This document shows positions 1-64,000 of a stretch of DNA of 64,000 bases, piece by piece. Below the pieces are notes generated by a model. It was not told the origin of the DNA, made no database searches, and was given only the letters and a program-made list of their open reading frames with translations. The position numbers and the translations under genes are program-made. The first letter of the stretch is position 1; each line of letters starts with the position of its first letter. Location of the stretch: the NCBI RefSeq assembly GCF_025979705.1, contig NZ_CP110136.1:1922001-1986000 (forward strand), given 5' to 3'. The stretch is from Hymenobacter sp. YIM 151858-1. Lineage in GTDB: Bacteria; Bacteroidota; Bacteroidia; Cytophagales; Hymenobacteraceae.

Positions 1-451
1 GCTCGTAGCCCGCCGCACGGATAATCCAGGCCAGGATGTTGCGGTAAGCCTTACCGATTGCGCGCGTTTGCGCCATCGAGGCAATGGCAAACTCCTGGTA
101 GAATTTCTTGCCTTGCTCCTTGTTCGAGCAGATAGCGAAGCCGGCGCCCACGGTGTGCTCCGAGCGCATGTCGAAGAGCGTCACCTTGGCCTGGTATTTA
201 ATTTCGGTGTCGGTGCTCATGTTGATGACGTGGTCGACGATGGGCACGATGCCCAGGCGCGAGCCGGCGTACTGCCAGCCTTCCACGTTCACGAACTCTT
301 TGCCTTGCACCGAGGTGGTGAGTTTGTTCTCTTTGATGAAGTTAGCCAAGTCCTTGGCCAACGACAGCGTCTCGTCGGAGCGCGAGATGTCATAGCTTTC
401 CGCTTTCATTTTCCGAACCGGTGCTTTGTTGTCTTTTTGTGCCTCAGTCAT
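1..451 (-). CDS. Putative phage-type single-strand annealing protein (3' end outside window)
   Basis: The reading frame starts at ATG 451 (MTEAQKDNKAP...) and runs off the left edge after about 150 codons without a stop. Visible blocks are VNVEGWQYAGSRLGIVP near residue 55 and SMAQTRAIGKAYRNILAW near residue 130, followed by IIRAAGYE. Blocks of this kind (VEGW, then SMAQTRA-GKA-RN with AGYE) recur in phage and plasmid proteins suspected to be RAD52-like single-strand annealing proteins. That link is from memory of the family, not a search. No phage structural genes are visible beside it. It has its own upstream AT-rich region. The CDS call is firm; the function is tentative. Confidence 0.6.
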   Translation of the reverse strand, partial: MTEAQKDNKAPVRKMKAESYDISRSDETLSLAKDLANFIKENKLTTSVQGKEFVNVEGWQYAGSRLGIVPIVDHVINMSTDTEIKYQAKVTLFDMRSEHTVGAGFAICSNKEQGKKFYQEFAIASMAQTRAIGKAYRNILAWIIRAAGYE

Positions 452-554
452 GGCTTTCTTAATTTCCCTGTAGTACGTCCTGTGTTACGGATTCATAACA
501 GGGCGCCTAGGTGATTAGTGCATTTTTAGGGTTGATTTTTAGCATTTTTTCTTG

Positions 555-591
555 TTGTAAATCAGCCACTTACAAATAATATTCAAAAATA
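555..591 (-). promoter_or_regulatory. Candidate promoter and inverted repeat upstream of the annealing-protein gene
   Basis: On the minus strand TATTTTTG (584-591) matches the Bacteroidota -7 consensus TANNTTTG exactly, but I see no good TTTG element at the expected distance. Just downstream lies the inverted repeat TTGTAA-N9-TTACAA (555-575), which could be an operator. The surrounding 530-600 stretch is far more AT-rich than the rest of the window. Confidence 0.35.
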
Positions 592-735
592 GAATAGCTA
601 AAGCCTTTAGCCAGCTCGCAGCCCCCCATGCCAGGGTTTCGGGGACTGATTTAAGGCAGCCGCTTGGGTAGGTCTTCAACGCATTGAGCGCAAAGAAGTT
701 GAGGCGAGCCTGCCAATTCCCTAGGTGATGAGCAC

Positions 736-765
736 AAAAAAACGCGCCCGGAGTGGGCGCGTTTT
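736..765 (-). terminator. Rho-independent terminator of the LolD-like gene
   Basis: Hairpin CGCGCCC / GGGCGCG with a short loop. Read on the minus strand it is followed by a run of seven T. It lies 35 bases past the stop of the ATPase gene at 801. Confidence 0.75.
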
Positions 766-800
766 CAGAGGCTTTGCGGACTTGGCTTCAGGCCGCTCGA

Positions 801-1454
801 CTATTCCAGAATGAAGCCGTCGCGCATGGTAATTTTGCGGTCGGCCATTTCGGCAAGCTGGTCGTTGTGGGTTACGATAACGAAGGTTTGGCCGAGCTCT
901 TTGCGTAGCAAAAAGAAGATCTGGTGCAGCTCCTGCGCGTTTTGCGAGTCGAGGTTGCCGGAGGGCTCGTCGGCGAAAATGATTTCGGGCGAGTTGATGA
1001 GGGCCCGCGCCACGGCTACGCGCTGCTGCTCGCCGCCCGACATCTCGGAGGGTTTGTGGTCGGCGCGGCGCTCCAGGTTCAGCATGCCCAGCAGCTCGCG
1101 GGCCCGCACGCGGGTTTCCTGCTCGTGGCGGCCGGCCAGGTACGCGGGCAAGCACACGTTTTCGAGCGCCGTGAACTCAGGCAGCAGGTTGTGAAACTGA
1201 AACACGAACCCGATGTGGCGGTTGCGAAACTTGGCCAGCTCGGAGCGCTTCAAGGTGCTTACCGATTCGCCGTCGAATAGCACTTCGCCGGTATCGGGCG
1301 TATCAAGCGTACCTAGGATGTGCAAAAGGGTGCTCTTGCCGGCCCCGGAGGAGCCCACAATCGACACGATTTCCGACTTTTCGATGGTCAGATCGATGCC
1401 CTTGAGCACTTCCAGCGAACCGTAGCGTTTACGAATGTTGACGGCCTGCAGCAA
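801..1454 (-). CDS. lolD: ABC transporter ATP-binding protein, LolD type
   Basis: 217-residue ABC ATPase of the size and type of LolD, which powers extraction of lipoproteins from the inner membrane by LolCE. Walker A is GSSGAGKST (34-42), the signature is SGGEQ (139-143), Walker B is IIFADEP (158-164) with the D-loop SGNLDS, and the switch histidine is H196. The frame after the upstream stop offers no ATG; the likely start is TTG at 1454 ([12 protein letters not shown]). The membrane partner is not next to it, which is common in Bacteroidota. A MacB-type ATPase is the alternative. Probably transcribed alone and ended by the terminator at 736-765. Confidence 0.85.
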
Positions 1455-1469
1455 ACCGACTGGGTGTTA

Positions 1470-1705
1470 ATGAGAGAAGAAGCGAATAGCGACAAAGCTA
1501 CGCAGAAAGGCCCGATGCCAACAGGCTTGCCGTTGCACCCAACGCGTACCAGCCGGCTTATACGGCAACTCGGCCGTAGTGGCTTAGTATATGCGGCACT
1601 TAATTGCAGGGCCGGCGCCCTGCCCGAGGCCAGGCAATGCCGGCACCTAGGTAATTGCTACCCAAGGGGCAGCGCCACAAAGTGAGAGCAACGGCACCCC
1701 TACTA
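1470..1705. other. Non-coding spacer between lolD and sucC
   Basis: Divergent spacer with one CCTAGG at 1646 and no gene, RNA or strong hairpin that I can recognise. It probably holds the promoter of the lolD-like gene. Confidence 0.5.
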
Positions 1706-1737
1706 TGTGCTACTTCGCGCTACATTGCCTACTTTCG
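1706..1737 (+). promoter_or_regulatory. Candidate sucC promoter
   Basis: TACTTTCG (1730-1737) is one base off the Bacteroidota -7 box TANNTTTG; TGTG (1706-1709) stands 20 bases upstream in the -33 position. The sucC ATG follows 44 bases after the box. Confidence 0.4.
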
Positions 1738-1781
1738 CGGGCACATTTCCGGAACCCGAAAACCCACCTCAAGTCCGAAGT

Positions 1782-2990
1782 ATGAACATTCACGAATATC
1801 AGGGCAAGGACATTCTTAAGCGCTACGGCGTGCGCGTGCAGGAAGGCATCGTGGCCGAAACTGCCGAGGAGGCCGTAGAGGCCGCCAAAAAGCTGACCGA
1901 GCAAACCGGCACCGGCTGGCACGTAATCAAAGCCCAGATCCACGCCGGTGGCCGTGGCAAAGGGGGCGGCGTAAAGCTCGCCAAGAACCTTGACCAGGTA
2001 CGTGAACTGTCGGAGCAGATCATCGGCATGCAGCTGGTGACCAAGCAAACCGGCGCCGAAGGCCGCAAAGTGCACAAAGTGCTGGTAGCCCAGGACGTGT
2101 ACTACCCCGGCGAGTCGGAAACCAAGGAGTACTACATGAGCGTGCTGCTCGACCGTACGTCGGGCAAGAACGTAATCATCTACACCACCGAGGGTGGCAT
2201 GGACATCGAGGAGGTTGCCGAAGCGCACCCCGAGAAGATCCACAAAGAGTACATCGACCCGCGCGTGGGTCTGCAGGGCTTCCAGGCCCGCAAAATCGCG
2301 TTCAACCTGGGCGTTGAGGGCGAGGCTTACAAGGAGATGGTGAAGTTTGTAACGGCCCTGTACAAGGCCTACGACGACACCGACTCGGCCATGTTCGAAA
2401 TCAACCCCGTGTTGAAGACCTCGGACAACAAGATTCTGGCCGTTGACGCCAAAGTAACCCTCGACGACAACGCCCTGTACCGCCACAAGGACTTCGCGGC
2501 CCTGCGCGACACCAACGAGGAAGACCCGCTGGAAGTGGAGGCTTCGGAGTCGAACCTGAACTACGTGAAGCTCGACGGCAACGTGGGCTGCATGGTAAAC
2601 GGCGCCGGCCTGGCCATGGCTACCATGGACATCATCAAGCTGTCGGGCGGTGAGCCGGCCAACTTCCTCGACGTAGGCGGCGGAGCCAACGCCCAAACGG
2701 TGGAAGCCGGCTTCCGCATCATCCTGAAGGACCCGAACGTGAAGGCCATCCTCATCAACATCTTCGGGGGCATCGTACGCTGCGACCGGGTTGCCAACGG
2801 TGTGGTTGAAGCCTACAAGAACATCGGCGACATCCGCGTGCCGATCATCGTTCGTCTGCAGGGCACCAACGCCGAAGAGGGCGCGCGCATCATCGACGAA
2901 TCGGGCCTGAAAGTGTACTCGGCTGTACTGCTGAAGGACGCCGCCCAAAAAGTAAAAGAAGTACTGGCTGCCCAGGAGCAGACGGCTTAA
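1782..2990 (+). CDS. sucC: Succinyl-CoA synthetase (ADP-forming) beta subunit
   Basis: 402-residue ATP-grasp subunit of succinyl-CoA synthetase, a TCA-cycle enzyme that makes ATP or GTP from succinyl-CoA with the alpha subunit SucD. The family N-terminus [17 protein letters not shown] fixes the start at ATG 1782, although the frame is open 75 bases further upstream. The ATP-grasp domain fills the first half ([13 protein letters not shown] near 50), and the C-terminal half shows [17 protein letters not shown] and [11 protein letters not shown]. Length is normal. sucD is not adjacent. There is no CCTAGG inside the gene, unlike most genes here. A bidirectional terminator follows. Confidence 0.97.
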
Positions 2991-3012
2991 TGGCCCTAGG
3001 TACTTTGCCAAC

Positions 3013-3046
3013 AAAAAGCCCCGCCAGCATGCTGGCGGGGCTTTTT
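3013..3046. terminator. Bidirectional terminator between sucC and ohr
   Basis: Near-perfect palindrome with 12-bp GC-rich arms (GCCCCGCCAGCA / TGCTGGCGGGGC) framed by five A on the left and five T on the right. It serves both convergent genes. Confidence 0.9.
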
Positions 3047-3067
3047 GTTGTGGTGGGCTTTGCGCCG

Positions 3068-3553
3068 TTAGTTGCCGTTTTGGGCTACGCCAAGGTTTTC
3101 CTCGGCCTGCACCGGCACCTGCTGGCCTTTCACGCGCAGTTCCACTTCCATGTTGCCGCGCGTACCCACCGAGTACGGGCAAATCTGGTGGGCCTGCCGC
3201 ACCATCTCGATGGTTTTGTTATCGTCGAATTTCTTCAGATCCACATCCAGAACAGCGCTTAGCCCATACGCCTCGCCTTCCTGAAACAAGGACACCGAGC
3301 AGTTTACCGTCGTATCCGGATCGAGCCGGTCGCCGGCACGCTGGGCAATTACCAGCAGCGCCTGCTGAAAGCACGACGCGTAACCTGCAGCAAATAACTC
3401 TTCGGGGTTGGTGGCGCCGCGTTTGCCACCGAGGCCCTCCGGCACCGACATATCCAGATCGATAACACCGGTGGTAGAGCGTACGTGGCCACTGCGGCCG
3501 CCCACGGCTTGGGCCTCAGCAGTGTAGAGGTTCTTTTTTTCGGATGTGGCCAT
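3068..3553 (-). CDS. ohr: Organic hydroperoxide resistance protein (Ohr/OsmC family)
   Basis: 161-residue OsmC-fold peroxidase that reduces organic and fatty-acid hydroperoxides. The two redox cysteines sit in Ohr-type contexts: C61 in AAGYASCFQQAL and C125 in AHQICPYSVGTRGN; E51 lies in NPEELF. These motifs fit Ohr better than OsmC. The C-terminus is about 15 residues longer than the usual 140-145 and rich in Gln and Asn. ATG at 3553. No OhrR regulator is adjacent. Confidence 0.93.
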   Translation of the reverse strand: MATSEKKNLYTAEAQAVGGRSGHVRSTTGVIDLDMSVPEGLGGKRGATNPEELFAAGYASCFQQALLVIAQRAGDRLDPDTTVNCSVSLFQEGEAYGLSAVLDVDLKKFDDNKTIEMVRQAHQICPYSVGTRGNMEVELRVKGQQVPVQAEENLGVAQNGN

Positions 3554-3648
3554 ACAAATGAGCTTTAGGTTTCGGGTTGTGCGTAAAGCTTAACTCTTGA
3601 AACCGGTCGAAGGTTACGCCTCCATTTTCGCGGAAAATGCTAACCCGA

Positions 3649-3679
3649 TTTGCCAGCGCCACAATTTTGCCTACTTTTG
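3649..3679 (+). promoter_or_regulatory. Promoter of tRNA-Arg, perfect Bacteroidota consensus
   Basis: TTTG (3649-3652), 19 bases, then TACTTTTG (3672-3679): an exact match to TTTG-N19-TANNTTTG, placed 20 bases before the mature tRNA 5' end. Confidence 0.8.
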
Positions 3680-3698
3680 CCGCCCATAGCTGCTATCT

Positions 3699-3773
3699 GG
3701 TCGCGTAGTACAACGGATAGTATAGGAGTCTCCGAAGCTCTTGATCCAGGTTCGATTCCTGGCGCGACCACCA
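3699..3773 (+). tRNA. tRNA-Arg (anticodon CCG)
   Basis: Full cloverleaf: acceptor GGTCGCG / CGCGACC, D-stem GTAC / GTAT, anticodon stem GGAGT / GCTCT with loop CTCCGAA (anticodon CCG, reading CGG), T-arm CCAGG-TTCGATT-CCTGG, discriminator A (3770). CCA is encoded at 3771-3773. It has its own promoter and terminator. Confidence 0.95.
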
Positions 3774-3777
3774 CCTC

Positions 3778-3816
3778 AAAACCCGCTGCCAACCGGCAGC
3801 GGGTTTTCGTTTTTTT
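3778..3816 (+). terminator. Terminator of tRNA-Arg
   Basis: CCCGCTGCC-AACC-GGCAGCGGG stem-loop followed by TTTTCGTTTTTTT, directly after the tRNA. Confidence 0.88.
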
Positions 3817-3927
3817 GGCGGGTGCTTAAGTAAACTCAACTACTCATATATACGCTCTACTGAGTATTTGGCATCATCCTTGGGCCGGGCGTGCTTTCCC
3901 ATCACGCTTTATCAATTGCTAATCCGC

Positions 3928-4623
3928 ATGAAGCTACCCCTTACCCTATCCGCTGCGCTGCTGTTGGGCAGCTTGGCCGCTGCCCCAGCTATGGCCCAAG
4001 AGCCCGCCAAATGGCAATTTTATTTTGAAGGCGGCCCCAAAGTCAGCCAGTTCCGCACCATGGCCCACAGCGGCTCCTACAGCCCGCAGCAAGGCAGCAA
4101 CTTGTATACCGAGGCCGACCGGCGCGTGCAGGTGCGCAACACATTCTCGGCTTACGCACAGGCCAAGGCGTTCAAGCCGTTGTCGGAGCGCGTGGTGCTG
4201 GCCATTACGGGCGGGCTGAACATGCAGCACCTCAACTACCGCACCGGCTACACCGAGCGGGTCGTAAACAGCATGATTACCAGCTACGATTCGGAGCACA
4301 TCAGCCGTTTGCTGACGCGCGCCAGCCTCGATTGGGGCCTGTACTACCGCGTGAAGCTGGGCGAGGCCGGCCAGCTGATGCCTGGCATTGCCGTGGGGCA
4401 GATGATTAACCTAAGCCGCAACGGCTACAGCTACACCTACCTGCAGCCGGGTGTGTACTACACCAGCAACCGGCTGCTGCTTTCGGCCACCGTTTCCGAT
4501 ACGCCCTACAACGTACTGATTCCGGGGGCTTCGCGCTTCGAGGGCGTGCTGGCCGGGCCTTACATTTCGGAAACCGAATACCGCATCCGGGAAATACAAG
4601 TGGGCATCGGCGCGCGGTTTTAA
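3928..4623 (+). CDS. Secreted outer-membrane beta-barrel-like protein
   Basis: 231 residues. The start at ATG 3928 gives a clean signal peptide (MKLPLTLSAALLLGSLAAAPAMA, cleaved before QEP); the frame is open 60 bases further up but that would bury the signal. The mature part has alternating polar and aromatic stretches (WQFYFEGGPKV, RVVLAITGGLNMQ, LDWGLYYRVKLG, YLQPGVYYT) and ends in IQVGIGARF, a terminal phenylalanine as in outer-membrane barrels. I cannot assign a specific function. Followed by its own terminator. Confidence 0.75.
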   Translation: MKLPLTLSAALLLGSLAAAPAMAQEPAKWQFYFEGGPKVSQFRTMAHSGSYSPQQGSNLYTEADRRVQVRNTFSAYAQAKAFKPLSERVVLAITGGLNMQHLNYRTGYTERVVNSMITSYDSEHISRLLTRASLDWGLYYRVKLGEAGQLMPGIAVGQMINLSRNGYSYTYLQPGVYYTSNRLLLSATVSDTPYNVLIPGASRFEGVLAGPYISETEYRIREIQVGIGARF

Positions 4624-4643
4624 ACCGCGGCGCGCTGCCACCC

Positions 4644-4680
4644 GATGCTCCGACGCCCTAGGTGCCGGAGCATCTTTTTT
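4644..4680 (+). terminator. Terminator with CCTAGG in its loop
   Basis: GATGCTCCG / CGGAGCATC stem with the loop ACGCCCTAGGTGC, then six T. One of four terminators in the window that carry the CCTAGG palindrome. Confidence 0.85.
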
Positions 4681-4727
4681 GGGCCGGGATGCAGCAGCTA
4701 CGCAAGCCCCCAAGCCAAGCCCGCGGC

Positions 4728-4766
4728 CCTAGGTACCCTGGGCCCGGGCCGGCCCCGACACCTAGG
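4728..4766. repeat. Pair of CCTAGG palindromes in a short spacer
   Basis: Copies at 4728 and 4761 follow the one at 4657, giving three within 110 bases of a very GC-rich spacer with no other feature. Confidence 0.7.
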
Positions 4767-4894
4767 ACCACGGGCGCTGCTGCCGGCCCGAGTTGGTTTT
4801 GCCAGGGTTAGTGCGTAAGTATGCGCCCCGAAACCGTGCTCCCTGGGCCGCAACCCTTTTTGCGGTTGCCCCTGCCGCCGAACCACCCGCTTGC

Positions 4895-5299
4895 ATGCAC
4901 CTTCTTGCCTCCTACCGCTTCCTGAACCTGTACCTCCACGACGAAGGCCCTGCCCGCGCCCTCGAAGCGCAATGGATAGGTTTTATCAGCAGCGCCGATC
5001 TGCGGCAGGCCGTGCTCGATGCCCTCGAAGCGGCGCGGCGCAACCGCGTTAGCAGCTGGATTGCCGACGACCGGCAACTAGGCCCGGTTCGCCCGGCCGA
5101 CATCGAGTGGATTGCGCACACCGCGCTGCCGCTGCTGGACGAGTACGGCATTACCAAATTTGCCCGCGTTGAAGCCACCGACCCGCTCAACCAACTGCTC
5201 ATCAACAGCACGTACCAATCGGTGCTGAACAACTACGGCTTTGAGCTGCGCATTTACTCCGATTTGTCGGAGGCCCGGGAGTGGGCCGTTGCGCCCTAA
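4895..5299 (+). CDS. STAS/SEC14-like conserved hypothetical protein
   Basis: 134 residues, starting at ATG 4895 (MHLLASYRFLNLYLHDEG). The pattern of a short strand, a helix (ADLRQAVLDALEAARRNRV), WIADDRQLGPV, then DIEWIAHTALPLLDEYGITKFARV resembles small SpoIIAA/STAS-like proteins common in Bacteroidota, whose role is unknown. No signal peptide or membrane segment. No clear operon partner. An upstream extension of the frame is rich in Pro and Ala and probably not translated. Confidence 0.65.
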   Translation: MHLLASYRFLNLYLHDEGPARALEAQWIGFISSADLRQAVLDALEAARRNRVSSWIADDRQLGPVRPADIEWIAHTALPLLDEYGITKFARVEATDPLNQLLINSTYQSVLNNYGFELRIYSDLSEAREWAVAP

Positions 5300-5816
5300 C
5301 CGGTAACCCGCGCTGCCAACCCGCTGCCGGGCTTTCCGGCACAAAGGCCGGGCAGTTGGCTGCTGTTTTTTAGCGGTTTGAAGCTGTTTTTTTGCCCCGC
5401 TGCGTGCGCGGCACAGAGCGCTATGGCCGTTGATAGCGGCTGGCGTGGCCCACTCTAACTCATGTTGTTAGAGGCAATTATTGGAGGGTACCACCCTGCC
5501 CGCGAAGGCTTGCTTTGCAGGAACACCAGTGCGTGTATACGCAGCCTTGGCCCATACTCCCTGGCAGCGCATAAGCTGAGTTAGGTGGCCGAGGCTCCTG
5601 CTTGTGCATTTTAAGAGGTACGCGCGACGCTAAACCCTCGGTAGGCTGAGGCCCAGTTCTGGCTCACCCCCGCAGGGCGCTGCTAACCCTGAGCTGTTTA
5701 TGGTTGCATTTATTTCTATGAATTGATATCGGCGTAGTGGCGGGCTTGCCGTACAACATCAGCACAGGCCCCGTGCTGAATTACATTTTCCGCCATCCGC
5801 TTTTCAATTCATTCCC
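5300..5816. other. 517-base spacer without a recognisable gene
   Basis: The only structure I see is the hairpin CTCTAAC-N7-GTTAGAG (5453-5473). GC content is lower than in the genes around it, and there is no CCTAGG. A small RNA is possible but I recognise none; the last 100 bases should hold the promoter of the DUF1259 gene. Confidence 0.4.
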
Positions 5817-6860
5817 ATGAACCACCGCATTTCGCGGCGCGAGGCGCTGCGCAACACCGCGCTGCTTGGCGCCGCCCCTTGGTTGAGCCTGGGCGCCGCT
5901 AACGCGGCTCCTGCAGTGCTTAAAGCGCCTACTCCCCCACTCACCGCCGCCGAAATTGCCAGCATCGAAGCGGCCCTAGGTAAAAAAGGCACTTACGTGG
6001 AGGCACAGGCCACACACTGCACCGCGCTGCCGCGCAACGACCTGCAAGTGCGCATCAAAGGCGAGCCGGTGCCCATTGCGTTTGGTTTCGGGGGTTGGGT
6101 GGCCATCAAGCACACGCTCGACGGCAAATCGGCGATGCTGATGAGCGACACGGTGCTGCTGCAGGAAGAAGTGAACCCGCTGATGTCGGCGGCGCTGGCC
6201 CAGGGGCTCGAGGTGGGGGCCGTGCACAACCACTTCTTCTACGAGGAGCCGCGCATTTTTTACATGCACATCCACGGCATGGGCAGCCCGGCCGAGCTGG
6301 CCGCAAAGTTTGCCGCCGCGCTCAAAAACTCCAAGCTGCTGCCGGCCAACCAGCCGCCCAGTGCCACACCGGCCGCGTCGCAGGCCGGCAACAACGCCAC
6401 GCCCGCCGCCGGCGCAGCCCCCACGGGCAAGGAGCTGTTCGATTTGGCGGCTCTGGACAAAGTGGTGGGCTACCAGGGCGCCGTAAACGGCCCCACCTAC
6501 AAATACACCGTGGGCCGCGCCGACTTGCAGGTGGTGATGATGAACACCGAGATGACCGCCGCCATCGGGCTGAACTCGTGGGCGGCGTTTGCCGGCCGCC
6601 AGGCCGATGCCCACGTGGCGGGCGACATTGCCATGCTGGAGCACGAGGTAAATCCCGTCATCAAAACCCTGCGCGCCCACAACCTGGAGGTGGTGGCCGT
6701 GCACAACCACATGCTCTTCGATCAGCCGCGCATGGTGTTTTTGCACTACTACGGCCGCGGCCCGGCCCCGCAGCTCGCGGCCGGCTTTCGGGCCGCCCTG
6801 GATCAGCTCGGCAAACGCCCACCGCACGATGGACCGGCAAAGCGTGGCATGAAACACTAG
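5817..6860 (+). CDS. Exported protein with two DUF1259 domains (LppY/LpqO type)
   Basis: 347 residues. The N-terminus NHRISRREALRNTALLGAAPWLSLGAANA has a twin-arginine-like signal. Two homologous domains follow, about 45-175 and 205-340, each with an aligned core: QEEVNPLMSAALAQGLEV with AVHNHFFYEEPRIFYMH in the first, and EHEVNPVIKTLRAHNLEV with AVHNHMLFDQPRMVFLHYYG in the second. They are joined by an Ala/Pro-rich linker (TPAASQAGNNATPAAGAAP). DUF1259 has no proven activity; the conserved VHNH and MHIH histidines suggest metal binding, which is inference. Transcribed alone. Confidence 0.85.
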   Translation: MNHRISRREALRNTALLGAAPWLSLGAANAAPAVLKAPTPPLTAAEIASIEAALGKKGTYVEAQATHCTALPRNDLQVRIKGEPVPIAFGFGGWVAIKHTLDGKSAMLMSDTVLLQEEVNPLMSAALAQGLEVGAVHNHFFYEEPRIFYMHIHGMGSPAELAAKFAAALKNSKLLPANQPPSATPAASQAGNNATPAAGAAPTGKELFDLAALDKVVGYQGAVNGPTYKYTVGRADLQVVMMNTEMTAAIGLNSWAAFAGRQADAHVAGDIAMLEHEVNPVIKTLRAHNLEVVAVHNHMLFDQPRMVFLHYYGRGPAPQLAAGFRAALDQLGKRPPHDGPAKRGMKH

Positions 6861-7156
6861 CCTGGCTGCCTGAACTCTGCGAAGGCCGGGCCGTTCCTCA
6901 CTGCCCGGCTTTGTTGTTGAATGCCCGTTTTCACACACTTGCTGGCCAGAAGCAAGGCACGGCTTGCAGGTTGCTTCAGCTTGCCGGGAACCGGGCGCTG
7001 CACGTGCTTGGGTGGCGGCTGGCAATTGCTGACCCTGCCGGCACGGCCCTAGGTTGCGGCATGGCTTGGCAAACCATGCGGCACCAATCCGGTTGAAGAT
7101 GAACGCCGTACGTTCGGCAGTACCTCATTCATCATCCACACCAAACCCCAAACACC

Positions 7157-7819
7157 ATGCGTAAGCACAGCTTTGCCGCCCTTGCCTTGTTAGTGGCCGT
7201 TGGTACCGGTTTCAGCACCTCGGCGCTGGCCCAAACCAAAACCAAAGCCAAGGAGGACAAAATGAAGATGAAGGAGAAATCGTCGATGAACGGCACCACC
7301 ACCGGGGGGAGCATGTCGGCGGGTTCTTCGATGAACGCCTCGTCGGCAGCGGCGGGCGGCGTGATGGTAGGCGGTGCCCTGATGACGCCGGACAAAGACA
7401 TCGTGGCCAACGCGCTGAACTCCTCGGAGCACACCATCCTGGTATCGGCGGTAAAAGCGGCCGACCTCGTATCGACGCTGCAGGGCACGGGGCCCTTCAC
7501 GGTGTTTGCGCCCACCAACGCGGCCTTCGATAAGCTGCCCGCGGGCACGGTGCAAACGCTGGTTGAGCCCGCCAACAAGCAGCAGCTCACCACCATCCTG
7601 ACGTACCACGTGGTGCCCGGCCGCTACCTGGCCTCCGACCTGAAAGACGGCCAAAAGCTGACCACCGTGGAAGGCGAAACCCTGACGGTGATGAAGAAAG
7701 GCAGCTCGGTGATGCTGCGCGATGCCAAAGGCGGCATGGCCACGGTTTCTATCCCGAACGTGGTATCGAGCAACGGCGTAACCCACGTGGTGGATACCGT
7801 GCTGATGCCTACGCGCTAA
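7157..7819 (+). CDS. Secreted fasciclin-domain protein
   Basis: 220 residues: signal peptide (MRKHSFAALALLVAVGTGFSTSALA), a Lys/Met-rich segment (AKEDKMKMKEKSSMNG) and a Gly/Ser/Met linker, then one fasciclin (FAS1) domain from about 75 to 218. Family motifs are visible: TGPFTVFAPTNAAFDKLP and ILTYHVVPGRY, ending in ITHVVDTVL-like GVTHVVDTVLMPTR. FAS1 domains act in adhesion at the cell surface. The DKMKMK segment returns in the next gene, so the two may work together. A strong terminator separates them. Confidence 0.9.
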   Translation: MRKHSFAALALLVAVGTGFSTSALAQTKTKAKEDKMKMKEKSSMNGTTTGGSMSAGSSMNASSAAAGGVMVGGALMTPDKDIVANALNSSEHTILVSAVKAADLVSTLQGTGPFTVFAPTNAAFDKLPAGTVQTLVEPANKQQLTTILTYHVVPGRYLASDLKDGQKLTTVEGETLTVMKKGSSVMLRDAKGGMATVSIPNVVSSNGVTHVVDTVLMPTR

Positions 7820-7836
7820 GCCGAGCTTACCTTCGC

Positions 7837-7871
7837 AAAAAAGCCGCCTGCGTTGCGCAGGCGGCTTTTTT
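7837..7871 (+). terminator. Terminator of the fasciclin gene
   Basis: AAGCCGCCTGCG / CGCAGGCGGCTT stem with a short loop, followed by six T. Confidence 0.9.
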
Positions 7872-7994
7872 GGGCTTTGGGCCCTAGGTGGTTGGGCGCT
7901 TTGCCCGGCCGAGGAGCTGGTGATGTTCACCTTCGTTGCGTTTTGTCCGTATAAGGGCTGAGTTTTCCCAACCACTCCCATCTTCTGACCAACC

Positions 7995-8705
7995 ATGCTT
8001 AAAAAAACAATCTCCCTGCTGTCGCTGGCGCTGGCTATGTGCGCCGTGACCACCGTGGCCGAAGCACAGACCACCAAAACCAAGTCGGACGACGAAAAAA
8101 CCAAGACCACGGCTGCCGATGGCACCGTGACCAAGGTGAAAAACGACGACAATGGCAACGTGAAGCTGAAAGGCAAAACCGAAGCCGGCGACAAAATGAA
8201 GTCGAAGGTGAAGCCGATGAACGGCAGCTCCATGGATGCCTCGGGCACCTCCACGGGCACGTCGGGCTCCTCTACGGGCGGTTCGATGATTAACTCGTCG
8301 GGCTCGATGAGCGGCTCCAGCTCGGGCAGCATGAGCACCGGCACCGGCACCAGCACCGGCACTACCACCGACACCAACTCTTCGGGCACGATGGGCACCG
8401 GCACGGGCACCAGCACCGGTACGGGCACCATGTCGGGCTCGGGCACCGGCACGATGAGCACCGGCTCGGGTACCGGCACCGGCACCATGAGCGGCAGCGG
8501 CACGATGAGCGGCACCGATACCTCGACCGGCACCAGCGGCTCGATGTCGGGCACCAGCACCACTACTACCGATACCAACGTATCGAACAGCGGCGCCACC
8601 GGCTCCGACGACATGCGCGTAGGCCGCCGCATGAAGCCCAACAAGGAGACCAAAATGAAGGCCAAGAAGGACAAAATGAAAATGAAATCGGAGTCGGAAA
8701 TGTAA
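7995..8705 (+). CDS. Secreted Gly/Thr/Ser-rich low-complexity protein
   Basis: 236 residues: signal peptide (MLKKTISLLSLALAMCAVTTVAEA), a charged Lys/Thr/Asp part (to about 75), a long degenerate array of GTGTSTG, SGSM and GTMSG units (about 80-205), then a basic tail RVGRRMKPNKETKMKAKK followed by DKMKMKSESEM. The array is encoded mostly by GGC and ACC codons. No enzymatic domain is visible. Composition suggests an extended, disordered extracellular or cell-envelope polymer. The DKMKMK motif is shared with the fasciclin protein upstream, suggesting a common partner or anchoring role (inference). Confidence 0.75.
   Translation: MLKKTISLLSLALAMCAVTTVAEAQTTKTKSDDEKTKTTAADGTVTKVKNDDNGNVKLKGKTEAGDKMKSKVKPMNGSSMDASGTSTGTSGSSTGGSMINSSGSMSGSSSGSMSTGTGTSTGTTTDTNSSGTMGTGTGTSTGTGTMSGSGTGTMSTGSGTGTGTMSGSGTMSGTDTSTGTSGSMSGTSTTTTDTNVSNSGATGSDDMRVGRRMKPNKETKMKAKKDKMKMKSESEM
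8241..8575 (+). repeat. Degenerate (GGC ACC)n coding repeat
   Basis: A run of hexamer-like units GGCACC, AGCACC and TCGGGC codes for the Gly-Thr-Ser array. It is likely to vary in copy number by slippage. Confidence 0.7.
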
Positions 8706-8727
8706 TTCCGGCTGATTTCAGCTAACC

Positions 8728-8766
8728 AAAAGCGGCTCCGGATAAGGTATCCGGAGCCGCTTTTTT
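8728..8766 (+). terminator. Terminator of the low-complexity protein gene
   Basis: AGCGGCTCCGGATA / TATCCGGAGCCGCT, a 14-bp stem with a tiny loop, followed by six T. Confidence 0.9.
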
Positions 8767-8933
8767 GTGGCCGCTCGTGCCCAGACCTAGGGCGTGCCAG
8801 GCAGCGGCCAAACCAAGCGCCATGTCGGGCGCAGCCAAACCGGTGGCTGCAAGGTTCAGCCCGATGGGTTACCGGGCACGGCGGCTGCCTGGCTCGCCAT
8901 TGCGCTGGCATGCCGCGGCACCTAGGGCGGTTA

Positions 8934-9209
8934 TCAGGCCAGCAGCTGCTGGTACTTCGCGTGGTTTTTCTCTACGAATTTGGCCATGTAGGGGCAGCTG
9001 GTTCGCACGCGCAGCTTCTCGCCGGCGGCCCAATCAAGCGCCTTGGCGGCCAGCTGATCGGCCACGCCTTTGCCGCGCAGCTCCTCATCAACGTAGGTGT
9101 GATTGAAATCGACCACGCCGTTTTCGGGGCGGCTGTACGAAAGCTCGCCTTCGTAGCCGTGCGAGGTGGCGTAAAAGGTTTGGTCTTCGGGTTGGTGTTC
9201 GATGTGCAT
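8934..9209 (-). CDS. Small GNAT-like N-acetyltransferase (YidJ/Gcn5-related, Acetyltransf_CG type)
   Basis: 91 residues starting at ATG 9209 (MHIEHQPEDQTFYAT). The pattern GELSYSRPENGVVDFNHTYVDEELRGKGVADQLAAKALDWA and then RVRTSCPYMAKFVEKNHAKYQQLL is typical of the 90-residue minimal GNAT family, with acetyl-CoA binding at RGKGVA (residues about 47-52) and a cysteine in CPYM. Substrate unknown. Transcribed on its own against its neighbours. Confidence 0.85.
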   Translation of the reverse strand: MHIEHQPEDQTFYATSHGYEGELSYSRPENGVVDFNHTYVDEELRGKGVADQLAAKALDWAAGEKLRVRTSCPYMAKFVEKNHAKYQQLLA

Positions 9210-9339
9210 GGGTTGGCAGGCTAGCAGGTGTAAGGCGTGGCAAGGAGCGTTTGGGGGTGCCCATTGGCCACAACTGCCCTTGTTACGTATAAAGAAGCAG
9301 CCGTTGCCACCCGCTCGGCTTTGTTTTTTCCACATCCTT

Positions 9340-9525
9340 ATGCCTCAGGTTTCTACCACCCCCCACAACGAAACGCCCCAACCGCCCGGCAACCGCATCA
9401 GCCCGGCGCCGGTTGCCACGCCCGCCCCGGCCCAACCTGCCACCCAGCCCGCGGCCCCGGGGCCCCGCATGCGCTACTGGGAGCAGATTGACCCCGCCAG
9501 CCGCAGCCTGTACCCCGTCGACTAA
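9340..9525 (+). CDS. Small Pro/Ala-rich hypothetical protein
   Basis: 61 residues, ATG 9340 (MPQVSTTPHNETPQPPG). Mostly Pro, Ala and Thr, then RMRYWEQIDPASRSLYPVD. The end is less biased and looks conserved in style; the rest is disordered. No domain recognised. It stands 18 bases before the next small gene and probably shares its transcript. Confidence 0.5.
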   Translation: MPQVSTTPHNETPQPPGNRISPAPVATPAPAQPATQPAAPGPRMRYWEQIDPASRSLYPVD

Positions 9526-9543
9526 CCCCCTACCCGCCCTGCC

Positions 9544-9810
9544 ATGCATTCCCAGTACCCCACTCCCCCCGCCGACGACTCGGCCGACAAGCCGCGCAAA
9601 GTGGTTTCGGCCGAAGAAAACCAACGCGAAACCAGCACCAAGGCCCCGAGCCTGCTCGACCGCGAAACCTACGGGCAGATTCTGGATCAGCCTGCCCCCG
9701 ACGAGGATTCCTCTGACTTTGCCTCGGGCCTGAACCAACCGGCCTCGCAGCACCTCAGCAACGAGGAGCGCGTGCCGGGCGAAGAAAACCGCAACGCCCG
9801 CTCCGAGTAG
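9544..9810 (+). CDS. Small disordered protein with LDRETYGQIL motif (paralogue 1)
   Basis: 88 residues, ATG 9544. Highly polar (Asp, Glu, Pro, Ser, Asn). Central motif AEENQRETSTKAPSLLDRETYGQIL (residues about 22-46) matches AEENNNTEGSTTAMLNRETHGQIM in the next gene. Past this motif it is disordered (DEDSSDFASG). No known domain. The shared motif shows a duplication and argues that both are real genes. A terminator separates them. Confidence 0.6.
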   Translation: MHSQYPTPPADDSADKPRKVVSAEENQRETSTKAPSLLDRETYGQILDQPAPDEDSSDFASGLNQPASQHLSNEERVPGEENRNARSE

Positions 9811-9833
9811 CGTTGCGCCCCCGCCATACCCCC

Positions 9834-9863
9834 GCCCCGGCCCCCCACGGCCGGGGCTTTTTT
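9834..9863 (+). terminator. Terminator between the two small paralogues
   Basis: GCCCCGGCC / GGCCGGGGC stem with a short loop, followed by six T. Confidence 0.75.
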
Positions 9864-9923
9864 ATCGACCTAGGCGCCCCGCGCTACGTACACGCAGGCA
9901 GTACCGAACTTACATCCGCAACC

Positions 9924-10220
9924 ATGGCATCGAAATCACAGCACCCGCAATTCGACGAGCAAGACGACCACCAGGCCCGCCAGGAGCGCCAGGAACAGCA
10001 GCAGCGCGCCGCGCAGGACCGCCCCACTCCCGCCGAAGAAAACAACAATACCGAGGGCAGCACCACGGCCATGCTGAACCGCGAAACCCACGGCCAGATT
10101 ATGTCGCGCAGCACCCCCGACCGCATTTACTCCGATGGCAGCGACGATACCGAAACGCCGCGCCCGCCCACGCTCACCGACGATACCACCGGGTTCGACC
10201 CCACCAACCGCACCCGCTAA
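9924..10220 (+). CDS. Small disordered protein with LNRETHGQIM motif (paralogue 2)
   Basis: 98 residues starting at ATG 9924 (MASKSQHPQFDEQDDHQARQ). A Gln/Arg/Glu-rich first half, the motif AMLNRETHGQIMSRSTPDRIYSDG at about 55-75, then a Thr/Pro/Asp tail. The motif L-[DN]-R-E-T-[YH]-G-Q-I-[LM] is shared with 9544-9810. No signal peptide. Function unknown; the conserved ten residues may be a short binding element inside an otherwise disordered protein (inference). Confidence 0.6.
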   Translation: MASKSQHPQFDEQDDHQARQERQEQQQRAAQDRPTPAEENNNTEGSTTAMLNRETHGQIMSRSTPDRIYSDGSDDTETPRPPTLTDDTTGFDPTNRTR

Positions 10221-10226
10221 CCCTGC

Positions 10227-10264
10227 CACGGCCCGCTGCACCTAGTAGCGGGCCGTGCTGTTTT
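10227..10264 (+). terminator. Terminator after the second small paralogue
   Basis: CACGGCCCGCT / AGCGGGCCGTG stem, loop GCACCTAGT, followed by CTGTTTT. The loop holds a one-base variant of the CCTAGG palindrome. Confidence 0.7.
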
Positions 10265-10362
10265 GGCTTACTTACAAATAGTTACCTAGGGCTATACATC
10301 AACCAATCAAGCCTTTGCTGGTATTTAAATAGCTGGTTGCGAATATTTTTTTGCAACAGCGC

Positions 10363-10401
10363 TTGACATTCGCTCTGACTATGACGTATGTTTACGTCAT
10401 A
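10363..10401 (+). promoter_or_regulatory. arsR promoter overlapped by a palindromic operator
   Basis: TTG (10363-10365), 21 bases, then TATGTTTA (10387-10394), one base off TANNTTTG. The inverted repeat TATGACGTA-TGTT-TACGTCATA (10380-10401, 9-bp arms) covers the -7 box. This is the layout expected for autorepression by an ArsR-family protein that leaves DNA when it binds metalloid. TTGACA at 10363 also fits a classical -35 box. Confidence 0.8.
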
Positions 10402-10413
10402 CTTCAAGCATCC

Positions 10414-10764
10414 ATGACTTACGCCAAGCTTTCCGGGTTCACCGAAGCCCAGCGGCAGCTAGCCCGGGTAGCCAAGGCTTTGAGCCACCCGGCCCGCATT
10501 GCCATCATCGAGCTGCTGGCCGCCAAAAAATCCTGCATTTCGGGCGACATCGCGGCCGAGCTGCCTTTGTCGCGCACCACGGTTTCGCAGCACCTGCAGG
10601 AGCTGAAAGCTGCCGGGCTGATCAGGGGCGACATCGACGGCCTCACGGTGTGCTACTGCCTCGACACCGACACGCTCAGCCGCGTGCAGCAACACTTTGG
10701 CGCCTTTCTGCAACAAGCCGCCTGCTGCAACACCACCGACGCTTCGGCTGGCTGCGCCTGCTAG
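10414..10764 (+). CDS. arsR: ArsR-family metalloid-responsive repressor
   Basis: 116-residue winged-helix regulator. The start at ATG 10414 lies just after the operator. The recognition helix region is LPLSRTTVSQHLQELKAAGLI (about 50-70), preceded by LARVAKALSHPARIAIIELLA. Cysteines are C41, C80, C82, a C104-C105 pair and C114/C116 in a CAC tail; C-terminal vicinal cysteines are a known As(III) site type in some ArsR lineages, which is the inferred sensor here. It heads the arsR-arsI-arsN1 gene set, 52 bases before arsI. Confidence 0.9.
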   Translation: MTYAKLSGFTEAQRQLARVAKALSHPARIAIIELLAAKKSCISGDIAAELPLSRTTVSQHLQELKAAGLIRGDIDGLTVCYCLDTDTLSRVQQHFGAFLQQAACCNTTDASAGCAC

Positions 10765-10816
10765 GTGCTGCCGCCTCTCTGCCCATTCCTCAACCTTTTT
10801 TCCGCCCTTCTGATCT

Positions 10817-11365
10817 ATGAAAACCGCTTCCTTCCCCCGCATGCACGTTTCGCTGTACGTGTCCGATATCCAGGCCACCATCAGCTTTTACGACACGTTT
10901 TTCGGCCAGCCCGCCGATAAGATTAAACCCGGCTACGCCAAGTACGTGCTCGAGCAGCCCTCGCTGATTATCTCGTTTGTGCAGAACCCAACGCGCGTGC
11001 AAAGTCACTTCGGCCACCTGGGCTTTCAGGTAGAAACGCCTGAGCAGCTGCAGCAGCGCCTGGCCGTGGCAAACGCGGCGGGGCTGGTACAGCGCCAGGA
11101 AATCGGCACCAACTGCTGCTACGCCAAGCAAGATAAGTTTTGGGTAAACGACCCCGACGGCGTAGAATGGGAGGTGTACTACTTTCATGAGGACGCCGAG
11201 TTCAACGACCCGCACTACGACGACCACGACACGGCCGGAGCAGCCAGCCAGTGCTGCATTGCCCCCAGCGCGGCCGAGGTGCTGACCACCGCCCCAATGG
11301 CCTTTACGCTGCTCGACACCGCGGCCCCGGCAGCCGCGTGCTGCGGCACCAGCGGCAGCTGCTGA
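10817..11365 (+). CDS. arsI: ArsI/CadI-family vicinal-oxygen-chelate protein (C-As lyase like)
   Basis: 182 residues. The N-terminal 125 residues match ArsI, a non-heme iron dioxygenase that cleaves the C-As bond of trivalent organoarsenicals. Candidate metal ligands are H10 (RMHVSLYV), H67 (HFGHLGF) and E119 (GVEWEVYYF); the substrate-binding cysteine pair is C100-C101 in TNCCYAKQDKFWVNDPDG. The tail beyond 145 is unusual: it adds C146-C147, C175-C176 and C182, a possible extra metalloid-binding tail. Position between arsR and an ArsN1-like gene supports arsenic rather than cadmium. Confidence 0.87.
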   Translation: MKTASFPRMHVSLYVSDIQATISFYDTFFGQPADKIKPGYAKYVLEQPSLIISFVQNPTRVQSHFGHLGFQVETPEQLQQRLAVANAAGLVQRQEIGTNCCYAKQDKFWVNDPDGVEWEVYYFHEDAEFNDPHYDDHDTAGAASQCCIAPSAAEVLTTAPMAFTLLDTAAPAAACCGTSGSC

Positions 11366-11409
11366 GGCGGCCGCTGGCAACTTTTGCTGTACTCCGAACC
11401 CCTGCTCCG

Positions 11410-11943
11410 ATGCTGCTGCAACCGTTAACCGAACATCACTGGCCCGCCGTGCAAGCTATTTACGCGGCGGGCATTGCCACCGGCAACGCCACCTTCGAAA
11501 CCCGGGTACCTGAGTGGGCTGCCTGGCATGCCGGCCACCTAGGGCACAGCCGCCTGGTGGCCCTGGGGCCCGGCGGCCAAGTGCTGGGGTGGGCAGCTCT
11601 CAGCCCCGTTTCGGGCCGCTGCGTGTACGGGGGCGTAGCCGAAGTAAGCATCTACATTGCGCCGGATGCCCGGGGCCAGGGCGTGGGGCTGCACCTGCTG
11701 CAAGCGTTGGTGCAGGCGGCGGAGGCCAACGGAATCTGGACGCTGCAGGCCGGCATTTTGCAGGAAAACGCCGCCAGCCTGGCCCTGCACGCCAAGGCGG
11801 GCTTCCGCACCATCGGCTTTCGGGAGCGGATCGGGCAGCTGCATGGGGTGTGGCGCAACGTGGTGCTGCTCGAGCGGCGCAGCTCAACCGTGGGCACCGA
11901 AAGTTCGGCCGCCGAACCGCCGGCGGCTGTCGTTAGCGCATAA
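11410..11943 (+). CDS. arsN1: GNAT acetyltransferase, ArsN1-like (arsinothricin/phosphinothricin type)
   Basis: 177 residues, ATG 11410. Phosphinothricin-type GNAT: IYAAGIATGNATFET near 17-31, acetyl-CoA loop VSIYIAPDARGQGVGLHLLQAL near 78-100, and the typical IWTLQAGILQENAASLALHAKAGFRTIGFRERIGQLHGVWRNVVLLERRS. ArsN1 enzymes acetylate the organoarsenical antibiotic arsinothricin; placement 44 bases after arsI under an ArsR operator favours that over phosphinothricin. A short Ala/Glu tail follows residue 160. One CCTAGG lies inside the gene (11538). Confidence 0.82.
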   Translation: MLLQPLTEHHWPAVQAIYAAGIATGNATFETRVPEWAAWHAGHLGHSRLVALGPGGQVLGWAALSPVSGRCVYGGVAEVSIYIAPDARGQGVGLHLLQALVQAAEANGIWTLQAGILQENAASLALHAKAGFRTIGFRERIGQLHGVWRNVVLLERRSSTVGTESSAAEPPAAVVSA

Positions 11944-12098
11944 TCACTCGCCCGAGGGCTTAGGTGCGTTCATCAATACCCAACACCCGGGGCTGCCTAA
12001 GGCGTTTTTTTTAACCCAGGTAATCACCCATTAACACGCGGGTTGTAAACTGCAGCGCCAACGCGCCGTTATCAGGTGCCCGGCTAAAGCCCTCTGCC

Positions 12099-12908
12099 AT
12101 GCTCACCCTGCTTGTTCTCACTGATTTTTCGCCCGTAGCCGACCATGCCTTGCAGTACGCCGCCGCGCTGGCCGCGCCGGCGGGCGCGCACCTGGTGCTG
12201 CTGCACGTGCGCCCCTCGTTGCTAAGCCCGCGCGCCTTTACCGCCGCTGCCGATTATTCCGAAAGCCAGGCCAACGACCTGTTGCAGCAGCGCCTGCGCA
12301 CCCTGCCGGCGGCCGTGCGGGCTACTTGCGCCCTCGAGCGCGGCGATGTAGGCACCGAGCTGGCCACCGCAGCCCGCCGCCACAAGGCCTCGGTAATAGT
12401 GGTGGGCCGCCCCGACCTCAGCAACACCCCCGAAGAGCTGGCTCACACCACCTCGCTGGAGGTGCTGCGCCACGTGGCCTGCCCCCTGCTGATTGTGCCG
12501 CACAACGCCTCGGGCACCGTGCCGCCGCGCCAGGTGCTGCTGGCCATCGACGATCAGCCGCTGCCCACTACCCACGCCACCCAAACGCTGCAGCCCCTGC
12601 TGGGCAGCGCCGCGCTTACCGTGCTGCACGTGAGCGACGAAGAAGTAACCAACGACCCCACCCGCGCCTTTGCCAACGCCCAGCACGCCGGCCTCACGGC
12701 GGGCTTTGCCAGCGCGCAGCCCAACGGCTTCAGCGGGGCCAGCCCCGCCGCGGGCATTGCCGATGCGGCCGCCATGCTGCAACCCGATTTGCTGCTGCTG
12801 GTAGCGCGCCGTCGTAGCTTTTTGGGGCAGTTGTTTCATGAAAGCGTAACGGCGGCCGTAGTGCGCGAGGCCCGCCTGCCCGTACTGGTGCTGCCCGAGG
12901 TGGCCTAG
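12099..12908 (+). CDS. Tandem universal stress protein (UspA family)
   Basis: 269 residues with two Usp domains (about 1-135 and 145-269). The first begins LTLLVLTDFSPVADHALQYAAALA and shows ASVIVVGRPDLSN...TSLEVLRHVACPLLIVP; the second ends LLLLVARRRSFLGQLFHESVTAAVVREARLPVLVLPE. The glycine-rich ATP loop is not well kept in the second domain. Usp proteins support survival under stress; partners are unknown. The stop codon TAG lies in a CCTAGG palindrome (12904). Confidence 0.88.
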   Translation: MLTLLVLTDFSPVADHALQYAAALAAPAGAHLVLLHVRPSLLSPRAFTAAADYSESQANDLLQQRLRTLPAAVRATCALERGDVGTELATAARRHKASVIVVGRPDLSNTPEELAHTTSLEVLRHVACPLLIVPHNASGTVPPRQVLLAIDDQPLPTTHATQTLQPLLGSAALTVLHVSDEEVTNDPTRAFANAQHAGLTAGFASAQPNGFSGASPAAGIADAAAMLQPDLLLLVARRRSFLGQLFHESVTAAVVREARLPVLVLPEVA

Positions 12909-12971
12909 GCTAATTCAGCGCTGTTAGCTCAACCTTAACACCGGAGTGCCTTTGCGGGTACTCCGGCTTGT

Positions 12972-13769
12972 ATGTCTGCACCCCGATTATTGCTTTTGCT
13001 GGCCGGCCTGCTGCCCGTGGTGGCCCAGGCCCAAACGCCCCGGGCGCCCACGGCCCCGCCCGATACCATCCGGAAGTACGAAAACCCCGGCGGCATCCCG
13101 GCCGCCGACAAAAAGCCCTGGTGCAAGGGCAAGCTGGTGCGCGCTACCGTGGTGCCGGCCGCGCTTATCGGCTACGGTGTCAGCACCATCAACGGGCGCG
13201 GGCTGTACAGCAGCTACGATGCGCAGCGCGACATTCAGCGGCAGTTTCCGAACTTCCGCACCCGCGCCGACGATATTCTGATTTTCGTGCCGTACCTCGA
13301 GCTGGCCGCCGTGGAGCTGGCCGGCGTCGAAACCCGCAACGACCGGCTGAACATTCTGCTGGTGATGCTGAAATCGGAAGCCATTTTCGCCGCTACCACC
13401 TTCACGCTCAAGCACACCACCAACGTGCTGCGCCCAGATGGCAGCACGCGCAACTCCTTCCCCTCGGGCCACACGGCGCAGGCTTTTCTGGCGGCCAGCA
13501 TTGTGCACACCGAGTTTCGCGACCAAAGCCAGTGGTACGGCGTGGGCGCCTACACCATTGCCACCAGCGTAGCGGCGCTGCGCATGCTCAACAACCGCCA
13601 CTGGCAATCCGATGTGGTGGCCGGGGCCGGCGTGGGCATTTTGTCGGCGCACCTGGGGTACCTCACGCACCGCAACCGCTGGGGGCGCAAGCCCCTGCCT
13701 GGCCGCTACAGCGTAGCGCCGCTGGCCTACCCCGGCGCGGCCGGCCTTACCGTGGTGTGGCGGCCTTAG
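12972..13769 (+). CDS. PAP2-family phosphatase (exported or periplasmic)
   Basis: 265 residues with a signal peptide (MSAPRLLLLLAGLLPVVAQA). The three PAP2 phosphatase motifs are present: K147 to R154-P in KHTTNVLRP, SFPSGHT with catalytic H167, and R209-H210 with D214 in NNRHWQSDVVAG. Such enzymes act on lipid phosphates (phosphatidate, undecaprenyl diphosphate) at the membrane; the natural substrate is not clear. Hydrophobic stretches around 60-70, 100-115 and 190-230 suggest membrane association. Stands alone, followed by the hairpin at 13794. Confidence 0.87.
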   Translation: MSAPRLLLLLAGLLPVVAQAQTPRAPTAPPDTIRKYENPGGIPAADKKPWCKGKLVRATVVPAALIGYGVSTINGRGLYSSYDAQRDIQRQFPNFRTRADDILIFVPYLELAAVELAGVETRNDRLNILLVMLKSEAIFAATTFTLKHTTNVLRPDGSTRNSFPSGHTAQAFLAASIVHTEFRDQSQWYGVGAYTIATSVAALRMLNNRHWQSDVVAGAGVGILSAHLGYLTHRNRWGRKPLPGRYSVAPLAYPGAAGLTVVWRP

Positions 13770-13793
13770 GTCGGCAGCTCTGGTTTTGATCAG

Positions 13794-13849
13794 CAACGGC
13801 ACCGCCCGCTCCTCGGCTCACGGCAGCCCGGGGGCGGGCGGTGCCGTTG
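13794..13849. other. Long perfect hairpin without a T tract
   Basis: Sixteen-base arms CAACGGCACCGCCCGC and GCGGGCGGTGCCGTTG are perfectly complementary around a 24-base loop. There is no T run on either side, so it is not a textbook terminator, although it lies 25 bases past the PAP2 stop. Confidence 0.7.
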
Positions 13850-13972
13850 GTAGTGGGTGCTGCCTAGGTGGCGCGCGGGCTGCGGCACCTAGGCAGCCAG
13901 CCGGTGCGGCGCCCCGCAACCCCGGCTTGGGCCAGGCCGTTAGCCCTGCTATTGGCCAATTGCGCACTGCTT

Positions 13973-15127
13973 ATGAATGCTGCCGATTCGCGCCGCCAGT
14001 TTTTGCGCCAGGCCGGGCTGGGTGCTGCGTTGGCAGCGCTGGCCGGCCCGGGCGCTGCCGCTGCCTCGCTCGCTCAACCTCTTACCGCCGCTATGCAAAA
14101 CAACGATCAGAAGAAACTCGGCTGGGCCATTGTGGGCCTGGGCAAATTCGCCACCGAGCAAATCATGCCCAACTTTAAGGATTGCCAACACTCCCGGCTG
14201 GTTGCCCTGGTGAGCGGCTCGCCCGACAAAGCCCGGAAGCTGGCGCAGGAATACGGGCTTCAGGAGAAGAACATCTATAGCTACCAGAACTTCGACAGCC
14301 TGAAGGACAACCCCGAGGTGGACGTGGTGTACATCATTCTGCCCAACAGCCTGCACGCCGAGTACACCATCCGGGCGGCGCAGGCGGGCAAGCACGTGCT
14401 CTGCGAAAAGCCCATGGCCACTTCGGTGGAGGACTGCCAGAAGATGATCGACGCCTGCCAAAAAGCGGGCAAGCAGCTGATGATTGCCTACCGCTGCCAG
14501 TACGAGCCGTTTAACCTGAATGCCATTGAGCGCATCCGGAAGGGCGAGCTGGGCAAGCTGCGCTTTATCACCTCCGACCACGGCCGCCTCGTGAAGCCCG
14601 CCGAAGACCAGGCCGACACCTGGCGCGTGCAGAAAAAGCTGGCCGGCGGCGGCTCGCTGATGGACATCGGCATTTACTCGCTCAACGCCGCGCGCTACTT
14701 TGCCGGCGAGGAGCCCGTGGAAGTAACCGCCCAGGTTGCCTCCGACCCCAACGACCCCAGATTTAAGGAAGTGGAAGACAACGTGGCCTTTACGCTGCGC
14801 TTTCCGAGCGGGGTGCTGGCCGCCTGCACGTCGTCGTACAGCTACGAATCGGTGAAGCGCGGCCGCGTGTTCGGCGACAAAGGCTGGCTCGACCTTGATC
14901 CGCTGTCGGACTACGACAAGCACACGATGAAAATCGGGAAGCCCGAGGGCAAAGAGGAACCGCAGCTAAAGGAAGGCAACCAGTTTGCCGCCGAAATAGA
15001 CCACCTCTCGGAGTGCATCCGGCAAAACAAAACGCCCCGCACCCCCGGCGAGGAGGGCCTGCGCGACGTGCGCTACATCATGGCCATTTACGAGTCGGCC
15101 CGCAAGGGCAAAGCCATTAAGGTGTAG
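13973..15127 (+). CDS. Tat-exported Gfo/Idh/MocA-family oxidoreductase
   Basis: 384 residues. ATG 13973 gives a twin-arginine signal (NAADSRRQFLRQAGLGAALAALAG). A Rossmann domain follows with AIVGLGKFATEQIMP, the EKP motif (LCEKPMATSVEDCQKM near 140) and the C-terminal GFO/IDH/MocA domain (GGGSLMDIGIYSLNAARYFAG). This is the layout of periplasmic glucose-fructose oxidoreductase-like enzymes that keep a bound NADP; the sugar substrate is unknown. An upstream extension of the frame lacks export logic and is rejected. Monocistronic by context. Confidence 0.9.
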   Translation: MNAADSRRQFLRQAGLGAALAALAGPGAAAASLAQPLTAAMQNNDQKKLGWAIVGLGKFATEQIMPNFKDCQHSRLVALVSGSPDKARKLAQEYGLQEKNIYSYQNFDSLKDNPEVDVVYIILPNSLHAEYTIRAAQAGKHVLCEKPMATSVEDCQKMIDACQKAGKQLMIAYRCQYEPFNLNAIERIRKGELGKLRFITSDHGRLVKPAEDQADTWRVQKKLAGGGSLMDIGIYSLNAARYFAGEEPVEVTAQVASDPNDPRFKEVEDNVAFTLRFPSGVLAACTSSYSYESVKRGRVFGDKGWLDLDPLSDYDKHTMKIGKPEGKEEPQLKEGNQFAAEIDHLSECIRQNKTPRTPGEEGLRDVRYIMAIYESARKGKAIKV

Positions 15128-15136
15128 CGGCGGCGC

Positions 15137-15466
15137 CTAGGTGCCGGCGTTGGGCGAGGGGCGCGGCAACCGCGGCAAATGCGCCCACGGGTACAGCGCC
15201 CCGTTGAGGGCCGTGCGTACCAGCCGCCACTGCGGCACGGGCTTGGTAGCTTCGGCCACGGCCATTTCTACCAACTCGCGGCTCGCGCGCACTTGCCGCT
15301 GCCAGGGCCCGGCAATGTCAACGGCAGCCAACCGCTCGAGCTCGGGCAGGGCCTCCTGGCTTAGGCGCAGCATCTCGCCGTGGTGCTCCGGCGTATATTC
15401 ATGCAGGCCCAGCAGCTGCTCGTGTAGCTGTTGCAAATGCCGCAAAGAAGGGTGAAGTCGCTCCAT
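15137..15466 (-). CDS. Hypothetical helical protein
   Basis: 109 residues starting at ATG 15466 (MERLHPSLRHLQQLHEQLLGLHEYTPEHHGEM). Predicted mostly helical with many Leu, Gln and His; ends in WAHLPRLPRPSPNAGT. No domain recognised. Its TAG stop lies in the CCTAGG palindrome at 15136. It converges on the oxidoreductase gene with a 9-base gap. Confidence 0.55.
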   Translation of the reverse strand: MERLHPSLRHLQQLHEQLLGLHEYTPEHHGEMLRLSQEALPELERLAAVDIAGPWQRQVRASRELVEMAVAEATKPVPQWRLVRTALNGALYPWAHLPRLPRPSPNAGT

Positions 15467-15710
15467 TTCGGTGGATATCCGGGCTTTGTACGCGGAATGC
15501 GGTTGCGTGGCTACGTGCTGCCGAACTTCCGCCCGGGGGCGCAAAATGCGTGGCCGGTATGTGCGCCTTGCGCCCGAACCCTGGCTGCCCGCCCACGCCC
15601 GGTTGCGTTTCACCTAGGGGCCATGCGCCCCAACCGCTAACAGGCGTTGCGAGCTTGGTTTTGCCTGCGCACCGCCCACGTATTTCCATAGTCTTACCTT
15701 CGGGCGGCAG

Positions 15711-18065
15711 TTGTGTGCTGCGCCTCCTCTCCCGGCTTTGTCAAAACACCCAACTTCTGCTTCAACGCTGGCCCAATCCGTGCTCAACGTGTCGCTGGCG
15801 CCCATGGCGCTGCTGCGGCCCGCGGCACCCGGTACTGCCGATTTCACCGTAACGCACCTCAACGAGGCCGCGCAACGGGTGCTGCAGCTGCCCGCCGAGC
15901 CCAACCTGCCGCTTAGCCACTGCTTTGCCGCCCTAGGTGCCCAGCGGGTGCTGGCGCATTGCCAGGCGGCTTACCACTCGGGCCAGCCCCAGCAGGCCTT
16001 GCTGCCCGCCGGGGGCGCGGCCCCGGCCTGGCAGCTGGCGGTGCAGTGCCAGCACCACGAGCTAACCCTGAGCTTTGCCCCTGCCGAGCCCGCCGCCCCA
16101 GGTGCGGCCGCCGCTACCGATTACCGGCAGCTGAACAACCGGCTGGAGCGGCTGTTCAGGCACGCGCCCACGGCCATTTGCATGATGGCGGGCCCCGATT
16201 TCGTGTACCAGATGGTGAACACCGCCTACGAGCGGCTGTTTCCGGGGCGCGAGCTGCTGGGCAAGCCGCTGCTGGAGGCAGTGCCCGAAGCCACCAACCA
16301 CGAGGCGTACCACTCGCTGCAGCAGGTGTACCGCACGGGCATCACGCACGAGGCCCAGGGCGTGCTGCTGCCGGTGCAACGCACGCCCGGCGGCCCCATC
16401 GAAAACGGCTACTTCAACTACATTCAGCAGGCGAGTTTCGATGAGCACGGGCGCACCGACGGCGTAGTGGTGTTTACCTACGAGGTAACGGGGCAGGTAG
16501 TGGCGCAGCAGCAGATGCAGCAGTTTCAGCAAGAGCTGCTTACGCTTACCAACGCCATCGATCAGCTGGTTTGGACGGCCAAACCCCACGGCGAGGTTGA
16601 TTACTACAACGAGCAGTGGTACAGCTACACCGGCAGCAGCTGGCAGCAGTGCCGGAACAACGGCTGGACGACCTACTTTCACCCGCACGATTTGCCCCGG
16701 CTGCAGCAGCACTGGCACAACTCGCTGGCGCACGGCACGCCCTACGAGGTGGAAGCGCGCCTGCGGGCCGCCAGCGGCGAGTACCGCTGGTTTTTGGTGC
16801 GGGCCCTGCCCCTGCGCGACGCCGATGGCAACATCACCCGCTGGTTTGGCACCGATACCGACATTCACGAGCAAAAGCGCCTGCAGCAGGTTTTGCTCGA
16901 AAGCGAGGAGTATTTCCGCTCGATGGCCGACAGCCTGCCCTCGATGATTTGGGTAACCGACCCCGACGGCCAGTGCACCTACCTCAATAGGCAATGGTAC
17001 AGCTACACCGGCCAGCAAGAAGCCGAGGCGCTGGGCACCGGCTGGCTGCTGGCCGTGCACCCCAACGATGCCGCCGCGGCCGAGCAAGCCTTTCTGGAGG
17101 CCAATGCCCACCGCGTACCTTTCAGGGTGGTGTACCGCCTGCGCCGCCACGATGGGCAGTACCGCTGGGCCATTGATGCGGGCATGCCCCGCTACAACGC
17201 GGCCGGCGAGTACGCGGGCATTGTGGGCACGGTGTTCGATATCCATGAGCGGCAACTGGCCGAGCAGGCCTTGCAGCGCCTTACCCAGCAGCTGCGCACC
17301 GCCCGCGACGAAGCCCGCGCCCTCAACAAGCAGTTGCAGGCCACCAACGAGCGGCTGGTGCGCACCAACGTCGACCTCGACAACTTCATTTACAGCGCCT
17401 CGCACGATTTGCGGGTGCCCATCACCAACATCGAGGGGCTGCTTGATTTGCTGGAGCACCAGCTGCCCACGGCCGCGCTCAGCAGCCCCGAGCTGGCCCC
17501 GGTGCTGCACATGATGCACGACTCGGTGGAGCGCTTCAAGCGTACCATCGGCTACCTGAGCGAGGTTACCAAGTTGCAAAAGGAGTTCGACCAGCCGCCC
17601 GCGCAAGTGTCGCTGGCCGCCGTGTTCGACGACGTGCGCCAGGATTTGCAGCCCCTGATCGAGCAAACCGGCGCCCACCTCGAGGCCGACCTAGGCCAGT
17701 GCCCCAGCGTGTCGTTTTCGCCGCGCAATTTGCGCTCGGTGGTGTACAACCTGCTCAGCAACGCGCTTAAGTACCGCCACCCCGAGCGCCCGCCGCACAT
17801 CCGCATTGCGTGCGAGGTGCAGGAGCATTTTACCGTGCTGCACGTGCACGACAACGGCCTGGGCCTGGAGCCCGAGCAGCAGCAGCAGCTCTTCACCATG
17901 TTCCGGCGCCTGCACGGCCACGTGGAGGGCTCGGGCGTGGGCCTTTACATGGTGAAGCGCAGCGTCGAAAACGCCGGCGGCCGCATCCAGGTCAGCAGCG
18001 AGCCGGGCGTGGGCTCCCGGTTTTCGGTGTATTTCCCTCGGCCTACCAGCGCCAGCCCAGCGTAG
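15711..18065 (+). CDS. Multi-PAS sensor histidine kinase
   Basis: 784 residues from a TTG at 15711; TTG at 15738 (MSKHPTSAS) is an equally possible start, and no ATG is available. No membrane segment, so a cytosolic sensor. Roughly four PAS modules: a diverged one (20-130), one at 140-265 (ICMMAGPDFVYQMVNTAYERLFPGRELLG), and two PAS-PAC units at 270-395 and 400-515 with YRWFLVRALPLRDADG and YRWAIDAGMPRYNAAGEYAG. The H-box SASHDLRVP has H565; the ATPase domain shows NLLSNALKYRHP, DNGLGLEPEQ and GSGVGLYMVKR. No response regulator is adjacent, so it is an orphan kinase. Overlaps the convergent receptor gene by 23 bases. Confidence 0.92.
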   Translation: MCAAPPLPALSKHPTSASTLAQSVLNVSLAPMALLRPAAPGTADFTVTHLNEAAQRVLQLPAEPNLPLSHCFAALGAQRVLAHCQAAYHSGQPQQALLPAGGAAPAWQLAVQCQHHELTLSFAPAEPAAPGAAAATDYRQLNNRLERLFRHAPTAICMMAGPDFVYQMVNTAYERLFPGRELLGKPLLEAVPEATNHEAYHSLQQVYRTGITHEAQGVLLPVQRTPGGPIENGYFNYIQQASFDEHGRTDGVVVFTYEVTGQVVAQQQMQQFQQELLTLTNAIDQLVWTAKPHGEVDYYNEQWYSYTGSSWQQCRNNGWTTYFHPHDLPRLQQHWHNSLAHGTPYEVEARLRAASGEYRWFLVRALPLRDADGNITRWFGTDTDIHEQKRLQQVLLESEEYFRSMADSLPSMIWVTDPDGQCTYLNRQWYSYTGQQEAEALGTGWLLAVHPNDAAAAEQAFLEANAHRVPFRVVYRLRRHDGQYRWAIDAGMPRYNAAGEYAGIVGTVFDIHERQLAEQALQRLTQQLRTARDEARALNKQLQATNERLVRTNVDLDNFIYSASHDLRVPITNIEGLLDLLEHQLPTAALSSPELAPVLHMMHDSVERFKRTIGYLSEVTKLQKEFDQPPAQVSLAAVFDDVRQDLQPLIEQTGAHLEADLGQCPSVSFSPRNLRSVVYNLLSNALKYRHPERPPHIRIACEVQEHFTVLHVHDNGLGLEPEQQQQLFTMFRRLHGHVEGSGVGLYMVKRSVENAGGRIQVSSEPGVGSRFSVYFPRPTSASPA

Positions 18066-20163
18066 CGCCGCCGTAGTAGTTGCGCCCCGGTGCGGGCTGA
18101 AAGTAGCGGTTGCCAAAAGCGTTCAGGTCGTTGCCGAGGCTGTAGCGCCGGTTGGTGGCGTTTTCGAGGCCAGCGTACACTTCCGTTTCGAGGTGCTGAA
18201 ACCAGGTGCGTCGCCAGCCCGTGCGCGCCGCAAACGTCCAGTAACCGGCCGCGTACTCCGTGTTGGCGTCGTTGAGCGGAATGCGCGCTTGGTGGCTGGT
18301 GGTAGGGCTGAGGTAGAAACCCAGGGAGTAGCCGAAATCGAGGCCGGCGGCCAGGGTGTGGGGCGCCGTGCCCGTGAGGCGGTTGCCACTGAAATCGTTG
18401 CCGTTGCTTTCGTAGCGGCCAAAGCGGTAGTGGTTGTAGGCATAGCTCACGAAAGCCCGCAAACCCAGGGGCGCCGCCGGGGCCTCGGTGGCGGTAGTAC
18501 CGGCCGCTGCTGGTGCCTGCCAGAGCCAGCCACTCAGGGCTACCTCCACGCCGCGCTGCCGCGTGGAGCCCGAGTTGGAGAACAGCTGCACCCCTTGCGC
18601 ATCGGTGCGCGACACGATGGTTTGCCGCAGCCGGAAATCATAGGCCGCCACCTCGAAGCGCAAGCGGTTGCCGAGCAGCTGTCCGCGGGTGCCTACCTCG
18701 TAGCTGGTGCCGCGCTCGGCCTGCAAATCGCGGTTGAGCGAACCGTTGGATGGCCGGATTTCCTCCTCGGTTGGCGGCGAAAACCCGCTGCTTACGCTGG
18801 CGTAGGCCGATACCTGCGGCGTCAGCTCCTTCAGCAGCGCTACCCTAGGCGACGCCTCGGGCCGGAAGCTGCGCTCGAAACGGTAATTGTTGGGCCGCAA
18901 GGCCGCATCGGACACGCGGTAGATGCGGTAGCGCAGGCGGTTGTAGCTGGCCCCCACCGTGGCCAGAAAGCCGTAGGGCAGTTCCCAATCGGCTTGCCCA
19001 AACGCAAAGCCGGTGGCCGTGCGGATTTCGTCGTCGTAGCGCAGCGGGCCGGGGGTGCCGCCCTGGTTTTGGTAGTTGCGCGAGTTCTCGAACGCGGTTT
19101 GTACCTCGCCCCCGGCCGTGAGGCGCAGCGGCAACCCGGCCAACAGGGTACGGTAGCCAAAGCTGGTGCGCCCGCCCCAGCCCACCTGCGTGTTGCGCTC
19201 GTAATCAACCAAAAACGGCGTGCGAATAACCGAGCCGGTGGTGTAGAGCGTGGTTTTGTTGCTGAAGGCCGCCGAAAAACGGTACTCGTGCGTGGCGCCC
19301 AGCAGCGCCGTGCGCGAGCGGTAGCCGGCGCGCTGCTCCAAAGTGCCGGGCCCGGCGGCGCTGCGCGGCCGGGCCTGCCGCGGGTTTTGCCCGAGCTGCG
19401 CCCGCGTGAGGCTGCCGGGTATCTGGTAATCGAGGTCGGTGTAGAGGGCGCTGAGGCTGATGGTTTGCTTTTCGGAGGTAGCCAGCTCGCCGTCCAGCGC
19501 CAGCACGTCGCGGCGCTGGGCGCTGTTTTGCCGGTAGCCATCGAGCTCCTGCCGGGTGTACTGCGCCCGCAGCGTGCGGCCCTCTTTGCCGGTTTCGGCC
19601 ACGGCCGAGTAGCGCCACAAGCCAAACGAGCCCGCCGCCAACCCAAGCTGCACGCGCGCCTCGCCGGGCAGGGGCCGGCGGTTGCCCAGCAGCACCACGC
19701 CGCCCGTGCCTGCGCCGTAGGCGCTGCCTGCCGGGCCTTTTATCACCTCAATTCTACCTAGGGTGGCCGGGTCGAGGAGGTTGAGCGGGGTGCTGCCGCT
19801 GGCTTCGGTAAAGGGTATGTCGTTGTAGTATACCTTCACGTTGCGCACCCCAAACGGCGAGCGGATGGTGCTGCCCCGCACGCTCAGCCGGTAGCTGGCC
19901 GTGGCGCGCTCCTCCAGCCGCACGCCCGGCAGCGTGTTCACGGCCTGCGTCAGCGACACCTCGTTGAAGCGCCGAATCACCTGCTCATCTACCACGCCCA
20001 CGGCCGCCGCCGTGCGCCGCAGCGGCAACCGCTGCCCATAGCCAATTACGGTGGCCTCGGGCAAGGCCACGGCGCGGCGGGTGGTATCGGTGGCAGGCGG
20101 GGTTTGGGCCTGGGCACCTAGGGCGCTCAGCAAAGCTGCAAGCAGCAGAACACGTTGGGGCAT
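18043..20163 (-). CDS. TonB-dependent outer-membrane receptor, iron-complex type
   Basis: 706 residues. ATG 20163 gives a signal peptide (MPQRVLLLAALLSALGAQA, then QTPP). The plug domain spans about 40-150 (LPGVRLEERATASYRLSVRGSTIRSPFGVRNVKVYYNDIPFTEASGST, RIEVIKGPAGSAYGAGTGGVV). A 22-strand barrel fills the rest and ends with ATLGWRW, the aromatic terminus of outer-membrane proteins. Absence of the N-terminal carboxypeptidase-like domain and of a SusD partner argues for siderophore or metal-complex uptake rather than glycan. The regulation is not visible; the gene ends inside the convergent histidine kinase gene. Confidence 0.92.
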   Translation of the reverse strand: MPQRVLLLAALLSALGAQAQTPPATDTTRRAVALPEATVIGYGQRLPLRRTAAAVGVVDEQVIRRFNEVSLTQAVNTLPGVRLEERATASYRLSVRGSTIRSPFGVRNVKVYYNDIPFTEASGSTPLNLLDPATLGRIEVIKGPAGSAYGAGTGGVVLLGNRRPLPGEARVQLGLAAGSFGLWRYSAVAETGKEGRTLRAQYTRQELDGYRQNSAQRRDVLALDGELATSEKQTISLSALYTDLDYQIPGSLTRAQLGQNPRQARPRSAAGPGTLEQRAGYRSRTALLGATHEYRFSAAFSNKTTLYTTGSVIRTPFLVDYERNTQVGWGGRTSFGYRTLLAGLPLRLTAGGEVQTAFENSRNYQNQGGTPGPLRYDDEIRTATGFAFGQADWELPYGFLATVGASYNRLRYRIYRVSDAALRPNNYRFERSFRPEASPRVALLKELTPQVSAYASVSSGFSPPTEEEIRPSNGSLNRDLQAERGTSYEVGTRGQLLGNRLRFEVAAYDFRLRQTIVSRTDAQGVQLFSNSGSTRQRGVEVALSGWLWQAPAAAGTTATEAPAAPLGLRAFVSYAYNHYRFGRYESNGNDFSGNRLTGTAPHTLAAGLDFGYSLGFYLSPTTSHQARIPLNDANTEYAAGYWTFAARTGWRRTWFQHLETEVYAGLENATNRRYSLGNDLNAFGNRYFQPAPGRNYYGGATLGWRW

Positions 20164-20781
20164 GGCGGCGGTAAGGGGCTGCGAAGTAAGCAACCCAACG
20201 CCAAAGCGCGCCGTGGGGTTGGCGACCCCAGGGCTTGCTCCCGCTGCCTCGTTGCCGGGGCCAGGGGCACTGTTTTGAGCTAGCCACAGCATTCTTTTAA
20301 AATTATATGACTTATCTTATCTTTTGTATGAATTATTTTATTGTTTTAGTTGCGAAGGGCAGTTGCTTAATGGTATATTCAGTGGTAGGTGTTGACGCAC
20401 CCGCCAGCCCGCCCGCTACCGCCCGCCCAGCCCACCGTTGACGTTGCTTTTCCGATCCGCAAGCGCCGCCCGAGGCTTTGCTCGGAGCTGAGTTTGCTGC
20501 CCGTTGCTGGCTTGCCAACCGCAACAGGCATGCGCTGCTGAGCCCGCGCTAAGGCTTAACGGCCAAATTGTGCAATCCAACGGCCATCGCAAGCTGTCGT
20601 TTTTAGCTACTGCCCGCCCCCGGCGCCCGGGGCGGTGCAATCCTCCTTTAGCCTTCGGCACTACCCTAGGTGCCCGAAGCCCACCTCCTCTTCCGGCCTT
20701 TCCTGCTCCGGCTCATCAGGCCCGGGTAGGCCAGGTATTGCCTGCACCTCCGCCCTACCTACTTCCACACACCTAACTTCT
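20164..20781. other. Divergent regulatory spacer between the TonB receptor and the T9SS protein
   Basis: The part at 20290-20350 is AT-rich and carries on the minus strand TAATTTTA, one base off TANNTTTG, a candidate promoter of the receptor; I see no matching -33 element. CCTAGG copies lie at 20665 and just inside the receptor gene at 20117. I looked for cobalamin and TPP riboswitch cores and found none. Confidence 0.4.
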
Positions 20782-23700
20782 ATGGACAGCTTTTTTCTAC
20801 TCCGAAAGCGGACAGGAAAAGCCACGGCATCAAGCCTCAACGGCACAAATACGTTGCTGTGGGGGCTTTTTTTGTGGCTTGGCTTAGCTACCCTGAGCTC
20901 AACGGCAACGGCCCAATCGATTACCATTGACGGCAACCCGGGCGACTGGCCGGCCGTGCTCAATCAGCCTAATTATGTGTCGTCGTTCAAGGTGGATGCC
21001 AACAACACCGGCGACGACCAGTTCACCAACGGCTCGCAAGACCCCGACCCAATTAGCGGCTGGGGCTGGAGCCTGGGCAACACCAACGACAAAGGCGACA
21101 TTACCAACGCCGGTGCGGCGCTAATCGGCTCCAAACTTTACTTCTTCGGCGACCGAACGGCCATCAACGGGGTAGCGCAAATCGGCTTTTGGTTTTTCAA
21201 GAACGGTGTTGGCCCCGTTACCGTAAACGGCGCCAACGTATTCAGCGGCTCGCACGCCGTGGGCGACCTGCTGGTGCTCAGCAACTTTACCGATGGCGGC
21301 GGCAACGTCAACATCACCATCCTGAAGTGGGTTGGCTCGGGCGGCAACGAAGGCGGTGGCTCCTTGCAAACAGTATCCGCCAGCTTGGCCAATGCCAACG
21401 CCGCCGTAAACGACCAAGGTTACCCAGTACCCAGCTATCCTACCTGGGCCTACACGCCCAAAAGCGGCAGCGGTTACGTGCAGGGCTCTTTCTTCGAAGG
21501 GTTTGTTGACCTAGGGAACCTTAACCTTGACCCATGCTTCACCAATTTCCTGCTCGAAACGCGCAACTCGCCCTCGGTAAACGCCTCGCTGCAGGATTTT
21601 GCGGGTGGTGCGTTCAACACAAAACCCGTCGCGCAAGTAAACTCGGCCACGCGCTGCTCCGCCGACCCCGCCGTGCGGCTTACGGCCTCGGCCCAGGGCG
21701 GGCTGGCGCCGCTGAGCTATGAATGGAGCGGCCCGGGCGGTTTTTCGGCCACCACGCAAAGCATTGATGTAACGGCCCAAGGTACTTACACCGTAATTGT
21801 GCGTGGCGCCAACGGCTGCGCTTCGCAGCCTGCCACGGGCAACGTAACCGTAAACGCTACCCCCACGGCCACCGCGGCCTCGGCCACTTTGTGCCCCGCT
21901 ACCGAGGGCGGCACCACCGCTACCTTCGACTTAACCGCCTTGGAGAATACCGTGAAGGGCAGCCAGACCGGGGTGTCGATCAGCTGGTTCAGCGACGCGG
22001 GCCTGACCAACGCCATTACCTCGCCGGGCGCCTACAGCTCGGCCACGGGCACGGTATACGCCAAGGTGAGCAACACGGCGGCGCCGGCCTGCGCGGCCAG
22101 CGCGGCAGTTAGCCTGGCCGTGAACACCGTGGCGCCGGGCAGCATCACGGGCGGCGGCGCCCTCTGCTCGCCCTTCGACGCCCCTGCGTTTGGCAGTGTG
22201 GGCGCTACCGGCAGCGGCAACGTAACTTACAAGTGGCAGCAGAGCACCACGAGCGCCTCGGCGGGCTTTACCGACATCGGCGGAGCTACCGACCCCACTT
22301 ATGACGCCCCGGCCGTAACGCAAACCACGTGGTATCGGCGCGTGGCTACCAGCACGCTGAATGGCGTAGCCTGCGCGGCTACCAGCAATGTGCTGCGCGT
22401 GCAACCGAACAGCGTGAGCCCCGGCGAAATTGCGGGCAGCAGCACCGTGTGCGTGGGCGGCGACCCGGCCGCGTTTAGCAGCCCCACCGCCGGCTCGGGC
22501 GCGGGCAACATCAGCTACCAGTGGCAGCGCAGCACCACCAGCGCCACAACGGGCTTTGCCGACATCGATGGCGCTATCCTTGCCACGTACGACGCGCCTG
22601 GCCCGATCAACACGACTACCTGGTTCCGGCGCGTGGCCACCAGCACCCTCGATGGCGTGCAGTGCTCGGCCAACAGCAACGCCCTGCAGGTAACCCCGAA
22701 CAGCATCAGCCCGGGCAGCATCACGGGCGGTGGCACGGGCTGCTCGCCTTACGATGCCCCGGTGTTTGGCAGTGTGGACGCTACCGGCAGCGGCGACATC
22801 AGCTACCAGTGGCAGCAGAGTACCACCAGCGCCTCGGCTGGCTTTGCCAACATCGATGGCGCTACTGATGCCGTTTACGACCCCGGCGCTGTAACCCAGA
22901 CCACGTGGTTCCGGCGGGTGGCTACCAGCACGCTCAACGGGGTACAGTGCTCCGACAACAGCAACGCCCTGCAGGTAACCCCGAACAGTGTGGTGCCGGG
23001 CAGCATTGCCGGCGGTGGCGCGCTGTGTGCGCCCTTTAACCCGGCGGCCTTCAGCAACGCGAGCAACGGCTCGGGCTCGGCACCGGTTACCTACCAGTGG
23101 CAAAGCAAAGTGGGCGCCGGCGACTGGACGAACATCGATGGCGCTACCGGCCCCACCTACGATGCCCCGGCCGTAACGCAAACCACGCTGTACCGGCGCG
23201 TGGCTACCAGCACCCTGAACGGGGTGCAATGCTCGGCCAATAGCAACGAGCTTACCGTAACGCCCAATGCCGTGGCGCCGGGCAGGATAAACGGCGGCAG
23301 CACCGTGTGCGTGGGCGGCGACCCGGCCGCGTTTAGCAACGCCGCCCCCGGCACCGGCGGCGGCATTATAACCTACCAGTGGCAGCGCAGCACCACCAGC
23401 GCCACCGCAGGCTTTGCCGACATCGGCGGGGCAACGGGCGAAACCTACGACGCGCCCGGCCCGATTAACGTGCCCACCTGGTTCCGGCGCGTAGCCACCA
23501 GCACCCTCGGCGGGGTGGCCTGCTCCGCGCCCTCCGATGCCGTGCAGGTAAACGTGATTGTGTGCGGTGTGAAGGTGTGCACGCTCACGCAAGGCGGCTG
23601 GAGCAACGACCAGGGCGCGCTCTGCAACAACACCTCGTTGCGGCGCCTGGCCCTCATCAACCAGCTGCTGGGCACCACGCCCCTCACCATTGGCATACCT

Positions 23701-24564
23701 GCCTCGTTGCAGTTCCCCAGCAGCCGCAGCCTCACGTTTGGGGCCAACCAGGGCCAGTGCATCGTCGACCGCATGCCGGCCGGTGGCTCGGCGGGTGCTT
23801 TCCCGAGCGGGGTGGCTTACACGGTTGACGGGGTGGCGGGCACCTGCGCCGGCATTCCGGCTTCCATCCTGAAGAACGGCAAGTTCAACAACGTGCTCAT
23901 CGGCCAAACGCTGGCGCTCAGCCTGAACGCGCGCCTGAGCAGCAACCTGGCCGGCATCCCGCTTTCGGCCACGATGACCACGTACAGCACCATCAACTGT
24001 ACCGACAACGGGTTCCTGTCGCCCACGGTAACGCGCACCATTGCCGCCAGTGTGCTCCAGAACCTAGGGACCTCGCGAACGGTGGGCGGGCTGCTGGTCC
24101 TGGCCAACCGAGCCCTGAGCGGCCAGAACTACACCGCCAACGGTGCTACCCCGAGCTTCAGCGACATTAGCGGGGCCGTGGCGGCCATCAACGAGCTGTT
24201 CGACAACTGCCGCGTGATTTCGGTGGCCCCGAGCACCAGCTCGCTCACGGCCTCGCTCACCACCACCGGGCCCGCCGCGGCGCAAAGCGTGAAAGCGGAG
24301 GCCGGCCTGAGCACCTCGCTCTACCCCAACCCCGCCAGCGCCGATGCTACCATCACGTTCTCGGTGGCTAAATCGGGCCGGACGGTGGTTGAGGTGTACA
24401 ACGCCCTAGGTGCCCGCGTGGCCAAGCTCTACGATGCCGAGGTGCAAGCCGGTGAAGTGAAATCGGTAACGCTGCACGGCGAGCAGCTGCCCTCGGGCAC
24501 GTACTTCTACCGCGTCAGCACCGCTGGGCAAAGCAAAACCAACCGCTTCAGCTTAGTGAAGTAA
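20782..24564 (+). CDS. Large T9SS-secreted protein with five Ig-like repeats
   Basis: 1260 residues, ATG 20782, signal peptide ending STATAQS. Residues about 45-280 (ITIDGNPGDWPAVL ...) look like a discrete N-terminal module; then a PKD/Ig-like module (about 285-365), a module with TATAASATLCPA, and five tandem repeats of 94-97 residues (450-925), each with a cysteine near the start, Y-W-Q and RRVATSTL. A cysteine-bearing module (CTLTQGGWSNDQGALC ...) follows, and the last 80 residues are a type-A T9SS sorting domain (SLYPNPASADATITF ... GTYFYRVSTAGQSKTNRFSLVK). Likely a surface or released protein; no catalytic motif seen. Confidence 0.88.
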   Translation: MDSFFLLRKRTGKATASSLNGTNTLLWGLFLWLGLATLSSTATAQSITIDGNPGDWPAVLNQPNYVSSFKVDANNTGDDQFTNGSQDPDPISGWGWSLGNTNDKGDITNAGAALIGSKLYFFGDRTAINGVAQIGFWFFKNGVGPVTVNGANVFSGSHAVGDLLVLSNFTDGGGNVNITILKWVGSGGNEGGGSLQTVSASLANANAAVNDQGYPVPSYPTWAYTPKSGSGYVQGSFFEGFVDLGNLNLDPCFTNFLLETRNSPSVNASLQDFAGGAFNTKPVAQVNSATRCSADPAVRLTASAQGGLAPLSYEWSGPGGFSATTQSIDVTAQGTYTVIVRGANGCASQPATGNVTVNATPTATAASATLCPATEGGTTATFDLTALENTVKGSQTGVSISWFSDAGLTNAITSPGAYSSATGTVYAKVSNTAAPACAASAAVSLAVNTVAPGSITGGGALCSPFDAPAFGSVGATGSGNVTYKWQQSTTSASAGFTDIGGATDPTYDAPAVTQTTWYRRVATSTLNGVACAATSNVLRVQPNSVSPGEIAGSSTVCVGGDPAAFSSPTAGSGAGNISYQWQRSTTSATTGFADIDGAILATYDAPGPINTTTWFRRVATSTLDGVQCSANSNALQVTPNSISPGSITGGGTGCSPYDAPVFGSVDATGSGDISYQWQQSTTSASAGFANIDGATDAVYDPGAVTQTTWFRRVATSTLNGVQCSDNSNALQVTPNSVVPGSIAGGGALCAPFNPAAFSNASNGSGSAPVTYQWQSKVGAGDWTNIDGATGPTYDAPAVTQTTLYRRVATSTLNGVQCSANSNELTVTPNAVAPGRINGGSTVCVGGDPAAFSNAAPGTGGGIITYQWQRSTTSATAGFADIGGATGETYDAPGPINVPTWFRRVATSTLGGVACSAPSDAVQVNVIVCGVKVCTLTQGGWSNDQGALCNNTSLRRLALINQLLGTTPLTIGIPASLQFPSSRSLTFGANQGQCIVDRMPAGGSAGAFPSGVAYTVDGVAGTCAGIPASILKNGKFNNVLIGQTLALSLNARLSSNLAGIPLSATMTTYSTINCTDNGFLSPTVTRTIAASVLQNLGTSRTVGGLLVLANRALSGQNYTANGATPSFSDISGAVAAINELFDNCRVISVAPSTSSLTASLTTTGPAAAQSVKAEAGLSTSLYPNPASADATITFSVAKSGRTVVEVYNALGARVAKLYDAEVQAGEVKSVTLHGEQLPSGTYFYRVSTAGQSKTNRFSLVK
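22129..23558 (+). repeat. Five tandem coding repeats of 282-291 bases
   Basis: Units begin at 22129, 22414, 22705, 22990 and 23272. Each codes for a module starting PGxIxGG and ending VATSTLxGVxCxxxSN. Units 1 and 3 and units 2 and 5 are the closest pairs, and stretches such as CGCGTGGCTACCAGCACGCT recur almost unchanged, so recombination between units is likely. Confidence 0.9.
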
Positions 24565-24587
24565 GCTTTGCTTAGTGCCTGCGTTGC

Positions 24588-24619
24588 AAAAAGGCCCGCC
24601 TACCTAGGCGGGCCTTTTT
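24588..24619 (+). terminator. Terminator with CCTAGG in the stem
   Basis: GGCCCGCCT-ACCT-AGGCGGGCC followed by five T; the CCTAGG at 24603 forms the loop end and the first stem bases. Confidence 0.85.
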
Positions 24620-24666
24620 CGTGCTCTAAAACGTAGTTGTTACCTTGGGTACCTAGGGCCAGCATT

Positions 24667-25380
24667 ATGTATACCGTACGCCGCCATTCGCGCAAGTTGT
24701 TTTTCCCCGCGGGGCTGTTGGTGCTGGCGTGGGGCCTTTGGGTCTGCTGCACGTTTATCCGCACGGACAAGCGTGCTCAGGTGCAGCACGTAATGCAAGT
24801 AACGCTTCCACCGTTGCCCTACGCCGACCCAACTTATACAGGGTTGATCATGGGGCCGAAATATGCGGAACTAATTGCCCAACGTGCCTGGCGTACGACA
24901 GAGCTAACCGGCAACCGTTATGCTGATTCGCTGAAGCTGGTTAGGTTGCAAGCTGCCGCTGCCACCCTGGCTAAATCCCCGAATGATGTGTGGGGAATTC
25001 AAATTAAGTTCGGTCCCAACGCGCGGTACCAATCGTTGGTAACGGCATTGGACATCCCTTCAAGGGTTGGCCTGAAAAAATATGCCTGCTTTCCATTGGG
25101 CTCAACTTACTCGCTGTTTCTGTTTAGCGACATCCCGAAGCCGGTAACCCCAATTTGGGTTTGCGGGTTTTCAACTCAATTGGCCTACCCTTTACCATAC
25201 ATGCCCACTTGGCAACAGTGGCTGGCCAGCTTCGCCCCGCAAACGGCCGCGGTGGCCGGGCCTCTGGCAACCTCTGCCTGGCGCTACCCGGCCTTGCTAG
25301 TATGCCTGGCTTGCGTAGCCGCGCTGTGGCAATGCAGCCGCCTACTGGTGCGAGCTGTGCGTACCCGCAACCCTAGGTAG
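24667..25380 (+). CDS. Hypothetical membrane protein with two end anchors
   Basis: 237 residues, ATG 24667. A hydrophobic segment at about 10-30 (LFFPAGLLVLAWGLWVCCTF) and another near the C-terminus (YPALLVCLACVAALW) enclose a soluble region of about 170 residues, probably periplasmic, with LPPLPYADPTYTG and DVWGIQIKFGPNARYQSL. No domain recognised. GC content is lower than in neighbouring genes, which may mean recent arrival or weak selection. A CCTAGG lies near the 3' end (25372). Confidence 0.6.
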   Translation: MYTVRRHSRKLFFPAGLLVLAWGLWVCCTFIRTDKRAQVQHVMQVTLPPLPYADPTYTGLIMGPKYAELIAQRAWRTTELTGNRYADSLKLVRLQAAAATLAKSPNDVWGIQIKFGPNARYQSLVTALDIPSRVGLKKYACFPLGSTYSLFLFSDIPKPVTPIWVCGFSTQLAYPLPYMPTWQQWLASFAPQTAAVAGPLATSAWRYPALLVCLACVAALWQCSRLLVRAVRTRNPR

Positions 25381-25488
25381 CGCAGACACCATCAGGCCCC
25401 GGCAGCGGCAGTAATGCCCCAACGACACCGCCAACCCGCCCCGCCACCCGCGGGCATTTGCTACTTTGCCGGCTGGCTCGCCGTCTGC

Positions 25489-26850
25489 ATGAAAAAACTC
25501 GCCCGCAACCTAACGTTTCAGGTACTTACTGCCATTGCCCTGGGGGTGCTGCTGGGCGCGTTTTTCCCGGGCGTGGGGGCCGCCCTCAAGCCCGTGGGCG
25601 AAACGTTCATCCGGCTTATCAAAATGCTCATTGGGCCCATCATCTTCCTCACGGTGGTGCTGGGCATTGGCAGCATGGGCAGCCTGAAAAAAGTGGGCCG
25701 GGTGGGCGGCAAAGCGCTGCTGTACTTCGAGCTGATTACCACGTTTGCCCTGCTGCTGGGCGTGGCCGCCGCCAACCTGGTGCAGCCCGGCCGCGGCATC
25801 GATACCGCCGCCGCCACCGGCAAGGCCGCCGAAACCCAGCAGTACGCCGAGCAGGCCGCCGGCATGGATTGGGTGGCCTTTTTCACGCACATCGTGCCCG
25901 AGAGCATGGTGGGCGCCTTTGCCGAGGGCGACGTTCTGCAGGTACTGTTGGTGGCGGTGCTGTTTGGCCTGGCCCTCACGCGCATGCCCGCGGCCGTGGC
26001 CCAGCCACTTATTGCCACATTCGATCGGCTGAGCCACGTGCTGTTTGGGGTGTTGGGCATGGTAATGAAGCTGGCGCCCCTAGGTGCCTTTGGCGGCATG
26101 GCCTACACCATTGGCAAGTACGGCCTGCATACGCTGCTTCCGCTGGCCAAGCTGATGGCCTCGGTGTACCTGACGATGGCCTTGTTCATTTTTGGGGTGT
26201 TGGGGCTGGTGGCGCGCTACTACCGCTTCAGTTTGTGGCGGCTGCTGGGCTTCATCAAGGAAGAGTTGCTGATTGTGCTGGGCACGTCGTCGTCCGAATC
26301 GGCCTTGCCGCGGCTGATTGACAAGCTGACGGCCTACGGCTGCTCGCGCTCGGTGGCAGGCCTGGTGATACCCACGGGCTACTCCTTCAACCTCGATGGC
26401 ACCACCATTTACCTTTCCATGGCCAGCATCTTTCTGGCGCAGGCCTTCAACATACCGCTAAGCCTGGGCCAGCAGCTTACTATTATTGGTATTCTGATGG
26501 TGACGAGCAAGGGCGCGGCGGGCGTTACGGGCTCGGGCTTTGTGGTGCTGGCCTCTACCCTGGCCGCTACCAAAACCATTCCCGTCGAGGGTATGGCGCT
26601 GCTGCTCGGCGTCGACAGGTTTATGTCGGAAGCGCGGGCCATTACCAACATCATCGGCAACGCCGTAGCGGCCGTGGTGGTGGCCAAAAGCGAAAACGAG
26701 TTCGACGAAGCCCGCCACCGCTGGGCCCTGGCCGGCCACGTACCGCCCGAAAGCGAGGTAGCCGCCGACCGCCCCGAGCACCCGGTAGCGGTACCGGCAT
26801 CGGCTACTCTGGTGGTTGAGGACGAGAAAGAAGCAAAGACCAGAAGCTAG
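25489..26850 (+). CDS. dctA: Dicarboxylate/amino acid:cation symporter (DAACS family, DctA/GltP type)
   Basis: 453 residues, ATG 25489 (MKKLARNLTFQVLTAIALGVLLGAFFP). Family signatures: PLLFLTVVLGI-like IGPIIFLTVVLGIGSMGS, the serine-rich loop LGTSSSESALPRLIDKL, NLDGTTIYLSMASIFLAQA, TSKGAAGVTGSGFVVLASTL and DRFMSEARAITNIIGN. These carriers import C4-dicarboxylates or glutamate/aspartate with Na+ or H+. The absence of a nearby two-component regulator leaves the substrate open. The C-terminal tail of about 40 residues is charged. Gene name assigned by family only. Confidence 0.88.
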   Translation: MKKLARNLTFQVLTAIALGVLLGAFFPGVGAALKPVGETFIRLIKMLIGPIIFLTVVLGIGSMGSLKKVGRVGGKALLYFELITTFALLLGVAAANLVQPGRGIDTAAATGKAAETQQYAEQAAGMDWVAFFTHIVPESMVGAFAEGDVLQVLLVAVLFGLALTRMPAAVAQPLIATFDRLSHVLFGVLGMVMKLAPLGAFGGMAYTIGKYGLHTLLPLAKLMASVYLTMALFIFGVLGLVARYYRFSLWRLLGFIKEELLIVLGTSSSESALPRLIDKLTAYGCSRSVAGLVIPTGYSFNLDGTTIYLSMASIFLAQAFNIPLSLGQQLTIIGILMVTSKGAAGVTGSGFVVLASTLAATKTIPVEGMALLLGVDRFMSEARAITNIIGNAVAAVVVAKSENEFDEARHRWALAGHVPPESEVAADRPEHPVAVPASATLVVEDEKEAKTRS

Positions 26851-27281
26851 AGCTAAAAGCTAGTTCCCCTCCTCAGATGAGGAGGGGCTAGGGGTGGTTG
26901 AAAGGCTAGTGCTAAAACTACCTGGGACTACTCCTTGCGTCTGTCATGCTGCGCTTGCCGAACCAAAGGAAGGCATCAACCAAGCATTCCTACCGCTTCT
27001 CCTGATACTAATCCCAACGAAGCGGTAGAGATGCTTCGGCTTCGCTCAGCATGACGTTCTTTCATCAGACGACCTATTCGGGTGATTTTACCACCTGATG
27101 CGAGGCCAACCACCCCAGCCGCAACTGCGTCGCGGCATCCCCTCCTCAGCTGAGGAGGGCAGCTTTTTTCGGGCTTCGCCTTCTATCCCCGGCCGCACGG
27201 CTTGCGTACACAGCAAAAAACTGCACTTTCGGAAGCAAAAACTACCCGCGCGTTGTTGTTTGCCTATATCCAATTGACTAC
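26851..27281. repeat. Intergenic region packed with palindromic repeats
   Basis: Three elements and no gene. First, a CCCCTCCTC-AGAT-GAGGAGGGG hairpin (26866-26887). Second, an imperfect palindrome of 113 bases (26943-27055) with outer arms beginning GTCATGCTG and inner arms AGCATTCCTACCGCTTC / GAAGCGGTAGAGATGCT. Third, a perfect 20-base palindrome CCCTCCTCAGCTGAGGAGGG (27140-27159) followed by CAGCTTTTTT, which may terminate transcription. The first and third belong to one family. Confidence 0.75.
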
Positions 27282-27842
27282 ATGCCCGCCTTACCGCCCG
27301 ATTTACGCAAAGCCCTGCTCAACCTGCCGCAAAAGGAAAAGGACCAGCTGCTGGTGCGCTTGGTGTGCCAGGACAAGGTGCTGACCGAACAGCTGCAGTT
27401 TCGCCTGCTCGAAGGGCCCGAAGCCCTGGAGGACCGGCGCGAGCGGCTGCGCGAGCGGCTCGACGACCCGGTGCGCGGCTACCACCAAACGCCCAACGAT
27501 TTGCTGCTGATTTTGCGGCAGCTGCAAAACCAGATCAGCTACCACGCCAAAATTACCGGCGACACGTTCGGCGAAGCCGAGCTGACGGTGCGCCTGCTCA
27601 ACAACGTATTCCGGCACCAGCCCGCTTCGGTGGCCCGCCTCAGCGGCCCCAACCAGCCCCTGCTCAACCACGTGGTACGCCGCACCGATACCGTGCTGCG
27701 CCAGGCCGAGAAGCTCGAAACCGACTACCACATCGAGCTGGCCGACGCCGTGAACGAGTTGCTTACCAACATCTGGAGCACCGCCGCTGCCCCCCTCGCC
27801 CGCGACCTAGGGCTGCCCCGGCAGTGGGGCGTATTTCACTAA
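27282..27842 (+). CDS. Conserved hypothetical protein, mostly helical
   Basis: 186 residues, ATG 27282 (MPALPPDLRKALLNLPQKEKDQLLVRLVCQDKVLTEQL). Predicted alpha-helical and rich in Leu, Arg and Glu; contains LLLILRQLQNQISYHAKITGDTFGEAELTVRLLNNVF and ADAVNELLTNIW. No signal peptide or membrane segment, and no domain that I recognise. It is flanked on both sides by blocks of palindromic repeats. One CCTAGG lies near its end (27806). Confidence 0.6.
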   Translation: MPALPPDLRKALLNLPQKEKDQLLVRLVCQDKVLTEQLQFRLLEGPEALEDRRERLRERLDDPVRGYHQTPNDLLLILRQLQNQISYHAKITGDTFGEAELTVRLLNNVFRHQPASVARLSGPNQPLLNHVVRRTDTVLRQAEKLETDYHIELADAVNELLTNIWSTAAAPLARDLGLPRQWGVFH

Positions 27843-28422
27843 CCCATTCCTCGCCTGTCATCCCAAGGCGCTAGCCGAAGGACCTCATCACGCCCGCACG
27901 ACACAAGCCGGCATTCCCTAGGTCGTGTCATGTCGAGCTTGTCGAGACATCTGCCGTGCTGACGTCCGATACTAACTGCTCCCCTCTCCACAGGTGAGGG
28001 GCTGGGGGTGAGGTTCGGGCGTGAGAAGGTCCTTCCTTCGTCAGGATGACAGTAATTAAGTAGTTACTACCCAACGTCTACACCCCAGCCGTCTCGCTTA
28101 GCTCGACATGACAGCCGTTTCCTAAGTCGCTAGGCTCCCCCTCTCCACCATGTCGCGCCTGGAGCGAGGGTGGTGAGGCCCCAGTAAGGTCCCTCCTGCG
28201 TCAGGATGACAGACCAAGCATTTCCAGCGCAAGGCCTAGGTCGTTTGGTTGCCCCAACCAGAAAACAGCAACTCGGGCCTGGCGGAACTCGAGAGAACCC
28301 AACCGTAGTGCGCCTACATGGCAATGTGCTTGCCGGAGCATCTTTTCGGAGGCTAAATCAGTAAAAAGCCTGAAGCCGCCCCAGGTGGCTACCAACTACC
28401 CTCCGATTCTCTCTCCCAAGCC
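27843..28422. repeat. Interleaved inverted repeats, 580-base spacer
   Basis: Repeat A (CTGTCATCCCAAGG ... GAAGGACCT, 27855-27883) pairs with A' at 28029-28052. Repeat B (GTCATGTCGAGCTTGTCGAGAC, 27927-27948) pairs with B' at 28091-28112. The pairs are interleaved (A-B-A'-B'), and a further A' copy lies at 28186-28212. A CTCCCCTCTCC-type palindrome lies at about 27990-28012. CCTAGG at 27917 and 28235. No gene seen. Confidence 0.75.
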
Positions 28423-28725
28423 ATGAGCTACACGCCTAACCCCGACCACATGCGTGCGCCTAGCCACCTCAGCGAAAATGAGTTGCGGCAGGCGCTCGAC
28501 GAGCTGGACACCAAGATTAAAACCCTGCATGCCCGCGCCAACGCTACCACCGCCAACTCGCCGCACCACTACCACGAGCACATTGCTGCCCTGGAGGTGA
28601 AGCGCAGCAAGCTGGCCGAGCAACTTGGTACCCCGGGCCGCGAGGCGGGCGAGCAAGGCAGCGTCTGGACGGAAATTAAGCGCGGCATCGATACGCTGCG
28701 CGACGACATCAGCAAGCTGATTTAA
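28423..28725 (+). CDS. Small coiled-coil hypothetical protein
   Basis: 100 residues, ATG 28423. Two probable helices (SENELRQALDELDTKIKTLHARANA and EHIAALEVKRSKLAEQL) of coiled-coil character joined by NSPHHYHEH, then WTEIKRGIDTLRDDISKLI. No signal peptide. It is followed after 12 bases by a lipoprotein gene, so the two form a short operon. Function unknown. Confidence 0.65.
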   Translation: MSYTPNPDHMRAPSHLSENELRQALDELDTKIKTLHARANATTANSPHHYHEHIAALEVKRSKLAEQLGTPGREAGEQGSVWTEIKRGIDTLRDDISKLI

Positions 28726-28737
28726 CTGCCCCAACCC

Positions 28738-29064
28738 ATGCGCAACCGACTGATTGGGGTGGTAATGGCCGCAGCCCTGCTGTATGCCTGTACCGCGCAG
28801 GAAAGCTACCAAAACGCCGTAGCCTGCACCGAAATTGAAACCGGCATGACCCAGGAGCAAGTGCGCCACCTGATGGGTGAGCCCACCGGCGACGACACCG
28901 CCGCCGATGGCGGCCACACGTGGTCGTACCTGTTTGGCAGCGCCACCGACACGCAGCCGATTAAGATTGTTTTCGGGGCCGATGGCCGCGTAACGAGCAA
29001 GCAGTGCGCCCCCGAGGCGCAAGGCGACAAACGCCCCGATAGCGGCGACTACGGCAAGCAGTAA
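28738..29064 (+). CDS. Small lipoprotein, SmpA/OmlA (BamE)-like
   Basis: 108 residues with a lipoprotein signal (MRNRLIGVVMAAALLYAC, lipidated at C18). The segment IETGMTQEQVRHLMGEPTGDDTAADGGHTWSYLFG matches the beta-helix start of SmpA/OmlA domains (GMT-x-x-QV-x-x-LMG-x-P). BamE itself stabilises the BAM complex; many Bacteroidota carry extra relatives of unknown role, and this is probably one. Ends with a terminator that contains CCTAGG. Confidence 0.75.
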   Translation: MRNRLIGVVMAAALLYACTAQESYQNAVACTEIETGMTQEQVRHLMGEPTGDDTAADGGHTWSYLFGSATDTQPIKIVFGADGRVTSKQCAPEAQGDKRPDSGDYGKQ

Positions 29065-29088
29065 CGCCCCTCCTGCTCTTTGCTTTCG

Positions 29089-29124
29089 AAAGCGGCTCCC
29101 AACCTAGGGAGCCGCTTTTTTTTT
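29089..29124 (+). terminator. Terminator with CCTAGG in its loop
   Basis: AAAGCGGCTCCC / GGGAGCCGCTTT stem, loop AACCTA, followed by a run of T; CCTAGG at 29103 spans loop and stem. Confidence 0.85.
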
Positions 29125-29445
29125 CAGCAGTCGCGCTAACCCATAGCCTGGGCGGCGCTGCTCCAGCCACGTGCAGGCCACGCACCTAGGGAGCGGCGGC
29201 GGAGGCGCGAGCCGCAGCCGCCGCAATCGTTGCTGACTGCCGCGCCGCCGTGGCTCCCCATCCCCCTTTGGAGAGGGGACCGTGCCCCGTGGGGGTCTCA
29301 AGAGGCCCCGGAGCCTCTGGCAATTCGCCCCAACTTTTTTACCATTCGGCCGGGCGGCTTACCGCTCGCCCAGGTTTTGCTTCCGCTCGGGGCCGCGAGG
29401 TGCCACCTTTGGATCATCAACCACGACACAAACCGCCTGATGATC
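29125..29445. other. Spacer before the hydrolase gene
   Basis: Very GC-rich, one CCTAGG at 29185, and short palindromes around 29255-29310 (CCCC-TTTGGAGA-GGGG, CCCCGTGGGG) similar in style to the repeats at 28 kb. No gene seen. Confidence 0.45.
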
Positions 29446-30429
29446 ATGAAACGCTTCGCTACCGCCCTCCGCCCCATCTGCGCTGCCCTGCTGCTCGCCA
29501 CCGCCGCCCTGGCTCCTGCCGCTGCCCTAGGTGCCCAGCCCGCCCCGGCCGCCCACACCACCACCGACAACCCCGCCGCGCACCCCAACTTTACGGTGCG
29601 CGTGGTGGGCAAAGGCCAGCCCGTGCTGCTGATTCCGGGCCTTACCTGCCCCGGCGCCGTGTGGGACGAAACCGTGGCCCGCTACCAGCAGCAGTACCAG
29701 TGCCACATTGTGTCGCTGGCGGGGTTTGGCGGCGAGTCCGCGCCGGCCAGCACCGACAACCTGCTGCTGAATGTGCGCGACCAGCTGCTGACTTACATCA
29801 AAACCCAGAAGCTGCAGCGCCCGGCCATCATCGGCCACAGCCTGGGTGGTTTTATGGCCCTCTGGATGAGCGCCACCCAACCCGAAGCCGTGGGCCCGCT
29901 GGTGATTGTGGATTCGCTGCCGTTTATGTCGGCCATTCAAAACCCCAACCTCACGGCCGAAATGGCTAAGCCCATGGCCGAGGGCATGCGCCAGCAAATG
30001 AGCCGCGGCCCGATGCCCGCCGCTCAGCAGCGCCAAATGGTGGCCAGCATGATTACCGATACCGCCCGCCAAACCGTGGCCGCCCGCTGGGGCCGCCTCT
30101 CCCACCCCGCCACCGTGGCCCAGGCCATGTACGATATGTACACCACCGACCTGCGCCAGGATATAGCCCGCATTCAGCAGCCGGTGCTGGTGCTAGGTGC
30201 CTGGGCTGCCTACAAGCAATTCGGTTCGACAAAGGAAAGCACCCGCGCCATTTTCGAGCAGCAGTACACCAAGTTGCCGCAGCACCGCATCGAAATGTCG
30301 GAGGCCGGCCGCCACTTCCTGATGTGGGACGACACGCAGTGGTTTTTCGGGCAAACGGATGCTTTCTTGCAGCAGCATGCCCCCGCTAAGGCCAAAGCAA
30401 AAACCGCTGCCCGCTCGAAAAACAGCTAA
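29446..30429 (+). CDS. Secreted alpha/beta hydrolase
   Basis: 327 residues; ATG 29446 (MKRFATALRPICAALLLATAALAPAAALGA) begins a signal peptide; ATG 29440 two codons earlier is possible. Hydrolase core: QPVLLIPGLTCPGAVWDE (oxyanion region, 59-76), the nucleophile elbow GHSLGG with S132, and a late histidine in EAGRHFLMWDD. The acid is probably in the strand VLVLGAWAAY region. A basic Ala/Lys tail follows (KAKAKTAARSKNS). Substrate unknown; the family includes esterases and lactonases. Confidence 0.87.
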   Translation: MKRFATALRPICAALLLATAALAPAAALGAQPAPAAHTTTDNPAAHPNFTVRVVGKGQPVLLIPGLTCPGAVWDETVARYQQQYQCHIVSLAGFGGESAPASTDNLLLNVRDQLLTYIKTQKLQRPAIIGHSLGGFMALWMSATQPEAVGPLVIVDSLPFMSAIQNPNLTAEMAKPMAEGMRQQMSRGPMPAAQQRQMVASMITDTARQTVAARWGRLSHPATVAQAMYDMYTTDLRQDIARIQQPVLVLGAWAAYKQFGSTKESTRAIFEQQYTKLPQHRIEMSEAGRHFLMWDDTQWFFGQTDAFLQQHAPAKAKAKTAARSKNS

Positions 30430-30508
30430 GTTTCGGGGGCCGGCGGCGCTGCGTCGCTGGCCTCACGCTGCCTCATCAACCTACGCTTCCACAACCGCTT
30501 CCGTAGCC

Positions 30509-31102
30509 ATGATTCGCCAAGAAGACTTTGCCGCCCTGCACCTGGAACTGTCAGTAAAAGCCAAAAACGGCCTCGATTTTATTGCCGCTGCTACCCTGCT
30601 CTGGGCCGGTATTGCGGTGGTATGGGCGCTGCCGGGCTCGGCCTCGCAACACAGCCTCTACACGTTTATGGCCAGCGGCCTGATGCTGCCCCTGGCGCGG
30701 CTGCTCTCGGGCGTGTTCGGCACTACCTGGACGCTCAAGCACAACCCGCTGCAGCCGCTGGGGTTGTGGCTCAACTTCGCGCAGCTGTTCTACTTCCCGT
30801 TTCTGGTGTTTGTGTACCTGCGCAACCCCGAGTACTTCATCATGGTCTACGGCATCATCACGGGGGCGCATTTTTTCCCGTACGCCTGGTTTTACCGCAC
30901 GGCCGCGTTTGCGGTAGCGGCCGGCGTAATTGCCGGGGGTTGCCTCGCCTTGGGCTTGTACCTGGCGCCCACGCAGCTGTACCTGATTCCGGCTTTCATC
31001 AGCGGCTCGATGGTGCTGCTGGGCGCCTGGCTGTGGGCCGATTACCGGGCCAAAACCCGCTTGGCCGCCGCGCAACCGGCTGCCTTTGCGGCTGTGGCCT
31101 AA
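30509..31102 (+). CDS. Integral membrane protein, DUF7010-like
   Basis: 197 residues, ATG 30509 (MIRQEDFAALHLELSVKAKNGLDFIAAATLLW). Six or so hydrophobic segments: about 25-45, 55-75, 90-105, 112-130, 135-155 and 160-180. Characteristic phrases are LSVKAKNGLDFI, FPFLVFVYLRNPEYFIMVYGIITGAHFFPYAWFYRT. Similar proteins in Bacteroidota are uncharacterised. It is 51 bases before the LytS-type kinase gene and may be co-transcribed with it. Confidence 0.7.
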   Translation: MIRQEDFAALHLELSVKAKNGLDFIAAATLLWAGIAVVWALPGSASQHSLYTFMASGLMLPLARLLSGVFGTTWTLKHNPLQPLGLWLNFAQLFYFPFLVFVYLRNPEYFIMVYGIITGAHFFPYAWFYRTAAFAVAAGVIAGGCLALGLYLAPTQLYLIPAFISGSMVLLGAWLWADYRAKTRLAAAQPAAFAAVA

Positions 31103-31153
31103 CCGCTGCTCAGCCGGTATTTTTTCTTTGGTTTCGCTGTAGTTCCTCAGCCC

Positions 31154-32347
31154 ATGAACCTCCTTGCTACGGTGCCGCCCCCCAGCCGCTCCTACTGGCG
31201 CCTGCAGCTGATTGGCTGGGCCTTGTACGGCGTGTTTGGGGTGGTGGGCTACACCATGTTCACCCAAAAGTTTGCGGGCTACATCGTGGTCATTCAGGTG
31301 GTGGTGGCGGCCACCATGGTGGGCCTGTCGCACGGGTTGCGCTACATCATCAGGCGCTACCAATGGGTGCAACTGCCGCTGCTGGGCGTGCTGTGGCGCT
31401 TGCTGCTGATCAACGCCCTGCTCTCGGTGCTGAGCCAGGTGATTATCTGGACGATAACGCTGCTGGTAGTGCTTCCGCTGATGATGCCCGGTGGCAAACC
31501 CCAGAGCTGGGGCGAGTTTGTCGGCTACGCGCTCAACGTCAACTTTGTGCTGTGGTTGTGGTCGGTGGTGTACTTCGGGCTGCACTACCTGCGCAGCTAC
31601 CGCCAGGCCGAGGTAGATAAGTGGAAGCTGGCTGCCGCCGTGCGCGAGGCCGAAATGCAGACGCTAAAGGCCCAGATCAACCCGCACTTTCTTTTCAACG
31701 GCCTCAACAACATTCGCTCCCTCATCGGCGAAGACCCCGAGCAGGCCCGCCACATGCTTTCGCACCTGTCGGAGCTGCTGCGCTACGCCATTCAGCTGAA
31801 CCGCACCGAGCAAGTGCCCCTGGGTAAGGAGCTGGCCGTGGTGCAGGATTACCTGCAGCTCGAGTCGTTGCAGCTCGAGGAGCGCCTGCGCTACACCATT
31901 GATGTGCCCGCCGATTGCCTGGGTGTGCAGGTGCCGCCCATGCTGGTGCAGGTGCTCGTCGAAAATGCCATTAAGCACGGGTTGGCGCAGCTGCCGGCAG
32001 GCGGCGAGCTGCGGGTGCAAGCCCGCTGCGCCGCGGGCGAATTGCTGCTGAGCGTAGAAAACACCGGCCAGCTGAGCAGCGGCCCCGCCAAAGCCGATGG
32101 CACCGGCACCGGCCTGCGCAACGCCCGCGAGCGGCTGCGCCTGCTGTTCGGACCTAGGGCCGAGCTCCGCCTCGAGCAAGCCACCCCCGATACCGTAGCG
32201 GCGCGCCTGCGCCTGCCCGTTGTTATCAATGAACAATTAGCAATGAACAATGAGCAATTGCCGACCAGCCCTGGGCCAGTGCCCCTAAGTCACGCGCCGG
32301 CCCTAGGTGCCGCCACCCCGCTCGGCGCCCCGGCACCCCGCCCCTAA
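31154..32347 (+). CDS. LytS/YehU-type sensor histidine kinase
   Basis: 397 residues. Four membrane segments in the first 145 residues, then a His_kinase domain with the phospho-acceptor H178 in INPHFLFNGLNNIRSL and an ATPase part with VLVENAIKHGLAQ and GTGLRNARERL. It pairs with the LytTR regulator that starts 52 bases later. The C-terminus is odd: after VAARLRLPVV the sequence INEQLAMNNEQLPTSPG continues for 40 residues into Pro/Ala-rich text. That part is encoded by an AT-rich inverted repeat (see 32226-32398), so the original stop was probably lost there. Confidence 0.9.
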   Translation: MNLLATVPPPSRSYWRLQLIGWALYGVFGVVGYTMFTQKFAGYIVVIQVVVAATMVGLSHGLRYIIRRYQWVQLPLLGVLWRLLLINALLSVLSQVIIWTITLLVVLPLMMPGGKPQSWGEFVGYALNVNFVLWLWSVVYFGLHYLRSYRQAEVDKWKLAAAVREAEMQTLKAQINPHFLFNGLNNIRSLIGEDPEQARHMLSHLSELLRYAIQLNRTEQVPLGKELAVVQDYLQLESLQLEERLRYTIDVPADCLGVQVPPMLVQVLVENAIKHGLAQLPAGGELRVQARCAAGELLLSVENTGQLSSGPAKADGTGTGLRNARERLRLLFGPRAELRLEQATPDTVAARLRLPVVINEQLAMNNEQLPTSPGPVPLSHAPALGAATPLGAPAPRP

Positions 32348-32398
32348 CCGCCTGTTCTCCTGCTCATTGTTCATTACTCATTGATCATTATTCATTAC
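32226..32398. repeat. AT-rich inverted repeat spanning the end of the kinase gene
   Basis: The left arm (about 32226-32262, units like CAATGAACAAT) is inside the kinase reading frame; the right arm (about 32362-32398, CTCATTGTTCATTACTCATT ...) ends directly at the ATG of the response regulator. The arms are imperfect inverted copies. Their base composition is entirely unlike the genes around them. Confidence 0.75.
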
Positions 32399-32399
32399 C

Positions 32400-33137
32400 A
32401 TGAATATCCTGCTTGTCGACGACTCCCGCCTGGCCCGCCAGGAGCTCCGCCGCCTGCTCCAGCGCCACCCCGATGTAGCAGTGGTGGGCGAAGCCGCCAA
32501 CGCCGACGAGGCCACCGCGCGCCTTGCCGAGCTGCGCCCCGATGTGCTGCTGCTCGACATTCATATGCCCGGCCGCTCGGGCTTCGAGCTGCTGGCCGAC
32601 CTCGAGGGCGCTGCCCCGCACGTCATTTTCACCACGGCTTTCGACCAGTACGCCGTGCAGGCCTTCGAGGTAAACGCCCTCGATTACCTGCTGAAGCCCG
32701 TTGACGAGCAGCGCCTAGGTGCCGCCCTGGCCAAAGCACGTACGGCCCTGAGTACCGACCCGGCCGACGAGCCCGTGGCCGCTGCGCCCGCGCGCGAGCT
32801 GCTGCGCGAAACCGACCAGGTGTTTGTGAAAGACGGCGAGCGGTGCTGGTTTGTGCGCCTGGCCGATGTGCGCCTGTTTGAGGTGGCCGACAACTACACG
32901 CGCCTGCATTTTCATGACGAACACCCGCTGATTTCGCGCACGCTGCAGCAGCTCGAAAGCCGCCTCGACCCCAACGTGTTCTTCCGCGCCAACCGCCAGC
33001 AAATCATCAACCTCAAGCACATCGAGCGCATCGAGCCCTGGTTTAGCAGCACGCTCAAGATTCAGCTGCGCGGCGGCTCGGAGGTGGAGGTGTCGCGGCA
33101 GCAATCCATGCGCTTCCGCGAGGCCCTGAGCTTGTAG
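32400..33137 (+). CDS. LytTR-family response regulator
   Basis: 245 residues: a receiver domain (1-120) with D53 in LLLDIHMPG, acidic D7/D8 and K at LLKPVDEQ, followed by a linker with Asp/Pro/Ala and a LytTR DNA-binding domain (about 140-245) with VFVKDGERCWFVRLADVRLFEVADNYTRLHF and NRQQIINLKHIERIEPWF. It is the partner of the upstream LytS-like kinase. The target genes cannot be read from the sequence; the adjacent membrane protein is a candidate. Confidence 0.93.
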   Translation: MNILLVDDSRLARQELRRLLQRHPDVAVVGEAANADEATARLAELRPDVLLLDIHMPGRSGFELLADLEGAAPHVIFTTAFDQYAVQAFEVNALDYLLKPVDEQRLGAALAKARTALSTDPADEPVAAAPARELLRETDQVFVKDGERCWFVRLADVRLFEVADNYTRLHFHDEHPLISRTLQQLESRLDPNVFFRANRQQIINLKHIERIEPWFSSTLKIQLRGGSEVEVSRQQSMRFREALSL

Positions 33138-33281
33138 AAGTACTATGCCGCTACGAATCACGCCATTAATTCGCAGTTAAAAAACTCCGATTTAATCTCA
33201 AATTAATAACAATAAGCACTTTACTGAGTATACTGATATTGCCTGCACACACCTCCCAAATACGCTGATTAATAGACGGCT

Positions 33282-34187
33282 ATGCTTGTTCTTACTGTTT
33301 TGGCCGATTTCTCTGGGGTAGCGGCCAACGCCCTGGAGTACGCCACTTTTTTAGCCCGTCAGCTTACTACCCGCCAAATGAGCGTGCGGCTGCGCGTGCT
33401 TTCGGTTGCCGCCGACCTAGGCACCGCCGATGGCCTGCTTGCCCACCCCACGCTGCCCCCGCTTCCGGCGCTCGAGCAACGCCTGGCCACCCTGGAGCGC
33501 CTGCGCGAAACCTCGGTAACCTACACGCACGAGCTGCTGCAGCGTCCCGTGGCCGAGTGCCTGCCCGAGATGTTGTCGGCCTCGTTGCCGAGCGTGCTGA
33601 TCTGCGGCCGCGCCAACCTGCCCGCCAACGCCGCCGAGCACCCGGTGCTGCAACTAATCAGGCTGGTAACGCAGCCGCTGCTGCTGGTGCCCGAGCACTA
33701 CCACGAGCACGTAATTCCGCAGCGCATCGTGTTCGATACCGACCGCCGGCCGGCGCATTTGCCCAAGTCGGTGTCCATCGTGCCCGAGTTTCTGCTGCAG
33801 TTTCAAACCAACCGCGTGCTGTACCTGGGGCAGGGCCGCGCCGGCGCCCGGCGCCTGCTTACGCGCGTAATTCCGGAGGCCGTAGCCATTCATATCTACA
33901 CCACCGCCCAGGCGCCCGAGCCCGACGATATTCTGGCCAACGTGCACGCCACGCAGCTGCTCGATGGCCTCTCGCACACCATCCAGACCAACCAGCATTC
34001 CAGCATCGAGCAGGGCATTATCGAAACGGCGCTATCAAACGCCGCCGATCTGCTGATGTTTGTGGCCCGGCAGCAATCGTTGCCCGGCAGCCGGTTCTAC
34101 AACAGCCCCACGGCCGGCCTTATGCTGCGCACGCCCATTCCGGCGCTGGTAATTCCGGAAGCGGCCCCGGTGCTCTGGCCCGGTTAG
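33282..34187 (+). CDS. Diverged universal-stress-like protein
   Basis: 301 residues, ATG 33282 (MLVLTVLADFSGVAANALEYATFLARQL). The opening matches the other Usp-like protein here (LTLLVLTDFSPVADHALQYAAALA at 12099), and it has VLICGRANLPANAAEHPVLQLIRLVTQPLLLVPE and DLLMFVARQQSLPGSRFYNSPTAGLMLRTPIPALVIPE in two Usp-fold halves. ATP-binding glycines are poorly kept. An AT-rich promoter region of about 140 bases precedes it. Function inferred from fold only. Confidence 0.8.
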   Translation: MLVLTVLADFSGVAANALEYATFLARQLTTRQMSVRLRVLSVAADLGTADGLLAHPTLPPLPALEQRLATLERLRETSVTYTHELLQRPVAECLPEMLSASLPSVLICGRANLPANAAEHPVLQLIRLVTQPLLLVPEHYHEHVIPQRIVFDTDRRPAHLPKSVSIVPEFLLQFQTNRVLYLGQGRAGARRLLTRVIPEAVAIHIYTTAQAPEPDDILANVHATQLLDGLSHTIQTNQHSSIEQGIIETALSNAADLLMFVARQQSLPGSRFYNSPTAGLMLRTPIPALVIPEAAPVLWPG

Positions 34188-34348
34188 CCGGTTTTGCACC
34201 TAGGCTTTTGCAACGCCCGGCGGCACCCGCCCGGGCGTTTTGTTTGTGGGTACCTAGGGCGGCGCGCACGTATCCTTTTGGGCGTAAAGCGAGTACACAG
34301 GTATCATTATCCGGCTGCGGCTGGACGCCACCTATAACCCGCGCCCCC

Positions 34349-34633
34349 ATGAAAATCTCGACCCCATTGCTCGCGCTCGGCATGCTTGTGCTTGGCGGCG
34401 CTTGCACCCAGGATAAAGTACTGCAACAGCCCAAAAGCTACGGCAACGTAAACGCAAAGCCACAGCGCCGCGCCAACGACAAATCGTCGTTCCGCCGGGA
34501 GCCGCGCACGGTTGGCTTCGGCGTTGATATGAACGCCAGGAACCCTTACAAATTCCGCACGGTAAAGTCGCCCAAGGCGTACCGCTACACCAAGCCCGTA
34601 ACGGCTAAGCCCCAACGCGGCGCCTCGCAGTAG
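34349..34633 (+). CDS. Small lipoprotein of unknown function
   Basis: 94 residues with a lipoprotein signal (MKISTPLLALGMLVLGGAC, lipidated at C19). The mature part is basic and rich in Lys, Arg, Asn and Pro (QQPKSYGNVNAKPQRRANDKSSFRREP, KSPKAYRYTKPVTAKPQRG), without a known domain. It may bind peptidoglycan, nucleic acid or another anionic polymer (speculative). Followed by a terminator. Confidence 0.65.
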   Translation: MKISTPLLALGMLVLGGACTQDKVLQQPKSYGNVNAKPQRRANDKSSFRREPRTVGFGVDMNARNPYKFRTVKSPKAYRYTKPVTAKPQRGASQ

Positions 34634-34656
34634 CCGCTTCAGAGCCACCGACCAAC

Positions 34657-34695
34657 AAAAACGCCCCGGCGCCAAACGGCACCGGGGCGTTTTTT
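34657..34695 (+). terminator. Terminator between the lipoprotein and paaN genes
   Basis: AACGCCCCGG / CCGGGGCGTT stem, five A on the left and six T on the right, so it can serve both strands. Confidence 0.85.
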
Positions 34696-34698
34696 GTC

Positions 34699-34730
34699 AA
34701 TTAATAATTATTAATTACTAATTATTAATT
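34699..34730. repeat. AT-only palindromic repeat
   Basis: AATTAATAATTATTAATT is a perfect 18-base palindrome, followed by ACTAATTATTAATT. Adjacent to the stop of paaN and unlike surrounding base composition. It resembles the AT-rich repeat at 32226-32398. Confidence 0.75.
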
Positions 34731-34732
34731 CT

Positions 34733-36406
34733 TTAGGCCGCCGGTTCGCGGAAGCCGACCCAGGTAAAGCGCTTGAGCACAAACTCGGGGTTGGTGAAGG
34801 AAGCGTTGCCGGCGGGGTTGCCGCCGGTTACGTGGAAGTCGGAGAAAGCCGCGTTCTGGTTCACGTAGATACCGCCCGTCAGGTTGAAGCTGACGGCCGT
34901 GCCGGCCAGGCTCATCTGATCCATAATCTCCTCTTTCAGCTCGGCATCGGTGGTGTAAGCCGCGCAGCTGATGGCGCCGTGCTCCCGGGCCAGCTCGGCG
35001 GCCAGCTTCACGCTCTCGTGCGAGTCGCGGGTTTTGATGGCCAGCATGATGGGCCCGAACAGCTCCTGGCTGAAGTGCTCCTTCTGGGTGGCATCAACCT
35101 CGTAGAGCGCAGGCGAGCAGGTGCGGGCATTCTGGAACATGGGGTTCTCCACTTTGCCGTGCGCCAGCACGTTGCGGTGGCCGCTCTGCGTCATCTGCTC
35201 CACGCGCTGGTGCGTGGCCGGGTTCTGGATGGCACCCAGCACGTGCGGAGCCGCCTTGGGGTTGGTAGCCAGGCCCTGCACAGCGCCGGCCAGCTTCTGC
35301 ACCACTTCATCGAAGGGCACCAGCGTGCCGGCCACCTTCACGCCCTCGGCCGGGATGAAGAAGTTTTGCGGGGCGGTGCACATCTGACCCGAGTACAGGC
35401 TAACCGAGAAGGCCAGGTTCTGGGCCACCTTGTCGAGGTCGTCGCACGAGTCGAGGATAACCGAGTTCACACCGGTTTTCTCGGTGAAGACGGTTTTGCC
35501 CTTGCTCTGCAGGCTCTCGATGTAGTTGCCGAACTCGGTGCCGCCGGTGTAGTCGATCAGCTTTACGGCGGGGTGCTCGGCCAGCTCCTTGGTGATGAGG
35601 CGGTCGTCGGCATCAACGGCCAGCTGGCAGATGGTGGCGGGCAGGCCGTGGGCCACCAGCACTTTCTGCACCTCGGCCACCACAATGGCAATGGGCAGCA
35701 CGGCCTTGGGGTGCGGCTTAATGATAACGGGGTTGCCGGTTACCAGCGAGGCGTACATGCCGGGCACGGTGTTCCAGGTCGGGAACGTGGAGCAGCCGAT
35801 AACCAGCGCCACGCCCTTGGGCACCGGGCGCCACGATTTGTTCAGGCTGATGGTGTACTTGCCCATGGGCTTGTCCCAGCGGGTTTCTTCGGGGAAGCGC
35901 GTTTGCTCCTCGTAGCCGGCGGCCACGGCCTCCAGGGCGCGGTCGGCGGCGTGGGGCCCACTGGCTTGGAACGACATCATAAACGCCTGCCCCGTGGTGT
36001 GCATGGTGGCGTAGCCGATTTCGAAGAAGCGCTGCTTCATGCCTTCCAGGCTCTCGATGAGCAGAGCGGCACGGTCGGCGGGCTTCAGCTTACGCCACGC
36101 ATCAAACGCCTGCTGGGCGTTGCGCACCAGCGTTTCGGGGGCGTAGTAAGGGTATTTGATACCTAGGGCTGCCTGCTCGTAGGGCGACTCCTCCTGGCCG
36201 GCCCAGGCCTCGGGCTGGCCTTGCTGCAGCTCCTGGAACTGCTGGCCCCGGCGACCTAGGAAAGCCTCACGGCCTTGGGCATCGGCATCGGCACCGTACA
36301 CATCGGGCGAGGGGTTTTCGGGGTAATGGGCGAAGAACGTGCGGCCGTGCAGGGCTTGCACAGCTTGCTCCAGGGTAGCCTGGTGCTTTTGGGTTGTAGC
36401 GGTCAT
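34733..36406 (-). CDS. paaN: PaaN-like aldehyde dehydrogenase (phenylacetate/ring-cleavage type)
   Basis: 557 residues, ATG 36406. An aldehyde dehydrogenase superfamily protein with the long N-terminal extension of PaaN/BoxD. Candidate catalytic residues are C343 in SLYSGQMCTAPQNFF and E309 in VFTEKTGVNS; cofactor-binding motifs are GNPVIIKPHPKAVLPIA and DYTGGTEFGNYIES. Family enzymes oxidise the semialdehyde formed on ring opening. No other paa or box gene is in the window, so it is an isolated copy. Two CCTAGG sites lie in its N-terminal part (36162, 36255). Confidence 0.85.
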   Translation of the reverse strand: MTATTQKHQATLEQAVQALHGRTFFAHYPENPSPDVYGADADAQGREAFLGRRGQQFQELQQGQPEAWAGQEESPYEQAALGIKYPYYAPETLVRNAQQAFDAWRKLKPADRAALLIESLEGMKQRFFEIGYATMHTTGQAFMMSFQASGPHAADRALEAVAAGYEEQTRFPEETRWDKPMGKYTISLNKSWRPVPKGVALVIGCSTFPTWNTVPGMYASLVTGNPVIIKPHPKAVLPIAIVVAEVQKVLVAHGLPATICQLAVDADDRLITKELAEHPAVKLIDYTGGTEFGNYIESLQSKGKTVFTEKTGVNSVILDSCDDLDKVAQNLAFSVSLYSGQMCTAPQNFFIPAEGVKVAGTLVPFDEVVQKLAGAVQGLATNPKAAPHVLGAIQNPATHQRVEQMTQSGHRNVLAHGKVENPMFQNARTCSPALYEVDATQKEHFSQELFGPIMLAIKTRDSHESVKLAAELAREHGAISCAAYTTDAELKEEIMDQMSLAGTAVSFNLTGGIYVNQNAAFSDFHVTGGNPAGNASFTNPEFVLKRFTWVGFREPAA

Positions 36407-36522
36407 AATCGGGAATTGAGGGAATGCAAAGCAACGTCGAGCGAAAAAGCTCGGCCATGTGTCGCGGCGGGGCTAAATTTACGTAGTTAAGGCACACCTG
36501 CCCCATCACATCATTTGCATCG

Positions 36523-39345
36523 ATGAAACAGCTTTTACGCCTGCTGTTTTTTACCCATAGCTGGCTGCTGCTTTCGGGGGTAGTTGCTGCGCAACCGGGC
36601 CCAACTGCCGCCACCGAGGCCGCGCCTACCTTGCCGGGCACGGCGGTGTTTAAGCTGCGCGAGGGTGTTGCCCTTACTTACGTGGAGCGCGCCCTAGGTC
36701 AACTGGGGGCCAAGGGCGTGCAGCAGAAGTTCCCAAGGGCGGTGCCGCCTTCGGCCGATTTGCCGGGCAGCGTGGAGCTGCGCACCATTTACCAGTTCAG
36801 CTACCCCGCCGAGCTGCCGTTTGGCAAGGTGCGGCAAACCCTGCTGAGCACCGGCGCCCTGGAGTACGTGGAGCCGCTTTACCAACGCGCGCCCTTGTAC
36901 CAGCCCAACGACCCGCTGGCCGACTCAACCAAAGCCGATGGGCAGTACCACCTGAAGCTGATTAAAGCCTACTCGGGCTGGAATTTGAGCAAGGGCGACA
37001 CTTCGGTGGTAATTGGCATTACCGACAGCGGCGTGCTGTTCAACCACCAGGATTTGCGCGGGCAAGCCAAGCTGAACTACGCCGACCCCATCAACGGCAT
37101 CGACGACGACCGCGACGGGTACATCGACAACTTTCGGGGCTGGGACACCGGCGACAACGACAACGACCCCACGGCCTCAATCCCGCGCAGTGGCTTGTTT
37201 AGCCACGGCACGCTGGTAACCGGCGCCGCCGCCGCCGCCGCCGACAACGGCAAGGGCGTAGCGGGCGTGGGTTTTAAGTGCCGTTTCATGCACATCAAAA
37301 TATACCCGCAAACGCCCGAGGGCGCGTTTGGGGGCTACGAAGGCATTGTGTACGCCGCCGACCACGGCTGCAAAATCATCAACATCTCGTGGGGCGGCGT
37401 GGGCGGCAAGTCGCAGTTCGAGCAGGATGTGTGCACCTATGCGGCCGTAAACCGCGACGCCGTGCTGGTGGCCGCCGCCGGCAACACCAACGCCGAGCTC
37501 GACTTTTACCCGGCGTCGTACGACCACGTGCTGTCCGTGGCGGGCCTGTCGGATTTCGACGAGCAAACCATTACCTACAGCTACCACGTGGGCCTGAGCG
37601 CGCCCGGCCGGCGCATACTTACCACCCTCTACGACGCCGAAGACGCCTACACGCCGGTGGGCGGCTCGTCGTTTGCGGCGCCGCTGGTAGCCGGGGCGGC
37701 GGGGTTGGTGCGCAGCCTGTATCCGCAGCTTTCGGCGGCGCAGGTAGTGGCCGTGCTGCGCCGCTCCGCCGACGATATTTACGGCATACCCCGCAACGCC
37801 CCGCTGGCGGGCCGCCTGGGCTCGGGCCGCCTGAACGCACACCGCGCGCTGGCCCTGGGGGCCAACCAAACGGCTGTGCGGGTGCTCGGCCACCGCCTCA
37901 GCAAGCCGCGCTTGCTGGCCGGCGACACGGCCCGCCTGGCGCTTACCATCCAAAACCTGCTGCAGCCGGTGCCGGGCCTCACGCTCAGCATCAGCTCGCT
38001 TACGCCGCAGCTTAGCCTGGGCAGCGGCAGCACCGCGGCCCTAGGTACCTTGGGTACCAATGCCACGGCCACCGTGCCGGTGCAGCTGAGCATTGCCCCC
38101 AACACGCCAGCCAGCACCCGCGCCGTGCTGCGCTGCCGCTTTACCGCGCCCAACGGCTTTGCGGCCGATGAGTACGTGACCTTGGAGCTGAACCCCGATT
38201 ACGTGGTGCTCGCGGCCAACAACCTGCACCTTACCCTTACCAGCCGCAGCAACCTGGGCTACGATAGCGGCAACACCGAAATCGGCGCCGGTATTACCTA
38301 CCGCAACTCGCCGGTGCTGCTGAGCGAAGGCGGCTTGCTGGTGGCCACCGGCCCCGCCAAAGTAGCCGACCGCCTGCGCGGCGTGCCCGCCAACCGCCCC
38401 GATCAGGACTTTTTCCGGCAACAGGCCATAGCCATGCAAACGGCCACGGCCGCTATGCAGCGCGCCACCGGGGCGTTTCAGGATTCGTTGCCGAGCCAGA
38501 GCAACGGCCGCACCCTAGGGGTGCGCGTGCGCCAGCGGGCCATGGCCTGGGCCGGCCCCGCCCCCGCCGACCGCGACTATGCCATTGTGGAATACACCTT
38601 GCGCAACCTCTCGCCCGATACCTGGCAAACCCTGCACGCCGGCTTGTTTATGGACTGGGACCTGCCCGCCGAAGCCGGCCGCAACCTGGCCGCGTACGAC
38701 TCGGCCCGCGCCCTGGGCTACGTGCACGATGCGCTGAACCCTAGGTTGTTTGCGGGCGTGCGGCTGCTGGGGCCCGCGGCCCCTGCCACGGCCTCGTACT
38801 ACGCCCTCGACAACGCGGCGCCCACCACGGCCGCGGTAAGCCTGCGCGACGGGTTTTCGTCGGCCGAGAAATTCCTGACACTTAGCTCGGGCCGCCGGCA
38901 ACGCACCGCTGGTACGCCCACCGGCTCCGATGTATCGCACGTAGTGGGCGCGGCCCTAGGTCGGCTGGCCCCCAACGACTCGGTAACGGTGGCTTTTGCC
39001 GTGCTGGCGGCTCCTACCCTGGCCGAGCTGCAAGCCGCCGCCGATGCCGCCCAGCTGCGCTACGCCCAGGTGCTGCCCACGCGCCCCACAGTGGCACAGC
39101 AGGCCAGTTGGGCCGTATTCCCCAACCCCAGCCACGGGCGCCTGCAGGTGCAATTGCCCCCCAACGCCGCCGCTGGCTCGGTGCTGGTGCTGCGCAACAA
39201 CCTAGGGCAGCAGGTGCGCACGTGGCTGGTAACGCAAGCCACCACCGAGCTGCAACTGCTTGCTTTGCCCGCGGGCGTGTACCTGCTGCAGTGGCAATTG
39301 GCCGGCGGCCAGGTGCTTACGCGGCGGGTGGTGCTGCAGCCGTAG
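36523..39345 (+). CDS. T9SS-secreted subtilisin-like serine protease (S8)
   Basis: 940 residues with a signal peptide (ends VVAAQ). A propeptide-like region (about 40-130) leads into the protease domain with the triad D168 (GITDSGV), H228 (SHGTLVTGAAAA) and S383 (GGSSFAAPLVAG). The oxyanion asparagine is in AAAGNTNAELDFYPAS. Beyond 460 are beta-rich modules and, at the end, a type-A T9SS sorting domain (WAVFPNPSHGRLQVQLP ... AGVYLLQWQLAGGQVLTRRVVLQP). It is exported and probably attached to the surface. The catalytic aspartate context DSG is normal. Six CCTAGG copies lie inside. Confidence 0.92.
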   Translation: MKQLLRLLFFTHSWLLLSGVVAAQPGPTAATEAAPTLPGTAVFKLREGVALTYVERALGQLGAKGVQQKFPRAVPPSADLPGSVELRTIYQFSYPAELPFGKVRQTLLSTGALEYVEPLYQRAPLYQPNDPLADSTKADGQYHLKLIKAYSGWNLSKGDTSVVIGITDSGVLFNHQDLRGQAKLNYADPINGIDDDRDGYIDNFRGWDTGDNDNDPTASIPRSGLFSHGTLVTGAAAAAADNGKGVAGVGFKCRFMHIKIYPQTPEGAFGGYEGIVYAADHGCKIINISWGGVGGKSQFEQDVCTYAAVNRDAVLVAAAGNTNAELDFYPASYDHVLSVAGLSDFDEQTITYSYHVGLSAPGRRILTTLYDAEDAYTPVGGSSFAAPLVAGAAGLVRSLYPQLSAAQVVAVLRRSADDIYGIPRNAPLAGRLGSGRLNAHRALALGANQTAVRVLGHRLSKPRLLAGDTARLALTIQNLLQPVPGLTLSISSLTPQLSLGSGSTAALGTLGTNATATVPVQLSIAPNTPASTRAVLRCRFTAPNGFAADEYVTLELNPDYVVLAANNLHLTLTSRSNLGYDSGNTEIGAGITYRNSPVLLSEGGLLVATGPAKVADRLRGVPANRPDQDFFRQQAIAMQTATAAMQRATGAFQDSLPSQSNGRTLGVRVRQRAMAWAGPAPADRDYAIVEYTLRNLSPDTWQTLHAGLFMDWDLPAEAGRNLAAYDSARALGYVHDALNPRLFAGVRLLGPAAPATASYYALDNAAPTTAAVSLRDGFSSAEKFLTLSSGRRQRTAGTPTGSDVSHVVGAALGRLAPNDSVTVAFAVLAAPTLAELQAAADAAQLRYAQVLPTRPTVAQQASWAVFPNPSHGRLQVQLPPNAAAGSVLVLRNNLGQQVRTWLVTQATTELQLLALPAGVYLLQWQLAGGQVLTRRVVLQP

Positions 39346-39398
39346 CAACGGCCAGGCTTGGCACCTCGGCTTTTTGCCGTAATTACCCCTGCTTGATA

Positions 39399-39447
39399 CT
39401 GCGCTGCGACGGCTCTACTTGGCAGCTTCGTCGCAGCGCAGCTGTTT
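39399..39447 (+). terminator. Probable terminator after the subtilase gene
   Basis: Perfect 13-base arms CTGCGCTGCGACG / CGTCGCAGCGCAG around a 17-base loop, followed by CTGTTTCTT, a weak T tract. The rest of the 39346-39669 spacer holds no gene that I can see. Confidence 0.55.
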
Positions 39448-39669
39448 CTTACCACGGCATTTATACTCCCGAAGATCAAGCACGAAATCGGAGCAACGTG
39501 CACAAGGTGGCCGGAATTAGGTTAGATTATGCCGTTGGCGCAACAATTGGCATTGCTTGCACCAACGGTAGGCGGCACCGTAAGCGTGCCGCATGATTAG
39601 GTCGCTCACACCAGTTGCCCCATTCGCCGGCCTGGCTAACCGGTTGGCCCAACTTCATTGCGCACGCTC

Positions 39670-40428
39670 ATGAAGGCGAGAGAGTTTCTGGACGACGCCG
39701 GCAGGCTAACGCTCTTTACCGCACGTTTTTTCCGCGAGGGTTTTCAACCGCGCTACGAGGTAAGCGAGTGGCTCTACCAGTGCTACGTAATCGGCTATCA
39801 ATCCTTGCCGCTGGTGGGCGTAACCGGCTTTATCATGGGCATGGTGCTCACGCTGCAAAGCCGCCCAACCATGGTGCAGTTTGGGGCCGAGTCGTGGATT
39901 CCGGCAATGGTGGGGCTGACGATTATCCGCGAAATGGGCCCGATTATCACCGCCTTGATTTTTGCCGGCAAGGTGGGCTCCAGCATCGGGGCCGAGCTGG
40001 GCTCCATGCGCGTAACCGAGCAGATCGACGCCATGGAGGTATCGGGCACCAACCCGTTTAAGTACCTCGTTGTTACGCGCGTGTTGGCCGCCACCCTTAT
40101 GCTGCCGGTGCTCACCATCCTGGCCGATGGCATTGCCTTGTTCGCGTCTTACCTAGGGCTCAACCTACAGGGCGTTACCACTTTGGCGCTGTACATCAAC
40201 AACATTCTGGAGAGCCTGACCTTTGGCGACGTGCTGCCGGCGTTCGGCAAAACGTTCTTTTTCGGGTTTGCCGTAGGCATGATCGGTTGCTACAAAGGCT
40301 ACAATTCAACTAAGGGCACGGAGGGCGTAGGGCAGGCCGCCAACTCAGCGGTGGTAGTGGCCTCGCTGGTCATCTTTGTGCTCGATTTGCTGGCCGTGCA
40401 AATCACCGGCCTGCTTGGCCTTAACTAA
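39670..40428 (+). CDS. mlaE: MlaE-family lipid transport permease
   Basis: 252 residues, ATG 39670 (MKAREFLDDAGRLTLFTARFFREGF). Permease of the Mla retrograde phospholipid transporter, with the family core GFIMGMVLTLQSRPTMVQFGAESWIPAMVGLTIIREMGPIITALIFAGKVGSSIGAELGSMRVTEQIDAMEVSGTNPFKYLVVTRV-like text split over four to six membrane spans. The next genes encode the ATPase and MCE protein with 8- and 12-base gaps, so this is an mlaEFD operon. The Mla system keeps outer-membrane lipid asymmetry. Confidence 0.95.
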   Translation: MKAREFLDDAGRLTLFTARFFREGFQPRYEVSEWLYQCYVIGYQSLPLVGVTGFIMGMVLTLQSRPTMVQFGAESWIPAMVGLTIIREMGPIITALIFAGKVGSSIGAELGSMRVTEQIDAMEVSGTNPFKYLVVTRVLAATLMLPVLTILADGIALFASYLGLNLQGVTTLALYINNILESLTFGDVLPAFGKTFFFGFAVGMIGCYKGYNSTKGTEGVGQAANSAVVVASLVIFVLDLLAVQITGLLGLN

Positions 40429-40436
40429 AGCCTCCC

Positions 40437-41228
40437 ATGCACTCCGGATCGACACTAGCACCTAGGGCATTTCCGACAGCTGCGGAAACCGCGGTCGGTT
40501 CCGATACGGTCGTTGCCGTGGAGCACGTGTATAAATCGTTCGGCGACAACCACGTGCTGCAGGATTTCTCGCTGCTCCTGCGCCGCGGCGAAAACGTGGT
40601 GGTGCTTGGCAAGTCGGGCTCGGGCAAATCGGTGCTGATCAAGTGCATCATCGGGCTGCTCGTGCCCGATGCAGGCCAGATTACCGTGCTCGGCCAAGAC
40701 GTTACCCGCCTCGACCACCAGGCCATGGATCAGTTGCGGGCACGGGTGGGCTTTTTGTTCCAGAGCAACGCGCTTTACGACTCCATGACTGTGCGCGAAA
40801 ACCTGCTGTTTCCGCTGCGGCGCCACTGGCTGCGCCACCGCCGCGGCGAGGAAGAAGAGCTGATTCGGCAGGCGCTGGCCGACGTAGGCCTGGAGCAAAC
40901 GGGCGCCATGATGCCGGCGGAGCTTTCGGGCGGCATGCGCAAGCGCATTGCCCTGGCCCGCACACTCATTCTGCGGCCGGAGATTATCCTGTACGACGAA
41001 CCCACCACGGGGCTCGACCCGGTGACTTCGCGCGAAATCAGCCAGCTGATTCGCCAGGTACAGCAAAAGTATGGCACCTCGGCCCTTATCATCTCGCACG
41101 ACCTGAGCTGCGTGCGGCTTACGGCCGACCGCGTGGCGCTGCTGCGCGACGGCCGCTGCTACGCCGAGGGCACCTACGCCCAACTGCAGCAGCGCCCGGA
41201 GCCGGCCATCCACGAGTTCTTTATTTAA
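40437..41228 (+). CDS. mlaF: Mla ABC transporter ATP-binding protein
   Basis: 263 residues, 8 bases after mlaE. Walker A LGKSGSGKS (57-65), signature LSGGMRKRIALAR, Walker B IILYDEPTTGLDP, and H-loop IISHD. The first 25 residues are an extension not needed for the fold; a later start would be possible but the short gap to mlaE supports this one. Energises lipid movement together with MlaE. Confidence 0.95.
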   Translation: MHSGSTLAPRAFPTAAETAVGSDTVVAVEHVYKSFGDNHVLQDFSLLLRRGENVVVLGKSGSGKSVLIKCIIGLLVPDAGQITVLGQDVTRLDHQAMDQLRARVGFLFQSNALYDSMTVRENLLFPLRRHWLRHRRGEEEELIRQALADVGLEQTGAMMPAELSGGMRKRIALARTLILRPEIILYDEPTTGLDPVTSREISQLIRQVQQKYGTSALIISHDLSCVRLTADRVALLRDGRCYAEGTYAQLQQRPEPAIHEFFI

Positions 41229-41240
41229 AGCTTCGTTTGT

Positions 41241-42233
41241 ATGTCGCAGCGTACTCCTGGAAACCACGTTCGCCTTGGGCTGTTTGTGCTCGTTGGTTTG
41301 GGCGGCCTGCTCGTGACGCTGTTTTTGCTCGGCCGTCAGCAAAACCTGTTCAGCCGCAGCTTGCTGGTGCAAGCCGATTTCCGCAACGTATCGGGGCTGC
41401 TGACGGGCAACAACGTGCGCTTGGGCGGCATTCCGGTGGGTACGGTGCGCCGTATTCAGATCATCAACGATACCACCATTCGCGTAACCATGCGCCTGAA
41501 CCGCGACGTGCAGCCCTACGTGCGCCGCAATACTGTGGCCAGCATTGGCACCGATGGGTTGGTGGGCAATACCATCATCAACCTGCTCGCGCAGCCCGGC
41601 CCGGCCCCGGCCGTTGCGCCCGGCGACCGGCTGCCCACCCGCGTGCCCCTAGGTATCGACGACCTGCTGGTTACCCTGCAGGGCTCGGGCCAGAACCTGA
41701 TTGGCATTACGCAGGACATGCGTGCCGTTACTGCCCGCCTCAACAACAGCGAGGCACTTTGGCAGCTGCTGAGCGACGAGCAGCTGGCGGCCAATGTGCG
41801 CCATAGCCTGCGCAGTGCTGCGCGCGCTGCCACCAGCCTCGAAACCGCCGCAGCCGATGTGCAGCGCCTCACCCGGCAGGTGCGCCAGGGCCGCGGGGCC
41901 GCGGGCTACCTCCTCACCGATACCAGCTTGGTCGGTAACCTGGCCCACACCAGCCGGCAACTGGCCGGCAGCTCCGATACGTTGGCGGCCTTGCTAACCA
42001 CGCTGCAAGGGCAGGTGCACCGTGGCACCGGCCCACTGGGCACCCTGCTCACCGATACAGCCATGAGCCGCCAGCTGCGCCAGAGCGTGGAGCACGTGGA
42101 GCGCGGCACGGCGGGTTTCAGCCGCAGCATGGAGGCCCTGGAGCACAACTTTTTGGTGCGCGGTTACCTGCGTCGGCAACGCAAAAAGCAAGCGGCCGCA
42201 GCCCCAAGCGACCAAGCCGAGCCCGTGAAATAG
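41241..42233 (+). CDS. mlaD: MCE-domain protein (MlaD-like)
   Basis: 330 residues with one N-terminal membrane anchor (LGLFVLVGLGGLLVTLFLLG) and an MCE domain (about 35-115: NLFSRSLLVQADFRNVSGLLTGNNVRLGGIPVGTVRRIQI). The remaining 200 residues form a helical, Gln/Leu/Thr-rich tail (repeated TSLETAAADVQRLTRQVRQG), longer than in MlaD of enterobacteria and more like YebT-type tails. Carries lipid through the periplasm with MlaE/F. The C-terminus is basic. Confidence 0.92.
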   Translation: MSQRTPGNHVRLGLFVLVGLGGLLVTLFLLGRQQNLFSRSLLVQADFRNVSGLLTGNNVRLGGIPVGTVRRIQIINDTTIRVTMRLNRDVQPYVRRNTVASIGTDGLVGNTIINLLAQPGPAPAVAPGDRLPTRVPLGIDDLLVTLQGSGQNLIGITQDMRAVTARLNNSEALWQLLSDEQLAANVRHSLRSAARAATSLETAAADVQRLTRQVRQGRGAAGYLLTDTSLVGNLAHTSRQLAGSSDTLAALLTTLQGQVHRGTGPLGTLLTDTAMSRQLRQSVEHVERGTAGFSRSMEALEHNFLVRGYLRRQRKKQAAAAPSDQAEPVK

Positions 42234-42380
42234 CCGCACGTCCGGCCCCCGGGTCTGCTTTCGGGCAGGTGCTTTAGCGAGCTTCCGGCTTGGGTTGCTA
42301 ATCATACCCTTGCCGTAGGCTAGCCGGCCAAGTTTTGGCACCTAGGGTAGCCGCGGCTGGTTCCGTAGCTGCAGTAGTTG

Positions 42381-43709
42381 TCAGGCCTTGGGGTTCGCGT
42401 CGCCGATACGCCAGAGCTGCTCCCAGTTGGTGGTAAACTGCGGCGATACGTACTCGCAGCGCCCCTGCCACGACAGCGCCTTGGTGCCGGCCGCGGCATA
42501 GCGCACCTTGGCCCGCCCGAAGCGTTTGTTGAGCGCATCCAGCGCCTCCATCAGCTGCTTGCTTTTCTGGCGGGCTTCGGGCGCTTCAAACAAGCCTAAT
42601 TGCACCTGGCCTTCGGGCTCGAGGCCGGCGCACACCACCCCGGCGCGGGTGTAGCTGGTGCCCGCCCGGCGCAGGCGCTTCAGGGCATCTAGGGCGTAGT
42701 GCGTTAGCTGGCCGGTGTCGTTGGTGGCGCAGGGCAGTGCAATGGTGGTGCTGAAGGTAGAGGGCCCCGGCTTGGGCGAAAACCGATCGGTGCCGAGCAG
42801 CACCGTGAGCAGGTGCGCGGCCAGGCCTTCGGCCCGGAGCTTTTCGGCGGCGCGGGCAGCAAACGTGGCCACGGCTTCGCGCAGCTTTTGCTCGTCGGCA
42901 ATGGGGCGCGTAAACGAGCGCGTGCAGGCGGCACTCTGGCGGTGCGGGGCCCTAGGTCCGAGGGTGGTTTCGTCGTCGGGCAGGCGGGCTTCCAGCTCCA
43001 GGCACGACTGGCCGTGCAGCTCGTACCACAGCCGCTCGCCCACCACGCCGCCCAGGTGCTGGCGCACCCAGGCGCGGGGCTTGGCCGCCAGGGCCGCGGC
43101 GGTGCAAATATTCTGCTCGTACAGCTTGCGGGCATAGCGGTGGCCAATGCCCCACACGTCCTCCACAGCGGTGCGCTCCAGAGCTTCGAGCCGCTGGGCA
43201 TCGGTACCCAGCACCCAAATGCGTTCGGTTTCGGGGCGTTTGCGGGCTAAGCGGTTGGCCATTTTGGCCAGCACTTTGGTAGGTGCCACGCCCACGGCGG
43301 TGGGTATGCCCACGTGCTGCTTCACCGTTTCGCGGATGCGGCCGGCGTAGTCCTCCAGCCCCTGGGGTGCCCAGTAGCGCATGCCCCCTAGGTTCAGAAA
43401 AGCCTCGTCGATGGAGTATACCTCTACCTCCGGGGCAAAGTCGCAGAGTACGCGCACCACGCGCCGGCTCATGTCGCCGTAGAGGGCGTAGTTGGAGGAA
43501 AAAACCTTTACTGCGTGCTCCTGCAGCGTGGGTTTTACCAGGTGAAAAGCGTCGCCCATTTTCAGCCCCAGGGCCTTGGCTTCGTCGGAGCGCGAAATCA
43601 GGCAGCCATCGTTGTTGCTGAGCACCACCACGGGCACGCCCTCGTAGCGCGGCTGAAACACCCGCTCGCACGACACATAAAAGTTGTTGCAGTCGACCAG
43701 GGCAAACAT
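42381..43709 (-). CDS. umuC: Y-family DNA polymerase V catalytic subunit
   Basis: 442 residues, ATG 43709 ([20 protein letters not shown]). Error-prone polymerase. Catalytic acids: D6 and the SIDE motif with D101/E102 ([15 protein letters not shown]). The helix-hairpin-helix and thumb are around 170-230 ([15 protein letters not shown]), and the little-finger domain includes the [14 protein letters not shown] segment. Translesion partner of cleaved UmuD encoded 12 bases upstream. Induced by DNA damage in other bacteria, here inferred. Confidence 0.96.
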
Positions 43710-43721
43710 AGCGGTAGCTAC

Positions 43722-44204
43722 CTAGGCGCGGCGGCGCAGGTTATTCACCTGCCCGAGCACGCGGCTGCGCTTTTCGCGGAAGGCATGGATTACGTGCGTC
43801 ACCACCCCAAACACAATCAGCTCGCTGCCTTCGTGGAGGCGGATGATGGGGTAGCGCGGGTTTTCGGGCTCGAGCCAGGTTTGGGTGCCCTCGCGGCGCA
43901 GGCGCTTCACGGTATGCTCGCCATCGAGCACGGCCACCACAATGCAGCCATCGGCCGGCTCCAAAGCGCGGTCGACGGCGATGATGTCGTTGTGGCGAAT
44001 GCCGGCGCCGTTCATGGAGTCGCCGGTTACGCGGGCCAGAAACGTAGAGGCCGGATGCGCAAACAACAGCTCGTGCAGGTTGAGCGGGGCGTCGAGGTGG
44101 TCGTCGGCCGGCGAGGGAAAGCCCGCCGGCACCACGCAGGCAAAGAGCGGCAGCGTAAGGCCGGCCCAATCGGTGCTAATAGAAAATGGCGTAATGCGCG
44201 TCAT
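43722..44204 (-). CDS. umuD: LexA-like self-cleaving protein UmuD
   Basis: 160 residues, peptidase family S24. Cleavage-site region VVPAGFPSPADDH: the scissile pair is Ala27-Gly28 rather than the Cys-Gly of E. coli UmuD, as in LexA. Catalytic Ser63 (GDSMNGAGI) and Lys100 (HTVKRL) are in place. There is no N-terminal DNA-binding domain, so it is UmuD rather than LexA. The TAG stop lies in the CCTAGG at 43721. Forms an operon with umuC. Confidence 0.94.
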   Translation of the reverse strand: MTRITPFSISTDWAGLTLPLFACVVPAGFPSPADDHLDAPLNLHELLFAHPASTFLARVTGDSMNGAGIRHNDIIAVDRALEPADGCIVVAVLDGEHTVKRLRREGTQTWLEPENPRYPIIRLHEGSELIVFGVVTHVIHAFREKRSRVLGQVNNLRRRA

Positions 44205-44241
44205 AGAACGAGCCGACCCCCACTTAGCCGTTGGCCGGCGC

Positions 44242-44280
44242 TGCTATTTACTAAATTTTTTAGCATATAGTTTTCAAACT
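44242..44280 (-). promoter_or_regulatory. Candidate operators upstream of umuDC
   Basis: AT-rich region with two inverted repeats: CTAAA-TTT-TTTAG (44251-44263), nested in TGCTA ... TAGCA (44242-44265), and AGTTT-TC-AAACT (44269-44280). The Bacteroidota LexA box is not one I can confirm from memory, so the link to LexA is a guess. Confidence 0.4.
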
Positions 44281-44416
44281 GCGTCAGATTAGTTCCCGAG
44301 GAGTAAACTTTTTGATTCTGATGCGGCCGCCACAGCCAGGCATAATCATATTATTTACGCGATTAATGCCCTGATTTCACCAATTTTTCTTACCTAATAT
44401 TTTTAGTTTATGCTGA

Positions 44417-44436
44417 ATATCCTTATTTTTGGATAT
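44417..44436 (+). promoter_or_regulatory. Inverted repeat and -7-like box at the start of a small gene
   Basis: ATATCC-N8-GGATAT (44417-44436) covers TATTTTTG (44424-44431), an exact TANNTTTG match. It abuts ATG 44435, so if it is a promoter the transcript would be nearly leaderless. Confidence 0.3.
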
Positions 44437-44692
44437 GCGCAGAACGAAGAAGACACAGCTTCCTACTCCTACTCCCGTACAGCAATACGCCCGCTGCATC
44501 GACGCCGCACGTCGGCCCGAAGACCACATCGGCGACTGGCCCGAGCGCGGCGCGGTGTACCCGGTAGAGTACCGGCTGAATGCCCGTACCAAAGAGCCGC
44601 AGGTGCACGTGCTTGGCTTCTATGCCGAGCAGCCCTACGGCGCATTCGCTACCCGCCGCTTCGAGCCCGTAGCGGAGGTGTGGCTGAATTAG
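44435..44692 (+). CDS. Small basic hypothetical protein
   Basis: 85 residues, ATG 44435 (MRRTKKTQLPTPTPVQQYARCIDAARRPEDHIGDWPERGAVY). Ends in RLNARTKEPQVHVLGFYAEQPYGAFATRRFEPVAEVWLN, which has the regular character of a small folded domain. Divergent from umuDC. No domain recognised. A terminator follows. Confidence 0.55.
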   Translation: MRRTKKTQLPTPTPVQQYARCIDAARRPEDHIGDWPERGAVYPVEYRLNARTKEPQVHVLGFYAEQPYGAFATRRFEPVAEVWLN

Positions 44693-44715
44693 CCAACCCG
44701 TTTCTGTTCCATCGT

Positions 44716-44743
44716 CGGCCGCCTTTGTGCGGCCGTTTTTTTT
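44716..44743 (+). terminator. Terminator after the small basic protein gene
   Basis: CGGCCGC / GCGGCCG stem with a six-base loop followed by eight T. Confidence 0.85.
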
Positions 44744-44793
44744 GCGGTGGGCTGATGCCGCCATACGGCGTTGCTCGCCCTAGGTGCGCCTTA

Positions 44794-45348
44794 TTAATTA
44801 CCTGTCGCAGAGGTGTTTGGGGCTGCCCGGCGCCGGAGCAGGCGCGCCAATAGCACTGCCACGCCCACCGGTAGCCACAGCCACAGCAGTTCGCTCAGCA
44901 ACGTAGCCACACCCCGCATCGAAATGAAGCCCGCTCCGATGGGCGACACGCGCACGGGCCGCCACGGCAAAAAGTACCGCTCGTTGCTGAACGGCGCCAG
45001 CAGCGCCACACCCAGGCCGCCGTTGGTGAGCATATCAAGCACCGGATGCGAGGCCGTAGCCACTGCAAACCAAGCCGCCAACGCCCAGCGCGGCTCCGGC
45101 CGGGTGCGCGGCCACGCAAAAAAGCCCATCAGCAGGCCCACCAGCGCGGCAAACACCAACGAGTGGGTAAAGCCGCGGTGCCCCCACATGCTTTCGTACG
45201 GAATACCGAGCCTGAAGGTAACGGCATCGAAATCGGGCAAGATGGCGCATAGCGCCGTAAGCCACCAGAAGCGGGCTGGCAACGGCCGCACATGCAGCGC
45301 CCGACCTAGGCCGGCAGCTACCGCAGCGTGGGAAAAGATAGTGGGCAT
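44794..45348 (-). CDS. YdjM-like membrane-bound metal-dependent hydrolase family protein
   Basis: 184 residues, ATG 45348 (MPTIFSHAAVAAGLGRAL). Family motifs: LPDFDAVTF, HRGFTHSLVFA and SHPVLDMLTNGGLGVALLAPFS, whose acid and histidine residues may bind a metal. Four or five membrane spans. YdjM-type proteins are LexA-regulated in E. coli, which fits the umuDC genes nearby but is not proof. Activity unproven in the family. Confidence 0.8.
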   Translation of the reverse strand: MPTIFSHAAVAAGLGRALHVRPLPARFWWLTALCAILPDFDAVTFRLGIPYESMWGHRGFTHSLVFAALVGLLMGFFAWPRTRPEPRWALAAWFAVATASHPVLDMLTNGGLGVALLAPFSNERYFLPWRPVRVSPIGAGFISMRGVATLLSELLWLWLPVGVAVLLARLLRRRAAPNTSATGN

Positions 45349-45509
45349 GGTAGCTGCGAAGAAACCCGAAGCCCGGCAGTCCGCCAAATACCGCCTGCGC
45401 TTCCAACTGGCAGCGCCATAGGCCACAGAATGCGCACCTGGGCTCAAAGCGCGGTGGCGCCGCATGTAACCGGGCGTGTAACTTTACCTTTTCTGCACTG
45501 CTGAATCTC

Positions 45510-45929
45510 ATGGAAAACGCCACGCCCGAGCCGGTTTATGCCATACCGACCTCTTATCGCCGCATGGAAAACCTGCACATCGTGTTCTGGCTGCTTAAGG
45601 ACGTGAGCTGGTGCATGGTCTGGAAAACCCTCGGCATTGCCATGATATTTCCGACGCTGGCCATTGCCGCAATTATTGCCTGGCGCACCCGCCACCTAAA
45701 GTCGGAGCTGGCCCACAACTTGGCCATCGTGCTCTGGATTTCGGCCAACTCCTACTGGATGGTCAGCGAATTTTTCCATTTCGACGAGGTGCTTGTTGGC
45801 GGGCTGATTACCGGCAAACACCTGGCGCTGGTGCCTTTTACGCTGGGTTTGCTGGTGCTGGCCTACTACTACCTTTTCCTGAAGCCGCGCGAAGCCGACA
45901 CACAGCCTGAGCAGGTAGCTACGCTGTAA
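45510..45929 (+). CDS. Small integral membrane protein, unknown family
   Basis: 139 residues, ATG 45510. Three or four hydrophobic spans: about 38-58 (WKTLGIAMIFPTLAIAAIIAW), 68-90 (HNLAIVLWISANSYWMVSEFF) and 103-123 (HLALVPFTLGLLVLAYYYLFL). Contains MENLHIVFWLLKDVSWCMVWKTLG and FFHFDEVLVGG. Similar short proteins occur in Bacteroidota without a known role. An upstream TAACTTTA is one base off a -7 box. Probably monocistronic. Confidence 0.65.
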   Translation: MENATPEPVYAIPTSYRRMENLHIVFWLLKDVSWCMVWKTLGIAMIFPTLAIAAIIAWRTRHLKSELAHNLAIVLWISANSYWMVSEFFHFDEVLVGGLITGKHLALVPFTLGLLVLAYYYLFLKPREADTQPEQVATL

Positions 45930-46085
45930 GTCCACGCCTGCAACCGCCCAATCTGCTGTTGGCGAAGGCGCTGCGTAGCTCTTGGCACGTTTGCTGAATT
46001 GTCTCAATTTGTACGACACGCTCCCACGTTTGCATAGCTAACAAACGTCATGTACCCGCCCGGGCAAAAGCGCGTACTTGCCGGC

Positions 46086-46946
46086 ATGACTCGTATCCTG
46101 CTCACGGGGGCCACCGGCAACGTAGGCGCCGCCACGCTCGCGCACCTGCTGCAAACTCCCAACGTAGCCAGTCGGCTGGTGGCTGCCGTGCGCCCTGGCG
46201 CGGCTGCCTCGCTGCCCGAGGGCGTAGCCACCGTTCCGCTCGATTTCACCGACCCCGCCACGTACCAGCCCGCGCTGCAAGGCATCGAGCGGCTGCTGCT
46301 GGTGCGCCCGCCCGAGCTGAGCGACGTGCGGCGCTATCTGCGGCCGTTTATCGAGCGGGCGCAGCTGAGCGGGGTGCGCCATGTGGTGTTTCTGTCGTTG
46401 CAGGGCGCGCAATACAACTGGTTTGCCCCGCACCACAAGGTAGAGGCCGATTTGCGCCGCTCGGGCATGGGCTGGACGATGCTGCGCCCCAGCTTTTTTA
46501 TGCAGAACCTGAGCACCACGCACCGCTTCGACATCCGCGACAACCACCAGATTCTGCTGCCGGCGGGCCAGGGCCGCACGGCGTTTATCGATGTACGCGA
46601 CATTGGCACCGTGGCGGCACGGGTGCTGCTGCAGCCCGGCGAGCTGCCCAACGCCGCCTACGAGCTAACCGGCGCCGAGGCCCTGACCTACGGCGAGGTG
46701 GCCGCCACGCTTACGCAGGTGCTGGGCCGCCCCATCCGCTACCGCGCAGCGGGCATCGGCGAGTTTCGGCAACACATGCTGGCCCACGGCTTTGCGCCGG
46801 CGTTTATCAACGTGATGATCGGTATTTACTCGGTAGCCCGCCTGGGCTTGGCCGCGCGGGTAACCAACACCACCGCCGAGCTGCTGGGCCGCGCCCCGAT
46901 TACGTTCCGGCAATTTGCCCACGACTACCGAAGCAGCTGGCAATAG
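46086..46946 (+). CDS. NmrA-like NAD(P)-binding protein
   Basis: 286 residues, ATG 46086 (MTRILLTGATGNVGAATLAHLL). Rossmann nucleotide motif GATGNVG (8-14), then VVFLSLQGAQYNWFAPHHKVEADLRRSGMGWTMLRPSFFMQNL and AFIDVRDIGTVAARVL. The catalytic Tyr-x-x-x-Lys of classical short-chain reductases is not obvious, so the protein may be a redox-sensing or quinone-reductase-like member (YtfG type). Substrate unknown. An ABC ATPase converges on it. Confidence 0.83.
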   Translation: MTRILLTGATGNVGAATLAHLLQTPNVASRLVAAVRPGAAASLPEGVATVPLDFTDPATYQPALQGIERLLLVRPPELSDVRRYLRPFIERAQLSGVRHVVFLSLQGAQYNWFAPHHKVEADLRRSGMGWTMLRPSFFMQNLSTTHRFDIRDNHQILLPAGQGRTAFIDVRDIGTVAARVLLQPGELPNAAYELTGAEALTYGEVAATLTQVLGRPIRYRAAGIGEFRQHMLAHGFAPAFINVMIGIYSVARLGLAARVTNTTAELLGRAPITFRQFAHDYRSSWQ

Positions 46947-46999
46947 CGGCCCTAGGTGAGGCAAACGCCCTTAACCGCAGGCAGCCCGCCGGGGCGCCG

Positions 47000-47980
47000 C
47001 TACACGTACCACACGGTTTCGGGCCGAGCGGTTACGTGCACCGCGTCGCCCACGGCCAGCTGGTTGTCGGTGGTTCGGATGGTAACTGAGGCGCCGGCCA
47101 GCTCGGCCCGCAGCTCCTGGTAGCTGCCGTAGTAGGTTACTTCCGTAACGGTGCCTGCCAGCCCTTGGCCCGGCGCCACCAGTTGCAGGTTTTCGGGCCG
47201 CAGCAACAGGGCTTTGCGGTTGGGCCGCAGCCCTAGGTGCTGCGCAAAAGCTTTGTGCGCAGCACCCCGCAGCAGGTTGTAGCTCCCAAACAGCGCTGCC
47301 ACGTACTCGCTGGCGGGCTGCCGATACACTTGCTGGGGCGTGCCGCGCTGCACTATGGCGCCGTGCTGCATCACCAGCATTTCGTCGGCCCACGAGAGGG
47401 TATCCAAGGGGTCGTGCGAAATGAGGGTGCAGGTAATGCCCAACCGCTCGCTGATGTCGCGGATTACGGCCTTGAGCGTGGTTTTGTGGCCGATATCGAG
47501 GTTGGAGAAGGGCTCATCGAGCAGCAGCAACCTAGGCGCACCTAGCAGCAGCTTGGCCAAGGCAATGCGCTGCCGCTCGCCGCCCGAAAGCTGGTTGGTT
47601 TTGCGCTTCAGCAAGTGGCTGATCTGGCACACCTCGTACAGCGTTTCGGCCTCGTCGGCGGGTAGGGTGTTGGCGTATTGCAGCACCTGCTCCACGCGCA
47701 AAAACTTGGGCAGCTCAAACTGCTGCGAGAGGTAGGCAATGCCTTTGTGCCCCGGAATCAGCTTTTCGTGCGGGTCCTCCACTCGCTGCCCTTCAAACCA
47801 CACCTCGCCCGACTTAGGCGACACCAACCCGGCTATGGTTTGCAGCAAGGTGCTTTTGCCCGAGCCCGTTTCGCCGGCAATGGCCAGCTTCTGAAACCGC
47901 TGCTGCGTGAAGCTGATGTCGCGCAGGCCGAAGTTGCCTTCTTCCTGAAAGTTGATTTCCGAGACGCGCAGTAGATCCAT
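47000..47980 (-). CDS. Orphan ABC transporter ATPase with TOBE domain
   Basis: 326 residues, ATG 47980. Walker A AGETGSGKST (35-44), signature LSGGERQRIALAKLL, Walker B LLLLDEPFSNLD, H-loop LISHD. Residues 255-326 form a TOBE-like regulatory domain (GTVTEVTYYGSYQELRAEL ... VGDAVHVTARPETVWYV), typical of importers of molybdate, iron, polyamine or sugar type. No permease or binding protein is within the window, so its partners must lie elsewhere. The frame holds two CCTAGG copies. Confidence 0.88.
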   Translation of the reverse strand: MDLLRVSEINFQEEGNFGLRDISFTQQRFQKLAIAGETGSGKSTLLQTIAGLVSPKSGEVWFEGQRVEDPHEKLIPGHKGIAYLSQQFELPKFLRVEQVLQYANTLPADEAETLYEVCQISHLLKRKTNQLSGGERQRIALAKLLLGAPRLLLLDEPFSNLDIGHKTTLKAVIRDISERLGITCTLISHDPLDTLSWADEMLVMQHGAIVQRGTPQQVYRQPASEYVAALFGSYNLLRGAAHKAFAQHLGLRPNRKALLLRPENLQLVAPGQGLAGTVTEVTYYGSYQELRAELAGASVTIRTTDNQLAVGDAVHVTARPETVWYV

Positions 47981-48031
47981 TCGGCAAAGCTCGGGATAAT
48001 AAGAGCATCAAGCCGTGTTGCCTTGCGCAGC

Positions 48032-48931
48032 TTACCGAAACCACCTAATGCCGACGCTCAAGTTTATTTCTTTATACCGTTGGCCTACCTGCTGGTAACT
48101 GACTGCACAAGTGTAGCGCGTTCTGAATAAAGTTGAAAGAATGCTCTGCCATTGCCATTGTTTCTGCCACCACCCAACCCGGCTCGTAAGCTCGAAATAT
48201 TGCTTATGCAGTACTCCAAAACGATACTGACTCCCCACTTCCAATCCTGCACGAGTGTATCTGTATTCGCCATCAATAATGCGTGCCTCACCTAAGGCTA
48301 ACCAGATGGGCAGCATGCGGTTGCCATAAGAGAAGTTGCCACCTAGGCTCAACCTTTCAAAGGCAAAAAGCGCTTTGTTGAGCTGAACATACTGATACTC
48401 TGCAGCTAAGTCGACATTGACATTGCAAGAGGCAATTAATTCGTCTATGCCGATTGTAGCAGAACGAACTATGCTGCTTCGTCCGGTTTGATACCCTAAG
48501 GCGATCCGCGCCGCTGGCTGCATGTAGCTGTTGTGTAGTAGATAAGGCCAGAATAAGGTGGCTTGTCCTCCAAAGGGAGTGTTTCGCACCCCCGAAACAA
48601 GTCTAGCTTCTACGTAGGGACGGTAGAAGTAATCTACTATGCACTCCACTCTCATGCGTACCGCTACGCTGTCGTGCGAATGCACCAACAAGCGCTGAGT
48701 TTGGTAACCAACAGAACGCACAACTATCGTGGCCGTGTCTTTTCCTATGTCTAACTGAAAAGCTCCTTTGTCATCAGTAGATGAGCCGGTTGTTGTGCCC
48801 GCAATGAGTATCTCTGCATTTTGAAGAGGATTACTCGTACTTCTTTCCAGCACAACTCCGCGCACAACACTTTGAGCAGAGCTTCCTAGCCAAGCAAACA
48901 TTAGTACCAACAGCGCTAAGTAATGCCTCAT
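48032..48931 (-). CDS. Outer-membrane protein with carboxypeptidase-like regulatory domain
   Basis: 299 residues with a signal peptide (MRHYLALLVLMFAWLGSSAQ). Residues about 22-95 are a CarboxypepD_reg-like (CNA-B-type) module: VVRGVVLERSTSNPLQNAEILIAGTTTGSSTDDKGAFQLDIG. The rest is beta-rich (LAAEYQYVQLNKALFAFERLSLGGNFSYGNRMLPIWLALG) and ends with an aromatic/basic IRWFR, like an outer-membrane barrel. GC content is visibly lower (near 50%) than in adjacent genes. Function unknown. Confidence 0.75.
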   Translation of the reverse strand: MRHYLALLVLMFAWLGSSAQSVVRGVVLERSTSNPLQNAEILIAGTTTGSSTDDKGAFQLDIGKDTATIVVRSVGYQTQRLLVHSHDSVAVRMRVECIVDYFYRPYVEARLVSGVRNTPFGGQATLFWPYLLHNSYMQPAARIALGYQTGRSSIVRSATIGIDELIASCNVNVDLAAEYQYVQLNKALFAFERLSLGGNFSYGNRMLPIWLALGEARIIDGEYRYTRAGLEVGSQYRFGVLHKQYFELTSRVGWWQKQWQWQSILSTLFRTRYTCAVSYQQVGQRYKEINLSVGIRWFR

Positions 48932-48986
48932 TGAGTAGGTTGTTTGATTACTGGCTAGATGCGAGTCCTCTCGTTATTCCATAAAC

Positions 48987-49023
48987 AAAACCGGCCGCTC
49001 CCACCTAGGGAAGCGGCCGGTTT
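48987..49023 (-). terminator. Terminator of acn, CCTAGG in its loop
   Basis: Read on the minus strand: AAACCGGCCGCTTCCC ... GGGAGCGGCCGGTTTTG stem with a CCTAGGT loop and a T tract, 24 bases past the acn stop. Confidence 0.85.
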
Positions 49024-49046
49024 GCTATGCAGCTATCCGCTCAGAA

Positions 49047-51344
49047 TTACTTCTGCGACAGCGCGCTGGCTTCTGTCGACTGCTGCAGGCGAATCAGGTT
49101 GAGGGCCGAACCAGCCTTAAACCACTCGATCTGGCCCTCGTTGTAGGTGTGGTTCACCGTGATGAGGTCCGTGTCGCCGTCGGTGTGGTGCAGACGAATC
49201 TGCAGCGGCTTGCCGGGGGCAAACTCCGTCAGGCCGAGGATGTCGATGGTGTCGCCTTCCTCAATCAGGTCGTAATCGGCCTTATTGGCGAAGGTGAGGG
49301 CCAGCATGCCCTGCTTCTTCAGGTTGGTTTCGTGGATACGTGCGAACGACTTCACGATGATGGCGCGCACGCCCAGGTGGCGGGGCTCCATGGCCGCGTG
49401 CTCGCGCGACGAACCTTCGCCGTAGTTCTCGTCGCCTACTACCACCGTGCCGATGCCCATCGACTTGTAGTTGCGGGCCACTTGCGGTACCGAGTTGTAG
49501 GTTTCGCCCTGGCTCACGAAATCGCGCACCTTGTTGGCCTCGCTGTTGAAAGCGTTGATGGCCCCGATGAGCATGTTGTTCGAGATGTTGTCCAGGTGAC
49601 CACGGTACTTCAGCCACGGACCGGCCATCGAGATGTGGTCGGTGGTGCACTTGCCTTGGGCCTTGATGAGCAGGCGCAGACCCATCAGGTCGGTGCCTTC
49701 CCAGGGCTTGAAGGGCTCGAGCAGTTCGAGGCGGTCGGAGTTCGGATCGACGATTACCTGCACGCCCATGCCGTTTTCGGCCGGGGCCTGGTAGCCAGCG
49801 TCCTCCACGGCGTAGCCTTGCGGCGGCATTTCGAGGCCACGGGGCTCATCCAGCTTCACTTGCTCGCCGTTTTTGTTGGTGAGCGTGTCGGTGAGCGGGT
49901 TGAAGGTCAGGTCGCCGGCAATAGCGAAAGCCGTCACGATTTCGGGCGAGGCCACGAACGCGTGCGTGTTCGGGTTGCCATCGTTGCGCTTAGCGAAGTT
50001 GCGGTTGAACGAGGTGATGATCGAGTTCTTGCGCTTGGGGTCGTCGGTGTGGCGGGCCCACTGGCCGATGCACGGACCGCAAGCGTTGGCCAACACCACG
50101 CCGCCCATCTGGGCGAAGGTGTCGAGCAGGCCGTCGCGCTGTACGGTGTAGCGTACCAGCTCCGAGCCCGGCGTTACCGTGAACTCGGCGTTTACCGTCA
50201 GGCCTTTGGTCACGGCCTGCTCGGCTACCGAAGCAGCACGGGTGATGTCTTCGTACGACGAGTTGGTGCACGAACCGATCAGACCAACCTCGAGGCGGGC
50301 GGGCCAGTTGTGCTCCTTAACGGCCGCAGCAAACTGCGAAATCGGCCAGGCAGCATCCGGAGTGAAGGGGCCGTTTACGTGCGGCTCCAACTCCGAGAGG
50401 TTAATCTCGATCAGCTGATCGTAGTACTTAGCCGGGTCGGCCAGTACTTCGTCGTCGGGGCGCAGGTGCTGGGCTACGCCGTTGGCCATGTCGGCAATTT
50501 CGGCGCGGCCGGTGCCACGCAGGTAGGTAGCCATCGACTCATCGTAGGCAAATACCGAGGTGGTGGCCCCGATTTCGGCGCCCATGTTGCAGATGGTTGC
50601 CTTACCTGTGCACGACATGTTTTCGGCACCCTCGCCGAAGTACTCCACGATAGCGCCGGTGCCGCCTTTTACGGTCAGGATACCAGCAACTTTCAGAATT
50701 ACGTCTTTGGGGGCCGTCCAGCCGCTCAGCTTGCCGGTCAGCTTCACGCCGATCAGCTTCGGGAACTTCAGCTCCCACGCCATGCCAGCCATTACGTCAA
50801 CGGCATCGGCACCACCTACGCCAATGGCAATCATGCCGAGGCCGCCAGCGTTGGGAGTGTGCGAGTCGGTGCCGATCATCATGCCGCCGGGGAAGGCGTA
50901 GTTCTCGAGCACCACTTGGTGAATAATGCCGGCGCCGGGCTTCCAGAAGCCGATGCCGTACTTGTTCGATACAGAGGCCAGGAAGTCGTAAACCTCCTTG
51001 TTCTCGTCGTTGGCTACGGCCAGGTCTTCGGCGGCGCCGTCGCGGGCCTGAATGAGGTGGTCGCAGTGCACGGTGGAGGGCACAGCCGTTTTGTCGCGGC
51101 CGGCTTGCATGAACTGCAGCAGGGCCATTTGGGCGGTGGCGTCCTGCATGGCTACGCGGTCGGGCGCGAAGTCAACGTACGATACGCCACGCTCAAAGCC
51201 CTGCGTGGGTGTACCGGCATACAAGTGGGCGTATAGGATTTTTTCGGCCAGCGTGAGGGGGCGGCCCACCACGCGGCGGGCAGCTTCTACTCGCTCGCCC
51301 AGACCGTTGTACACGGTCTTGATCATGTCCAGGTCAAACGCCAT
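49047..51344 (-). CDS. acn: Aconitate hydratase
   Basis: 765 residues, ATG 51344 ([20 protein letters not shown]). TCA-cycle enzyme that isomerises citrate to isocitrate through a [4Fe-4S] cluster held by C359 (IGSCTNSS), C422 and C425 ([11 protein letters not shown]). The mitochondrial-type aconitase (about 750-765 residues) rather than AcnA or AcnB. Swivelling domain near the C-terminus has [19 protein letters not shown]. The gene contains no CCTAGG over 2.3 kb. Its promoter is at 51396-51426. Confidence 0.97.
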
Positions 51345-51395
51345 GGGATATCAGCGGGAAAAGGGTGACAAAACCAAGCCAAAGTTGGCAAGGCG

Positions 51396-51426
51396 CAAAT
51401 ATAGGCCCCACCACCCGGCAGACAAA
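51396..51426 (-). promoter_or_regulatory. acn promoter, perfect Bacteroidota consensus
   Basis: Read on the minus strand: TTTG (51423-51426), 19 bases, TATATTTG (51396-51403), an exact TTTG-N19-TANNTTTG match, 52 bases before the acn ATG. Confidence 0.85.
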
Positions 51427-51526
51427 CTTTATATTCGCCCTCCGGTTGTACGCGGGTTTGGCGGCTACGTTGGGCTGCCAAGTGTACTTTTCGGGGGTCT
51501 ATTGCGCCCATATTTATTTACAACAG

Positions 51527-52825
51527 ATGACTTTTCGTTTCGTTTCGGGCCGCCTGCTTTTGGGCAGCGCCGCCCTGCTGGCGTCGGTGCTGACGGCCTG
51601 CAACTCCGGTTCCGACAAAACTGCTGCTGATACCGTGGAAAAAACCAGCGCGGCCTCGCCGCTGAAAACCGGCCCCTGGCGCGGTGCTCTGAAAACCCAA
51701 GGTCAGGAAATTCCTTTCCTGTTTGAGGTAGCCGAAGAAGGCAGCAAGCAGGTGGCCTATCTAATTAACAAAGGCATCAACGGCGAGGAGCGCCTGAAGC
51801 TGGATGAAATCAGCACCGCCGGCGACTCAACCACCATTAAGTTGCATGTGTTTGATGCTGCCTTGGTGGTGCGCCCTGCTGGCGAAGGCAAGCTGACGGG
51901 CACTTGGGTGAAGTACGACGCCCCCGAGCCCTACCGTGTACCGTTTGAGGCTACTCAAAGCAATGAACTGTTTGGTGCCGCAAAGGGCCAAGCGCAGGAT
52001 TTTGCGGGCACTTGGGCTACTACTTTCAAAGACGACGAAGGCAGCACCACACCTGCGGTGGGCATCTTCAAGCAAAACGGCTCGGAGGTTACAGGCACGT
52101 TTCTGACCACCACGGGCGACTACCGCTACTTGGCGGGCCAAGCCGATGGCAACACCGTGCGCATGACCACCTTCGATGGCAACCACGGCTGGCTCTTTAC
52201 GGCACAAAAGCAAGCCGACGGAACACTGAAAGGCGACTTCTACAACGGCAAATCGGGCCACGAAACCTGGACAGCTAAGCTCGACCCGAACGCCAAGCTG
52301 CCCGACGCCAACGCCCTTACCGGCATGAAGCCCGGTCAGAAGCGCCTCGATTTCAAATTCCCGAACATCTACGAAGGGGGCAGCATCTCCCCCACCGACC
52401 CCAAGTACAAGGGCAAAGTAGTGGTGGTGCAGGTGCTGGGCTCGTGGTGCCCCAACTGCATGGACGAGACCAACTTCCTGGCGCCGTGGTACGAGAAGAA
52501 CAAGCAACGCGGCGTGGAAATCATCGGCCTAGGTTTTGAGCGCAGCCCCGACCAGAAGGCAGCCGCTCAAAAGCTGCTGAAAATGAAAGAGCGCCTGAAC
52601 GTGGGCTACGATTTGGCCGTGGCCGGCATGGCCAACAAAGACTCGGCTAGCAAAGCCCTGCCCCAGCTCTCGAAAGTACTGGCCTTCCCCACCACCATCT
52701 TCCTGGATAAGAAAGGCGAGGTGCGCAAAATTCATACGGGCTTTAGCGGCCCCGGCACCGGCGAGTACTACCAGAAGCAGACCGAGGAGTTTAACAAAAC
52801 CATCGACCAGTTGCTGGCTGAGTAA
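51527..52825 (+). CDS. TlpA-like thiol-disulfide lipoprotein
   Basis: 432 residues with a lipoprotein signal (MTFRFVSGRLLLGSAALLASVLTAC, lipidated at C25). A DUF4369-like beta domain is absent; instead about 40-280 is a beta-rich region with a repeated GTW...DDEGSTTPAVGIFKQNGSEVTGTFLTTTGDYRYLAG pattern. The C-terminal thioredoxin-like domain has the active site CPNC (308-311, GSWCPNC). Envelope-facing thiol reductase; the partner is unknown. Divergent from acn. The palindromic element at 52855-53073 follows. Confidence 0.88.
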   Translation: MTFRFVSGRLLLGSAALLASVLTACNSGSDKTAADTVEKTSAASPLKTGPWRGALKTQGQEIPFLFEVAEEGSKQVAYLINKGINGEERLKLDEISTAGDSTTIKLHVFDAALVVRPAGEGKLTGTWVKYDAPEPYRVPFEATQSNELFGAAKGQAQDFAGTWATTFKDDEGSTTPAVGIFKQNGSEVTGTFLTTTGDYRYLAGQADGNTVRMTTFDGNHGWLFTAQKQADGTLKGDFYNGKSGHETWTAKLDPNAKLPDANALTGMKPGQKRLDFKFPNIYEGGSISPTDPKYKGKVVVVQVLGSWCPNCMDETNFLAPWYEKNKQRGVEIIGLGFERSPDQKAAAQKLLKMKERLNVGYDLAVAGMANKDSASKALPQLSKVLAFPTTIFLDKKGEVRKIHTGFSGPGTGEYYQKQTEEFNKTIDQLLAE

Positions 52826-52854
52826 GGGCTGTCGTTGTAAAGAGGAACAGCCGC

Positions 52855-53073
52855 CCCCTCGGCTGTCATTGCGAGCCAAGCGAAGCAATCCTTCCTCTCG
52901 CGGCACCACCGTTCAGCCACCACCAACCGAAAAACGCACCGCCCGACTCTTAGTATCAGGAGTCGGGCGGTGCGTTTTTCGGTTGGCTACCAGGTTTTTG
53001 CTTAGTACTGGCTGAACAGCTTACCCTGCTCAGGACCGATTGCTTCGCTTGGCTCGCAATGACAGCCGAGGGG
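52855..53073. repeat. 219-base palindromic element with nested inverted repeats
   Basis: Outer arms of 36 bases (52855-52890 and 53038-53073) are perfect inverted copies and include GTCATTGCGAGCCAAGCGAA. Inside is a perfect 27-base hairpin (52923-52949 / 52960-52986) with ten-base loop TTAGTATCAG. GTTCAGCCA (52911) and TGGCTGAAC (53010) add a partial third arm pair. It separates the convergent TlpA and GNAT genes. Confidence 0.9.
52923..52986. terminator. Bidirectional terminator inside the palindromic element
   Basis: The 27-base perfect stem (CCAACCGAAAAACGCACC ... ) has A5 on the left arm and T5 on the right arm, so it should end transcription from both convergent genes. Confidence 0.7.
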
Positions 53074-53082
53074 AGCGGCCAC

Positions 53083-53643
53083 CTAGGTGCGGATGCGCTC
53101 CAGCAGCACAATGGGCTCCTCGTGGTAAGTGGTGCGGGCAAACTCCCGGAAACCGAACTTACCGGCCAGGCGCAAAGAGGCTTCGTTGTCGGGGTCGATG
53201 ATGCAGGTAATGCGGTTGGTGGGGAAGTTTGTATCGGCCCAGGCCAGCGCTGCCTCCAGGGCTTGGCTGGCGTAGCCGCGGCGGTGCACGCGCGGCGACA
53301 GTACCCACCCTGCCTCGGGCGTGCCTTTGATGGAGGGGTTCAGGTCGCGCTGATAATCGAAAAAGCCTACCCCTCCGATGTAGCGGCCGGTGGCTTTTTC
53401 CTCGATGGCCCACGAGCCGTATCCCAGCATGGCCCAATGCCCAAGTTGGCTCAGGATGCGGCGCCAAACCTCTTCCTCGGTATTCGGCTTGTTGCCTAGG
53501 TAGCGGAAGAAATCCGGGTCGGTGTGCATGTCGGCCGACTCGTGCAAATCATCGAGCTTGGGGCCGCGCAAAATGAGGTCGGCGGTTTCGAGCCGCGGCA
53601 CCAGATCTTGCGGGGCGCTTAATAGGCTTAAGGGCAGTGTCAT
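53083..53643 (-). CDS. RimJ/RimL-type GNAT acetyltransferase
   Basis: 186 residues, ATG 53643 (MTLPLSLLSAPQDLVPRLETADLILRGP). GNAT fold of the ribosomal-protein-acetyltransferase type: SWAIEEKATGRYIGGVGFFDYQRDL, acetyl-CoA loop near LSPRVHRRGYASQALEAALAWA (about 120-145) and NEASLRLAGKFGFREFART. Substrate unknown. The TAG stop is in the CCTAGG at 53082. Confidence 0.85.
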   Translation of the reverse strand: MTLPLSLLSAPQDLVPRLETADLILRGPKLDDLHESADMHTDPDFFRYLGNKPNTEEEVWRRILSQLGHWAMLGYGSWAIEEKATGRYIGGVGFFDYQRDLNPSIKGTPEAGWVLSPRVHRRGYASQALEAALAWADTNFPTNRITCIIDPDNEASLRLAGKFGFREFARTTYHEEPIVLLERIRT

Positions 53644-53749
53644 GGGGCAATGATAGCACGCCCGCGCACAATGCGCCACGCAACCACATCAATATGTGAA
53701 CGGGGCGGTGCCGGCACGGGCTGCTCTTCGCTGCTGGCCTGCCCAGCAC

Positions 53750-55135
53750 CTAGGCGCGCAGCCGGAACTGCAGCGTGATTTCGGCGCGGGGGCGCAGCGT
53801 GATGAGCGGGCGCAGACCCGGCGCGGGCTGGGCCACCCATTCCACCTCGAAGCGGCGCAGGGTTTCGAGCAGTACCAGCTGCATTTCGGTGAGGGCAAAC
53901 TGGTTGCCGATGCACAGGCGCGGCCCGCCGCCAAACGGCAGGTAGGCGTAGGCGGGCTGCTCGCGCAGCTGCTCCTTGCCGAAGCGCTCGGGCCGGAAAG
54001 CTTCGGGCTCGGGCCACAACCTGGGCAAGTGGTGCACGCCGTAGATGTAAGCCGAAATAAGCGTGCCTTTGGGCAGCTTCAGGCCGTTGTACTCGTCGTC
54101 TTCGAGGGCTTGGCGGTCTACGATCCAGGCGGGCGGGTACAGCCGCATGGTTTCCTGAATTACCTGCAGCGCGTACGGCAGCTGGGGCAAATCCTGAAAA
54201 GCAGGGCGCCGCTCACCTAGGGCTGCTCCCATTTCGGCGCGCAGCTTGGCCACTACCTCCGGGTGCTGAGCCAGCAAGTACCACAGCCACGACAGCGCGT
54301 TGGCGGAGGTTTCGTGGCCGGCCACGAGCAGGATAATGGCTTCGTCGAGCACCTGCGCCTCCGTCATGGGCTCGTGGGTGTCTTCGTAGCGCGCATCGAG
54401 CAGCATTTGCAGCAGGTCGTCTTTGCCGGCGCCTCCCTCCTGCTGCCGCTGCCGAATGTACTTGAGCACCAGTTGGCGCATTTGCGCAGCCAGCTGATCG
54501 TGGTAGCGGAATTGGCCCTTCACAGCCAGCCACGGCTTTAGGTAAGGCTGCCTGAGGGTGCGGGTGTAAAAAGCCTGAATATCGGTGAGCAGGTGAGCCA
54601 GTTGCTGCAGCTCGGCCTCGCTCATGCTGGTGCTGAACACCGAGCGCGCAATAATGCGAAAAGCCGTAGTCGTCATCAGCTCGTGCACCGCCACTGGGGT
54701 AGCGCCGCCTTGCTGCCGGGCCTGCGCCACCACGGGCTCCAGGCATTCGTCAATTACCTGCAGCATGGTTTCGGTAAGAGCCGCAATGCGCTGCCGATGA
54801 AAGCCCGGCTGAATAAGCCGGCGCTGCTGCAGCCAGTAGCTACCCTCGGAGGTAAGCAACCCATGCCCTAGGTAGCGCGCCACCCCGTGCGACATCTCCG
54901 ACTTGGGATAGTTACGGTGGTTTTTCTGCAGAATGTGCTGAATCAGGCCCGGGTCGCGGGTGAGCAAGGTGGGCCGGATGCCGCCCATGTGCAGCCCGAT
55001 GGTTTCGCCTAGCTCATCGAGGTACTGCGTGATGATGGGAATGGGGTTCTCGGCCAGCGCCAACGAGTTGCGAAAAGCCCGCAAGCGCGGCACTTGGGGC
55101 AAAGCAGGCGAAGCCGCCGAAGCAGAAGCATTCAT
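53750..55135 (-). CDS. Cytochrome P450
   Basis: 461 residues, ATG 55135 (MNASASAASPALPQVPRLR). P450 hallmarks: I-helix AGHETSANALSW, K-helix ExxR in QETMRLYPPAW, and the heme motif FGGGPRLCIGNQ with heme-ligand C408. No membrane anchor, so soluble. Class by length and motif resembles the bacterial CYP that hydroxylates fatty acids or terpenes; the substrate is unknown and no redox partner is adjacent. The TAG stop lies in the CCTAGG at 53749. Has two more CCTAGG inside (54216, 54867). Confidence 0.94.
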   Translation of the reverse strand: MNASASAASPALPQVPRLRAFRNSLALAENPIPIITQYLDELGETIGLHMGGIRPTLLTRDPGLIQHILQKNHRNYPKSEMSHGVARYLGHGLLTSEGSYWLQQRRLIQPGFHRQRIAALTETMLQVIDECLEPVVAQARQQGGATPVAVHELMTTTAFRIIARSVFSTSMSEAELQQLAHLLTDIQAFYTRTLRQPYLKPWLAVKGQFRYHDQLAAQMRQLVLKYIRQRQQEGGAGKDDLLQMLLDARYEDTHEPMTEAQVLDEAIILLVAGHETSANALSWLWYLLAQHPEVVAKLRAEMGAALGERRPAFQDLPQLPYALQVIQETMRLYPPAWIVDRQALEDDEYNGLKLPKGTLISAYIYGVHHLPRLWPEPEAFRPERFGKEQLREQPAYAYLPFGGGPRLCIGNQFALTEMQLVLLETLRRFEVEWVAQPAPGLRPLITLRPRAEITLQFRLRA

Positions 55136-55183
55136 ACAAAAGGCGCTAACAAGGGCCACTGAGCAAAAGCGCCCCAAAGTACA

Positions 55184-55304
55184 CCTAGGGCAGCCGCCAG
55201 CCAACGGTGGCAGCGGCTTTTGCCGGCGCGGGCACCTAGGCCAGTTACCTTTTTCGGCGTTCGTGCGTACCACTAACCGGGGCTAACCCGCGTTAGCACC
55301 TAGG
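55184..55304. repeat. Cluster of three CCTAGG palindromes
   Basis: Copies at 55184, 55235 and 55299 in the 215-base divergent spacer between the P450 and zinc-ribbon genes; two of them read GCACCTAGGCC. Confidence 0.7.
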
Positions 55305-55350
55305 CCGTTCGGCGCCTCATTCCTTAACCCAAAACCAAACACCTCCCCGT

Positions 55351-55665
55351 ATGTGGATTCAGCAGAAAGCCAACCAGCCAGCTCCCATTACTGAGTTGCA
55401 AGGTCACACCGTGGGGCTCAAGTTCGAGTGCAACGAGTGCCACACCGAAGTTTTCACGGACCTGATCGGCATTCCGGCCCCCGACCACCTCGCCAACTCC
55501 ATGGAAGACGACGGCCAGTTTGAGAAAGAAGAAATCAAATGCCCCGGCTGCGAGATGGTTCACGAAATCACGGTAAAAAGCACCTTCGACGGCGTAACGT
55601 TTGATATATCGGACGTGGCCGCCGACAAAGTTAGCTACCAGATTCCGCCGGCCGAGCAGCACTAG
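55351..55665 (+). CDS. Small zinc-ribbon-like hypothetical protein
   Basis: 104 residues, ATG 55351. Two CxxC pairs, C27-x-x-C30 (KFECNECHTEV) and C64-x-x-C67 (IKCPGCEMVHE), likely bind one zinc. A hydrophilic stretch rich in Asp and Glu separates them. No known catalytic function. Divergent from P450; followed convergently by the polyprenyl synthetase gene. Confidence 0.65.
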   Translation: MWIQQKANQPAPITELQGHTVGLKFECNECHTEVFTDLIGIPAPDHLANSMEDDGQFEKEEIKCPGCEMVHEITVKSTFDGVTFDISDVAADKVSYQIPPAEQH

Positions 55666-55688
55666 TAACAGAAGCCGCAACAGGCCAG

Positions 55689-55727
55689 AAAAAACGCCGC
55701 CCGAAGCAGATTGCTGCTTCGGGCGGC
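55689..55727 (-). terminator. Terminator of the polyprenyl synthetase gene
   Basis: Perfect 14-base stem GCCGCCCGAAGCAG / CTGCTTCGGGCGGC with loop ATTG; on the minus strand a T tract follows. Confidence 0.85.
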
Positions 55728-55752
55728 ATGCGTTTAGGCCGGTTGAGCCGTC

Positions 55753-56742
55753 TTATTTTTCTCGCTCGATGGTGTAGTCGATCAGCTGCGCCAGTGAGGT
55801 GCGGGCCGGCGACTCCGGAAAGGTGTTCAGGATTTGCAGGGCCTCGTCGCGAAAGCGCGTCATGCACTCGATGGCGTACTCCAAACCGCCCGATTTTTTC
55901 ACGAACTCAATTACCGACTGCACGCGGTCGGAGCGGCCGTCGTTGTTCTGCACATTATAAATGATGCGCCGCTTCTGCAGCCACGAGGCTTCGCGCAGGG
56001 CGTGGATGAGCGGCAGCGTCATCTTCTTCTCCTTAATGTCGATGCCCACGGGCTTGCCGATTTCGGCGGTGCCGTAGTCGAACAAGTCGTCCTTGATTTG
56101 GAACGCCATGCCCACTTTCTCGCCGAACAGGCGGGCGCGCTCCACGGTGGCTTTATCGGCTCCGGCCGATGAGGCCCCCACGGCCGTGCAGGAGGCAATC
56201 AGCGAAGCGGTTTTCTGGCGAATGATGTCGAAGTACACGTCCTCGGTAATATCGAGGCGGCGGGCTTTTTCGATCTGCAGCAGCTCGCCTTCGCTTAGCT
56301 CGCGCACGGCGTTGTTCACGATTTTGAGCAAATCGAAATCGTCGTTCTCCAGGGCCAAGGCCATGCCGCGCGAGAGCAGGTAGTCGCCTACGAGCACGGC
56401 AATCTTGTTTTTCCAGAGGGCGTTGATGGAGAAGAAGCCGCGCCGGTAGTTGGAATCGTCCACCACGTCGTCGTGCACCAGCGTGGCCGTGTGCAGCAGC
56501 TCGATGAGGGCCGCCCCGCGGAACGAGGCTTCGGGCAACGGCGCGGTAGGGTCGGCGCTAACGGTGTGGGCCGTCAGAAACACGAACATGGGCCGCAGCT
56601 GCTTGCCTTTGCGCTTGATGATGTAGCCCATGATCTTATCAAGCAGCATCACCCGCGTTTGCATGGACTGGCGGAATTTGGTTTCAAATTCCTGCATTTC
56701 GGCCGCTATCGGGGCCTGTATATCGTCCAGCGTATATCTCAT
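55753..56742 (-). CDS. ispB: Polyprenyl diphosphate synthase (long-chain, IspB-like)
   Basis: 329 residues, ATG 56742 (MRYTLDDIQAPIAAEMQEFE). First aspartate-rich motif LVHDDVVDD (D91-D96), second QIKDDLFDY (about 214-222), with KGKQLRPMFVF at 46-56 for IPP binding. Builds the octa- or heptaprenyl tail of menaquinone. No CCTAGG inside. Named by family; the exact chain length cannot be read with confidence. Confidence 0.9.
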   Translation of the reverse strand: MRYTLDDIQAPIAAEMQEFETKFRQSMQTRVMLLDKIMGYIIKRKGKQLRPMFVFLTAHTVSADPTAPLPEASFRGAALIELLHTATLVHDDVVDDSNYRRGFFSINALWKNKIAVLVGDYLLSRGMALALENDDFDLLKIVNNAVRELSEGELLQIEKARRLDITEDVYFDIIRQKTASLIASCTAVGASSAGADKATVERARLFGEKVGMAFQIKDDLFDYGTAEIGKPVGIDIKEKKMTLPLIHALREASWLQKRRIIYNVQNNDGRSDRVQSVIEFVKKSGGLEYAIECMTRFRDEALQILNTFPESPARTSLAQLIDYTIEREK

Positions 56743-56856
56743 GCGGTGGTTGGGCGCGCAATGATACGCACGCGGCGGCAGTTTTTAAGCTGAAGGGTCG
56801 GGCAGAATACGGCGGATGCTTAGTTTAGGCCAACCACCACCAACCAATCACCTGCC

Positions 56857-57723
56857 GTGCCGGCCACCACCACTGCCACCGTTACCAGCTGCGCCAACTG
56901 CGGCACCGCGCTGCAAGGTGCTTACTGCCACAGCTGTGGCGAAAAGCGCCTCGGCTACCACGACTACGCCCTAGGTCATTTTCTGGAGCACGCCGTGGAC
57001 ACCACCACGCACTTCGATTTTAAGGTACTGAAAGGCATGTGGAGTTTGTTGGCCCGGCCCGGTCGCATGACGGCCGACATCCTGCGGGGCCGCCGCGTGC
57101 CCTGGCCCAAGCCCTTGCAGCTGTTCCTGATTGCCAACCTGCTGTTTGTGTTTGTGGCGCACCGCATCGGGCTCAAAATATTCAACACCCCGCTCAACTA
57201 CCACCTCGACAACTGGTACGGCCGCTGGGCCCTGGAGCAGATCAACAACCTGACAATCAGACGCAAAACCAGCGCAGCGCAGCTAACCGAGCAGTTCAAC
57301 CACTTGGCCGATGTGCTGTCGAAGTCGCTCATCTTCGTCTTTATTCCGTTGGTGGCCTTGGCCCTCGCGGCCCTGCTATGGCGCCGGCGCCGCTACTACC
57401 TCGAGCACGTGGTAACGGCCACGCACTACATGAGCTTACTGCTGTTGCTGCAATTGCTGATGGTGGGCCCGGTGCTATTGTTGCTGCAGGCGGCGCCCTA
57501 TGTGCTGGGGCGCCCCCTCACCTACTCCGAGTCCGATCAGACCATCGGCGTGCTGATGCTGCTGGCCCTCACGGGCTGGGGCTACGGCCTGCTGCGCCGC
57601 ACCTACGGCGGCGGGCGGTGGCTGCCGCTGCTGCAGGCTTTGGGCCTAAGCCTGGTATTTGCCTGGCTGCTGATAAGCGTGTATCGTCCGTTTTTGTTCT
57701 TGGTTACGTACCTTCTGCTGTAA
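56857..57723 (+). CDS. DUF3667 membrane protein with zinc ribbon
   Basis: 288 residues from a GTG start at 56857 (no ATG nearby). Zinc-ribbon cysteines C12, C15, C24 and C27 (CANCGTALQGAYCHSCGEK), then the DUF3667 pattern HFLEHAVDTTTHFDFKVLKGMWSLLARPGRMTADILRGRRVPWPKPLQLFLIANLLF. Four to five membrane spans. Function not established. The next gene begins 41 bases later. Confidence 0.83.
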   Translation: MPATTTATVTSCANCGTALQGAYCHSCGEKRLGYHDYALGHFLEHAVDTTTHFDFKVLKGMWSLLARPGRMTADILRGRRVPWPKPLQLFLIANLLFVFVAHRIGLKIFNTPLNYHLDNWYGRWALEQINNLTIRRKTSAAQLTEQFNHLADVLSKSLIFVFIPLVALALAALLWRRRRYYLEHVVTATHYMSLLLLLQLLMVGPVLLLLQAAPYVLGRPLTYSESDQTIGVLMLLALTGWGYGLLRRTYGGGRWLPLLQALGLSLVFAWLLISVYRPFLFLVTYLLL

Positions 57724-57764
57724 CCCTCAACTGTCGGGCTTTCGGGCCCATTGCCCCCTGTTCT

Positions 57765-58643
57765 ATGCCTGCTGCCGCAACCCTCACCCGCCTCGATTTT
57801 GTGCTCAAGCCCGCGCACCACGCGCGGCCATTTGCCGCCGACGCCCGTTTTGTGCCCGATGGCAAGCCCAAGCCGGTGGTGGTGTTTGTGCACGGGTTCA
57901 AGGGGTTCAAGGATTGGGGCCACTTCAACGTAATGGCCGATTACTTTGCCCTGCGCGGCTTTGTGTTCGTGAAGCTCGATCTGTCGCACAACGGCGTGGT
58001 AATTGGCGGCACCGGCGACCTGGAAGACCTCGACGCCTTCGGCCGCAACAACTTCAGCATCGAGCTCGATGATATCGGCTGCCTGCTCGATGCCCTGCAC
58101 CAGCCCGGCGCCACCCCCGTGCCGCCCGCCGAAATGGACCTAGGCCGCCTGTACCTCGCGGGCCATAGCCGCGGCGGCGGCTTGGTAATGCTGAAGGGCG
58201 CTGAGGACAAACGCGTGCGGGCCGTGGCGGCGTGGGCGCCCATTACCAACGTAAACCCCGGCTGGCCCGAGCCCATGATGCAGCAGTGGCAGCAGGCGGG
58301 CGTCATCCACGTCGAAAACGCGCGCACCAAGCAGCAGCTGCCGCTGTACTTCCAGATTGTGGAAGACTTCCATACCAACCGCCTGCGCCTCGATATCCCG
58401 CACAACGTGCGCCGCAAGCTGCGCCAGCCGCTGCTCGTGATTCATGGCGACCAGGACGAGACCTTGCCCGTACAAAAAGCGCACGAGCTGCCCCGCTGGA
58501 AACCCGACACCGAGCTGGTAATATTGCCGGGCGCCGGGCATATGTTTGGCGGCGCACACCCCTGGGATGCCGAGCACCTGCCCGAGCCCGCCCACGAGGT
58601 AGCCGAGCGCACCATTGCCTTCTTTCAGCGCCAAGCCTCCTAG
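57765..58643 (+). CDS. Cytosolic alpha/beta hydrolase
   Basis: 292 residues, ATG 57765 (MPAAATLTRLDFVLKP). Hydrolase core: PVVVFVHGFKGFKDWGHFN (oxyanion region), nucleophile GHSRGGG with S135, acid in HGDQDETLPV and a catalytic-type histidine in GAGHMFGGAHPW. Serine hydrolase of the dienelactone/peptidase-like type; substrate unknown. Followed after 3 bases by folK, so it is probably co-transcribed with folate synthesis. TAG stop within CCTAGG at 58639. Confidence 0.87.
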   Translation: MPAAATLTRLDFVLKPAHHARPFAADARFVPDGKPKPVVVFVHGFKGFKDWGHFNVMADYFALRGFVFVKLDLSHNGVVIGGTGDLEDLDAFGRNNFSIELDDIGCLLDALHQPGATPVPPAEMDLGRLYLAGHSRGGGLVMLKGAEDKRVRAVAAWAPITNVNPGWPEPMMQQWQQAGVIHVENARTKQQLPLYFQIVEDFHTNRLRLDIPHNVRRKLRQPLLVIHGDQDETLPVQKAHELPRWKPDTELVILPGAGHMFGGAHPWDAEHLPEPAHEVAERTIAFFQRQAS

Positions 58644-58646
58644 GCC

Positions 58647-59147
58647 ATGAACCACAAGCACAACGCCTACCTTTTGCTCGGCTCGAACCTGGGCGACCGG
58701 GTAGCTACCCTGCACCGCGCCCTCGTGGCGCTGGCCGCCAAAGCGGGCAAAATCGTGTCGGTTTCGGCCGTGTACGAAACCGCCGCCTGGGGCAACGAAG
58801 GCCAGCCCGCTTTCCTCAACCAGGCCATTTTGCTGAATACCGACCTAGGCCCCGAGCCGCTGCTCGACGTGTGCCAGCAAGTAGAACAAGAGTTCGGCCG
58901 CGAGCGGCTGGAGCCCTGGGGCCCGCGCACCCTCGACGTCGACATCCTCTTCTTCGACGACGTAGTGCTGCACACCGAGCGCCTCACCATACCGCACCCC
59001 CGCCTGCCCGAGCGCATGTTTGCCCTGGCGCCGCTGGCCGACATTGCCACCGCCTACGTGCACCCCGAGCTGCACAAAAGCGTAGCCGATTTGCTGGCCG
59101 ATTGCCCCGATAAACTGCCCGTGGAGCAGTGGATGGGCGACCTTTAA
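58647..59147 (+). CDS. folK: 2-amino-4-hydroxy-6-hydroxymethyldihydropteridine pyrophosphokinase
   Basis: 166-residue HPPK of the folate pathway, which activates the pterin with ATP before DHPS. Motifs: LLLGSNLGDR (9-18), VYETAAWGNEGQPAFLNQAILL, EQEFGRERLEPWGPRTLDVDILFF (81-103, with D97 and D99 as the metal ligands), then HPRLPERMFALAPL. Normal length. Its TAA stop is followed immediately by the CCTAGG that supplies the stop of the convergent gene. Confidence 0.96.
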   Translation: MNHKHNAYLLLGSNLGDRVATLHRALVALAAKAGKIVSVSAVYETAAWGNEGQPAFLNQAILLNTDLGPEPLLDVCQQVEQEFGRERLEPWGPRTLDVDILFFDDVVLHTERLTIPHPRLPERMFALAPLADIATAYVHPELHKSVADLLADCPDKLPVEQWMGDL

Positions 59148-59148
59148 C

Positions 59149-60342
59149 CTAGGGTGCCTGCTTGCCTGGGTGCTGGGGTACCACCAAGGGCTGCACCGGC
59201 CGGTTGTGCGAAAAGCGCGCTACCCGCACGGCACGCACCGCGGGGTACAGCAGCCAAACAGCCAGCACCCACACCACCCAGCGCCGCTTCGCGGCAGCTT
59301 CGGAAACCAGCGCGGCCAGCACCACCACAAACGGGCCGTACACCACGGCGCAGTACCGCTCCACGTCGTACACGTTGCCGCCGCTGCGGCTTACTACCGT
59401 GGTGCCCATGTGGATGAGCAGGTATACCACCACCGCCACGCTCAGCAGCCGTATCAGGCGGTGGCTTTGCTGCCAGCTTAGGTACAGCATGCCGGCCAGC
59501 AGCACGAGCAGCAGCCCCGCAAACACCCAGTGCTTGGGCCACTCGGCTTGTTGCACCGGCAACAGCCAGCGCACCAGCACGTAGCCGTAGTCGGCCAGGG
59601 CTTCGCGCAGGCCCTGCCAGCCTTTGTTGCGGTAAAACTCGGGCCGCGGCGCTACCATGCGGGCATAAATCAGCCAGGCCAAAGCCATTAATCCGCCGAC
59701 GGCCCCGTGCAGCAGCAGGGCGCCGCGTTGGCGGCGCCACGCATCGGGGTAAGCCAGCAATACGCCCAGCCCCACGCCCACCAGCAGAAACAGCCCCGAG
59801 GTGCGCTGCAACGGCAACAGCACCCCCAACGCGGTAGCCGCCAGCCACCACCTGGGGCCGCCGCGCTGCAGGTAGTGGTACAGCGCCACCGCGTACAGGC
59901 CAAACAGCAACCCAAACACCGGCTCCGACCACACAAATTTGGCCGTGGCCAGCCACGGCGTGGCGCAGCCCAGCGCCAGCACCGCGCCGGCGGCTATCGG
60001 CCGGTTGGGCACTACCCGCCAGGCCAGCCAGCCCCAGGCACCCAGGCAACCCAGCAAACTGATGCCGTTCAGCACGCCCACCCATGCGCCGGGGTTGCCC
60101 ATGCCGGCCGAAAGCAGCACCGGGTACAGCGGCCCCCACCAGCGGTAAGGCGTGCCATCGGGGTTCAGCAAGTGGCCGTGCTCGGCAAAGCTGCGAGCCG
60201 CCGCGAGGTAGTAATACGAATCGGCCGTAACGCCGGGCCCCGGCCCGTAGGCGTACGCAAACAAGCCCAACAACCAGCCCGCTGCCAGCAAGCTGATGAT
60301 GAGCCTGCTGGCACTCCCTCCTGTCAGCCGCGGCTGCTCCAT
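59149..60342 (-). CDS. Polytopic membrane protein, GT39/ArnT-like glycosyltransferase
   Basis: 397 residues, ATG 60342. About ten hydrophobic spans, starting at 14-34. The first loop TADSYYYLAAARSFAEHGHLLNPDGTPYRWWGPLYPVLLS is typical of GT-C glycosyltransferases (an acidic residue in the first extracytoplasmic loop). Likely uses a lipid-linked sugar on the outer face of the inner membrane. No sugar-transfer partner nearby. The TAG stop is in CCTAGG at 59148. Confidence 0.78.
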   Translation of the reverse strand: MEQPRLTGGSASRLIISLLAAGWLLGLFAYAYGPGPGVTADSYYYLAAARSFAEHGHLLNPDGTPYRWWGPLYPVLLSAGMGNPGAWVGVLNGISLLGCLGAWGWLAWRVVPNRPIAAGAVLALGCATPWLATAKFVWSEPVFGLLFGLYAVALYHYLQRGGPRWWLAATALGVLLPLQRTSGLFLLVGVGLGVLLAYPDAWRRQRGALLLHGAVGGLMALAWLIYARMVAPRPEFYRNKGWQGLREALADYGYVLVRWLLPVQQAEWPKHWVFAGLLLVLLAGMLYLSWQQSHRLIRLLSVAVVVYLLIHMGTTVVSRSGGNVYDVERYCAVVYGPFVVVLAALVSEAAAKRRWVVWVLAVWLLYPAVRAVRVARFSHNRPVQPLVVPQHPGKQAP

Positions 60343-60353
60343 GCACCTAGGGC

Positions 60354-60392
60354 GAAAAGCAGAAGAGCCGGCAGTGGGCCGGCTCTTCCTGT
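60354..60392 (-). terminator. Terminator of fabD
   Basis: GAAGAGCCGGC / GCCGGCTCTTC, an 11-base stem, with a T-rich end on the minus strand (GCTTTTCG). Confidence 0.75.
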
Positions 60393-60402
60393 TATCGAAA
60401 GC

Positions 60403-61287
60403 TTACTGAGCCGAGGCGGTAGCAGCCTGGGGCGAAATCTTCTTCACCAAGCCTTGCAGCACCTTGCCGGGGCCGCACTCCACAAACTCGGTGGCGCCGT
60501 CCAGGGTCATGCGCTGCACCGACTGCGTCCAGCGTACCGGCGCGGTCAGTTGGCTGATCAGGTTCTGGCGGATTTCGTCGGGGTTGGTGTGCGGGGCAGC
60601 GTCCACGTTCTGGTACACCGGGCAGCGGCCCGCCGTAAAGGTGGTACGGCCAATGGCCTCGGCCAGCGCCGCCTCCGCCGATTGCATCAGCGGCGAGTGG
60701 AAAGCCCCGCCCACCGGCAGCGGCAGGGCGCGCTTGGCGCCGGCAGCCTTCAGGGCTTCGCAGGCCTGCTCGATGCCCAGCTTCGAGCCGCTGATTACCA
60801 GCTGGCCGGGGCAGTTGTAGTTGGCGGCCACTACCACGTTGCCGGCCTGCGTAATTTCCTGGCAGATGCGCTCCACGGCGGCATCGTCGAGGCCCAGGAT
60901 GGCGGCCATGGTGCCGGGCTGCTCCTCGCAGGCGGCTTGCATGGCCTGGGCGCGGCGGGCCACCAGTTGCAGCGCGTCTTCAAACTGCAGTACCCCCGCC
61001 GCCACCAGCGCCGAAAACTCACCTAGGGAGTGGCCGGCTACCATGTCGGGCTGCAGGCCGGGCGTGGCCACAAACTGCGCCACCGAGTGCACGAAGATGG
61101 CAGGCTGGGTTACGTCGGTGCGGCGCAGGTCGTCGTCGGAACCCGTGAACATGATATCGGTGAGCGAAAAGCCCAGGATTTCGTTGGCTTGCTGCATCAG
61201 GCGCTTGGCCTCGGCGTGTTGCTCGAAAAGCTCGCGGCCCATGCCCGTAAACTGGCTGCCCTGGCCGGGGAATACTACTGCTTTCAT
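60403..61287 (-). CDS. fabD: Malonyl-CoA:ACP transacylase
   Basis: 294 residues. ATG 61287 (MKAVVFPGQGSQFTGMGREL) is chosen over the upstream TTG 61290. Transfers malonyl from CoA to ACP for fatty-acid synthesis. Nucleophile S87 in GHSLGEFSALVAAG; catalytic histidine in VGGAFHSPLMQSAE; the GQGSQ oxyanion motif is at 8-12. Length is normal. No other fab gene is adjacent. One CCTAGG (61022) is inside. Confidence 0.96.
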   Translation of the reverse strand: MKAVVFPGQGSQFTGMGRELFEQHAEAKRLMQQANEILGFSLTDIMFTGSDDDLRRTDVTQPAIFVHSVAQFVATPGLQPDMVAGHSLGEFSALVAAGVLQFEDALQLVARRAQAMQAACEEQPGTMAAILGLDDAAVERICQEITQAGNVVVAANYNCPGQLVISGSKLGIEQACEALKAAGAKRALPLPVGGAFHSPLMQSAEAALAEAIGRTTFTAGRCPVYQNVDAAPHTNPDEIRQNLISQLTAPVRWTQSVQRMTLDGATEFVECGPGKVLQGLVKKISPQAATASAQ

Positions 61288-61493
61288 CAAGAGGGAAAAT
61301 CGATGGAAGAAACGGTGGCGGGCACGCGGCCCGGTTTAGCAGCGGCTAAACAGGCCGCAAGGTGCGCAATCAGGGCCTTATGCGCAAAACCGATGGCCCG
61401 GCCCTAGGTGCCCGGAGCCGTTTGGGCCGGCCTGCCCCGAGGTGCCTTGGCTGCCTACACCCAGCCAGCCCGTTGGCACCTAGGGCCGGGGCA

Positions 61494-61530
61494 CAAAAAA
61501 ACGGGCTGCCGGTGGTCGGCAGCCCGTTTC
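61494..61530 (-). terminator. Terminator of the T9SS type-B protein gene
   Basis: ACGGGCTGCCG / CGGCAGCCCGT stem with a short loop; a run of T follows on the minus strand. Confidence 0.85.
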
Positions 61531-61550
61531 GAAACACTTGCTGAGGGCTT

Positions 61551-64000
61551 TTACCGCATCAGCTCTACCCAGCCTTTAAAAATTCGGGTGGTTCGCTTGA
61601 GGTCGGCAAACTCCACTTCGATCAGGTAGTAGTAAGTGCCGGCCGATGCACGGGCGCCCGTGTCGCCGCCTTCGTTGCCGCGGCCCCCGCCGCCGTTCCA
61701 CAGCGTCAGGTCGCTGGAGGCGGTGCCCTCGTACACCTTCGCGCCCCAGCGGTTGAATATCTGCACCTTGGCGCGGGTTACCGGGCTGGCGAAGATGGGC
61801 TTGAAGGTGTCGTTGCGGCCGTCGCCGTTGGGCGTGAAGATGTTCGGCAGCACAAAAATCTGGCAGTTATCCTGGCACTCGATGTTGCTCTGCACGCTCG
61901 AAGTGCCGGCCGAGTCGACGGCAATTACCGCGTAGCAGCCAGCCGCCGAGGCCAGGTTGCGGTGCACGAAGCTTTGCACCGGCGTGCGGCCGATTTCCGT
62001 GAACTCGCCCTCCTCGGTGGGCCGGAACAGCACCCGGTAGAAGGCAATGTTGCGGCCGCAATCGGCGGGGGTATTGCCCAGCGTCCAGCGCAGGTAGTTG
62101 TTGTAGCGGGCCTGCCCGCCGCGCGGCAGCGCAGCGGCTACGCTGTCGCAATTAATGGGGCGCAGCGTGAGCACCGGCGGGCACGGAATAGAGGCCAGCG
62201 TAACGCAGCGCACCTGGCTCAGGTTGACGAGGTTGCTGGGCAAATTGGGCGCGCCGTAGGTACCCACGGTTTCCACGTAGTAGCAGTACGTCTGGTTTTT
62301 GCGCAGCGGCTGGGCCGCGGTGCCCCGGTCGGTAAAGGTGCCGCTGGTGCGCGTCACCACGGTATCCGCAATCAGCGTGAAAGCGGTAGCACCGGGGTTG
62401 CGGCGGTAAATGCGCGTGCGCCGCTGGCTGTTATCCCAGGGCACGTTGTACGTGAAATTAAGCTTGATGGAGTTGCCCACCGCATTGGCCACGCCGTTGA
62501 GGCGCACGCTGCTGGCCGGACCGGCATTCTCCACAATGGCCGCCGAGTTGGGCTGCGTCGACACGTTGCTGAAGAACTCGAGCCGGTAGGTGTAGGCCTT
62601 GGTTTCGGTGTCGAGGTTCGTGTCGACGTGAACCGTATCGTCGAGGTTGCTGATGGTCCGGACGAGCGTGTAGCCGCCCGTGGAGGGGTTCTGGCCTTCG
62701 CCGCGGAACAAGCGGTAGCCCACCGGCGGGTTAAAACCCGACGAGCTGACCGGTTTGGTCCACTTCACGGTGATCTGCCCGGTGGCCGCGTCGGTGCGGT
62801 CGACGGTAACGTTGGTGAACAGCGCCGCCCGACCCTCCAGCGTTACGCACACTTCCCGCGAGGCAATGCTGGCCCCACCGGCCGGCCGCGGAAACTCGGC
62901 GTAGATGCGGTAGCAGTAGGTTTTGCCCCGATCAAGCCCCCGGCCGCCGTTGTCGTCGGTGAAAGAAACCACGTTGCTGGCTACCGAGCCAATTTGGGTG
63001 TAGCCGGCGCTGGCCGGAATACCGGTTTCGCAGGGCCCGGGCCGGAATGAGGACGTGTTTTCCTTCCGGAAAATAAGAATGCGCGACGCGTTGGAACAGA
63101 TGTACCGGTCCCAGTTGAGCACGATGGAGCCACCCTGCGGCCGGCCCACCAGGTTGGCCGGCGGCGGCCCTACCACCGTAATGCGCCACGGCCGCTCGTC
63201 AATCAGCGGCGAGGTAGCTCCGGGCGGCTGGTCTTGCACCTTAAACACTACCTGCGTGGGGTCGGAGGCTACGTCGGAGCAGCTCGTCGTCCACTGAAAC
63301 ACGCCGGCCACGTAGCCGGGCCGGCTGATGGTTTGCCGGAACGTAGCCGGCGGGAAAATCCCTCCGAACGCCTGCAACTGCATGGTATGGTTATCGGGGT
63401 CGGTGCCGGTGATGGTGCGCGTGATGGTGGCTCCTGCTATTACACAGGTGTCGCGTGGTACAAACACCGTGGGGCGCTGGTTATTCGAGGCCACTACCGT
63501 AATCTGCATATCGCGGATAACCTCCCCGATAATGCGTCGGCCGCCGTTGGCATCGCGCCGCCACTCCGTTACAATAAATGCCACGTTGTAGTCGCCGATA
63601 CCGCGGAGGCTGGGCGCATTCCACACCAGCTGCCCGGTTCGGGGGTCAATCACCAGGATGGCCGGCTCCCCTACCTGCGCCGCGGGCGGGCCGGCATACG
63701 GCACCTGCACGCCCCCCGGCGATACGCTCTGCTCATTGGGGTAAGCATAGCCCGGCACGGGCGTGGGCTGGGGCCGGTTGCGGTTGGTGGTGGCCGTGGT
63801 AATGCCCACTACGCCGCGCGGCTCGCGCTGGCACACCACCAGTCGGTACGACAGCGAGTCGCCATCGGGGTCGGAGGCGGCGGGGTTGTGCAGAAACACC
63901 TGCCCGGCGGTAGCCCGATCAACGGCCGGCGCGTTGAGTACCGGCGAGTTGTTGGCCCCCACAATCGGGTCGATGGTGATGCGCGTGTGGATGTAGAAGT
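61551..64000 (-). CDS. T9SS type-B giant secreted protein (5' end outside window)
   Basis: At least 816 residues, open to the right edge, where the frame reads FYIHTRITIDPIVGANNSP. Contains DPDGDSLSYRLVVCQ, a PKD-like region and several fibronectin-III/Ig-like modules. The C-terminal 90 residues are the gliding-motility-associated (type B) sorting domain: FVLPNIFTPNGDGRNDTFKP, AKVQIFNRWGAKVYEG, AGTYYYLIEVEF and the final IFKGWVELMR. Such proteins are released or form surface adhesins through T9SS. No CCTAGG in its 2.4 kb. Confidence 0.93.
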   Translation of the reverse strand, partial: FYIHTRITIDPIVGANNSPVLNAPAVDRATAGQVFLHNPAASDPDGDSLSYRLVVCQREPRGVVGITTATTNRNRPQPTPVPGYAYPNEQSVSPGGVQVPYAGPPAAQVGEPAILVIDPRTGQLVWNAPSLRGIGDYNVAFIVTEWRRDANGGRRIIGEVIRDMQITVVASNNQRPTVFVPRDTCVIAGATITRTITGTDPDNHTMQLQAFGGIFPPATFRQTISRPGYVAGVFQWTTSCSDVASDPTQVVFKVQDQPPGATSPLIDERPWRITVVGPPPANLVGRPQGGSIVLNWDRYICSNASRILIFRKENTSSFRPGPCETGIPASAGYTQIGSVASNVVSFTDDNGGRGLDRGKTYCYRIYAEFPRPAGGASIASREVCVTLEGRAALFTNVTVDRTDAATGQITVKWTKPVSSSGFNPPVGYRLFRGEGQNPSTGGYTLVRTISNLDDTVHVDTNLDTETKAYTYRLEFFSNVSTQPNSAAIVENAGPASSVRLNGVANAVGNSIKLNFTYNVPWDNSQRRTRIYRRNPGATAFTLIADTVVTRTSGTFTDRGTAAQPLRKNQTYCYYVETVGTYGAPNLPSNLVNLSQVRCVTLASIPCPPVLTLRPINCDSVAAALPRGGQARYNNYLRWTLGNTPADCGRNIAFYRVLFRPTEEGEFTEIGRTPVQSFVHRNLASAAGCYAVIAVDSAGTSSVQSNIECQDNCQIFVLPNIFTPNGDGRNDTFKPIFASPVTRAKVQIFNRWGAKVYEGTASSDLTLWNGGGGRGNEGGDTGARASAGTYYYLIEVEFADLKRTTRIFKGWVELMR

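Follow-up and report, generated by a model that had tools for sequence, protein, structure and literature searches.

To our knowledge, dialects of uptake sequences are described only from the Neisseriaceae and Pasteurellaceae, both of which have type IV pili, and the type IV pilus is the only route by which uptake sequences are known to us to act. The USS of the Pasteurellaceae, where type IV pilus machinery is needed, has a word and flanks unrelated to the Hymenobacter word analyzed here, and Chi is an asymmetric octamer that is frequent in the chromosome. For the DUS of the Neisseriaceae, published accounts give 1,888-1,935 copies per 2.2-2.3 Mb in four meningococci (809-818 DUS-1 per 1,888-1,935 DUS) and 5,918 in K. 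oralis, where one-mismatch DUS add only 21%. The same accounts report that 71% of Neisseria DUS are exactly conserved at about 85% identity, that conserved DUS lie in permissive places, and that the Neisseriaceae dialects have CTG in common. Literature searches found no report of uptake sequences in the phylum of Hymenobacter, none of natural transformation in Hymenobacter and, in agreement with the first-pass annotation, no description of the present word for this lineage.

The window, the whole stretch analyzed, comprises 64,000 bases of the Hymenobacter sp. YIM 151858-1 chromosome. About 85 CCTAGG sites had been estimated there by eye against an expectation of about 20, and we counted 86 (Table 1), against 21.5 expected from base composition (order 0), 10.8 under an order 2 Markov model and 13.1-13.2 under the order 3 model that had been proposed as a check. 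The ten coordinates named at that stage were correct, except that the site placed at 47233 begins at 47232. Because the other NCTAGN palindromes are depleted in the window (GCTAGC 6 vs 21.5, ACTAGT 1 vs 7.6, TCTAGA 0 vs 7.6), an equal excess of all CTAG words, which had been named as a reason to abandon the idea, does not apply. The claim of a highly iterated word at HIP1-like density extended to the genome, as 400 kb from 20 places of the chromosome contained 467 CCTAGG against 68.7 (order 2) and 84.0 (order 3), about 1.2 sites per kb, and the genome total for ACCTAGG (G000) was 5,096, near the published DUS counts.

Selection for the palindrome itself, as first supposed, was not upheld: the unit is the asymmetric ACCTAGG[G/C] and not the CCTAGG palindrome. 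Of 553 CCTAGG sites, 520 read ACCTAGG on one strand, with the next base mostly G or C; in 512 one flank is A and the other is not T, the symmetric ACCTAGGT is rare (8/553), and the main word therefore lacks the palindromic form of HIP. The suggestion that the word exceeds six bases was right. ACCTAGGG occurs 325 times in 444 kb against 7.5 expected, a 43-fold excess, and the 12-mer was counted 177+190 times in the whole genome against 0+0 for a reversed control. ACCTAGG and ACCTAGGG are thus in the range of uptake sequences, words of 8-12 bases whose copies number in the hundreds to thousands, far over expectation. The exact 12-mer occurs nine times in the window, as GCCCTAGGTGCC at 4655, 15930, 24403, 29524, 32300 and 61401 and as GGCACCTAGGGC at 8917, 20113 and 61475; six of the extended copies listed earlier (4657, 15932, 24405, 29526, 32302 and 61403) lie in it, and the one at 15136 is two bases off. 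The asymmetric word is balanced between the strands (258 vs 254), frame-2 coding sites comprise 136 in anti and 124 in the same orientation relative to the gene, and no replichore orientation bias was seen in hand sums that placed the origin by a guess from GC skew (99/101 and 159/153).

Table 1. CCTAGG sites in the window. The strand is the one reading ACCTAGG; '.' marks an unassigned strand.
Position	Strand	Remark
506..511	-	
720..725	-	
1312..1317	+	
1646..1651	.	symmetric ACCTAGGT (rare)
2995..3000	-	directly past called stop codon
4657..4662	-	within 12-mer
4728..4733	-	
4761..4766	+	
5975..5980	-	
7048..7053	-	
7883..7888	-	
8786..8791	+	
8921..8926	+	within 12-mer
9869..9874	+	
10285..10290	+	
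11538..11543	+	
12904..12909	.	encloses TAG stop of called gene
13863..13868	-	inverted pair with 13888, hairpin
13888..13893	+	inverted pair with 13863, hairpin
15136..15141	-	encloses TAG stop of called gene
15613..15618	+	
15932..15937	-	within 12-mer
17690..17695	+	
18844..18849	.	
19757..19762	+	
20117..20122	+	within 12-mer
20665..20670	-	
21510..21515	+	
24063..24068	+	
24405..24410	-	within 12-mer
24603..24608	+	within terminator-like hairpin
24652..24657	+	
25372..25377	-	
26079..26084	-	
27806..27811	+	
27917..27922	-	
28235..28240	-	
29103..29108	+	within terminator-like hairpin
29185..29190	+	
29526..29531	-	within 12-mer
32153..32158	+	
32302..32307	-	within 12-mer
32714..32719	-	
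33416..33421	+	
34199..34204	+	
34253..34258	+	
36162..36167	+	
36255..36260	+	
36693..36698	-	
38040..38045	-	
38514..38519	.	
38740..38745	-	
38955..38960	-	
39201..39206	+	
40152..40157	+	
40461..40466	+	
41648..41653	-	
42341..42346	+	
42951..42956	-	
43387..43392	-	
43721..43726	+	encloses TAG stop of called gene
44779..44784	-	
45305..45310	+	
46951..46956	-	directly past called stop codon
47232..47237	-	
47531..47536	+	
48342..48347	+	
49004..49009	+	within hairpin
52528..52533	-	
53082..53087	.	symmetric ACCTAGGT (rare), encloses TAG stop of called gene
53495..53500	-	
53749..53754	+	encloses TAG stop of called gene
54216..54221	+	
54867..54872	-	
55184..55189	+	
55235..55240	+	
55299..55304	+	
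56970..56975	-	
58139..58144	+	
58639..58644	.	encloses TAG stop of called gene
58844..58849	+	
59148..59153	+	encloses TAG stop of called gene
60346..60351	+	
61022..61027	+	
61403..61408	-	within 12-mer
61479..61484	+	within 12-mer

Sites arose in place by substitution, and the word is conserved beyond its flanks. A comparison at orthologous sites, also proposed at the outset, gave exact conservation between carriers of 48/62 sites in G004 and 45/61 in G005, against 52% for all 6-mers. In the same two genomes the third base of CTA is retained inside the word in 23/29 and 25/29 cases and outside it in 5/28 and 10/25, and flank identity at conserved sites is 0.76-0.88, under background, as in the accounts of DUS in permissive places. 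In a ranking that ignores codon usage, CCTAGG is 24 of 827 and 33 of 774 6-mers by conservation, not at the top. Near-misses are scarce, with single substitutions of ACCTAGGG at positions 2-7 found at 1.08x expectation in G000, 0.92x in G004, 0.88x in G005 and 0.67-0.75x in non-carriers; those of ACCTAGGC showed no difference between carriers and non-carriers.

Across 200 Hymenobacteraceae genomes, ACCTAGG occurs 5,096-8,746 times in eight and 23-666 times in the other 192, and the eight carriers sit at three places of the tree with partly different flanks. Some relatives have other words, CCCTAGGG, TGGCCTAG and CCTACCCCC. The family has six words (D1-D6), five of them with CCTA inside; D3 and D4 are palindromic, and D5 and D6 are not. 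On the ComEC tree D1, D2, D4 and D5 form one clade each, D3 is a single row and D6 falls at two places, so the words behave as dialects with a shared core that track phylogeny. In contrast to Neisseria, a clear word was not found in 27 of the 44 genomes sampled. ComEC itself (PF03772), the inner-membrane channel, is present in 30/30 genomes, carriers and non-carriers alike. The type IV pilus machinery of known uptake sequences was searched for through its PilB/PilT/GspE-type ATPase (PF00437), and no match over the cut-off was found in 26 genomes, with one sub-threshold match in G009; because of this, the only uptake-sequence route known to us is absent here.

In its pattern the word resembles the 'self' tags that allow a few unrelated bacteria to recognize their own DNA. 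We read ACCTAGG[G/C] as a lineage dialect of an uptake-sequence-like, molecularly driven self-word that would not use the known pilus route, a reading to which we give equal measures of belief and doubt. A putative DNA receptor, which does not seem to be part of a type IV pilus, would prefer the word during DNA uptake. By molecular drive, the preferentially taken-up fragments would spread and maintain it through homologous recombination at every place where the sequence can accommodate it, and a changed receptor specificity could lead to the genome being rewritten into another dialect. The likeness to DUS lies in a copy number in the thousands (about 1 per kb), dialects with a short core that track the tree, strong conservation in permissive places and an atypical distribution within integrated conjugative elements (PMC3630211, PMC2397512, PMC7371117). 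The Pasteurellaceae USS is alike in being an uptake word that is iterated across the genome and explained by molecular drive (PMC1939737). Unlike DUS, which have 10-12 bases, the Hymenobacteraceae words have about 8-10, differ in sequence and phylum, are palindromic in some dialects and were not found in many relatives; we infer an uptake bias here, and, as no type IV pilus ATPase was found, a known ComP-type route would be lacking.

Supporting the uptake-like reading are density, asymmetry without orientation bias, six words with mostly shared CCTA, conservation, plasmid scarcity, ComEC and the density past stops. Counting against it are the lack of a PF00437 ATPase, ComEC in non-carriers too, the lack of published work on transformation of Hymenobacter in our searches, near-misses that are scarce beside the DUS-1 of meningococci (though few in K. 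oralis as well), the conservation rank below the top, the palindromic D3 and D4, site-rich window DNA without a match in relatives, and the 27/44 genomes without a clear word. More tentatively, and leaning slightly to doubt, we propose that the Hymenobacteraceae have sequence-specific DNA uptake independent of type IV pili, whose receptor specificity may have changed several times, giving at least six genome-wide dialects mostly around CCTA; uptake sequences would then have originated independently a third time. At least six words in one family, with switches from one relative to another and no word found in further relatives, form a natural series for the acquisition, maintenance and rewriting of thousands of copies, and the family could help to ask whether uptake bias or modification is the cause and which gene sets the specificity. 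The word could also help to mark out DNA of foreign origin in these genomes, and it may hint at how they could be transformed.

In Elhai's model of HIP1, a methyltransferase marks the word and methylation-directed repair retains mutations towards it. Density of about 1 per kb and alternate HIPs that sporadically replace one another in relatives (PMC4390886) are features in common, the palindromes D3 and D4 fit, and carriers of D2 and D4 have more CTAG overall (385-519 per 100 kb), but it swings from 25 to 342 per 100 kb even in genomes without a clear word, and because of this wide variation the CTAG level is of little use as evidence. HIP1 is a palindrome of 8 bases and is linked to orphan methyltransferases. 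Here the main word is asymmetric, D5 and D6 are non-palindromic, and none of the three methyltransferase families tested (PF01555, PF00145, PF02086) is common to the carriers, as 4/8 (G004, G178, G180, G184) had no match to any. The HIP1 likeness noted in the first-pass annotation thus stands for density and is not supported as a plain analogy, and we consider a HIP1-type modification unlikely. A selected binding site, at about 1 per kb, for a chromosome-organizing or repair protein (a nucleoid protein, a strand-discrimination nickase, or a self-mark against a nuclease) would agree with the strong conservation, the preference for the chromosome over plasmid contigs and the roughly random spacing, in which very close pairs are slightly under expectation (27 neighboring pairs at most 60 bases apart vs about 34). 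Yet ACCTAGG is low in 192/200 family genomes, and at least six words in the family would each time need thousands of coordinated changes; an asymmetric, frequent word recalls Chi, but a Chi-like polar site is contradicted by the lack of replichore orientation bias and by the different words of relatives, and we regard a binding site as a rather unlikely explanation.

An element acting in RNA at transcript ends, such as a terminator, would account for the 30/363 called stops enclosed by CCTAGG and for the density within 75 bases past stops, which at 3.9-5.0 sites per kb is higher than just before starts. The inverted CCTAGGT..ACCTAGG arrangement in 13/27 close pairs points the same way, as do five hairpins chosen by eye, of which four are well folded, with z between -4.0 and -6.7, and one is not (z 0.1). 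The 13863/13888 pair folds as a hairpin. However, 332/553 sites lie in called coding sequence with balanced orientation to the gene, and because there is no strand bias this account is disfavored, to the point of being very improbable. A mutation bias set by sequence context, with no dedicated system behind it, was one of the candidates offered initially; it would suit the lineage-dependent frequency of CTAG and fits poorly otherwise, as one 8-mer is 43-fold over expectation while single substitutions in its first seven bases range from 0 to 2.3x, and the word is better conserved than 6-mers overall and than its flanks; we find such a bias scarcely credible.

The word is scarce in recently acquired mobile DNA. 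Plasmid contigs, both with a TraG-type gene, had 8 sites in the 100 kb sampled, and the island region at 1.06-1.20 Mb of C1 had 1-4 sites per 20 kb in 5/7 stretches and 17 and 21 in the remaining two. Window DNA without a match in relatives had 1.52 sites per kb and was no poorer than the remainder. The scarcity on plasmids is compatible with any slow process.

The first-pass annotation had counted about 85 CCTAGG sites in the window by eye and called the word highly iterated, and the excess is borne out: 86 copies occur in the 64,000 bases (62.7% GC), against 21.5 expected from base composition, 10.8 under an order-2 model and 13.1-13.2 under an order-3 model. The excess is not common to all CTAG palindromes, as GCTAGC (6 copies), ACTAGT (1) and TCTAGA (0) are depleted in the window. 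It extends along the chromosome of this genome (G000; 4.62 Mb, three contigs), where 400 kb from 20 further stretches hold 467 copies; the order-2 model predicts 68.7 and the order-3 model 84.0. The top 8-mer, ACCTAGGG, is found 325 times in 444 kb where 7.5 copies would be expected, with one low stretch (L034) excluded from this count as from those of near-misses, spacing and stop/start density. The annotation knew of no such word in this lineage, and our literature search for Hymenobacter or Bacteroidota likewise found no description among the matches listed. CGATCG is strongly avoided: the window has 2 copies where 33.0 are expected, 400 kb of this genome have 14 where 198.4 are expected, and sampled stretches of 43 relatives have 0-5 per relative.

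The idea that the palindrome itself is selected did not hold. At the 553 sites of window and sample, the flanking pairs are A..G at 325, A..C at 148, A..A at 39, A..T at 8 and others at 33 (self-complementary pairs halved), and ACCTAGG is read on at least one strand at 520 of the 553, with a following T avoided. On these flank pairs selection for the palindrome is rejected, and in the D1 genomes listed below CCTAGG is a by-product of an asymmetric word. The annotation suggested that the word may span 10-12 bases. The fullest form is a 12-mer, GGCACCTAGGGC, with 367 copies genome-wide; past ACCTAGG[GC] the only preferences are weak ones, for G or C at -2 and for C at both -1 and +8.

Genes were taken from a home-made codon-usage caller rather than curated annotation, and since only 75% of the sample was called coding, intergenic counts are approximate; by these calls coding DNA has 332 sites, or 0.95 per kb, and intergenic DNA 221, or 1.93 per kb. 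Intergenic density is 3.43 per kb between convergent, 2.29 between co-directional and 1.79 between divergent genes. The 75 bases that follow stops have 3.9-5.0 sites per kb, and the 75 that precede starts 1.3-2.0. Of the 363 called stops, 30 fall within a CCTAGG site. Coding sites sit in the frame xxC CTA GGx in 278 of 332 cases. Orientation is even by strand (258 vs 254), relative to genes (frame 2, 136 anti and 124 same) and on the replichores (99/101 and 159/153, taking an origin at roughly 3.2 Mb as a guess from GC skew); no Chi-like polarity is seen. Gaps between sites are near random, with slightly few short ones (6-30 bases, 11 observed vs 15.6 expected; 30-60, 16 vs 18.9; 200-400, 105 vs 92.0). 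Site densities in core and accessory DNA of the window were not separable (1.17, 1.53 and 1.52 per kb). Stable hairpins among five eye-picked places scored z -4.0 to -6.7.

Relatives poor in the word align through many of the sites, where they have CCTGGG, CCCAGG, CCGAGG or another substituted form, some with gaps, which disfavours an insertion element as the source. These non-carriers already have Leu at 16/20 (G001), 17/19 (G002), 15/16 (G003), 7/8 (G006) and 8/8 (G007) of the frame-2 coding sites and the Leu-Gly pair at 9, 12, 10, 5 and 7, whereas the CTA codon appears at 2 sites in G001 and at none in the other four; the coding word was therefore mostly written in at Leu codons that were there before. 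Once present, the word is conserved. CCTAGG is exact in 48 of 62 places in G004 and 45 of 61 in G005, both rich in the word, at 88% identity, compared with 52% for all 6-mers, and in 0/32 and 0/30 in G001 and G002. Among all words compared, CCTAGG comes 24th out of 827 in G004 and 33rd out of 774 in G005. The third base of CTA is kept in 23/29 and 25/29 cases inside the word and in 5/28 and 10/25 elsewhere. Flank identity near conserved sites, which were chosen for being conserved, is 0.876/0.866 in coding DNA, compared with 0.905/0.913 around other conserved 6-mers and a background of 0.891/0.889. In intergenic DNA it is 0.758/0.791, compared with 0.873/0.872 and 0.797/0.815. It is thus the word that is held rather than what surrounds it. 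Near-misses of the word show little or no excess.

Within the genus (eight genomes, this one included) the 12-mer has 367 copies in G000, 344 in G004, 204 in G005 and none in the other five. Across 200 Hymenobacteraceae genomes, evenly drawn out of a larger group, ACCTAGG totals, which count the symmetric ACCTAGGT twice, reach 5,096 in G000, 5,341 in G004, 5,823 in G005, 8,746 in G079, 6,326 in G137, 6,251 in G178, 6,341 in G180 and 6,321 in G184, and are 23-666 in the remaining 192. These eight carriers fall in three places of a 30-genome marker tree. This requires three changes, and branches with good support make two of these necessary; a single gain followed by two losses is possible. Among nine window proteins scanned were one TonB receptor and one with a type IX secretion tail, and none of the 80 named-relative loci of a 765-aa protein, which are up to 12.3 kb long, has more than 4 CCTAGG. 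Matches to this protein in L201 (G004), L206 (G003) and L208 (G016) carry one internal stop (TAG, TAG and TAA).

Iterated words found in members of the family
Word	Genomes	Form	Copies
D1	G000, G004, G005	ACCTAGG[GC]	
D2	G137, G184	ACCTAGG[GC], plus many CCCTAGG[GC]	
D3	G058	CCCTAGGG	31 vs 0.7 expected in 40 kb
D4	G079, G178, G180	A[CG]CTAG[CG]T	ACCTAGGT 43, ACCTAGCT 34 in 60 kb of G079
D5	G171, G172, G163, weakly G162	A[CG]TGGCCTA[GC]	CTAGGCCA 63 vs 3.4 in 60 kb of G171
D6	G052, G173, G185, looser form in G123	CCTACCCCC	

Other members of the family use other words, and CCTA is present in five of the six, in D4 only in its C-form. G172 was left out of the coding split, as the caller found almost no genes there. 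In the 200 genomes, CCTACCCCC totals 3,123 in G052, 3,140 in G089, 3,409 in G173, 3,530 in G185 and 2,419 in G197, then 1,149-1,259 in G123, G153 and G168, 294-711 in six more (G091, G103, G113, G119, G145 and G198) and at most 147 elsewhere; the intermediate counts point to a word that is looser or in decay. In G123, ACTACCCC and GCTACCCC are in excess as well. On a ComEC protein tree, D1, D2, D4 and D5 form one clade each, D3 is one row and D6 requires two changes; only these dialect groups are relied on. The G003 row of this tree was read in a wrong frame and has a very long branch, and the G009 branch is long too. The known words are those surfacing in samples of 20-100 kb: 17 of 44 genomes sampled have one of the six and 27 have no clear word, some of the latter with weaker candidates, and further words may exist in genomes called non-carriers. 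Other 8-mers are enriched as well, perhaps as additional words or as small repeats: GTAGCGAA (G125, L252), GGGGGGCA (G186, L245-L246), GAGACGCA (G101, L254) and AGCATCTC (G058, L229-L230; G151, L235-L236; G097, L257). CTAG is avoided in several non-carriers (for example G001 67, G002 25, G003 55, G006 80, G167 42 and G121 55 per 100 kb, against an order-1 expectation of 204-270). Carriers of D2 and D4 have high CTAG levels (385-519), as do some genomes without a clear word (G149 342, G189 310, G161 255, G151 250).

The word is scarce on the two small contigs and in parts of one chromosomal region. On the small contigs, five stretches of 20 kb have 2, 4, 1, 0 and 1 sites, and both contigs (C2, 158,200 b; C3, 100,856 b) encode TraG-type P-loop conjugation ATPases (L179, L182); they are likely conjugative plasmids. 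Seven stretches of the chromosome at 1.06-1.20 Mb hold 4, 1, 1, 4, 21, 2 and 17 sites. Word density could serve to map mobile DNA, as atypical distribution of DNA uptake sequences (DUS) has been used to locate integrated conjugative elements in Neisseriaceae (PMC7371117).

Taken together, the asymmetric word resembles the Neisserial uptake-sequence signature, as described in PMC2397512 and PMC3630211. It occurs about once per kb, is indifferent to the direction of transcription and replication, lies mainly in cheap places, is held much harder than its flanks, is scarce on plasmid DNA and is replaced by related words in some relatives; the former source gives Neisserial DUS as 71% exactly conserved, sited in permissive places and spaced by about 1,150 nucleotides. 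A CTG core is common to the dialects of Neisseriaceae, whose DUS-binding pilin is ComP. A drive from biased uptake would more easily account for thousands of sites switching dialect than would a fixed chromosomal function. However, no PilB/PilT/GspE-type ATPase passed the cut-off in 26 genomes (one sub-threshold match, in G009), so the established type IV pilus route is lacking there; meningococci have more near-misses, and for many relatives no word was found. ComEC is present in 30 of 30 genomes. A possible rival is a modification-based ratchet, as proposed for the cyanobacterial HIP1 in PMC4390886. Among 16 genomes searched for PF01555 and PF00145 methyltransferases and 26 searched for PF02086, no family is common to the carriers, and all three are absent from G004, G178, G180 and G184; a palindromic methyltransferase of these families is therefore rejected as the common factor, and a ratchet would involve a class outside them. 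With the missing pilus machinery, the few near-misses, the wordless relatives and this rival weighing on it, we give the putative uptake-sequence-like role about an even chance.

Coordinates of features in the window and elsewhere in the genome
Feature	Location	Observation
Window	G000:C1:1922001-1986000	
Inverted pair	window 13863/13888	stable hairpin
Hairpin	window 24603	stable
Hairpin	window 29103	stable
Eye-picked place	window 34199	no stable hairpin fold
Hairpin	window 49004	stable
765-aa protein	window 49047-51344	nearest named relatives Hymenobacter (H. sp. YC55 89%, H. daecheongensis 87%)
Intergenic element	window 52846-53084 (approx.)	about 200 bases; matched copies to query 7327-7592
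Chromosomal region	C1 ~1.06-1.18 Mb (L184-L188, L034)	mostly word-poor, with tyrosine recombinases
Tyrosine recombinase	L186:14199-15485	
Outer-membrane efflux protein and efflux adaptor	L186:16505-19470	
Tyrosine recombinase	L188:274-1590	

The intergenic element belongs to a partly palindromic family of dispersed repeats: the matches listed include many partial copies, on either strand, in G000 and G002-G007.
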